The notes: generated by a model from the letters alone, not told the origin. Positions 1-33,565 are shown, counted from the stretch's first letter. The stretch is 33,565 nt of DNA from a bacterium (GCA_019912885.1 JAIOHV010000048.1:1-33565), one strand, 5' to 3'. A program made the numbers and translations.

Positions 1-1
1 C

Positions 2-955
2 CTGGACGATCTGCCCGCGCCGGCGTGGGATCTGTTTCGCGTCGAGGACTATCCATGCCCGCCGCGCTTCATGATGCAGGGGCCGCTCGTTACGCTGGCC
101 GCATCGCGCGGCTGCCCGTGGGATTGCACCTACTGTTCGCAGAACGCGCTGACGCCGGGCGTGCGTCGCCGCGATATCGCCCGCGTGGTGGACGAAATCG
201 AAACGACGCACCGCGAACGCGGCGTGACGAACTTCGGCTTTGTCGACGCGATCTTTCCGCTGAAGGCCGCGGACGGCTTCGCGTTCGCCGCGATGATGAA
301 GGAGCGGGGTTTGGTCGATCGGGTGCGCTGGGGCACGGAGACGCGGTGCGACCTGGTGTCGCGCGAGATGCTCGCCGAACTCAAGAGCGCGGGCTGCCGA
401 TTTTTGATGTACGGATTCGAGAGCGCAAGCCGCGCCACGCTCGACGCGGTCGACAAGCGCGCCGACCCGAAGCAGGCAATCGACGTGATGCGCTGGAGTA
501 AGGAGATCGGCATCGGCACGTACGGGCTGTACATGATCGGCTTCCCCGGCGAGACGCGCGAAATGGCGCGCGAGACGATTCGCTTCGCAAAGGCGCTCGA
601 CACCGACGTGGCGAGCTTCGCGCGCGTGACGCCGTACCCCGGCTCGCCGATGTACGAACAGCACAAGGCGACGCTTGGCGACGTGCCGGCGCATCAGTGG
701 AATAACCAGTATCGCGCCGAGCCGGGCGAGGCCGGGTGGCGCCTGCCGGGAATGTCGTCGGAGGAAATCGGCGCGCTGCTGCGCGAGGCGAACCTGTCGT
801 ACTACTTGCGCCCGCGCCTGATCTGGCGGCACCTGCGCCGCGGGACGATCTCGATCGGCGAGATGGCGCGTGGTTTTGCCGCGCTTGCGCACGACGCGGC
901 CTGGCGTGCTCGCGAAGCGCTTCGCCCAAGGAGCGCGGGCGTTCCGCCTGTGTAA
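2..955 (+). CDS. B12-binding radical SAM protein, 5'-truncated by window edge
   Basis: The reading frame is open from base 2, so the gene begins outside the window and its cobalamin-binding half is missing. What remains starts with the 'LDDLPAPAWDLF' linker that normally joins the B12 domain to the radical SAM core. The 4Fe-4S motif follows in ASRGCPWDCTYC, with the three cysteines as CxxxCxxC. Further on are a YGFESAS segment (SAM-contacting ESG-like strand), a GFPGET loop, and the basic aromatic tail YYLRPRLIWRHLRR. The family uses SAM, a 4Fe-4S cluster and often methylcobalamin for radical methylation or cyclisation; the substrate here is unknown. The last residues (RSAGVPPV) are encoded by a diverged copy of the REP repeat, so the natural stop has probably been displaced. 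The gene converges on the next gene, which is on the minus strand. Confidence 0.88.
   Translation: MDDLPAPAWDLFRVEDYPCPPRFMMQGPLVTLAASRGCPWDCTYCSQNALTPGVRRRDIARVVDEIETTHRERGVTNFGFVDAIFPLKAADGFAFAAMMKERGLVDRVRWGTETRCDLVSREMLAELKSAGCRFLMYGFESASRATLDAVDKRADPKQAIDVMRWSKEIGIGTYGLYMIGFPGETREMARETIRFAKALDTDVASFARVTPYPGSPMYEQHKATLGDVPAHQWNNQYRAEPGEAGWRLPGMSSEEIGALLREANLSYYLRPRLIWRHLRRGTISIGEMARGFAALAHDAAWRAREALRPRSAGVPPV
929..953 (+). repeat. Diverged REP-family-1 copy at the 3' end of the first gene
   Basis: GGAGCGCGGGCGTTCCGCCTG matches the core of the REP seen at 11291-11317 (GGAGCGCAGGCGTCCCGCCTG) except at two positions. It lies inside the coding end of the first radical SAM gene and encodes its final SAGVPPV peptide. 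Confidence 0.7.
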
Positions 956-984
956 ACTCCCGGTCCGCCGAGCCTGTTCGAAAG

Positions 985-1037
985 GGCGGTATGGACCGCG
1001 CACTCCGGCTTCGCCTTCGTTTGCGGCTCTGACATCG
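985..1037 (-). repeat. Dispersed repeat family 2, copy A
   Basis: Read on the minus strand this is GATGTCAGAGCCGCAAACGA, a short GC-rich variable insert, then GGAGTGCGCGGTC. The same two boxes recur at 13816-13860, 13902-13959 and 32968-33032. It fills the gap between two convergent radical SAM genes. Confidence 0.7.
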
Positions 1038-1051
1038 CCGGTGGCGGCGCG

Positions 1052-2473
1052 CTACGTTTCGGATGCGCGCAGTCCCGCCCGCAGCACGCGCAGGCCCTGC
1101 CGCAGGTATCTCGCCAGCACGCGCGCGTCGCGGATGCGCGTGATGCGGCGAAGCAGGTAGCGAGGCCGCCAATAGAACGCGCGGTAGAACACGGATTGCC
1201 ATGCGCGCAGTTCCGCGAGCGAAACGCCGTTCGCGTGCGAGTCGGTACGGTCGGCGTCGTCGTTTGGCGTTGCGCCCCGCAGCGCCTTTTCCGGCGTGAC
1301 GGTTTCGCCGAGCAACCGCGCGCCCGGGCGTGGATCGAACAGATTGAACGACGCGTAATCGAGCGGCACCGTTCGCAGAAAGCGCCGCGTCGTCTCGAGC
1401 GTGTCGCTCGTCTCGCCGGTCAGGCCGATGACGAAATGCCCCAGCGTCTCGATGCCGTGCCGGCGGCACGCCTCAAGCGCGGTGAACGTCGCGGGCAGCC
1501 CGGCGCCTTCCTTGTGATCGGCGAGGATCGCCTCGCTGCCCGACTCCAACCCGAACGCGACAAAGCGGCAGCCCGCGCGCGCCATGAGCGCGATTTGCGC
1601 GTCGTCGAGCGTGTCGGCGCGGGCGTAGCAAAACCAGCGGAAGCCGTAGCGCTTTTCGATCAGCATTTCGCAGAACGCGCGCACGTGCGTGGGGTGGTGG
1701 TTGAACGTCGCGTCGCAGATTTTCAGGCTGCGGATGCCGCACGCGTGCAGGTGGTCGAGCTCCGCTTCGAGATTGTCCGGCTCGCGCCGCGAAAAATGGA
1801 TCATGCCCGTGTTGCAGTAGTCGCATTGGTAGGGACAGCCGTGCATCGTCAGCACGCTCGCCACCGGCTCGGCAAGGCCAAGCGGAAAGCGGTAGCCCTT
1901 CTCGAAAAACATATCGTGCGGCGGTATGGGGTGCGAAAACCATTTACGACCGACTAGCTCGCCCGCGACGATTTCGCCGCCGCGCCGGTGCGTGATCGAC
2001 GTGCGTTCCGCGTGCGCACCGGTGCGAAGCCGGTCGGCAAGGCACGGCGCGGTGATGTCCATCAGGACACCGTCGACAAAAGGCGCGTCGTCCATCACGG
2101 CGCGGCTTTGAAAACGCGGCAGGTCGCCTGAAAGGTAGAGCGGCGCGTCGACGTGCGTAGCCAGCGCCTGAAAAAACGGCCGGTCCTCGGGCCAGGACAA
2201 GTGTGAGCACAACGAAAGAATCGCGACGGGCCGCTCGCGCGCGATCAATTCCAGGCACGCGGCGGGCGCGAGGCGCGTGACGATCGCGTCAACGAGCACG
2301 ACGCGAAAATCCCGGGCCAGATGCGCGGCCTGCAACAGCAGGTCGAGCGGCTGCCAGTAGTAGCCCGCCTTGTCGACGCTGCTGCAGTAGCAGTCGCGCA
2401 GATAGCGCCGCGTGCCCGGCGGATTGAGGAGCACGATGGCCGGTCTGTCGTCTGTTGGGCGGCTTTCGGCCAT
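1052..2473 (-). CDS. B12-binding-type radical SAM protein (degenerate B12 domain)
   Basis: A 473-residue protein. The N-terminal third (about residues 10-150) has the Rossmann-like layout of a cobalamin-binding domain, but the usual GGxH...GEGE signature is not recognisable: the corresponding strand reads LYLSGDLPRF. The radical SAM motif is HGCPYQCDYC with C213, C217 and C220. It is followed by FGLESGSEAIL and a GLTGET loop, and the C-terminal tail contains FYWRPRYLLRRI. It lies 32 bp downstream of another radical SAM gene on the same strand and is probably co-transcribed with it. No strong Shine-Dalgarno precedes the ATG, consistent with coupling. The reaction is unknown; a methylase or a BchE-like oxidative cyclase are the obvious family options. 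Confidence 0.87.
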   Translation of the reverse strand: MAESRPTDDRPAIVLLNPPGTRRYLRDCYCSSVDKAGYYWQPLDLLLQAAHLARDFRVVLVDAIVTRLAPAACLELIARERPVAILSLCSHLSWPEDRPFFQALATHVDAPLYLSGDLPRFQSRAVMDDAPFVDGVLMDITAPCLADRLRTGAHAERTSITHRRGGEIVAGELVGRKWFSHPIPPHDMFFEKGYRFPLGLAEPVASVLTMHGCPYQCDYCNTGMIHFSRREPDNLEAELDHLHACGIRSLKICDATFNHHPTHVRAFCEMLIEKRYGFRWFCYARADTLDDAQIALMARAGCRFVAFGLESGSEAILADHKEGAGLPATFTALEACRRHGIETLGHFVIGLTGETSDTLETTRRFLRTVPLDYASFNLFDPRPGARLLGETVTPEKALRGATPNDDADRTDSHANGVSLAELRAWQSVFYRAFYWRPRYLLRRITRIRDARVLARYLRQGLRVLRAGLRASET

Positions 2474-2505
2474 GGTTCAACGCTACGGAAAAATCGCACC
2501 GGGAG

Positions 2506-4140
2506 CTACGTAAGCGGTCCCGCGCCCTGTGTGTGCAAGCGCGCGAAACCCGCTGACGGGAATGCGGGCGCCGTGCGCGGCCGCACGAGCGTGACATTCG
2601 GGCTATAGCGGGTCAGAGGTCCGCCGCGGTACAGGGCTCGCCGCAGGACGTCGCGGACAAGGTTGTACCCGACGCGCCACGAACTGCTGATCAGGGGCAC
2701 GCGGCTCTTGCGGCGGCGGAGACGCGCCACGTAATCGGCGATGAACTGCTGTTGCAGGAATAACGAGCGCGTCGGGACGAGGCGAAGCCGCCGCTTGTCC
2801 GCGAGGAGCCATTCGGTCACGCGGCGAGGAATCAACACGCAAAACAAAAGCAGATTCGAAAGCCGCATCAATTCGTCGTTCGCGTTGCCGTCTTTCATGG
2901 TGAACGACTTGGTGCCGCCGTCGCTTTCGATCCGCGCGACGTCTTCGGGCGTAAGGTCGCCTGCCTCCAGCGCCGTCTTCACGAGATCGATGCGCGGGTA
3001 GTAGCGGATGTGGAAGACGACGGTGCGATCGACGGGATGGTCGAGATACAACCGGATGAGATTTTCGACATCGCGATTCGTCTGCCGGGGAAGCCCCACG
3101 ATATTGTCCGCCAGCACGTAGATGTTCGTGCGGCGCAGTGCATCGAGCGCCCGAAGCATCGACTTGTCGAACTTCGCGCGGTTGACGACGTTGTCGTCTT
3201 GCCCGGGCACGCGCGATACGCCGATCCAGGCCGCCGCGCAGCCGCTCGATTCGAGCAGCCCCGCGATTTCGTCGTCCACCGAATTCGGATCGACCCAGCA
3301 GAAATACGGCAGGCCAACGCGTTTCGGGTATTGGCGGGCGAACTCCTTGAACCACGCGCGATCCGCGGTGAGCACGTTGTCGTGAATCAGGATCTCACGG
3401 ATGCCGTAACGGACTCGCGCGGACTCGAGCTCGTCGAGAAAATGGTCGACGCTCTTCATGCGCAGATAGCGGCCAAGCCCCTGGCGTCGGCTCTCCTTGA
3501 ACAAGAACGAGTGGCAGCAATACGAGCATGTATGCGGGCAGCCGCGCGACGCGATGGCGTGATAACGCGCGCCGTAATGCCGCTTCCACACATCGCGCAG
3601 CAATTCCTTGTCCGGATGCGGAAGCGAATCGAGATCCTGAATGAACGGGCGTTGCGGATTTGCGTGGAATCCGGCGGGCGTGCCCGTCTTGTACGCCAGA
3701 TTCGCGATCGATTCGTACGGCTTCGCGTTTTCGAGCGCGTCGCACAGTTCGGCGAGAGCCTCCTCGCCTTCGCCCAGTACCCCGAAGTCGAACGCGGGGT
3801 GCGTCATCACCTGTTCGGGCACACTGGTCACATGGATGCCGCCGATGACGATCGGAACATCGAAGTGTTCCTTGATCGCGCTCGCGAGCGTGGCGGCCCA
3901 GCCGAAGTAGTCCGTGACGACCGAAAAACACACGAGGTCGGGCCGCCAATCCGACACCTTCTGAAGCAGCAGCGGCACATGGCTGAACCGGCGCGCCACG
4001 CGCGGCCAGTGAAAATTGCTGTCGTCGAAAAGGCCGGGATCGAAAAACGCGTCGACGGCGTGCCCGGCACGCTTGAGATACGCCGACAGATTCTCGATCG
4101 GCAGCGTTACCTGTATATGCTCGACGAATAGAACCCGCAT
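2506..4140 (-). CDS. B12-binding radical SAM protein, atypical core
   Basis: I start this 544-residue protein at the ATG giving MRVLFVEHIQVTLP, because that is where the first beta strand of a B12-binding domain belongs. The frame is open 43 codons further upstream, but that extension has no such character. VIGGIHVTSVPEQ (about 98-110) and VLGEGEEAL (121-129) form the B12-domain signature. The radical SAM motif is SRGCPHTCSYC with C201, C205 and C208. The position where relatives have a GxESG strand reads IGVSRVPGQDDN, so the usual Glu is missing. The C-terminus is longer and more basic than in its neighbours and lacks the FYxRPR tail. It is first in a two-gene minus-strand operon and is divergent from the next gene across about 157 bp. 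Confidence 0.87.
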   Translation of the reverse strand: MRVLFVEHIQVTLPIENLSAYLKRAGHAVDAFFDPGLFDDSNFHWPRVARRFSHVPLLLQKVSDWRPDLVCFSVVTDYFGWAATLASAIKEHFDVPIVIGGIHVTSVPEQVMTHPAFDFGVLGEGEEALAELCDALENAKPYESIANLAYKTGTPAGFHANPQRPFIQDLDSLPHPDKELLRDVWKRHYGARYHAIASRGCPHTCSYCCHSFLFKESRRQGLGRYLRMKSVDHFLDELESARVRYGIREILIHDNVLTADRAWFKEFARQYPKRVGLPYFCWVDPNSVDDEIAGLLESSGCAAAWIGVSRVPGQDDNVVNRAKFDKSMLRALDALRRTNIYVLADNIVGLPRQTNRDVENLIRLYLDHPVDRTVVFHIRYYPRIDLVKTALEAGDLTPEDVARIESDGGTKSFTMKDGNANDELMRLSNLLLFCVLIPRRVTEWLLADKRRLRLVPTRSLFLQQQFIADYVARLRRRKSRVPLISSSWRVGYNLVRDVLRRALYRGGPLTRYSPNVTLVRPRTAPAFPSAGFARLHTQGAGPLT

Positions 4141-4297
4141 CGCCTGCCCGCGCTTGTCAGGGAAGCCGTCACGATACGGGAAGGGCGGCGCGCTGTCACG
4201 CCGCATCGCGCCAAATACGCCGGTTCGGTGAGCCGCCCCCGATCCGGGATCGTCCCGGTCGATTGCCAACCTGCGGGGCGGGTGTTATGGCAAACGC

Positions 4298-5782
4298 ATG
4301 GCCGCGGTGGATGTCTGTCTCGTCAATACGCCCCTTTGCCGCTACGGCTTCAACCTCAGCGGCATATACCCGATGCCCCATCTGGGGCTGGGTTATCTGG
4401 GTCGGCTTCTCTTCGACGCCGGCGTGTCGGTTGGTTATCTCGATGCGCAATTCGACGCCAACAGCCCCCTTACGCATCCCGATCGCCTGCCAGACGCGCG
4501 CGTGTACGCGCTGACGTCCAAGGTCATCAATCTCGTCCCCACGCACGCGATCGCGCGCGTCATCCGCGAACGCAAGCCGGATGCGCACATCGTGCTTGGC
4601 GGGCCGTGCAACATCATCGAGCCGTCGATCCTGTTCGATCAGTTCCCGGCGTTCGACATCCTGGCAACCGGTGAGGGCGAGGAGGTGATCTTGCCGCTCG
4701 CGCAGCGCCTTCTCGACGGCAAGGGCGCCGACGAGCTTGTTGACGTGCCCGGGCTCGCATTACGCACGAACGACGCCGTGCGTCTCACCGCGCCGGCGAC
4801 GCCCGCCGACCTTTCGCGCGAGATCCATCCGATGCGTTCGCTTTGGCCGGAATCGACGCACCGCATGCACCCGCCGTACGGTATCGCGCCGCCCGTGTCT
4901 CTCCTGGAAACCGCGCGCGGGTGCAGCTACGACTGCTCGTTTTGCGCCATCGACAAAACCGCGCGCGAGCGGCCGGACGAGGTCGTTTTCGATGAGGTGC
5001 GCGAGCTTTTGGCCTCGGGCGTCAACGAAATCCATTTCGTCGATCCGACCTTCACGCTCAACATGAAACGCGCGCGCCGTCTGTGCGAGGGCTTTTCCCG
5101 CATGCCGCGCCCGTTCAAATGGACCTGCAAAACGCGGCTCGATCTCGTCGATCCGGCCCTGCTCGCGTTGATGGCGAATTCGGGGTGCTATCTCATCGCG
5201 TACGGTATCGAGTCCTACGCCGAGGACGTGCTGACGAACATCGGCAAGCGCCTCGCGGTCGAACGCACCAACCGCGCGCTCGCGTGGACGCACAAGGCGG
5301 GCATCCGCTCGGTCGGTTACGTGCTGATTGGATCGCCCGGCGAGTCCGATCGCTCCGTCGCCGAAACGAACCGGATGTTGCGGCGCTCGCAGGTGTGGTT
5401 TGTGTTGTTTGGAATTTATCTGCCGTTGCCGGGTTCCGGACCGATTCCCGCGCACGACCGCGCGCTGAACGAGGATCTCATCGCCTGCTACACGCGCGGC
5501 TACCACGAGCGATTCGCGACGACCGCGCCGAACGGCCACGCGAACGACGCCCTGGCGCGGTGGCTATTGCGCTCGGCGCTCGGATTTTATCTGCACCCGA
5601 AAAACCTCTGGCGCATTGCGCGCGGCGTTCGGGCGACGCGAGAGCTTTGGCATTACGTCAAGGGCGGTGCGCATCTCGCGCGCGAATTCGCGAGATTTGC
5701 GTGGACGCGGATTCGCAAGGGCAAGACCGTCGTCGTTCGATTTTCGGACCGGAGCGACGAGAAGCTGACCGACGCGGCGTAG
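4298..5782 (+). CDS. B12-binding radical SAM protein
   Basis: A 494-residue protein. The N-terminal Rossmann-like domain has PMPHLGLGYLGRLL near residues 26-38 and VLGGPCNIIEPS...ATGEGEEV near 99-130. The usual histidine of GGxH is replaced by cysteine (C104). The core motif is ETARGCSYDCSFC with C209, C213 and C216. It is followed by FVDPTFT, YGIESYAEDVL and a GSPGES loop. The C-terminal part holds FYLHPKNLWRI, the recurrent aromatic/basic tail of this gene set. It is divergent from the upstream operon and convergent with the next gene (55 bp apart), so it is probably transcribed alone. The family role is SAM/cobalamin-dependent radical chemistry; the substrate is unknown. Confidence 0.88.
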   Translation: MAAVDVCLVNTPLCRYGFNLSGIYPMPHLGLGYLGRLLFDAGVSVGYLDAQFDANSPLTHPDRLPDARVYALTSKVINLVPTHAIARVIRERKPDAHIVLGGPCNIIEPSILFDQFPAFDILATGEGEEVILPLAQRLLDGKGADELVDVPGLALRTNDAVRLTAPATPADLSREIHPMRSLWPESTHRMHPPYGIAPPVSLLETARGCSYDCSFCAIDKTARERPDEVVFDEVRELLASGVNEIHFVDPTFTLNMKRARRLCEGFSRMPRPFKWTCKTRLDLVDPALLALMANSGCYLIAYGIESYAEDVLTNIGKRLAVERTNRALAWTHKAGIRSVGYVLIGSPGESDRSVAETNRMLRRSQVWFVLFGIYLPLPGSGPIPAHDRALNEDLIACYTRGYHERFATTAPNGHANDALARWLLRSALGFYLHPKNLWRIARGVRATRELWHYVKGGAHLAREFARFAWTRIRKGKTVVVRFSDRSDEKLTDAA

Positions 5783-5837
5783 TGGCCCGGAACTGGGGGT
5801 CCCACCGGCTGTCGCGTCGTCACCGCGTGGACCAAGG

Positions 5838-7331
5838 CTAAGCGGCCTCGGCGGGCGAATCGCGTTGCGCGATCAGATTGCGCGGATATTTCACGAGACA
5901 ATATGCCATCAGGTTGACGAATCCGTGCACCAATTGCACACGCCGCCCGGAAAATCGCCGCACGATCCGCACGACGCGCCGCGGCCCCAGGTAAAAACGC
6001 AGGTTCGCGACAGCCATGCGCAGACCAAGCTCCGTCGGCCCGACGTTGGAGATGCGGCTGCGTTGCCAGTAGTAATCCCCAAACGGACCCTCGCCGGTGA
6101 GCGCGGCCGCGCGCATGTGCGCCACGAAGTCGAGCGCACCTGGCGGGATCTGCCGGCGTGTCATTTCCGTACCGGCGAATGGCGTCACCTGAAAAAACAA
6201 AGCGGCGCAGAATTTGGAGCGTGCCGCGAATCGTACGGTCTTTCGCATTTCCGCACGCGTTTCCGTGGGGAAGCCGAGCATGAAAAATCCCCAGGTGAAG
6301 ATGCCGAGTCTGTCCGCGATTTCGACCGTCCGTTTCACGCGGTCGAGGTTGTTGTGCTTCTCAATGTACTTCTGCAGCCGCGGGCTCGCCGTCTCGACCG
6401 CGAGAGCCATCGAGAAGGTTCCCACGGACGCGAGCGCGCGCAACACCTCTTCGTCGAGCCGGTCGGCGCGCACGCCGTTGGGGAAGGAAAACCGCGTCAC
6501 AAGGCGGCGGCGCCTGATCTCCTCGCAGATCGCCAAGACGCGTTCGCGCTTGAGATTGAAAATGTCGTCGATCACCTCGAACTCATTTACGCCGTGGTTT
6601 TCGATGAGGTATTCGATCTCGTCGACGACGCGCGCGGGGCTCTGCGCGCGAAATTTCTTGGTAAAGATGTCATGGCAGTACGTGCAGCGGTACGGGCACC
6701 CGCGCGAGGTGAACAGCACGCCATAACGCCCGAGGATGACCGGCGTCATGCGGCGCGAGATCTCGTACGTATCGAGGTCCACGAGGTCCCACGCCGGGAT
6801 CGGCAGCGTGTCCAGGTCTTCGATCAGATCGCGATTCGCGTCCGTCGTGCAAATCTCGCCGCGATGGCGAAACGAAAGCCCGCTCGTTCCCGCGAGTTCT
6901 TCGACCGGCGCGCCGTTCGCGTTGTCGATAAGGCGGACGAAAGCGCGTTCACCCTCGCCGGCGACGACGAAATCGACGGGCATGTCCTCCAGCAGGGAAA
7001 CGCCACAGGCGCTCGCGTGCGGCCCGCCGATCGCAACGGGCGTATTTGGCGCGAGACGTTTGAGAAGGCGGACGAGCGCGCCGGCGCGCGCGGCCTCCGC
7101 GGTCAGCACGGACATGGCGACAAAGTCAGGCGAAAAATCCGCGAGAAGTCGCTCGTAGTCCGCCGGCGTAAGCGGCGCGATGCGCTCGTCAACGAGATGG
7201 AAGTCGTCGCGCCCCGGCCGGTTGGCACGCGCGTACGCGGCCAGACCGATGAGCCCCATCGGCGGGCCCATAGATGTCCCAAACTCCTGTCGGCGCCCGA
7301 GACGGGGCTTGATCAAAAGAACGCGCGCCAT
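5838..7331 (-). CDS. B12-binding radical SAM protein
   Basis: The start at MARVLLIKPRLG is chosen over an ATG six codons upstream because GGAAGG sits seven bases before it and the protein then opens with the expected beta strand. It has 497 residues. The B12 domain shows MGPPMGLIGLAAYA, AIGGPHASACG (about 100-110) and VVAGEGERAF (122-131). The radical SAM motif is TSRGCPYRCTYC with C212, C216 and C219. It is followed by FEVIDDIFNL, LAVETASPRLQ and a GFPTET loop. NLRFYLGPRRVVRIV forms the basic tail near the C-terminus. The gene is divergent from the SPASM-like operon across a 387-bp gap. The substrate is unknown. Confidence 0.9.
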   Translation of the reverse strand: MARVLLIKPRLGRRQEFGTSMGPPMGLIGLAAYARANRPGRDDFHLVDERIAPLTPADYERLLADFSPDFVAMSVLTAEAARAGALVRLLKRLAPNTPVAIGGPHASACGVSLLEDMPVDFVVAGEGERAFVRLIDNANGAPVEELAGTSGLSFRHRGEICTTDANRDLIEDLDTLPIPAWDLVDLDTYEISRRMTPVILGRYGVLFTSRGCPYRCTYCHDIFTKKFRAQSPARVVDEIEYLIENHGVNEFEVIDDIFNLKRERVLAICEEIRRRRLVTRFSFPNGVRADRLDEEVLRALASVGTFSMALAVETASPRLQKYIEKHNNLDRVKRTVEIADRLGIFTWGFFMLGFPTETRAEMRKTVRFAARSKFCAALFFQVTPFAGTEMTRRQIPPGALDFVAHMRAAALTGEGPFGDYYWQRSRISNVGPTELGLRMAVANLRFYLGPRRVVRIVRRFSGRRVQLVHGFVNLMAYCLVKYPRNLIAQRDSPAEAA

Positions 7332-7718
7332 GAAAAAACCTTCCGCCAATTTCGGTTCGTACGATGAAAAAGGTCATCAAGCGTACCAGAAAAATTTTTC
7401 CCGCGAGGCGGGACCGGATGACGCAATTCGCAACGTCCATCGGCCCGTCATCGCGAACGGGAAATTGGTTACGTAGGGCGCAAATTCTTTTCTTGGTAAT
7501 ATCTTTTAGCGCGGAAAGTTCGCCGTGGCAAGGAATTTTTTCGATGTGTCGGCGCGCTGGCCGATCAAGAAAGCCGTCCGGAAAGGGAATCGGTCCGCGG
7601 CGCGCCTCGCGGGCAAGGCTCGAGGCAAATCAAAATCCGTGCGCCGCGCCGAACGTTTTCGGGCTTGCGGGAAGCGGACCCGGGGGCTTAGCATGCGATG
7701 AACGAACGGGGAGTGCGC
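7332..7718. other. 387-bp divergent intergenic region
   Basis: This gap separates two divergent radical SAM transcription units and should hold both promoters. It is the most AT-rich stretch of the first half, especially 7380-7560. A perfect 6-bp hairpin, TCCCGC-GAG-GCGGGA at 7399-7413, lies next to an A/T run. On the minus strand it could act as an attenuator or terminator-like element in the leader of the minus-strand gene. I see no convincing -35/-10 pair, no RNA gene and no plausible small precursor-peptide gene. Confidence 0.5.
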
Positions 7719-8795
7719 ATGCCCTATCAAATCGGAGTGCAACCGGGATTCGTCGATCGCGTGCGCAAGCACATCCGGTACGTGTGGATGTTCCCGGGCG
7801 TCATGCCGCGCGCGGCGGAAAACTACGTCCGCCTGATGCTCGGCCAGCCGCGGCTGCGTTTTATCGAGTTCGCGTGCAACTTCGATTGCTTCGCCAAGTG
7901 CGGGCATTGCTCCATCACCAAGCTCGGCGCGAATCACCCCAACCGGCCGTTGATGACCGTCGCGCAGATGCAGGACACGCTGCGTCAGACGATCGAGCTC
8001 GGCGCGCTGAACATCAACCTCACCGGCGGCGAAGCGATCATGGTGCCGTTCCTGTCGGATCTCGTCGCCGCGTGCAATCCCAAAAAGACCGTCGTGTCGC
8101 TGGCGACCAACGGAGCGCCGATCTCGCCGCAAAAGGCGCGCGATCTCGCCCGGTGGGGCGTGCGTGTCGTGACGATGAGCCTGGATTCCGCGGACGCGGC
8201 GACGCACGACAAGAGCCGCGGCCTGAAGGGCTGCTACGAGCGCCTGATGCACGCCATCGATCACCTGACCGACGCGGGCATCGAGGTGTTCCTCAACACG
8301 ATCCTGACGCGCGAGAACATGATAAACGGCGACATCTACAAGATGATCGAGCTCGCCTCGCAAAAGCGCGCGATGCTGACGATCAATCCGCCGTTCCAGA
8401 TCGGCGGATGGGACGGCGCGGACGTGCACCTGGACGCCGAGGGCAAGGATTTCCATCGCAAGCTGATGGCGTTTTCCAACGTACGTTGGGAAGGCTCGTC
8501 CAACTACTTCAAGGACGGCTGCCCGGCGGGCATCGAAAAGCTCTACATCAGCCCGTACGGCGACATCATGCCGTGCAACTTCACGCACATCTCGTTCGGC
8601 AACGTCACGGAGAAACCGCTGGCGGTGATCTGGAACGAAATGCTGACGACCAGCCCCTTCAACAAGATTCACGATCATTGCCTCGTCGCGGAGAACCCGG
8701 AGTTCTACCGCGTTTACATCGAGCCGGTCGTGAAAGGCGCCGTGCATCCGATGCCCGTGGAGCAGCATCCGGCGTTTTCGACGCAGGGGAACTGA
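7719..8795 (+). CDS. Radical SAM protein with C-terminal SPASM/twitch-like cysteines
   Basis: GGGGAG five bases before the ATG at 7719 decides the start (MPYQIGVQPGF); an ATG 21 bases upstream lacks such a site. The 358-residue protein has no B12 domain. Its core motif is FACNFDCFAKCGHC, with C57, C61 and C64 as CxxxCxxC, followed by NLTGGEA, the usual SAM-binding GGE. The C-terminal part carries C268, C286 and C321 within a CPAG...SPYGDIMPC pattern, which resembles the start of a SPASM/twitch auxiliary-cluster domain. Relatives include peptide- and lipid-modifying MoaA/PqqE-like enzymes. It is the first gene of an overlapping three-gene operon and a paralogue of the next gene. No peptide substrate gene is visible nearby. 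Confidence 0.9.
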   Translation: MPYQIGVQPGFVDRVRKHIRYVWMFPGVMPRAAENYVRLMLGQPRLRFIEFACNFDCFAKCGHCSITKLGANHPNRPLMTVAQMQDTLRQTIELGALNINLTGGEAIMVPFLSDLVAACNPKKTVVSLATNGAPISPQKARDLARWGVRVVTMSLDSADAATHDKSRGLKGCYERLMHAIDHLTDAGIEVFLNTILTRENMINGDIYKMIELASQKRAMLTINPPFQIGGWDGADVHLDAEGKDFHRKLMAFSNVRWEGSSNYFKDGCPAGIEKLYISPYGDIMPCNFTHISFGNVTEKPLAVIWNEMLTTSPFNKIHDHCLVAENPEFYRVYIEPVVKGAVHPMPVEQHPAFSTQGN

Positions 8796-9841
8796 TGGCC
8801 GCCGCCGGCGCCAGACACCTTGCCGAGATGCGGCTCGCCGCGAAATTTCCGCTCGTGCTTCCGCGCATGGCGAAGGGTTACGTGCGCGCGTGGCGCGGTG
8901 AACGCCGGCCGCTGCGTGGCGCGGAGTTCTGCGTCACGTATCGCTGCCAGCTCGATTGCGATTTCTGCCTGACCAAACCGCTCATCGACCGCGCGCGGCG
9001 CGAGATGGAAACGAGCCAGGCCGTCGCCGCCATCGACGCCATCGCGAGCCTCGGAGCGATCTTCGTCAACCTCACGGGCGGCGAGGCGCTGATGCGCGAG
9101 GACATCTTCGAGATCGCCTCGCGCGCGGCGCGCCGGCGCGATCTGCTGGTGACGCTCGCCAGCCACGGCCTTTCGATCGACGCGAGCGTCGCGCGCGAAC
9201 TCGAGAAGGCGCGCGTCGCGATCGTGCTGCTTTCGCTCGACGGTCCGGACGCCGAAACGCACGACGCCTCCCGCGGCCGGGAGGGCGCGTTCGACAAATT
9301 GATGGCGTCGGTCGAAGCGCTCCACGGCGCGGGCATCCCGATCTTTTTCACCACGATCCTCACGCGCGAAAACGCGGAAGACGGCTCGATCTTTCGCACC
9401 GCGCGCCTCGCGAAAAAGCTCGGCGGCACGCTGACCGTCAACTGGTCGTACATGGTCGGCGCCAACTGGTCGTGCCGCGCGCCGAACGTCTCGGACACGG
9501 AGCGCCGCGCGTTCGGAAAGCTCATGCGCATGCCCGGCGTGCGCTGGGAAGGCAGCAACAACTTCGCGGGCGAGGGCTGCCCGGCGGGCTCGGAAAAAAT
9601 CTACGTCACGCCCTACGGCGACGTCTTTCCGTGCGCGGTGCTGCAAGGCTCTTTCGGCAACCTTTTGCACGAGCCGCTTGCCGATATCTGGCGCCGCATG
9701 GGGGGCGTGCCGGAATTCGCCGACAACGACAAGCCGTGCCTGGCCGCGTGCGACGCGGATTTCTCGGGGCGGTTTGAGCTTCTCCGCCGCGCGCCCGGCG
9801 CGGATTTCGCGAAAGCGGTGGCGACCGGCCCGACGAGTTGA
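8795..9841 (+). CDS. Second radical SAM protein with SPASM/twitch-like cysteines
   Basis: The ATG overlaps the preceding stop (TGATG) and AGGGGA stands five bases ahead of it, so translation is coupled. The frame is open far upstream, but that stretch runs across the previous gene and is not used. The 348-residue protein begins with a basic, partly hydrophobic helix (LAAKFPLVLPRMAKGYVRAW). It has the core motif CQLDCDFC (C51, C55, C58) and NLTGGEAL. The C-terminal cysteines C262, C280, C315 and C319 repeat the C-x17-C-x34-C spacing of its upstream paralogue exactly, plus one extra Cys. This suggests one auxiliary Fe-S cluster. It probably works on the same substrate class as its partner, perhaps in succession; the chemistry is unknown. 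Confidence 0.9.
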   Translation: MAAAGARHLAEMRLAAKFPLVLPRMAKGYVRAWRGERRPLRGAEFCVTYRCQLDCDFCLTKPLIDRARREMETSQAVAAIDAIASLGAIFVNLTGGEALMREDIFEIASRAARRRDLLVTLASHGLSIDASVARELEKARVAIVLLSLDGPDAETHDASRGREGAFDKLMASVEALHGAGIPIFFTTILTRENAEDGSIFRTARLAKKLGGTLTVNWSYMVGANWSCRAPNVSDTERRAFGKLMRMPGVRWEGSNNFAGEGCPAGSEKIYVTPYGDVFPCAVLQGSFGNLLHEPLADIWRRMGGVPEFADNDKPCLAACDADFSGRFELLRRAPGADFAKAVATGPTS

Positions 9842-11274
9842 TGCGCGTTCTTCTGCTCAACCCCTCCGAGCGCAAGATCCTTCAGGCGAACCTGCCGAAG
9901 GAAATCGAAAAGGTGCGCGGCAAGAATCAACCCGTCGGCCTGCTCTACATCGCGGCCGCCGCGCGACTGGTTCCCGGCGTCGACGTGCGCGTGCTCGACG
10001 CGCACGCGCTCGATCTCGACGCGGCGGGCATCGAGTGCCACGTCGCCGCGTACGATCCCGACGTCGTCGCGATCACGTGCATCACGTTCAACCTGCCGGA
10101 CGTCATGGAAAATCTCGCGGCCGCGAAGAAGGCAGCACCGCGCGCGAAGATCGTCATCGGAGGCTTGCAGCCGTATCTCTATCCGGAAGAGACGTTCAAC
10201 CTGCCGGGCGTCGATGCCGTGTTCCTCGGCGAGGCGGAGGAAAGCTTTCCCGCGTACCTGCGTTCGATCGACAATCCCGCCGCGCTCGCGAACGTGCCGG
10301 GGATCATGGCGCGCGCGGGTGGCGAAGTCGTCAGCACGGGCTTCGCGACGCCGATCGCCGATCTGGATTCCGTGCCGCGTCCCGCGTACGAGGCGCTCGA
10401 TCCGGCGCTTTATTCGTCGGTCATCACCGACACGCACCCGACGATGCTGATGGTCACCTCGCGCGGGTGCCCGTTCCGCTGCCACTTTTGCAGCCATTCG
10501 GTGACGGGCAAGAAATACCGCTACCACAGCCCGGAACGCATTGTTTCGGATGTGCGTCATTGCCTCGATCTCGGTTATCGCAGCATCCTGTTTTACGACG
10601 AGGTGCTGACCATCAAGCGCAAGCGCGTTCTCGAGTTGTGCGACCGTATCAAGGACGAGAAGCTCTGCTTCGAGTGGATGGCGCGCGCGACGATCAACAC
10701 GGTCGATGAGGAAGTCCTGCGTTCGATGAAGGACGCCGGATGTTCGATTATCACGTTCGGCGTCGAGTCCGGCTCGGAGCGCGTCTTGAAGCGCATGAAC
10801 CGCCCCATCAAGGATCCCGCCGTCATCCGCGACATGTTCGCGCTGACGAAAAAGGTGGGGCTGCGTAGCCTCGCGTACATGATGGTCGGCAATCCGGACG
10901 AGACGATCGACGACCTGCGCGCCTCGCGGGACTTTCTGCGTCAAATCGACCCGGACCACGTGCATGTTTCCGTGTTCGTGGCGTATCCGGCGACGGATTT
11001 CTACGACGAGGGCGTGGCCAAGGGGCTCTACGCGCAAGATCACTGGCGCGCGTTTTCCGCAAACCCGACGCGGCCGTTCACCGTGCCCACGTGGCCCGAG
11101 GCGCCGCCCGCGGACGAGCTTTTCGGCATCGCCAAACAGATGTACCGCCGCCACTACCTGCGCCCGCGCAAGATCCTCCAGCACCTGGGCGGCATCACGT
11201 CCTTCGCGGCCATCCGCAAACGCGCCGCCTACGCCCGCACACTGCTCTCGCGCTCGCGGCCCGCGGAGGCATAG
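9841..11274 (+). CDS. B12-binding radical SAM protein, third gene of SPASM-like operon
   Basis: The start codon again overlaps the upstream stop (TGATG). The 477-residue protein opens with MRVLLLNPSERKI. The B12-domain signature is VIGGLQPYLYPEE (about 105-117) and VFLGEAEESF (127-136), so the GGxH histidine is replaced by Gln and GEGE by GEAE. The radical SAM motif is TSRGCPFRCHFC with C210, C214 and C217. It is followed by FYDEVLTI, FGVESGSERVL and a GNPDET loop in place of the usual GxPxET. The C-terminal tail is HYLRPRKILQHL. Coupling to the two SPASM-like genes implies a shared pathway. The gene is followed directly by the REP/RAYT locus. Confidence 0.9.
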   Translation: MRVLLLNPSERKILQANLPKEIEKVRGKNQPVGLLYIAAAARLVPGVDVRVLDAHALDLDAAGIECHVAAYDPDVVAITCITFNLPDVMENLAAAKKAAPRAKIVIGGLQPYLYPEETFNLPGVDAVFLGEAEESFPAYLRSIDNPAALANVPGIMARAGGEVVSTGFATPIADLDSVPRPAYEALDPALYSSVITDTHPTMLMVTSRGCPFRCHFCSHSVTGKKYRYHSPERIVSDVRHCLDLGYRSILFYDEVLTIKRKRVLELCDRIKDEKLCFEWMARATINTVDEEVLRSMKDAGCSIITFGVESGSERVLKRMNRPIKDPAVIRDMFALTKKVGLRSLAYMMVGNPDETIDDLRASRDFLRQIDPDHVHVSVFVAYPATDFYDEGVAKGLYAQDHWRAFSANPTRPFTVPTWPEAPPADELFGIAKQMYRRHYLRPRKILQHLGGITSFAAIRKRAAYARTLLSRSRPAEA

Positions 11275-11290
11275 CCGGGGGGAGCGCGCG

Positions 11291-11317
11291 CCGGGAGCGC
11301 AGGCGTCCCGCCTGCTT
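11291..11317 (+). repeat. REP family 1, left copy L1
   Basis: A 27-bp unit that starts CCGGGAGC and contains the perfect palindrome GCAGGCG-TCC-CGCCTGC (11299-11315), then TT. It is followed by a 13-bp spacer containing TTGCGAC. Confidence 0.85.
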
Positions 11318-11330
11318 AGTTTGCGACTTC

Positions 11331-11357
11331 CTGGGAGCGCAGGCGTCCCGCGTGCTT
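11331..11357 (+). repeat. REP family 1, left copy L2
   Basis: Same unit as at 11291, starting exactly 40 bp later, with one mismatch in the right arm (CGCGTGC). It ends four bases before the stop codon of the transposase gene. Confidence 0.85.
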
Positions 11358-11361
11358 CGAT

Positions 11362-11946
11362 TCACTCGTCGCCGCTCGCGTGAGCATTCGCGCTACTCCA
11401 TTTCCATTCGTCCGCCCGCGCGACCAGGCCCGCGACCACCGGATTTTCGTGAATATAAGTGACCGCGCTTTTGTAGTGCTCTTCGTTCCGAATGAATCGA
11501 TCCCAATATTCGACCTGCCACACTTGGCCTTCGCGACCCACGGCCTTGTTGATTTGCTTCGCCGTAAACGACTTCCACGATTGAACGATTTTCGCGAGCA
11601 GATGCGGCGCTATCGGCTGCACGATCACGTGCACGTGGTTTGGCATGACGACCCACGCGTGTAAGCGATAGCGGTCGCCGTCAAAGTGCTTCCACGCGTT
11701 TACGACGATCTCCGCGATGTTCTCTTGCGCCAGCCAGCACGCGCCCCGGCCCGCGTCGAGGTACGAATCGAGCCTCTTTCGTAACGCGGCATCGCCTTCG
11801 TGTTCGGCGGAAAGGCGCAATCGTTCGACGACATCGCGAGGCATGGCGTCGGCAAGGCGATATGTGACGAGTTGCGTCGCGAACGCGCTGTCGAAATGCG
11901 GGAGATAACCGCGCGAGTGCCAGCCGTGGCGATATTGGTCGGGCAT
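11362..11946 (-). CDS. REP-associated tyrosine transposase (RAYT, IS200/Y1 superfamily)
   Basis: A 194-residue protein starting at MPDQYRHGWHSRGYLPHFD. The open frame runs 42 codons further up, but only through REP repeats. The HUH metal-binding motif is MPNHVHVIV (H104-V-H106). WQVEYWDRFIRNEEHY and the YIHENPVVAGL segment follow; Y164 is the probable nucleophile. These are hallmarks of RAYTs, single-strand DNA transposase relatives thought to mobilise or propagate REP palindromes rather than a classical IS. The gene is bracketed by two REP copies on each side in inverted orientation, as in a REPtron. The start codon is eight bases after the stop of the glycosyltransferase gene, so it may be read from that gene's transcript. 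Confidence 0.93.
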   Translation of the reverse strand: MPDQYRHGWHSRGYLPHFDSAFATQLVTYRLADAMPRDVVERLRLSAEHEGDAALRKRLDSYLDAGRGACWLAQENIAEIVVNAWKHFDGDRYRLHAWVVMPNHVHVIVQPIAPHLLAKIVQSWKSFTAKQINKAVGREGQVWQVEYWDRFIRNEEHYKSAVTYIHENPVVAGLVARADEWKWSSANAHASGDE

Positions 11947-11954
11947 CGCCGTGA

Positions 11955-13715
11955 TTATGCCTCTTTTTCGAAGCAGGCGAGACGCCTGCGCTCCCGGCGC
12001 GTCGCAATCGAAGCAGGCGAGACGCCTGCGCTCCCGGCCCGTTTCCACACGACAAAGTACCGATCGGCGCATTCAGCATCATGCGCGTAGTTTGCGGCGC
12101 GGAAGCGGTCGAGGTCGTCGAACAGCGGGGCGGGGTCGGTGATGTGCAGCCAGATCTTGCGCGGGTCCGGCGGCTCAAACGTGACGAAGTAGAGCGGTTT
12201 CGCGTTCTCCAGATCGCGCATCAGCTCGTCGCGGTTTTCGCGCACGCGCGCGGATTCCGCGGCGTGCCACCGGCCCGAGCCGAGCGGCAGATCGACCGCG
12301 ACATCGAAATACATGAAGTGCCGCGTCGGCGCGCGCAGGCCCGAATAGAAATAGACGTGGGGCGCGTAGTCCCAAACGAAGATCGTGTCGCCGGGCGCGG
12401 CGTTTTGCGAGAGGCACTCGCCGAGTTTCTTCGCGCGCTTGCTGAACGTCGAAAAGCGTGGCGCCTTGGTTTCCTCCCACGAAAAGTCCGCGGACTCGGT
12501 CCAGTTCGCGCGGCCGGTCGAAACCACGTTGGCGGTCGCCTGCGTCGCGGAGCTGGTTTCCAGGTGCAGGTCCTGCCCCGCGATGGGGACGAGCATGAAA
12601 AGCACCAGCGCCTTTAGCACCGGGCGCACTTCGTCGGTCATCGCGACGCGGCCGACAAACCTCGACGCGAGGATGACAAGCATCGGCACCAAAAGGATGA
12701 AGTAGTGGTCGAAAAACTTCGTGCCCGCGAAGACGGCGAACAGCGTCGCCAGTGTGTACGCGGGAATGAGGAAGCGCCCGCGGCGCAGGTCCTCGGCCAT
12801 CTCGCCCGGCGGCAGCGGCAGCGGAATCAGCGCGAGGTACACGAGGAACAAAAGCGTCTGGACGTTTCGGAAAAACGGCCACAGCGAATCCTGAAGCTGG
12901 ATCGTCAAAAAGCCCCAGCCCTCGGTGGAGGCGTAGCCCAGGTAGTTCGCTGGATTGAGCGCGCGGACCAGGTCGTCGAGCCCGCCCTTTGAAGCGAAGT
13001 ACAGCGCGACCGGCAGCGCCGCCACGAGGCCCCCGGCGATATAGAGCGCCACGGCGACCGGCATGGGTGCGGTCTTGCGGCTGCGCGGCGCGAACAGCGA
13101 TTCGGCGATCACCGCGATGCCGAACGCGATGACGTACATCGCCGCCTGCTGCTTGAACATCGCCGCGACGGAGACGAACGCGCCCGCGAAAAACAGGTGC
13201 GCGCGTTTCTGGATCGGCCGCGTGAAAGCGCCGATGAGCAGGTAGAGCGCCAACAGCGTCGGCAGGATCGTCCATGTTTCGAAATTCGCGCAAAGCCCGT
13301 TGCCGGTGGTGATCGTCGAATACGTCGCGTAGAGAAACGCCGCGGCCACGCCGCCGGCGACGCCGGCAAGCCGCCGCACGATGAGAAACGCCAGAAGCGA
13401 GCACGCGGCGTGGTAGAAGATCGCGAAGATCCACACGGGGTACATCGAGCGGCCAAACAGGCGGAAGATGATCTCGAAGAGCAGATACGTCAGCGGCGGC
13501 TTGGTTTCGACCGCGTTCGCGTAGACGGAGCCGGGCTCAAAGAAGAACTGCGCGCTGTAAGCCGCGCCCGCGACATCCGGATCGCAGATGACGTCGTCCA
13601 GGATCGGCACGCGCATCCACGCGCCGGCAAGCGCGATGGCGACAAACGCGAGCGCGACCGCGACGTTGCGCACGATGCCGCCGCGTTCGGAAAATGCGTC
13701 GTCGAGGATGCTCAC
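11955..13715 (-). CDS. GT39/ArnT-like polytopic membrane glycosyltransferase
   Basis: A 586-residue protein beginning at GTG (MSILDDAF). It has about ten hydrophobic segments between residues 15 and 380 and a soluble C-terminal domain. Features of GT-C lipid-phosphate-sugar glycosyltransferases (PMT/ArnT/GT39 class) are an acidic first loop (LDDVICDPDVAG, 39-50), the ETKPPLTYLL segment (70-79) and a GTKFFDHYFILLVP segment late in the membrane domain. Such enzymes take sugar from a polyprenyl-phosphate donor on the periplasmic side; acceptor and sugar are not evident. The last 28 residues (RAGSAGVSPAS...) are translated from two REP copies, so the native end was probably near VVWKR. It lies between radical SAM genes and may decorate the same envelope product. 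Confidence 0.82.
   Translation of the reverse strand: MSILDDAFSERGGIVRNVAVALAFVAIALAGAWMRVPILDDVICDPDVAGAAYSAQFFFEPGSVYANAVETKPPLTYLLFEIIFRLFGRSMYPVWIFAIFYHAACSLLAFLIVRRLAGVAGGVAAAFLYATYSTITTGNGLCANFETWTILPTLLALYLLIGAFTRPIQKRAHLFFAGAFVSVAAMFKQQAAMYVIAFGIAVIAESLFAPRSRKTAPMPVAVALYIAGGLVAALPVALYFASKGGLDDLVRALNPANYLGYASTEGWGFLTIQLQDSLWPFFRNVQTLLFLVYLALIPLPLPPGEMAEDLRRGRFLIPAYTLATLFAVFAGTKFFDHYFILLVPMLVILASRFVGRVAMTDEVRPVLKALVLFMLVPIAGQDLHLETSSATQATANVVSTGRANWTESADFSWEETKAPRFSTFSKRAKKLGECLSQNAAPGDTIFVWDYAPHVYFYSGLRAPTRHFMYFDVAVDLPLGSGRWHAAESARVRENRDELMRDLENAKPLYFVTFEPPDPRKIWLHITDPAPLFDDLDRFRAANYAHDAECADRYFVVWKRAGSAGVSPASIATRRERRRLACFEKEA
11971..11997 (-). repeat. REP family 1, right copy R1
   Basis: Reverse complement of the left copies: AAGCAGGCGAGACGCCTGCG followed by CTCCCGG. 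It lies within the 3' coding end of the glycosyltransferase and just upstream of the RAYT start. Confidence 0.85.
12011..12037 (-). repeat. REP family 1, right copy R2
   Basis: Identical to R1 over 27 bp and offset from it by exactly 40 bp, the same period as the left pair. The 13-bp spacer again carries the TTGCGAC core (as its complement). It is translated as part of the glycosyltransferase tail. Confidence 0.85.
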
Positions 13716-13777
13716 GCGCGCCGCGCCGGATGGATCATGCGGCTATGTTGGCGAGCGCGGCGCGGCGGGGCAAGGGA

Positions 13778-13812
13778 GCGATGTCGGAGCCGCGAACGGA
13801 GCGCGCCGTCGG
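13778..13812 (+). repeat. Dispersed repeat family 2, partial copy B1
   Basis: GCGATGTCGGAGCCGCGAAC resembles the first box of the family and GCCGTCGG the end of the second box, with a short insert. It lies directly before the better copy at 13816. Confidence 0.5.
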
Positions 13813-13815
13813 CAC

Positions 13816-13860
13816 GCGATGTCAGGGCCGCAAACGGAGCGCAGCGGAGTGCGCGGTCGG
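13816..13860 (+). repeat. Dispersed repeat family 2, copy B2
   Basis: First box GATGTCAGGGCCGCAAACG (13818-13836), a short variable insert, then second box AGTGCGCGGTCG (13848-13859). It is in inverted orientation to the copy at 13902-13959. Confidence 0.8.
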
Positions 13861-13901
13861 CGCCGCATCAGCACAACGAACAGCGAGAGCGGCGATGCCG
13901 G

Positions 13902-13959
13902 GGCGGTATCGACCGCGCACTTTGCCGCCTGCGGCGGCTTCGTTTGCGGCCCTGATATC
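13902..13959 (-). repeat. Dispersed repeat family 2, copy C
   Basis: CGACCGCGCACT (13910-13921), an insert with its own GCCGCC-TGC-GGCGGC hairpin, then CGTTTGCGGCCCTGATATC (13941-13959). Both boxes are complementary to those of copy B2: 12 of 12 and 18 of 19 bases. Confidence 0.8.
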
Positions 13960-13978
13960 CTGGCGCTGGGGTCGGGAA

Positions 13979-15433
13979 CTACGAAATATTGAACGCGCGG
14001 AAGAACACGTATTTTTCCGGCATCAGGCGGAAGAACCGGTACTTCATGCGCAGGCGCGCGATGGGGCGATACAAGCGCGCGGCGAGTTTCGTGAGTGGCG
14101 TCGAATCGTAGAACTCGAGTTTGCGATCGATGAAGATCGACAGGAAATACACCGACTTGCGCAATTGCCGGCCCGCCTTGTTGAGCCACGGCGTCGCGCG
14201 GTCGCCGGAGTGCAGGCCTCGCCAGTCATTGATGGACTTGGGCGGCGCGAAACCGAGCTGCTCGGCCGTCGCGAACAGGTTCGTGCCGGGGTAGGGCGCG
14301 TAGATGTAAAACGGCGAGACCAGCCCGCGCGGGTTCTCGCGCGTGATGCGAAGCCCCAGATCGATCGTCAGCCGAAGGTCGTTCTCGGTTTCCTGCGGCA
14401 TGCCGGTCATGAGGTTGAACCACGGCGTGATGCCGACCTCGCGGCACATCGCGTTGATGCGCAGAATGCGCTCGGGGCTCGTGATCTTGAGGACCTGGCG
14501 TAGCAGCGTCTCCGATCCGCTCTCCGCGCCCATATCCAGGCGGACGCACCCGGACGCGCGCAGGCGCTCGAAGTCCTCGCGCTCCATCTTGCCGACGACG
14601 CCGATGTGCGCGCCCTGCACCTGGTAGGTGAACGGCGCGCCGCGCGCGATCAGACCGTCGAGCAGTTCGGCCGTGCGCCGGCGCGCGCCGAAGAAATTGT
14701 CGTCGACGAACGAGAGATGCTTCACCTCGGGGATCTTCGCGTGCAGGCGATCGAGCACGCCGAGCACCGTCTCGGCTTTTTGGCCGCGCCACGAGCGTTT
14801 GTGATACGAGTTGTTGTAGCAGTAGGTGCACGCCGACTGGCAGCCTCGGCTCGTCTCCATGTAAACGGTCGGCTTGCCGTCGACGAGAAACCACGGATTG
14901 CGCCGCAAAAGCTCGAACGGGATGTCGGGCAATTCGTCCATCGACACGAACGGCCGTTCCGCGTTGTGCAGGTTTTGCCCGTCGATGCGCCGCGACACGC
15001 CCGCGACGCCGGAGACATCGCCGCCGTCGAGGATCGTATCGACGAGTTCGCGGAAGGTGTGCTCGCCCTCGAAGCGCACGACGTAGTTGACGCTCGGCTC
15101 CTCGAGCACCTGATCGGGGAAGAGCGTGCCGTGGATACCGCCCCAGATGACGGGCAGGTTGGGCTTCACGCTTTTCACGAAGCGTGTCACGTCGAGCGCG
15201 GAGAAGATCTGGTCCCCCGTGATGCTATGGGTGCCGACGACCGACACGCCCTCGTCGATCAACCGCGCGAGCGTGCCGCGCCAGTCCTTGTCGATGCGCA
15301 CGTCCACGATGCGCACGTCGTGGTCCGGGTGCAGGTAACGCGCCGCGCAAAGCAGCGAGATCGGCGGCGTCGGGAGCTTTTTCCCGGCGTCGAAAATGTT
15401 GGTCATCGGCTGAACGAGTGCGATACGCGCCAT
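13979..15433 (-). CDS. B12-binding radical SAM protein
   Basis: A 484-residue protein starting MARIALVQPMTNIF. The B12-binding signature is VIWGGIHGTLFPDQ (about 95-108) and VVRFEGEHTF (118-127); note FEGE in place of GEGE. VVGTHSITGDQ near 65-75 lies where cobalamin-domain loops are expected. The radical SAM motif is TSRGCQSACTYC with C198, C202 and C205, followed by FVDDNFFGARRR, MGAESGSETLL and a GMPQET loop. The C-terminus is basic (LYRPIARLRMKYRFF) but lacks the exact FYxRPR tail of most neighbours. It stands alone on the minus strand, divergent from the cysteine-rich gene, with repeat family 2 at its 3' side. The substrate is unknown. Confidence 0.9.
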   Translation of the reverse strand: MARIALVQPMTNIFDAGKKLPTPPISLLCAARYLHPDHDVRIVDVRIDKDWRGTLARLIDEGVSVVGTHSITGDQIFSALDVTRFVKSVKPNLPVIWGGIHGTLFPDQVLEEPSVNYVVRFEGEHTFRELVDTILDGGDVSGVAGVSRRIDGQNLHNAERPFVSMDELPDIPFELLRRNPWFLVDGKPTVYMETSRGCQSACTYCYNNSYHKRSWRGQKAETVLGVLDRLHAKIPEVKHLSFVDDNFFGARRRTAELLDGLIARGAPFTYQVQGAHIGVVGKMEREDFERLRASGCVRLDMGAESGSETLLRQVLKITSPERILRINAMCREVGITPWFNLMTGMPQETENDLRLTIDLGLRITRENPRGLVSPFYIYAPYPGTNLFATAEQLGFAPPKSINDWRGLHSGDRATPWLNKAGRQLRKSVYFLSIFIDRKLEFYDSTPLTKLAARLYRPIARLRMKYRFFRLMPEKYVFFRAFNIS

Positions 15434-15636
15434 GGTCGGTCGATACTAGCGCGGTTACGCGTTTGAAAGAAACAGCGCCGCGATTTTCGAATGTTCGCGC
15501 GCTTACATCGGCGACTTTGGGGCGCGAATGCGGACTCAGGATCACGGCCGGGAATCGCGTCAGGCCCAAACCGTGACCGTAAGGCGATATTGTCGCCGTC
15601 GTCCAGCCTTTCGGCCTCCTCGAAATTGCCTCTAAT

Positions 15637-16989
15637 ATGCCGCCCGGATCATCCGAACTTCCAATGACCAACGAAACCGACGATACCGCCCGCGCGCGCC
15701 GCATGGAGCGCCTCGCGGCATTTTTCGCGGCTGCGACGGGTTTGCTTTTCGTATTGCTGATCGGCGCGCTCGCGCCCGACCCCTTCGAAAACGGCGGTGC
15801 GCCGCTCGCGTTCGCGCCGCCGGAGTCGCCGCCGCCCGCGGCGACGCCCGATCCGCTGCGCGTGGCCTGCCGGGCGCCGTGCGAGCGCGTCGTCGAATGC
15901 GGGCTGCTTGACGATATGGAGATGTGCGAACCGTGGTGCGTCGATGTGTGGGACGCTCCGACGCGCGCGTGCGTCGCGACGGTGGCGTGCGACCGCATCG
16001 AGACGGAATGCTTCGAGCCGACCGACGACGAGCTGTGCACGAGCGTGTGCGATCGCCTCGCCGGGTGTGAATGGCTCGACCTTGGCGGCGATTGCGAGAC
16101 GGTCTGCATCGAATCCTGGTCGCGCCGCGAGCGCGCGTGTCTTGACGTCGTTTCGTGCGGGCCGGCCGTGGCCGCGTGCCTGGACCGGGAGACGCGCGCG
16201 CCATGCCCGGCCGTCTGCGAAAAGATGTCCGCCTGCGGGATCATCGAGGAGACGGGCGATCTGACGGCGTGTTACGCAACCTGCGCGACGGATTTCGAAA
16301 CGCCGCTTCGCCACTGCATCATGGATCGTGCGTGCGACGAGGTGATGTCGTACTGCTTTGAAGGCCTGCTGGCCGAGGAGTTATGTTACGAAGCGTGCGC
16401 GGTGGCGTTCGATTGCGAGTTGACGAGCACGACGACCGAGGCGTGCCTCGCAAGTTGCGAGGCCGAATGGAGCGAGCCGCTGGCGATTTGCCTGGCGGAT
16501 TCCGTCTCCTGCGAGAGCGCGACGGCCTGCTTTGACGAGCCGGCCGTCCAATGCCCCGACATCTGCGCGATCCTGATCGCCTGCGGCGCGTTCGACGTCG
16601 CCGATTACGAGGCTTGCTCGCGGCAGTGCGAGGATATTTTCACCGGCGCCGAGCGCGCGTGTCTGGCCGAGGGCGACTGCACGACGCTCACCGCGTGCCT
16701 GGACGGAACCGGCGCGCCGGCGGGCGGGAGCACCCCGACGACGGACGGTGAAGACGGGAGCCGGGACACGGGCGAGGACGCCGAATCGCCCGCGCCCGAG
16801 GACGAAGGTCTGGCGTCGTCCGCGCTGTGCGTCCCCTCGTGCCGCAAGCTCGCCGGCTGCGGCCTGGTGAACGCGTGGGAGGTCGATGGATGCGTCACGT
16901 CCTGCGAGGCCGGCTGGTCGCGCGAGCGCGTCGGCTGCATCCTCGGAAACGCGTGCACGGAGATCGCGGGGAAATGCCCGACGAACTGA
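15637..16989 (+). CDS. Membrane-anchored protein of six eight-cysteine repeats
   Basis: No family recognised. A 450-residue protein from the first ATG; a second ATG at 15664 is equally possible, as neither has a good Shine-Dalgarno. One N-terminal transmembrane segment (about 26-46) would place the rest outside the inner membrane. A Pro/Ala linker leads to five contiguous repeats of about 55 residues (C78-C125, C134-C181, C190-C240, C250-C298, C306-C354). An acidic linker follows, then a sixth repeat (C398-C447). Each repeat has eight cysteines spaced C-x3-C-x5-C-x8-11-C-x3-C-x10-C-x5-6-C-x5-6-C, and a Trp or Phe four residues after the fifth Cys. That gives 48 cysteines, most likely disulfide-linked. 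Its 3' end overlaps the next membrane-protein gene. Confidence 0.85.
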   Translation: MPPGSSELPMTNETDDTARARRMERLAAFFAAATGLLFVLLIGALAPDPFENGGAPLAFAPPESPPPAATPDPLRVACRAPCERVVECGLLDDMEMCEPWCVDVWDAPTRACVATVACDRIETECFEPTDDELCTSVCDRLAGCEWLDLGGDCETVCIESWSRRERACLDVVSCGPAVAACLDRETRAPCPAVCEKMSACGIIEETGDLTACYATCATDFETPLRHCIMDRACDEVMSYCFEGLLAEELCYEACAVAFDCELTSTTTEACLASCEAEWSEPLAICLADSVSCESATACFDEPAVQCPDICAILIACGAFDVADYEACSRQCEDIFTGAERACLAEGDCTTLTACLDGTGAPAGGSTPTTDGEDGSRDTGEDAESPAPEDEGLASSALCVPSCRKLAGCGLVNAWEVDGCVTSCEAGWSRERVGCILGNACTEIAGKCPTN

Positions 16990-18692
16990 CGAGCCCGAAG
17001 TTCGCATCGGGTGCGCCGGCGCCGGGTGCGCGGGCCGCGACGGCCCTCGCGTTGATCGCGGCCGTCGCGCTTTACGCGCTGACGATCCATTTCAATAACC
17101 GCAAATATCTTAGTCTGGATGTGACGCACTTCGATCTGCAGCACGTCACGCACTACTACAATACGATCCGGCAGGGCGGCTTCGGGAATCTGTACGAGAA
17201 AGACCCCTACCTTTTCTTCGCGACGTTTCAGGAACCGAGCAACCTGCTTGCGATCGCGGCGTGGCGAATTTATCCGCACCCGCGCGCGCTGTTCGCGCTG
17301 CAGGGACTCTATTTGTGCGTCGCGGTGTTTCTGGCGTATCTCGTCCTCCTGCGGCTGACGCGGCGGCCGTGGGCGTCGTTCGCCGCAACGGTCGCGCTGG
17401 CGGCCAATCCCTACCTCTGGACATTGTTCACATTCGGGTTTCGGCCAAGCCTTTTCGCCGCGCCGTGCGTTGTCGGATTCGTGCTCGCCCAGAGGCACGG
17501 GCGAACGAAGCTGGCCGCGACGCTGCTCGTGCTCGCGGGTCTCGGCAAGGTGACGATGATGCTCTCGGTCGCGTTCACCGGGCTGCTGTTTTGGGTGATG
17601 GCTCCGCGGCAGCGCTGGGGCATGGGGGTCTTTTTCGCCGCGCTTTTCCTGTTTGTGTCGCTGGGGAGCGTCATGGGCTACATCGCCTCGCGCGCCAACC
17701 TGACGATCACCACCGAGATGCTGCACATCGCGCTCTACGGCGAGGACGTCGGCCAGGCGATCGCGACGATCTTCACGCGGCCGATCCACACGATCGCGCA
17801 GATGCTGAGCCCCGCGAACCTCGCGCACGTGGTGCTGCTGGGGTCGCTTCTGTTCTTGCCGGCGGCGGCGGGGCGATATTTCTGGGGTGCGCTTCCGGAC
17901 ATTGGGCTCATCCTCATGTCCACGACGAGCATGATCCACGGCCAGTATTTCCAGAATGCGTATCCGGCCGTCTTCCATCCGCTGGTCTTCCTTCATAACA
18001 ACCACCTGTTCATCGTCGGATTTCTCATGGCGGGATTTGCCGTCGGCGCGGCGCGGATCATCAACGCGGCCGCGCGGCGCGGCGAGGCCCGCGCGTGGCA
18101 GGCCGCCGTCGCCGTGCTCGTCGCGGGAATCGCCGTGCGTGTGTTGTGGCCGACGATGATCGCCGGGCCGATCCCCGGCAACATCCACTTCGACGACCGC
18201 TACTACGACATGACCGAGCACGACCGTCTGGGCTGGGAGGTCGCCGCGCTCATCCCGCGGCACGCGTCGCTGCGCGCGCAGTGGAACCTTTATCCACCCG
18301 CGGTCGGGCGCCGCGCGGATCAACGCGCGTTCGAGTGGAACCTCGACAAGGTGCGCGAGGCGTACATCTTCGTGGACCTGTTCGCCTTCGAATATCTGCG
18401 CGACCGGTCGGCTTACCTCGACGCCGTGGAGATGGTGAACGACCGCGCCGACTACGGTGCCACGATCTTTGTCGACGGTTACATCGTCTGGCGGCTTGGC
18501 GAACCGACGGAGATGAACGGCGAGGTCCGCTCCTTCCTGCGGGAGCACCGGGACGAGCTGATGAAAAACCACTATCGCGCGTATCGCGACGCCTTTTTGC
18601 CGGAGCCCAGGGTGGGTGTGGATGTCTATTCGCAAACGCAGATCGAGCGTGCCGTGAGCCGGCCGCCAGGCGCTTCCGGGCCTGAAACGTGA
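16974..18692 (+). CDS. DUF2079-like polytopic membrane protein
   Basis: I start at MPDELTSPKF, 16 bases inside the preceding gene, with GGGGA just upstream. The frame is open 49 codons further up, but only in antisense-like Arg-rich sequence. The 572-residue protein has about ten transmembrane segments through residue ~360 and a soluble C-terminal part. The FDLQHVTHYYNTI...PYLFFATFQEPSNLLAIAAW region and FTFGFRPSLFAAPCVVGFVL resemble the DUF2079 layout, a GT-C-like group of uncharacterised membrane proteins. HGQYFQNAYPAVFHPLVFLHNNH matches the His/Tyr-containing late loop. Overlap with the cysteine-repeat gene implies joint expression. A role in glycosylating that protein is conceivable but untested. 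Confidence 0.65.
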   Translation: MPDELTSPKFASGAPAPGARAATALALIAAVALYALTIHFNNRKYLSLDVTHFDLQHVTHYYNTIRQGGFGNLYEKDPYLFFATFQEPSNLLAIAAWRIYPHPRALFALQGLYLCVAVFLAYLVLLRLTRRPWASFAATVALAANPYLWTLFTFGFRPSLFAAPCVVGFVLAQRHGRTKLAATLLVLAGLGKVTMMLSVAFTGLLFWVMAPRQRWGMGVFFAALFLFVSLGSVMGYIASRANLTITTEMLHIALYGEDVGQAIATIFTRPIHTIAQMLSPANLAHVVLLGSLLFLPAAAGRYFWGALPDIGLILMSTTSMIHGQYFQNAYPAVFHPLVFLHNNHLFIVGFLMAGFAVGAARIINAAARRGEARAWQAAVAVLVAGIAVRVLWPTMIAGPIPGNIHFDDRYYDMTEHDRLGWEVAALIPRHASLRAQWNLYPPAVGRRADQRAFEWNLDKVREAYIFVDLFAFEYLRDRSAYLDAVEMVNDRADYGATIFVDGYIVWRLGEPTEMNGEVRSFLREHRDELMKNHYRAYRDAFLPEPRVGVDVYSQTQIERAVSRPPGASGPET

Positions 18693-18785
18693 GCCGCGCC
18701 ACCTTGGTCCGGGTGAGCGCGCCGTGGTAACGTACGTCGTTTCGCCATGGCGTTCCGGCACGGTGATGAAACCGGAAAAAGGTGC

Positions 18786-20177
18786 ATGAAAACCGTTCTC
18801 GTCAGACCCAGCGCCTCGCGCTATTTCTATACCTGCATCCCTCCCTTGGGATTCGGTTATTTGAGCACCACGCTCAAACGCGCCGGCCATTCGGTGCTTT
18901 GGGCGGACATCGGCCACGAGGGGTACACGAAAGAGAAGTTCTTCGCGGACCTGCACCGAGATCCCCCGGGGCTTCTCGGCTTTCAGATTTATTCGCGCAC
19001 GCTTCCCGGCGCGCGGGATTTGATCGAGGAAACGCGAAAGCACGTGCCGGACACGACCGCATTTGTCGCCGGCGGCTGGCACCCGACGCTCGAACCGGAG
19101 CAGACGCTCGATTTTCTGCCGGGCGTCGATTTTGTGCTGATGGGCGAAGCCGACGAATCGATGCCGCGGCTCGCGAACGCGCTCGAGGGACGCACCGGCG
19201 CCGTGCTCGACACCATCCCGGGCCTCGCGTGGCGCGAGGGCGGCAAGGTCCGTAAGAACGAGGCGACGCTCCCGCCCGACCTGGACGCGCTTGGCCACGT
19301 CGACTGGGAGGGCATGCGCCCCTGGACGTACAAGGCCGAGAACCTCGGCGGATTCACGAAATACGCGCCCGCGGCGCTGATGCTCGCCAGCCGCGGTTGC
19401 CCGTACATCTGCGAGTTCTGCTCGGTGCCGGAGGTCAACGGCCACCGCGTTCGGCGCCACGGGATCGAGCACCTGCTCGAGGACGTCGAGCTTTTGCACA
19501 AGAAATATGGCTTCCGCGAAATCCGTTTCATGGACGACAACTTTCCGACGCAAAAATCCTACGTGCTGGAGTTTTGCGACGCGCTTCGGCGCAAGAACTT
19601 CGATATCGCCATCTCGTTTCCCGCGGGCATCCACCTGCGCCTTGTGGATGGCGAGGTTCTCGACGCGCTGAAGTCCGTCGGGCTGTATTCGTTCTCGTGC
19701 GGCATCGAATCGGGCAACGAGCGCGTTCTGAAGATGATCCGCAAGAACATCACGAAAGACGTGGTGCGCGAGAAGATCAAGCTCGTGCAATCGAAGGGCC
19801 TGCAAACGACCGCGTTTTTCATCCTGGGATATCCCACCGAGACGCGCGCGGAGATCGAGGATACGATCCGCTTCGCGCGCGAGCTCGATCTGACCGGCGC
19901 GCACTTCAACGTCTTCACGCCATTTCCGGGCACGAAGATCACGCGCCGCCTGGCCGACTGGGGGCTCTTGCGCGAACACCCGTGGGAGCACATCCACCTG
20001 GAGAACGTGAACTACTCCTACTGCAAGGTATCGCCGCGGACGCTGAAGTACCTGCGTCTCAAGGCGATCGTCACCTTCTGGTTCCGCCCGCGCGCGTTCA
20101 TGCGCAACCTGAAACGCCTGCGCTCGTTCGGGCAGGCGAAATTCCTCATGGAAAAGCTATGGGAGTACGCCACGTAG
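18786..20177 (+). CDS. B12-binding radical SAM protein, first of four in tandem
   Basis: The start at MKTVLVRPSASRYF is chosen because AAGGT lies just upstream and the first B12-domain strand begins there; the upstream ATG adds only 13 uncharacteristic residues. It has 463 residues. The signature is VAGGWHPTLEPEQ (about 94-106) and VLMGEADESM (117-126), with GEAD in place of GEGE. The radical SAM motif is ASRGCPYICEFC with C205, C209 and C212, followed by FMDDNFPTQ, CGIESGNERVL and a GYPTET loop. The tail is FWFRPRAFMRNL. It is collinear with the next gene without gaps through residue 212, so the two are tandem duplicates. Together with the next three genes it forms an operon ending at the terminator at 24519. 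Confidence 0.91.
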   Translation: MKTVLVRPSASRYFYTCIPPLGFGYLSTTLKRAGHSVLWADIGHEGYTKEKFFADLHRDPPGLLGFQIYSRTLPGARDLIEETRKHVPDTTAFVAGGWHPTLEPEQTLDFLPGVDFVLMGEADESMPRLANALEGRTGAVLDTIPGLAWREGGKVRKNEATLPPDLDALGHVDWEGMRPWTYKAENLGGFTKYAPAALMLASRGCPYICEFCSVPEVNGHRVRRHGIEHLLEDVELLHKKYGFREIRFMDDNFPTQKSYVLEFCDALRRKNFDIAISFPAGIHLRLVDGEVLDALKSVGLYSFSCGIESGNERVLKMIRKNITKDVVREKIKLVQSKGLQTTAFFILGYPTETRAEIEDTIRFARELDLTGAHFNVFTPFPGTKITRRLADWGLLREHPWEHIHLENVNYSYCKVSPRTLKYLRLKAIVTFWFRPRAFMRNLKRLRSFGQAKFLMEKLWEYAT

Positions 20178-20198
20178 CGGCGTGGCCGCGAAAGACCC

Positions 20199-21587
20199 AT
20201 GCGTGTCGATCTGGTCCGACCCAACCTCACGAAATACATGTTTTCATCGATCGCGCCGTTGGGTCTTGGTTACATGGCCCGCACGGTGCGAAACGCGGGC
20301 TACGAGGCGCGCATCCGTGACGTCGGCCATGGCGATCTGACCAGGGAATCGTACTACGACGACATTCGCCGCCGCCCGCCGGATATTGTCGGCTTTTCGA
20401 GCTACTCGCGCGATTTCGCGCAGACGATGCAGCTTGTCGACGAGATGGGATCGTTTCTTCCGCGCGGCGTGCCGTTCGTGATCGGCGGGCCGCACCCGTC
20501 CGCGATCCCGGAAGAGACGCTGCGCCTGGCCCCGCGTCTTGACTACGTCATCTCCGGCGAGGGGGAGGAGGCGCTGCCGCTTTTGATGAAGGCGCATTCC
20601 CGCGCGAACGGAGTGCGCCTGGAGGATATTCCGGGGTTGGCCTGGCGCGACGGCGAGACGATTCGCGTCAACGATCGTGTGTTTCCGCAAAACCTCGATG
20701 CGTTCGGGCATATCGACTGGGACGAACTCGACCCGCGAAGCTACCACGGCGAAAACCTCGCCGGCGGTTCGCGCCGCGCGCCCGCGGCGATCGTCATCTC
20801 GAGCCGCGGCTGCCCATTCCACTGCGAATTCTGCACCGATCACATCCTGTTCGGCGCGAAAACGCGGCGGCACAGCGTCGATTACGTCATGGAAGACATC
20901 GAGATCCTGCATCGCAAGTTCGGATTTTCGGAGATCCGCTTCGTGGACGACAACTTCCCGACCGAGCGCGGTTACGTGCGCGCGTTCGTGGAGGAGTTCA
21001 AACGGCGGAACTGGGATCTGATCGTCAGCATGCCGATCGGCATCCACCTGCAGCTCATCGACGAGGAGCTGCTCGATCTTCTGAAGTCGATCGGCATGTA
21101 CGAGATCACCGTCGGCATCGAGGCGGGCAGCCGCCGCGTGCAGAAGTTCATGCGCAAGGGCGTCACGACCGAACTCGTCAGGGAGAAGGTCGGCCTCATT
21201 CGACGGAAGGGCTTCGACACCATCGGCCTTTTCATCCTCGGTTACCCGACCGAGACGAAGGCCGAGATGAACGAGACGATCCGCCTGTCGCTGGAGCTGG
21301 GGCTGGATCAGGCGCATTTCCATCCGTTCATGCCGTTTCCCGGCACGCCGATCACAAGGCGCCTTGAGGAATGGGGACAGCTTCAGACGATTCCCTGGGA
21401 TCAGCATCACTTCGAAAAATTCAATTTCTCGTATTGCGAGCTGCCCGTGTGGCGGCTGCAACTGCTGCGCTTGAAGGCGATGTCGCTGTTTTATCTGCGC
21501 CCCCGGCAGTTTTTCCGGTTCGTCACGAAATTCAAGACGTTCGGTCAGTTCAAATTCATCTTCACAAAAGTGCTGGAGTACATGTGA
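20199..21587 (+). CDS. B12-binding radical SAM protein, second of four in tandem
   Basis: A 462-residue protein starting 21 bp after the previous stop. It is clearly paralogous to the upstream gene: VRPxxxxY near the N-terminus, LDAFGHIDWDEL, HRKFGFSEIRFVDDNFPTE and FNFSYC near the end all have counterparts there. The B12 signature is VIGGPHPSAIPEE (about 94-106) and VISGEGEEAL (117-126). The radical SAM motif is SSRGCPFHCEFC with C205, C209 and C212, then VGIEAGSRRVQ and a GYPTET loop. The tail is FYLRPRQFFRFV. The divergence between the two copies suggests related but distinct substrates or successive sites, not a recent duplication. Confidence 0.91.
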   Translation: MRVDLVRPNLTKYMFSSIAPLGLGYMARTVRNAGYEARIRDVGHGDLTRESYYDDIRRRPPDIVGFSSYSRDFAQTMQLVDEMGSFLPRGVPFVIGGPHPSAIPEETLRLAPRLDYVISGEGEEALPLLMKAHSRANGVRLEDIPGLAWRDGETIRVNDRVFPQNLDAFGHIDWDELDPRSYHGENLAGGSRRAPAAIVISSRGCPFHCEFCTDHILFGAKTRRHSVDYVMEDIEILHRKFGFSEIRFVDDNFPTERGYVRAFVEEFKRRNWDLIVSMPIGIHLQLIDEELLDLLKSIGMYEITVGIEAGSRRVQKFMRKGVTTELVREKVGLIRRKGFDTIGLFILGYPTETKAEMNETIRLSLELGLDQAHFHPFMPFPGTPITRRLEEWGQLQTIPWDQHHFEKFNFSYCELPVWRLQLLRLKAMSLFYLRPRQFFRFVTKFKTFGQFKFIFTKVLEYM

Positions 21588-21680
21588 TCGCTTCGCGGCC
21601 CGCGCCGGATTTGTTACGCTCGATCCTTCGCGGCGGGACGCGAACCGGGCGTGGCGCGCCGGCGCGAAAGTTTGGGAACC

Positions 21681-23072
21681 ATGGCTGACGTCAGTCTGAT
21701 TCAATCGTCGATCTTCCATCCGGACGTCGAAAAGGCGCCTCCGTTGGGAGTCTTGTATCTGGCGTCGAACCTGCGCGCCGCCGGTATCGACCCGGTCGTG
21801 TACGACATGAAGGGCTACGACCTGACCGTGCCGAGGGTCGTGGACGCCTATCGGAAAAACCCCACGCCGTATGTCGGTATCGGCGCGATCACCTACGACT
21901 CGCGCGCCATGCACGAGCTCGCGAACGGTATCCGCGCCGCCAACAAGAACGCGCGCATCGTCGCCGGCGGCCCGCACGCCACCGCGTATCGCGAGGATCT
22001 GCTGCTGCAAAACCGCGATCTCGACGCGGTGATCCTGAACGAGGGGGAGGAGACGTTCGCCGATCTCATCCACGGCGAGCGAAGCGGCAAGCAAATGCAC
22101 GAGATCCCCGGCCTCGCGTTCCGCGACGGCGACACCGTGATGTTTTCGCCCGAGCGCCCGCTGTTGCAGGATCTCGACGCGCTCGAATACCCCGCCTACG
22201 ACCTCGTGCCGCCGTCGGTGTACTGGGACAAGCCGCGCATTGCGTGGGTGTACGCGGAAAAGCAATACGCCACCATCACGACAAGCCGCGGCTGCCCGTA
22301 TCGCTGCGCCTATTGCCACCGCACGCTCGGCAAGCGGTGGCGCGTGCGGAGCCTCGACAACGTCATGGGCGAGTTGCACATGCTGAAGGAACGCTACGGG
22401 GTCAGGGAGATCGTGCCTGTCGATGACATGTTCAACCTGTCGGTCAAGCGCGTGAACGAATTCGCCCAGCGCGTCATCGACGAAAAGCTCGACCTGAAAT
22501 TCCACTTCCCCGTGGGTTTTCGTGCGGACATCCTGACCGAGGAGTCGATCGCGCTGCTCAAGGAAGCCGGCATGTACCGCTGCATGGTCGCCATCGAGAC
22601 CGGCAGCCCGCGCGTGCAGAAGGTCATCGACCGCAATCTGAACATCGACAAGACCAGGCACATGATCGGCAAGATCGCGGACGCCGGCGTCATGGTGCAT
22701 GGCGTGTTCATCCTCGGACTTCCGACGGAAACGAAGGAAGACATGATGGAGACGATGCGTTTTGCGCTCGAATCCAAGCTCCATTCGCTGGCGGTTTCCA
22801 TCGCGATTCCGTTCAAGGACTGCAAGCTCATCGACTTGGCCAAGGCCGACGGCGTGGAGTTCTCCGACGACTTCGACCGCTACAACTACACGCAGTCGCG
22901 CGTGAACCTGACGCACGTTCCGACCGAATGGGTGATCAAGCTTCGCCGCGACACGTACCGCCGGTTTTTTACGCCACGCCGCGTGTGGAATTTCGTGCGC
23001 CTGCTGCCGCGGCCGACGCGGCATATGGCGCGGCTCGCCAAGGTGTTCGTACGCAAGGCGTTCCTGTGGTAG
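21681..23072 (+). CDS. B12-binding radical SAM protein, third of four in tandem
   Basis: The start at MADVSLIQSS is preceded by GGGA at a spacing of five; an ATG ten codons upstream gives an Arg-rich, non-homologous extension. It has 463 residues. The signature is VAGGPHATAYRED (about 94-106) and VILNEGEETF (117-126). The radical SAM motif is TSRGCPYRCAYC with C205, C209 and C212, at the same positions as in its two upstream neighbours. It is followed by VDDMFNL, VAIETGSPRVQ and a GLPTET loop. The tail is RRFFTPRRVWNFV. The 93-bp gap before it is the largest in the operon but shows no terminator. In the core it resembles the gene at 5838 (MFNLSVKRV versus IFNLKRERV, and ETxSPRxQ in both). Confidence 0.91.
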   Translation: MADVSLIQSSIFHPDVEKAPPLGVLYLASNLRAAGIDPVVYDMKGYDLTVPRVVDAYRKNPTPYVGIGAITYDSRAMHELANGIRAANKNARIVAGGPHATAYREDLLLQNRDLDAVILNEGEETFADLIHGERSGKQMHEIPGLAFRDGDTVMFSPERPLLQDLDALEYPAYDLVPPSVYWDKPRIAWVYAEKQYATITTSRGCPYRCAYCHRTLGKRWRVRSLDNVMGELHMLKERYGVREIVPVDDMFNLSVKRVNEFAQRVIDEKLDLKFHFPVGFRADILTEESIALLKEAGMYRCMVAIETGSPRVQKVIDRNLNIDKTRHMIGKIADAGVMVHGVFILGLPTETKEDMMETMRFALESKLHSLAVSIAIPFKDCKLIDLAKADGVEFSDDFDRYNYTQSRVNLTHVPTEWVIKLRRDTYRRFFTPRRVWNFVRLLPRPTRHMARLAKVFVRKAFLW

Positions 23073-23097
23073 GGGCGACGCGCCGCACGGAGGGGTA

Positions 23098-24504
23098 ATG
23101 TCCGATCTTCTGCTGATTCAGCCGCCGAACATCGAGGGAACGCTGTTCAACCTCCCCGGCGTCGAGGTGCCGATGTCGATCATGACCGTCTCCGCGTATC
23201 TGAAACGCGAGGGCTACAGCACCGACATCGTCGACCTGACGCTCACGAAAAATCCACGCGATACGCTTCGCCGCGTGCTGTACGGCAATGCGCCCGAGGC
23301 CGTCGGGATCACCTCCTACACCTCCAACATGGAGATCGCCGGGCGCATCGCGCAACGCGTGCGCGAGGCATGGCCGAAAGCCAGGCTCGTGCTCGGCGGA
23401 TTTCATCCGTCCGCGCTGCCGGAGCAGACGATTCGCGAATACCCCGTGTTCGACGCCGTCGTGCACGGCGAGGGAGAGGAGACGCTGACCGAGCTGATGA
23501 ACGCATGGGGACGCGGCGGCTCGATCGCGAACATCCTCGGCATCGGCTACCTCGACGGCGACGAGGTGCGTCTTAACGCGCCACGCCCGCTGATGAAGGA
23601 TCTCAACGCGCTGCCGTTTCCGGATCGCGATTCCGTCCCGGTGACCCGCTACGTGCCGGATGTCGGCAACTACCACTCGCTGCCGACGACGGGCATCCTG
23701 TTCTCGCGCGGGTGTCCGTGCCCCTGCGGCTTCTGTTCTAAGAGCGTGTTTCTCGACACCGTGCGATATCGCACGCCGGAAAACTTCTGCGACGAAATCC
23801 GCGAGTGCCAGCGCCGCTATGGCGTCAACGACTTTCGCCTGTTCGACGAAGGCCCCACGATCCGCAAGCGCAACATGAAGGTGATGTGCGAGGAAATTTT
23901 GCGGCAGGGCCTGAAATTCACGTGGAATTGCTTCTCGCGCGTGGACGTGGTGGACGAGGAACTGCTCGAGCTGATGGCGCGCGCGGGCTGCTACCACGTG
24001 ATCTACGGCGTGGAGACGATCGTCCCCGAGACGCAGGAGCGCGTCAAAAAGCGCATCGACATCGAGCGTACCAAGGAGGTGTGCCGCCTGACGCGCAAGC
24101 ACGGCATCGAGTGCAAGGCGAACTTCATCCTGGGCTTCCCCTGGGAAGGGGAGGAAGAAGCGGAGATGAACGTGAAATTCGCGACCCAGCTCGACGCGGA
24201 CCTCGCCTCGTTCAATCTCTTCAAGCCGATGCCCGGCAGCCCGCTCTACGACGAGATGACGTCGAAGGGCGAGATCTTCGCGAGCAGTTGGGAAGACTTT
24301 TTCGTCACGAGCGATTCCAAGATATTCCATTCGAAGATGGATCAGGCGACGCAAAAGCGCGTCCTGAAAAACGCGTGGCTGCGGTTTTATTTTTCGCCGC
24401 GGGCGATTCGCCGGCGCTTCCAGCGCCTCTTGCGCGACCCGGAGGTCGAGGCGAAAAAGATCTTCACCGGCGTCTCGGTCCTTCTCGCAAACGCGTTTCG
24501 GTAG
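23098..24504 (+). CDS. B12-binding radical SAM protein, last of the tandem operon
   Basis: A 468-residue protein with GGAGGGG immediately before the ATG, 25 bp after the previous stop. The signature is VLGGFHPSALPEQ (about 98-110) and VVHGEGEETL (121-130). The radical SAM motif is FSRGCPCPCGFC: C206, C210 and C213 are the expected ligands, and C208 is an unusual extra cysteine inside the loop. LFDEGPTIRKRN, YGVETIVPETQ and a GFPWEG loop follow. The tail is RFYFSPRAIRRRF. An intrinsic terminator begins 15 bp after its stop, so this is the last gene of the operon. The substrate is unknown. Confidence 0.91.
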   Translation: MSDLLLIQPPNIEGTLFNLPGVEVPMSIMTVSAYLKREGYSTDIVDLTLTKNPRDTLRRVLYGNAPEAVGITSYTSNMEIAGRIAQRVREAWPKARLVLGGFHPSALPEQTIREYPVFDAVVHGEGEETLTELMNAWGRGGSIANILGIGYLDGDEVRLNAPRPLMKDLNALPFPDRDSVPVTRYVPDVGNYHSLPTTGILFSRGCPCPCGFCSKSVFLDTVRYRTPENFCDEIRECQRRYGVNDFRLFDEGPTIRKRNMKVMCEEILRQGLKFTWNCFSRVDVVDEELLELMARAGCYHVIYGVETIVPETQERVKKRIDIERTKEVCRLTRKHGIECKANFILGFPWEGEEEAEMNVKFATQLDADLASFNLFKPMPGSPLYDEMTSKGEIFASSWEDFFVTSDSKIFHSKMDQATQKRVLKNAWLRFYFSPRAIRRRFQRLLRDPEVEAKKIFTGVSVLLANAFR

Positions 24505-24518
24505 GGCGAAGGACCGGC

Positions 24519-24546
24519 GGCGCCCCCGTTCGGGTGCCACTTTTTT
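24519..24546 (+). terminator. Intrinsic terminator of the four-gene radical SAM operon
   Basis: GGCGCCC (24519-24525), a six-base loop, then GGGTGCC (24532-24538) makes a seven-pair stem with one G-U. Two bases later comes TTTTTT. It lies 15 bp after the last stop codon of the operon. Confidence 0.85.
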
Positions 24547-24693
24547 ACCGGCCGAAGTACGGGAAAAGTGTGCTTGATACGCGGCACGCTTATCCCGCTC
24601 ATCCGCCCGTGGGCGCCGTTTGGCCGGTGTCCTCATGCGCTCCGGATCGCGCTACACTCTTGCTGCCCGCGGACCGCTTATCCGGAGGTTGCC

Positions 24694-25005
24694 ATGCATC
24701 GTTCCGTCATCGCCCTTGCCGCGATCGTCGCTGCGATCGCCGTCGCCGCCGCGCTTGGCCTGACCGCGTGCGCGAACGAAAAGCTCGACGTTCAGGCGGC
24801 CGTGGACGCGGCGCAAAAAGCCTTCGACGAGGCCGAGGCCGCCGGCGCGAAAACCAACTGTCCGTTGAAATTCGAGGCCGCCCAGATCAAGACGACCGAG
24901 GCGCGCGACGTTTTCAACGCCGGCAATTACAAGCGGGCGAAAGTCTCCGCGGCCGAGGCGGTCGCGTTGTCCGAGGCGGCCCGGACTTGCGCGCGGGCGA
25001 CGTGA
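24694..25005 (+). CDS. Small DUF4398-like lipoprotein
   Basis: GGAGG five bases ahead of the ATG decides the start, giving 103 residues; the longer open frame has no signal sequence. MHRSVIALAAIVAAIAVAAA is a signal peptide, and LTAC with C26 is a lipobox, so the mature protein should be lipid-anchored. The rest is Ala/Glu/Lys-rich helix (VDAAQKAFDEAEAAGA, then EAAQIKTTEARDVFNAGNYKRAK), matching DUF4398-type periplasmic lipoproteins that occur near envelope genes. C46 and C99 are additional cysteines. It is separated from the upstream operon by the terminator. The function of the family is unknown. Confidence 0.8.
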   Translation: MHRSVIALAAIVAAIAVAAALGLTACANEKLDVQAAVDAAQKAFDEAEAAGAKTNCPLKFEAAQIKTTEARDVFNAGNYKRAKVSAAEAVALSEAARTCARAT

Positions 25006-25070
25006 TCCGGCGCTCCCCGGCAACGCCTTTCGCCGGGCGGGCCGACGTATCGGGTTTCGTCTTGCGATGA

Positions 25071-25116
25071 CCTCTTTCCTCTTTCCTCGTGGCCGCTCTT
25101 TCCTCTTTTCTCCTCA
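25071..25116 (+). repeat. Heptanucleotide tandem repeat, CCTCTTT type
   Basis: Two perfect CCTCTTT units, then degenerate pyrimidine-rich units (CCTCGTGG, CTCTTTCCTCTTTTCTCC). It lies 20 bp before the ATG of the following lipoprotein gene and covers the place where its ribosome binding site should be. Confidence 0.55.
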
Positions 25117-25135
25117 TTGATTACATTCCGCGCCT

Positions 25136-27160
25136 ATGCCACACGTTTCCCACGCCAATCCGCGAAAATTCCTGATGGGGGCCATCGTTTTCGCGCTCGC
25201 CGCCGCTCTGGTTTCGGGTTGCGAAAAGGGGCCGAAACAATATGCTTTCTCCGACTACGAACTGCTGCCGGCGATCGAGCTTTCGCCCGCGGACATGCAG
25301 CACATCCTCACCACCGCGCGAGCCATGGTCGCCGGCGACGTCTGGCAGCGCCAGCCGGAACTGCATGAGGTGGTCTATACCGAAAAGCCGCGCGGCGTGT
25401 TCATCTCCGCCGTGCGCGAAAACGACCGCGCGCTGACCGCTTTCGGCTTCGGCGATTCGATCGAGGACGCGCTGTCGCGCGCCGCGAAGCTCCTGCGTCG
25501 CCTGGATGAGGAAGGCGACCCCGCGCGCTTTCCGCTGCGCGTCGACGTCATCATCTCCACCAGCGAGTCGTCGATGAAAACCATGAGCGCGCGCTGGCGC
25601 CATGACCTCGCGCACGAGGGGGTCATCCTCGAAACCGACCCGGTCGTCGCCGCTCTGCCGCAGGAGATCATGGGGTATCACGTGATCGACGAGGGCGGGC
25701 GCTATTACTCCGCCGGCATGAAGCGCCTGACGCGCGCCCGCGTCATTGGCGAAATCGTCCGGGACAGCCTGCAAGACAAGTCCGAAATCTCGTATGTGCG
25801 TTTCACGTCCGCGGGCATCACCGAGGCGCCGGACTGGACGCCGAATCTTCTCTACGGCGTCAACTTCTTCGAGATGCCGGTGGACGAGGCCTCCCTCCTG
25901 CGCGCGCTGATCGCCGGCGGCGAGTGGCTGAAAAACAACATCGACAAACGCACCGGCCGCTTCAACTACCGCTATTACCCGTCGCGCAATCTGGACTCCG
26001 CGGCTTACAACCACCTGCGTCACGCGGGCACGGCCTACGCGATGGGCGAGGTTTTCGAGATCACGCGCGACGCGGCGATGCTCGATGCGGTGAAGGCCGC
26101 GCTCGGCTGGATCGAAAAGGAGATGGACGGACCCAAGCCCTCCGATCGCGCGGCGGGCGCGGACTTTTTGGCGCTCGTCGAAAAAAGCGATGGCGCGCGC
26201 GTCGCGAAAACGGGCGGCGCGGGGCTTTCGATCATCGCGTTCGCCAAATACATGGAGCAGACGGGCGACGCATCGTATCTGCCGAAGATGCAGGCCCTCG
26301 CGCGGTTCATCCTGTTCAACCTGGACGAAAACGGCCGCCTTTCGAGCAAGTACTATTACGACGACAAGGTGCACCAGCCGTTCGATTCGCAATATTACCC
26401 CGGCGAGTGCGCGCTTGGGCTCGTGCGCCTGCACAAGATCGACGGCGACACGCGGTGGATCGACGCGGCGACGCGTATCGCGGCGTATCTGCGCACGGTG
26501 CGCGACGCGGGCAAGACGGCGGACGACATCATCCACGACCACTGGCTGTCGATCGCCGCCAACGAGATATACCCGGTGACGAAGGACGCGGCGCTGCTCG
26601 CCCATGCGTTTACGATCGGCGACGCGATGGAGCGCGGCCAGATCGTGGAGACCAAGCGCGCGGATATGTTCGGCGCCTTCCACCGCAAGCCGACATCGAC
26701 CGCGACCGCGTCACGCGTGGAGGCGCTGAACGCGCTCGCGCGGCTTGCGCGATTCGCCGGCGAAACGGAGCGCGCCGAGCGATACGCCACGGCGGCCGCG
26801 CAGGCGGCGAACGTGCTTTTGCGCTCGCAGTACAATACCGTCAATTCGATGTTCTTCCCCGCGCCCGAAAAGGCGCCGGGCGGCTTCATGGGCGGCTACC
26901 ACGATCCGCCGATCCAGATCGACTACGTGCAGCACAACATCAGCGCGCTTTCCGGCGTGTGGCGCGATTTCGTGCGCAAGGCGGGCGACGATCCGTCGAG
27001 CCGTTACGGCGACGTGGCCAAATTTTTCCCCGCCGGGCGCGAGCCGGAAAAAACGGTCCCCGCGCCGCCGACGCTCGAGGCGAAATCCGCCGAGACGGCG
27101 CCGCCTCCCGCCCCGGACGAAACCGAAGCGATCGAGCCCGCGGAGGCGGACGCGGCGTAG
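25136..27160 (+). CDS. Large lipoprotein with helical-toroid (six-hairpin-like) domain
   Basis: A 674-residue protein. Residues 1-28 form a signal peptide with lipobox VSGC (C29). Residues about 50-235 form an alpha/beta region with RGVFISAVREN and FGFGDSIEDALSRAAKLL, which faintly recalls AMMECR1-like domains. From about 255 to 620 it has repeated helical pairs: AGGEWLKNNIDKRTGRFNYRYY, YNHLRHAGTAYAM, KTGGAGLSIIAFAKYME, YYPGECALGLVRL and DYVQHNISAL. This is the pattern of (alpha/alpha)6 toroids of the six-hairpin glycosidase type. The C-terminus is Pro/Ala/Glu-rich and disordered. A role in envelope polysaccharide handling is plausible; neither catalytic residues nor activity can be assigned. 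No clear Shine-Dalgarno is visible before the ATG. Confidence 0.75.
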   Translation: MPHVSHANPRKFLMGAIVFALAAALVSGCEKGPKQYAFSDYELLPAIELSPADMQHILTTARAMVAGDVWQRQPELHEVVYTEKPRGVFISAVRENDRALTAFGFGDSIEDALSRAAKLLRRLDEEGDPARFPLRVDVIISTSESSMKTMSARWRHDLAHEGVILETDPVVAALPQEIMGYHVIDEGGRYYSAGMKRLTRARVIGEIVRDSLQDKSEISYVRFTSAGITEAPDWTPNLLYGVNFFEMPVDEASLLRALIAGGEWLKNNIDKRTGRFNYRYYPSRNLDSAAYNHLRHAGTAYAMGEVFEITRDAAMLDAVKAALGWIEKEMDGPKPSDRAAGADFLALVEKSDGARVAKTGGAGLSIIAFAKYMEQTGDASYLPKMQALARFILFNLDENGRLSSKYYYDDKVHQPFDSQYYPGECALGLVRLHKIDGDTRWIDAATRIAAYLRTVRDAGKTADDIIHDHWLSIAANEIYPVTKDAALLAHAFTIGDAMERGQIVETKRADMFGAFHRKPTSTATASRVEALNALARLARFAGETERAERYATAAAQAANVLLRSQYNTVNSMFFPAPEKAPGGFMGGYHDPPIQIDYVQHNISALSGVWRDFVRKAGDDPSSRYGDVAKFFPAGREPEKTVPAPPTLEAKSAETAPPPAPDETEAIEPAEADAA

Positions 27161-27352
27161 CCGAAAGGATTGGGCGCCGTTTGCGATGTCCAAGCCGCCG
27201 GCGGTCAGAATCGATCCCGATAGAGTCCGCCGAAAAAAAACCGCCGGGCTGCCGCGAAAGTGATATCCTGACGCAGCTTTCGCGATCGATCGCGACCGTG
27301 TCGTTGCACGGCATAAGGACTTGATTTTCCACAATTCCATCGGAGGTGAGAC

Positions 27353-28750
27353 ATGAGAACGTTGTTATCGGCGTTGACGCTCGCGTTTGTCATGGGGTTC
27401 ATGGCGATGCCGCCGGCTTACGCGGCCTGGGTCGACACCAGCTCGATCATTCCCGACCTTCCCGCGGCAACGAACCAGGCGTTCGTCATCGGGGACGAGA
27501 TCTACGTGATCGGCGGATTTGACGATGACGGCTTCGTCTTCAGCCCGAAAGTCCGGGTGTACGACATCCTCGGCAACACGTGGGATACCCTGCCCGACGC
27601 GCCGATCGCGCCTGCCCGGCTTCGTGGCGCCGTTGTCGATGAAGTGATTTACATCATGAGCGCCGTCAACAACGGCGCACCGATCACAACCGTCTATTCG
27701 TTCGATCCGCTCGCGAAGGGACCTTCGGACTGGACCACGCTCGAGGCGCTTCCCGCATTGACCAACGCGGAATCACGCGCGGCGATTTTTGACCCGGCGT
27801 CCGCCCGCATCTACACGGCCGGCATGGGCGAGGCGACGACGATCTACGACCCCGCGCTGGATACGTTCGAGACAAACGGCGTTGCCGGGAACAGCGTCGT
27901 TGCGTTCGGCTGCGCGACATTGACGGGCGGAGACGTCATGTTGGCCGGCGGCACCACGAGCCTGATGTTCAGCCCGCCTTCCGCGACGCCTCAGCTCTAT
28001 GACATTTCCGGCGACACCTGGGCGGATCTCACGCCGGTGCAGGCGGTCGCGTATTGGGACGCGGGGTGCGTTGATTTCCACGGAGCGGCGTACATTTTTG
28101 GAGGACGGTTCGCAAGCTGGACGGATCACACGACGAACGTTCAGTCCTTCGAAAACGCCAAGGGGACCTGGTCGAGCTTCGAAGCCTTACCAGAAGCGCT
28201 CGGCGGTCCGTTCGCGGCGCTGTGGGGAAATTACGTATTTGTCGGCGGCGGAATCGATGCGTCGGGACCGAACATGGAGACCTATCGCAACAAACTCGCC
28301 AATGATGATCCTGAAATCACCTCCACGGCGGTGACAACCGTGGCCGAGGGTGACATGTACGTTTACGACGTGGACGCGGCCGACGCCGACGTCTTCGACG
28401 AATTGGCCTATTCGCTCACCGTGAGCCCGACCGGCATGACGGTCGACGCCGATACCGGCGAAATCGAGTGGGACACGACGGGCGTCGTGCCGGACGGTTA
28501 CGACGTCACCGTCGAAGTTGATGACGGCGACGGTGGCACCGACTCGCAGTCGTTCATCGTGACCGTGACCGGCGCGGACGACGACGACGCGGACGACGAT
28601 GATGCGGACGACGATGATGCGGACGACGATGACGCGGCCGATGACGATGACGCGGACGATGACGATGACGCGGCCGATGACGATGACGATGACGATGACG
28701 CGGCCGACGACGATGACGATGACGACGACGATGGCTGCTGCGGCTGTTGA
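27353..28750 (+). CDS. Secreted Kelch-repeat protein with Ig-like domain and poly-Asp tail ending GCCGC
   Basis: GGAGGTGA before the ATG is a near-perfect ribosome binding site. The 465-residue product has a signal peptide, MRTLLSALTLAFVMGF...AYA-A. It is followed by Kelch-type beta-propeller blades (FVIGDEIYVIGGF, VYDILGNTWDTLP, AAYIFGGRF, NYVFVGGG) to about residue 315. A He_PIG/cadherin-like Ig domain follows (DDPEITSTAVTTVAEGD..., GMTVDADTGEIEWDTTG, ...VDDGDGGTDSQSF). The last ~57 residues are runs of Asp broken by Ala, closing with GCCGC. There is no hydrophobic C-terminal anchor. It is probably a cell-surface or released binding protein; the acidic tail may bind calcium and the terminal cysteines may serve attachment. 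Expression looks strong, and a hairpin follows the gene. Confidence 0.85.
   Translation: MRTLLSALTLAFVMGFMAMPPAYAAWVDTSSIIPDLPAATNQAFVIGDEIYVIGGFDDDGFVFSPKVRVYDILGNTWDTLPDAPIAPARLRGAVVDEVIYIMSAVNNGAPITTVYSFDPLAKGPSDWTTLEALPALTNAESRAAIFDPASARIYTAGMGEATTIYDPALDTFETNGVAGNSVVAFGCATLTGGDVMLAGGTTSLMFSPPSATPQLYDISGDTWADLTPVQAVAYWDAGCVDFHGAAYIFGGRFASWTDHTTNVQSFENAKGTWSSFEALPEALGGPFAALWGNYVFVGGGIDASGPNMETYRNKLANDDPEITSTAVTTVAEGDMYVYDVDAADADVFDELAYSLTVSPTGMTVDADTGEIEWDTTGVVPDGYDVTVEVDDGDGGTDSQSFIVTVTGADDDDADDDDADDDDADDDDAADDDDADDDDDAADDDDDDDDAADDDDDDDDDGCCGC
28577..28734 (+). repeat. Coding tandem repeat (GAC/GAT runs with GCG/GCC spacers)
   Basis: Low-complexity Asp codons, GAC and GAT alternating, are interrupted by Ala codons in units that grow from ADDDD to AADDDDDDDDD. 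The tract encodes the acidic tail of the Kelch protein and is likely to vary in length by slippage. Confidence 0.85.
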
Positions 28751-28777
28751 ATAGAGGCTGAAAGACGGAAAGGCGAA

Positions 28778-28819
28778 CGAAAAACGGGCGACCCTGCTTC
28801 GAGAACAGGGCCGCCCGTT
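28778..28819 (-). terminator. Intrinsic terminator downstream of icd (possibly bidirectional)
   Basis: AACGGGCG (28783-28790) pairs with CGCCCGTT (28812-28819), and CCCTG pairs with CAGGG across one mismatch, leaving loop CTTCGAGAA. On the minus strand the stem is followed by a T run (CCGTTTTTCG), which suits termination of icd about 100 bp after its stop. The Kelch gene ends 28 bp on the other side. Confidence 0.75.
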
Positions 28820-28884
28820 GACATCTCAAATGACCCGCTCCCTCACGGTCGCGGTTCGTCGTTGGGGGCATGCAGCGTGCGATT

Positions 28885-28912
28885 CATTCCGCATTCCGCA
28901 TTCGCCATTCCC
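28885..28912 (+). repeat. Heptanucleotide tandem repeat, CATTCCG type
   Basis: Four consecutive 7-bp units: CATTCCG, CATTCCG, CATTCGC, CATTCCC. They lie just beyond the icd stop codon. Confidence 0.7.
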
Positions 28913-28920
28913 AATTGGTG

Positions 28921-30132
28921 TTACATGTTTTTGACAATCTGCTCGCCGAACGCGGAGCAGCTCACCTCGGTCGCGCCGTCGAGCTGGCGGGCGAGGTCGT
29001 AGGTGACGACCTTCTCCAGGATCGAGCGCTCGATGCCCTGCTTGATGAGGCCCGACGCCTTATCCCAGCCCATGTATTCGAGCATCATGCACGCGGACAG
29101 GATGAGACTGCCCGGATTGACCTTGTCCTTGCCGGCGTACTTCGGCGCGGTGCCGTGCGTCGCCTCGAAGAGGGCGACGTGGTCGGCCATGTTCGCGCCC
29201 GGCGCCATACCGAGGCCGCCGACCTGCGCGGCGCAAGCGTCGGAGAGGTAGTCGCCGTTCAGGTTCGGCGTGGCGAGCACGTCGTATTCGTCCGCCCGCG
29301 TGAGCACCTGCTGGAACATGCTGTCGGCGATCCGGTCCTTGATGACGACCTTGCCCTCGGGCTGCTTGCCGCCGAAGTCCGCCCAGAGCTGGTCCTCGGT
29401 GATCGTCAGCGCGCCGAAGTTCTCCTGGGCTTCGTCGTAGCCCCACTGGCGGAACGCGCCCTCGGTGAACTTCATGATGTTGCCCTTGTGAACGAACGTG
29501 ACCGACTTGCGGCCCTTGTCCACGGCGTGCTGGATCGCCTTTTTCACAAGGCGCCGCGTGCCGAAGATCGACATCGGCTTGATGCCGATGCCGGAATCCT
29601 TGCGGATCTTCGTGCCGTAGGTGCCGTTCAGGAACTCGATGAGCTGCGCGGCTTCCTTCGTGCCTTCCTCGTATTCGATGCCCGCGTAAACGTCTTCCGT
29701 GTTCTCGCGGTAGATGACGACGTCGAGGCTGCCGGGGGACGCCACGGGGCTCGGCGTGCCTTGGTAATAGCGCACCGGGCGGACGCACGCGTACAGATCG
29801 AGGATCTGGCGCAGCGACACGTTCAGGCTGCGGATGCCGCCGCCGACCGGCGTGGTCAGCGGGCCCTTGATCGAGACGACGTGTTCGTTGATGGCGTCGG
29901 TCGTCGCCCTCGGAAGCCATTCGCCGGTAGCCTTGAAGGCCTTTTCGCCGGCGAGGATCTCGAGCCACTCGATGGCGCGCGTGCCGTCAAAGGCCTTTTT
30001 CACCGCGGCGTCAACGACGAGCTTCATGGCGTAGGTGATGTCCACGCCGATGCCGTCGCCTTCGATAAACGGAATGATGGGGGTTGCGGGGACGGCGAGC
30101 CTGCCGTCCTTTACCGTGATTTTCTCGGCCAT
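28921..30132 (-). CDS. icd: Isocitrate dehydrogenase, NADP-type
   Basis: A 403-residue homologue of the E. coli-type homodimeric enzyme, which decarboxylates isocitrate to 2-oxoglutarate in the TCA cycle. Substrate-binding residues are in place: S102, N104 and R108 in [14 protein letters not shown]118 in CVRPVRYY, R142 and Y149 in [13 protein letters not shown], and the [11 protein letters not shown] lysine. The metal-binding region is [23 protein letters not shown], and Y and R in VTYDLAR, match the determinants of NADP rather than NAD use. S102 corresponds to the serine phosphorylated by AceK in enterics; no such kinase is seen here. AGGAG lies eight bases before the ATG. It is divergent from the acyl-CoA synthetase and followed by an intrinsic terminator. 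Confidence 0.97.
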
Positions 30133-30170
30133 GATGATCTCTCCTGGGGAGCGTTCGAAAGACGCGATTC

Positions 30171-30200
30171 TTGGTCCAAAAGCGGAGCTTCGTGTACATT
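30171..30200 (+). promoter_or_regulatory. Possible sigma70-like promoter for the acyl-CoA synthetase
   Basis: TTGGTC (30171-30176) and TACATT (30195-30200) are separated by 18 bp and lie about 60 bp before the chosen ATG, in the 127-bp divergent gap with icd. The match to consensus is only partial. Confidence 0.3.
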
Positions 30201-30259
30201 ATCGAGGTCGATTGCGCAACATGAGCCGGGTCAAGCGCCGACCCGCGCGAGGGGGCAAC

Positions 30260-32188
30260 ATGGCCAGAGTTATCTGGAGACCGTCGGGAGAATATCTCAC
30301 CGCGTCGAACATCGCGCGGCTTTGCAAAATCGCGGGCGCGAACAACTACCGCGAGTTGCACGCGTGGTCCGTCGCGGACACGTCGCGCTTCTGGGACGTC
30401 GCGCTCAAGGACCTTGGCGTCGAGTGGTACACGCCGTACACGAAGACGCGCGAGGGCGGCTTTCCGATCGCCACGTGGTTTGTCGGCGGCAAAACGAACA
30501 TCGTCCTGAACGCGATCGACAAGCACATCCGCGACGGGCGCGGGGACAAGCCGTGCGTCACGCATATATCGGACGACCGCGAGCCCACGATGTGGACCTA
30601 CGCGCGCTTGAACGAAGAAGTCTGCCGCCTTGCGAACGCCATGCGCGCGTTCGGCATCGAAAAGGGCGAGGCCGTCGGGCTCTACATGCCGATGACGCTT
30701 GAGCTGATGGCCGCGTATTTCGCCATCCTCAAGATCGGCGCGGTCGCGGTGCCGGTGTTTTCCGGATTCGGCGCCACGGCCCTGGCCGTGCGGATGCAGG
30801 ACGCGAAGGCGCGCCTGCTTTTCACCGCGGACGGATCGTTTCGCCGCGGCAAGCCCGTGGCGATCAAGTACGAGGCCGACGCCGCGTGCGCGATCGCTAC
30901 AGATATCGAGCGCGTCGTCGTGCAAAAGCGCGCGAACGTGGACGTGCCGTGGACCGACGGCCGCGATGTCTGGTACGCGGATTTCATCGCCGATCAGCCG
31001 GCGGCGGCGAACACGGAAATCTGCGATTCGGAAGATGTGGCGCTTGTCGTTTACACCTCCGGCACGACGGGCAAGCCGAAGGGCACCGTTCACACGCACG
31101 GCGGATGCATCGCGCAGACCACGAAGGAACTGGGTTACGCCTTCGACGTGAAGCCGGACTCGAATTTTTTCTGGGTGACGGATATCGGCTGGATGATGGG
31201 CCCGTGGGAGATGATGGGCGTGCAGCACTTCGGCGCGCACTACCTGATCTTCGAGGGCGTGCCGAACTACCCGGACCCCGGCCGCTTGTGGCAAATCGTG
31301 GAGCGGCACCAGGTGACGCACCTGGGTGTCTCGCCGACGGCGATCCGGCTCTTGATGCAGTCCGACGAATCGTATGTGAAAAACCACGACCTCTCGACGC
31401 TCAAATATTTTGGGTCCACCGGCGAGCCGTGGGATCCGGAATCGTATATGTGGCTTTTCGAAAAGGTCGGCGGCGGCCGCGTGCCGATCGTCAACATCTC
31501 CGGCGGCACGGAGATCGTCGGCTGCCACCTGTCGCCGAACCCGATTACGCCTTTGACCCCGTGCACGCTCGTCGGCCCGGCGCTCGGCATGGACGTGGAC
31601 GCGTTCGACGAGGAGGGCCGTTCGATAACGAAGGGCATCGGGCACCTGGTGTGCAAGCAGCCCGCGCCGTCGATGACGCGCGGGTTCCTGAACGACAAAC
31701 AGCGCTATCTCGATACCTATTTCTCGCGCTTTGACGGCGTGTGGTTTCACGGCGATTGGGCCGAAATCGACGAGGATGGCTTCTGGTATCTGCGCGGGCG
31801 GTCGGACGACACGATCAAGGTCGCCGGAAAACGCATGGGCCCCGCGGAGATCGAAGCCGCGCTCATCGAGCATCCGGACGTGATGGAGGCCGCGGCGATC
31901 GGCATCCCCGACGAGCTCAAGGGCGAGGATGTCGGATGCTTCGTGGTGCTCGCGCCGGGAAAGACGCCGAGCGAGGAGCTGCGCGCGGAGCTGGCGAAGC
32001 TCGTCGTGCATCATCTCGGAAAGACGGTGCGTCCCAAGGAGCTTCGTTTCGTCGACGATCTTCCCAAGACGCGATCCGCGAAGATCCTGCGCGGCACGAT
32101 CAGGAAGATCTGGCTCGGCGAGGATCCGGGCGACACCGCGTCGTGCGCGAATCCCGATGCGCTCGAGGGTATTCGCCGGGCGACCTGA
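30260..32188 (+). CDS. AMP-forming acyl-CoA synthetase (acetyl-CoA-synthetase-like)
   Basis: The start at MARVIWRPSGEYL is set by AGGGGG five bases upstream; the frame stays open further back but only through the icd start region. The 642-residue protein has an Acs-type N-terminal segment (ELHAWSVADTSRFWDVAL). It has the adenylation P-loop YTSGTTGKPKGTVHTHGG (about 263-280), NISGGTEIVG (A5), WFHGDWAEIDEDGFWYLRGR (A7/A8) and the C-terminal catalytic lysine K608 in TRSAKILRG. It activates a carboxylic acid to acyl-AMP and then acyl-CoA. SGGTEIVG in place of the acetyl-CoA synthetase WWQTETG argues against a canonical acetate enzyme, so the chain specificity is open. The A before K608 replaces the Gly of the usual acetylation-regulated motif. 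It directly abuts the phosphoesterase gene. Confidence 0.92.
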   Translation: MARVIWRPSGEYLTASNIARLCKIAGANNYRELHAWSVADTSRFWDVALKDLGVEWYTPYTKTREGGFPIATWFVGGKTNIVLNAIDKHIRDGRGDKPCVTHISDDREPTMWTYARLNEEVCRLANAMRAFGIEKGEAVGLYMPMTLELMAAYFAILKIGAVAVPVFSGFGATALAVRMQDAKARLLFTADGSFRRGKPVAIKYEADAACAIATDIERVVVQKRANVDVPWTDGRDVWYADFIADQPAAANTEICDSEDVALVVYTSGTTGKPKGTVHTHGGCIAQTTKELGYAFDVKPDSNFFWVTDIGWMMGPWEMMGVQHFGAHYLIFEGVPNYPDPGRLWQIVERHQVTHLGVSPTAIRLLMQSDESYVKNHDLSTLKYFGSTGEPWDPESYMWLFEKVGGGRVPIVNISGGTEIVGCHLSPNPITPLTPCTLVGPALGMDVDAFDEEGRSITKGIGHLVCKQPAPSMTRGFLNDKQRYLDTYFSRFDGVWFHGDWAEIDEDGFWYLRGRSDDTIKVAGKRMGPAEIEAALIEHPDVMEAAAIGIPDELKGEDVGCFVVLAPGKTPSEELRAELAKLVVHHLGKTVRPKELRFVDDLPKTRSAKILRGTIRKIWLGEDPGDTASCANPDALEGIRRAT

Positions 32189-32959
32189 GTGCGCGTCAAA
32201 CTCGCCAGCGATATTCACGGCGCATACGACGCGCTCGCCGAGGCGCTCGAACCCGGCGATACCGCGTTCCTGCTCGGCGATTTCATCAACGTCATCGACT
32301 ACAAGGACCAGTCCGGAATCCTCGCCGAGATCGTGCCCAGGGAGATCATCCGTGCGTCGGTCAAACTCATCGGCGAGCAAAAGCTCGACGAGGCCAGGGC
32401 GCTGATGTCGAAGACCTCGAAGAGCATCGACAATTTTTTCGCGCGCGTCGCCGAGCTTGCCGACAAGTATTACGACGAGCTGTTTTCGAAGCTCCCGTGC
32501 GAGGCGTACATCATCCACGGCAACGTGGATTTTCCGCCGCTGCTCGCCGGGCGCCTGCGCGCGCGGCAGCACTACATCGCCGAGCAGCAGGCGTTCGATT
32601 TCGACGGGCGCCGCTGCGGGTTCGTCTCCGGGCACCCCAAGATGACGTATTCGTTCGGCATGCCCGGCGAGGTAACGGAGGATGAGTTCGCGCGCCGGCT
32701 CGCGTTGCTGGGACCCGTCGATCATCTGTTCGTGCATTCGCCGCCGGCCGTGCGCGAGCTGTCGTTCGACACCGCCGCCGGCCGTGACGAGGGCGGAAGT
32801 CCCTCGCTGCTCCAATACATCGTGGAACATCAGCCACGGACCGTGCACTTCGGGCACGTCCACGTGCCGATCGCAAAATCGCTGACGATCGGCGAAACGT
32901 CATGCGTCAATCTCGGGTGCTTCCGCGACGAACGCAAAGTCACCGGGTTTTCGTGGTGA
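32189..32959 (+). CDS. Calcineurin-like metallophosphoesterase
   Basis: A 256-residue protein beginning at a GTG that directly follows the stop of the synthetase with no gap, so translation is probably coupled. Metal-binding motifs appear in order: SDIHG (D8, H10), GDF (D31), GNVD (about 111-114), FVHSPPAV and GHVHVP, the signature of dinuclear-metal phosphoesterases. Between GDF and GNVD there is a helical insert of about 75 residues (DYKDQSG...YDELFSKL), longer than in simple YfcE-like enzymes. The GN[HD] position is GNVD. The substrate is unknown; cyclic nucleotides, phosphodiesters or nucleotide by-products are family options. Pairing with the acyl-CoA synthetase is suggestive only. Confidence 0.9.
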   Translation: MRVKLASDIHGAYDALAEALEPGDTAFLLGDFINVIDYKDQSGILAEIVPREIIRASVKLIGEQKLDEARALMSKTSKSIDNFFARVAELADKYYDELFSKLPCEAYIIHGNVDFPPLLAGRLRARQHYIAEQQAFDFDGRRCGFVSGHPKMTYSFGMPGEVTEDEFARRLALLGPVDHLFVHSPPAVRELSFDTAAGRDEGGSPSLLQYIVEHQPRTVHFGHVHVPIAKSLTIGETSCVNLGCFRDERKVTGFSW

Positions 32960-32967
32960 CGCGTTCG

Positions 32968-33032
32968 GCGATGTCAGGGCCGCAAACGAACGCCGGCCCG
33001 CGTGAAGCGGGGCGGCGGGAGTGCGCGGTCGG
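32968..33032 (+). repeat. Dispersed repeat family 2, copy D
   Basis: GCGATGTCAGGGCCGCAAAC, a longer GC-rich insert (GGCCCGCGTGAAGCGGGGC, self-complementary in part), then GGAGTGCGCGGTCGG. It begins nine bases after the phosphoesterase stop. Confidence 0.8.
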
Positions 33033-33116
33033 CCACGCCCCGGCATTGTCCATGTCTCTGAACGCCGCCGTTCTCGGGAACCACGATCATGCGAACGCGG
33101 ACGTCGGCGCGCGGCT

Positions 33117-33144
33117 CGATCCTCGATCCTCAATCCTCAATCCT
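33117..33144 (+). repeat. Heptanucleotide tandem repeat, CGATCCT type
   Basis: Four 7-bp units: CGATCCT, CGATCCT, CAATCCT, CAATCCT. They end eight bases before the first ATG of the NFACT gene and occupy the place of a ribosome binding site. Confidence 0.75.
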
Positions 33145-33152
33145 CGTTCGCC

Positions 33153-33565
33153 ATGTCCATGAACGCCGCCGAAATCGCGCGCATCGCCGCCGACCTGCGC
33201 GACATCGTCACCGGCGGGCGACTGCAAAAAATCCGCCAGCCCGACGCACACACGATCGTGCTCGAAACGCGCGTGCCCGGCCGCACGGTGTACATCATCG
33301 TCAGCGCGCGGCCGGGGCTTTCGTACGTCGCGCTCGCGGAAGACACGCCCGAATCCCCGCCGGAATTGCCCGCTTTTTGCGCTCTCGTTCGCAAATACGC
33401 GCAAGGCGGCGGTATCGCCGATGTGACGAGCGTTCCGGGCGACCGCGTTGCGCGCATCGACGCCGTCACGTCGGACGGAAAGCGCGCGATCGTAGCCGAA
33501 CTGTTCGGGCGACAGGGCGACATTCTCTTGCTCGACGAAAACGACCGCGTGCTCGGCTCGCTGCG
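33153..33565 (+). CDS. NFACT/Rqc2-family protein, N-terminal part (runs off window)
   Basis: The open frame runs from ATG (a second ATG follows two codons later) to the window end, 137 codons visible. The start MSMNAAEIARIAADLRDIV is followed by GGRLQKIRQPDAHTIVLETR, LPAFCALVRKYAQGG, and IVAELFGRQGDILLLDENDR. This is the NFACT-N pattern of bacterial RqcH/Rqc2 proteins (often annotated fibronectin-binding A). These bind 50S subunits carrying stalled peptidyl-tRNA and direct alanine tailing for degradation. The usual Met of the family's PPMFCMLLRK is Ala here (PAFCALVRK), a mild variation. No Shine-Dalgarno is visible, since the heptamer repeat occupies that position. The C-terminal NFACT-R and coiled-coil parts lie outside the window. 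Confidence 0.88.
   Translation, partial: MSMNAAEIARIAADLRDIVTGGRLQKIRQPDAHTIVLETRVPGRTVYIIVSARPGLSYVALAEDTPESPPELPAFCALVRKYAQGGGIADVTSVPGDRVARIDAVTSDGKRAIVAELFGRQGDILLLDENDRVLGSL

Follow-up and report, generated by a model that had tools for sequence, protein, structure and literature searches.

Cobalamin (Cbl)-dependent radical SAM (rSAM) enzymes are among the largest subclasses of their superfamily, with more than 80,000 predicted sequences, few of which have a known reaction (PMC13142503). Several of the known members do not methylate (PMC13142503, PMC13331322). Gene clusters that contain more than one rSAM enzyme have been described, e.g., the ladderane-associated fatty-acid clusters of anammox bacteria, with four putative rSAM enzymes and a glycosyltransferase (PMC2649909), and the asparenomycin carbapenem cluster, which encodes TokK together with two more Cbl-dependent rSAM enzymes (PMC8992657). 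The island reported here resembles the anammox clusters in combining several rSAM genes with predicted glycosyltransferase genes; however, it holds thirteen rSAM genes in one cluster, and no fatty-acid synthase genes were recognised. It likewise resembles the carbapenem clusters in its several distinct, predicted Cbl-dependent rSAM enzymes, whereas their number is eleven rather than three, and the neighbouring genes differ.

At the level of single enzymes, the B12-type proteins of the island share with class B rSAM enzymes (TsrM, OxsB, TokK, CysS, MgmA, BchE, HpnJ, PhpK) an N-terminal B12-binding domain and a CxxxCxxC core, a combination recognised in nine of the eleven. AprD4 is a radical SAM 1,2-diol dehydratase that acts on a sugar and is not a methylase, and BlsE is a sugar-nucleoside decarboxylase, whereas SkfB, SuiB and PqqE are peptide-acting enzymes. 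SPASM enzymes together with B12-type rSAM enzymes are a known combination in RiPP pathways.

Materials and methods

The window, i.e., the whole stretch of DNA that was analysed, is all of contig C48 (33565 bp). The source is a 4.8 Mb assembly (99% complete, 230 contigs) of an uncultivated bacterium of the phylum FEN-1099 (GTDB; Ca. Lernaellota or Podoxiota), for which seven genomes are listed (PMC11382960). The comparison set within the phylum consisted of seven genomes, namely this one (G000) and the six others found of its class (G001-G006). G002 belongs to the same family and to a different genus, and has many frameshifts, so that its genes show up as fragments.

An rSAM gene was called from a CxxxCxxC core inside a Pfam Radical_SAM (PF04055) match that exceeded the gathering score, a B12-type gene from PF02310 (B12-binding) above its cut-off, and a SPASM gene from PF13186 C-terminal to the core (cut-off 21.5 bits). 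Named families were assigned using NCBIfam models at their curated cut-offs. The tree comprises 137 domains, drawn from the source genome, from its relatives and from other phyla; its deep nodes are poorly supported, and the shallow groupings alone were used. A search of the open-access literature, with subscription papers outside its scope, found no work on the radical SAM enzymes of the FEN-1099 phylum.

Gene content and density of the island

Thirteen rSAM genes lie at positions 2-24504 of the window (Table 1), each with its own long ORF and all above the PF04055 gathering score, which bears out the thirteen CxxxCxxC cores reported in the first-pass annotation. The island is also where that annotation had placed it (2-24546), except that its last gene ends at 24504. 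Any leftward continuation, which that annotation had thought possible, would lie beyond the contig, all of which is in the window.

Table 1. Annotated features of the island, with strand and supporting profile matches (E-values)
Feature	Coordinates	Strand	Evidence
r01, radical SAM, B12-type by layout, 5′ cut	2..955	+	PF04055 7e-22; partial HpnJ-like match 114 bits
r02, B12-like-fold radical SAM	1052..2473	-	PF04055 3.8e-18, no PF02310
r03, B12-binding radical SAM	2506..4269	-	PF02310 5e-16, PF04055 3e-11
r04, B12-binding radical SAM	4298..5782	+	PF02310 8.9e-8, PF04055 2.4e-18
r05, B12-binding radical SAM, related to r12 in tree	5838..7349	-	PF02310 1.8e-15, PF04055 1.8e-21
r06, SPASM radical SAM without B12 domain	7698..8795	+	PF04055 2e-16, SPASM 2.7e-8
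r07, SPASM radical SAM, r06 paralogue, translational overlap with r06	8795..9841	+	PF04055 2.1e-22, SPASM 9.9e-8 in long frame; start candidates
r08, B12-binding radical SAM, 4-nt overlap with r07	9838..11274	+	PF02310 6.3e-22, PF04055 6.3e-24
Insertion, REP-like inverted repeats I1-I3 around Y1-transposase (RAYT-like) gene	11287..12042	.	PF01797 1.8e-7; coding about 11362-11949, - strand
gtc1, predicted GT-C-type membrane glycosyltransferase (PMT_2)	11955..13715	-	PF13231 1.8e-11; about 7 crude hydrophobic segments
r09, B12-binding radical SAM, phylum-wide orthogroup	13979..15433	-	PF02310 8.8e-16, PF04055 5.1e-19
u450, cysteine-rich, one N-terminal hydrophobic segment	15637..16989	+	no Pfam match
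gtc2, DUF2079 membrane protein, GT-C-like	16827..18692	+	PF09852 1.6e-9; start codon uncertain, frame overlaps u450
r10, B12-binding radical SAM, duplicate partner of r11	18747..20177	+	PF02310 3.9e-15, PF04055 8.8e-24
r11, B12-binding radical SAM	20199..21587	+	PF02310 3.4e-19, PF04055 3.4e-20
r12, B12-binding radical SAM	21651..23072	+	PF02310 3e-16, PF04055 1.4e-22
r13, B12-binding radical SAM	23098..24504	+	PF02310 1.4e-21, PF04055 2.7e-18

The long B12-type layout is present in 11 of the 13 rSAM proteins, the number previously annotated as cobalamin-binding. This stands firmly for the nine with PF02310 above its cut-off, i.e., r03, r04, r05, r08, r09, r10, r11, r12 and r13, the match of r04 being marginal (32.4 vs. 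32.1 bits). The other two are r02, assigned through a modest fold model, and r01, whose 5′ part is lost at the contig end and for which we infer the B12 half. The remaining proteins, r06 and r07, lack a B12 domain and belong to the SPASM enzymes (PF13186 at 34.4 and 32.6 bits, respectively).

Both operons that had been proposed are real. The genes r06-r07-r08 form an overlapping three-gene operon, in which r07 has an ATG at 8795 and r07 and r08 overlap at 9838-9841, and r10-r13 form a tandem four-gene operon with gaps of 21, 63 and 25 nt. Three other frames were rejected as antisense or otherwise wrong: the ORF at 5865-7367 (+), where the actual gene is r05 (-), the ORF at 28870-30702 (+), where it is an isocitrate/isopropylmalate dehydrogenase gene (-), and an 825-aa frame at 7364-9841 read as one gene, where it is r07.

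Based on PMT_2 and DUF2079 matches above cut-off and on multiple membrane segments, gtc1 and gtc2 are predicted GT-C glycosyltransferases. The C-terminus of gtc1 extends into a REP arm of the RAYT-like insertion, which has more copies elsewhere in this genome and no match in the corresponding stretch of G002.

The density of the island is exceptional, as had been claimed. By chance, 0.46 rSAM domains are expected in a 24.5-kb span, and when the 90 rSAM domains of the genome were placed at random (2000 trials), the densest such span held 3.7 on average and 6 at most, compared with the 13 observed. These figures bear on the main rival to a joint pathway, namely crowding, in which at least two unrelated rSAM pathways and single genes would stand side by side, giving density without joint function. 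Crowding is made easier by the large number of rSAM domains in this genome and in its relatives (100-138), and where a lineage has about 100 rSAM genes, some of them will be neighbours in any case; however, random placement falls well short of the density seen.

Nearest characterized enzymes

None of the 13 rSAM proteins reaches the curated cut-off of any function-named NCBIfam model; these cut-offs are several hundred bits, and the best scores do not exceed 227. The best matches to BchE (TIGR02026; 226.9 bits, r13), HpnJ (TIGR03471; 173.5 bits, r12) and the P-methyltransferase PhpK (TIGR04479; about 125 bits) are the best of these weak matches, all far under their cut-offs of 481.35, 577.6 and 600 bits, respectively. 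With a cut-off of 500 bits in each case, the AprD4 model NF033070 gives 122.7 bits for r08, 86.5 for r12 and 82.1 for r13, and an AhbD-like match of r07 reaches 124.8 bits.

Although r02 has no recognisable PF02310 domain, its AlphaFold2 model (of modest confidence, pLDDT 67) has a Rossmann-like N-terminal half with a B12-like fold. The best PDB match of this model over most of its length is AprD4, followed by TsrM, and AprD4 is also among the nearest solved sequence relatives of the r02 family and of r13, at about 20% identity. However, the partner gene and the aminoglycoside context of AprD4 are not seen at the island. The first-pass annotation had anticipated a heavily methylated or cyclised product. 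These results do not show one, since no function-named cut-off is reached and AprD4, the solved enzyme closest to r02 and r13, is not a methylase.

Among the weak NCBIfam matches of r01, r08, r10 and r12, HpnJ ranks first or second, and a full squalene-hopene cyclase is encoded in G000 and G001, both of which would suit the tailoring of a hopanoid or another polycyclic lipid by HpnJ/HpnH-like enzymes. We consider this very improbable, as all HpnJ scores are ≤174 bits against 578, and G003-G006 have only weak, fragment-level cyclase matches and yet carry the core orthogroups. Since no more than two of the seven genomes gave a full squalene-hopene cyclase, a hopanoid product of the conserved core is unlikely.

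The proteins r06 and r07 share the radical SAM and SPASM domains of SuiB, SkfB, PqqE, AhbD and anSME, and differ from them in forming a paired paralogue module tied to B12-type rSAM partners. Their nearest solved structures include BlsE, to which they are related by sequence and fold only; SkfB, PqqE and SuiB reach equal or higher scores. These structural neighbours, together with weak ApyD and rSAM_ocin matches and the pairing of SPASM with B12-type enzymes, raise the alternative of RiPP maturation, in which r06 and r07 would crosslink or epimerise a precursor peptide and the B12-type enzymes would C-methylate it. However, the RiPP models score far under cut-off, Pfam detects no PqqD-like recognition domain, and no peptidase or exporter was recognised within the island. 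In addition, no small intergenic ORF is conserved in relatives, the two matches obtained being the start of r09. Neither of the two marks of a RiPP cluster, a precursor gene and a recognition domain, was thus found by these searches, which an unusual or distant precursor would escape, and we regard RiPP maturation as improbable.

Relatedness of the B12-type proteins

Pairwise identities among the ten full B12-type proteins are 18-31%, with the exception of r10 and r11 (46%). In the tree, r10 and r11 are sister genes (support 1.0), and they are the only pair that looks like a recent duplication; r05 and r12 are loosely related. In contrast, r02, r08, r09, r12 and r13 cluster with orthologues from other genera, r03 falls in a clade with proteins of Omnitrophota, Latescibacterota, Magnetococcales and Phycisphaerales (support 1.0), and the common ancestor of the eleven B12-type window proteins is the root of all 137 tips. 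Because of the low identities and the scatter of the window set over the tree, the island is a gathering of old, distinct rSAM lineages rather than a burst of copies.

A lineage-specific tandem expansion of one B12-type family, with paralogues diverging in place, would account for r10/r11 and perhaps for the looser tie of r05 to r12. On these sequence comparisons, it is mostly rejected for the island, given the divergence of every other pair, the span of the window set's ancestor and the placement of each of six genes (r02, r03, r08, r09, r12, r13) beside genes from other genera or phyla; we hold it to be scarcely probable.

Gene order in relatives

Gene order is conserved with G002, which shows r06-r07-r08-gtc1-r09-u450-gtc2-B12rSAM-r12-r13 on matching strands despite protein identities of 37-71% between the two genera. 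Both u450 (37% identity) and gtc2 are kept in place, and gtc2 has in addition a distant homologue between rSAM genes of G003. The differences in G002 are one r05-like gene in place of r10/r11, a second gtc1 copy, such that two gtc1 homologues occupy the corresponding place, and an extra rSAM-like frame. Since the central gene order recurs in the independent assembly of another genus, misassembly of the island is unlikely.

Parts of the island also recur as modules across the phylum. The first is r02-r06-r07, which is adjacent in G001, G004, G005 and G006, whereas in G003 r06-r07 alone are adjacent. The r02 orthologues in those four genomes each score >700 bits, the orthogroup carries the motif NPPxxRxxxRDxxCSSxSKAxYxW (alignment A2), and r06 is conserved in all seven genomes (alignment A1). 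The second module consists of r12a-r12b tandem pairs, found in G001, G003, G004, G005 and G006, with r13; the r12-type tandem adjoins r13 in G001 and G004 and is ≤15 kb from it in G005, and five of the six other genomes have an r13 orthologue (47-67% identical). In G001 the gene r09 comes after r02-r06-r07, in G005 it accompanies r12a/b and r13, and in G003 two diverged genes, one r09-like and one r02-like, lie next to each other. Orthologues of r08 are found in G001 and G002, and for r01, r04, r10 and r11 no conserved partner stands out among the relatives.

GT-C-type proteins occur near the r12/r13 set in five genomes (G000, G001, G002, G003 and G005), two of these five matches being weak profile matches and the one in G001 being recognised only by its hydrophobic segments and its DPDE/PL-like start. 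In other phyla, r06 relatives adjoin r03-like B12-type rSAM genes (Omnitrophota, Magnetococcales, Latescibacterota, Phycisphaerales) and, at L051, an r09-like one. Where scanned, the neighbours of r06 relatives in other lineages include GT2, SAM-methyltransferase and short-chain dehydrogenase (SDR) genes.

These observations return us to crowding. The two modules are on separate contigs in G003, G004, G005 and G006, which is in its favour, whereas the order kept between genera at such divergence, and the fact that r09 joins either module in different genera, argue against it. We judge crowding to be rather unlikely, although its probability is substantial. Scattered families with no conserved order in relatives had been named beforehand as the pattern that would speak against a pathway. 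The scatter is indeed found, but order and module content are kept, and this combination favours one or more multi-enzyme pathways over a single expanded family, the other option that had been offered.

Proposed pathway

On balance, we lean towards the view that the island gathers ancient, functionally distinct rSAM enzymes that work in one multi-step pathway of the phylum, or in two linked ones, rather than resulting from a burst of gene copies. The SPASM enzymes r06 and r07 and the B12-type enzymes would act successively on one scaffold, each performing a radical C-H functionalisation, i.e., C-methylation, deoxygenation, ring formation or epimerisation. Most likely, this scaffold would be a polyprenyl- or lipid-linked sugar, which the GT-C proteins would, once it is tailored, transfer to a glycan, lipid or protein of the cell surface. 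That a lipid-linked sugar or a similar precursor is tailored in successive radical steps is suggested by the GT-C neighbours and by AprD4 and BlsE as near structures.

Few genes of other kinds are conserved along with the rSAM set, and the substrate reading thus depends on the GT-C neighbours and on distant homology; against a sugar, r06 and r07 also resemble the peptide-acting SkfB, SuiB and PqqE. The lipid or glycan product of the first-pass annotation gains indirect support from the GT-C neighbours in five genomes and from the glycosyltransferase and methyltransferase neighbours of r06 relatives, a hopanoid excepted. As the modules are on different contigs in most relatives, there could be two pathways, which are neighbours only in this family.

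The recurring gene groups across the phylum point to an undescribed biosynthetic pathway, probably of the cell surface, that no family model names. The conserved cluster of co-recurring orthogroups shows which enzymes belong together and offers a ready set for in vitro reconstitution. If all act towards one shared product, the pathway would be among the most radical-rich known.

Radical SAM enzymes across the phylum

The genomes of the phylum contain 90-138 PF04055 domains each, compared with a median of 23 (range 6-71) across 29 genomes from other families, although the excess per Mb is smaller and one comparison genome is equally dense (71 in 3.4 Mb). The abundance of rSAM enzymes is a property of the phylum. 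CobS (PF02654) was not found in five of the seven genomes, this one included, and by this single-gene test the B12-rich proteomes may depend on scavenged cobamides.

In six of the seven genomes, an open frame of 2363-2606 residues contains five rSAM cores, the first SPASM-like and the other four B12-type. Five genomes have a further type of 1544-2106 aa, in which three or four cores can be recognised, and both kinds look broken in the frameshift-rich G002. Pfam finds five Radical_SAM and four B12-binding stretches in each of two five-core frames and four Radical_SAM stretches in one four-core frame. Outside the phylum, the first domain of the five-core type was found only in frames of ≤706 aa (386 sampled genomes, a sample rather than a census). 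The multi-core proteins are predicted from open frames, and no report of proteins with four or five rSAM domains was found in the open-access literature, subscription papers being outside the search.

Tentatively, and as a possibility that we rate below an even chance, at least seven conserved rSAM enzymes (r02, r06, r07, r09, r12a, r12b, r13) could form an undescribed multi-step radical pathway of the phylum that builds surface glycans or lipids of a new class, with such chemistry condensed elsewhere in the genome into single polypeptides of four or five cores, in effect an rSAM assembly line. The five-core fusion proteins, which occur across the phylum, raise the separate question of whether an assembly-line organisation is possible for radical SAM chemistry. 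The contig that carries the five-core protein of this genome also encodes glycosyltransferase-rSAM-SPASM and carbamoyltransferase-rSAM-SPASM fusions, which tie the rSAM chemistry of the lineage to glycans.

Multi-core radical SAM proteins

Outside the window, six of the phylum's seven genomes have proteins with five radical SAM cores in a single open frame (2363-2606 aa); no such fusion was seen elsewhere among 386 sampled genomes. In these frames, a SPASM-like core comes first and is followed by four B12-type cores. In the source genome G000, two transferase-radical SAM fusion genes lie upstream of the five-core gene on the same contig, C218. A second giant type has four cores (1948-2106 aa) in G000 and its relatives G004 and G006, and its frames show three cores in G002 and G005.

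The whole genomes G000-G006 each encode 90-138 Radical_SAM (PF04055) domains, and G000 has 45 B12-binding matches, yet a search of these genomes did not find CobS in G000, G003, G004, G005 and G006, suggesting a possible heavy reliance on scavenged cobamides.

Features in the window and at outside loci (L)
Feature	Location	Strand
Five-core frame	L075:1973-9790 (G000:C218)
Five-core frame	L076:2450-9562
Five-core frame	L077:12369-19457
Five-core frame	L078:5452-13032
Five-core frame	L079:6939-14285
Five-core frame	L080:5456-12820
Glycosyltransferase group 1 + radical SAM + SPASM fusion, 1080 aa	L002:1800-5039 (G000:C218)
Carbamoyltransferase N-terminus + radical SAM + SPASM fusion, 1113 aa	L002:5115-8453 (G000:C218)
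Second giant type	L004:7328-13537 (G000:C169)
Second giant type	L083:12254-18571
Second giant type	L084:1534-7377
Second giant type	L081:3573-8267
Second giant type	L082:5129-9760
RAYT-like Y1 transposase gene with its REP-like inverted repeats	window 11287-12042
Palindromic element	window 13797-13960
Palindromic element	G000:C91:49333-49795
Palindromic element	G000:C181:366-784
u450	window 15637-16989
Isocitrate/isopropylmalate dehydrogenase	window 28921-30132	-

Other features of the window

The RAYT-like gene, flanked by REP-like inverted repeats, is inserted between r08, a B12-binding radical SAM gene, and gtc1, a GT-C-type membrane glycosyltransferase gene, and the right arm of this element forms the C-terminus of gtc1. 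Related copies occur on contigs C62, C1 and C53. A palindromic element near the intergenic stretch between gtc1 and r09, another B12-binding radical SAM gene, recurs elsewhere in G000, with ~61 bp spacing on C91.

In the cysteine-rich protein u450, Cys-containing units are repeated and the N-terminus has a hydrophobic segment. The protein has no Pfam match, and its position inside the island is retained in G002, which belongs to the same family but another genus. The right flank (25136-33565) is ordinary in gene content, encoding, besides the dehydrogenase, a lipoprotein with a weak GH127-like match, a kelch protein, an acetyl-CoA-synthetase-like ligase, a metallophosphoesterase and an NFACT protein; several of its genes also occur in G002, in matching order.
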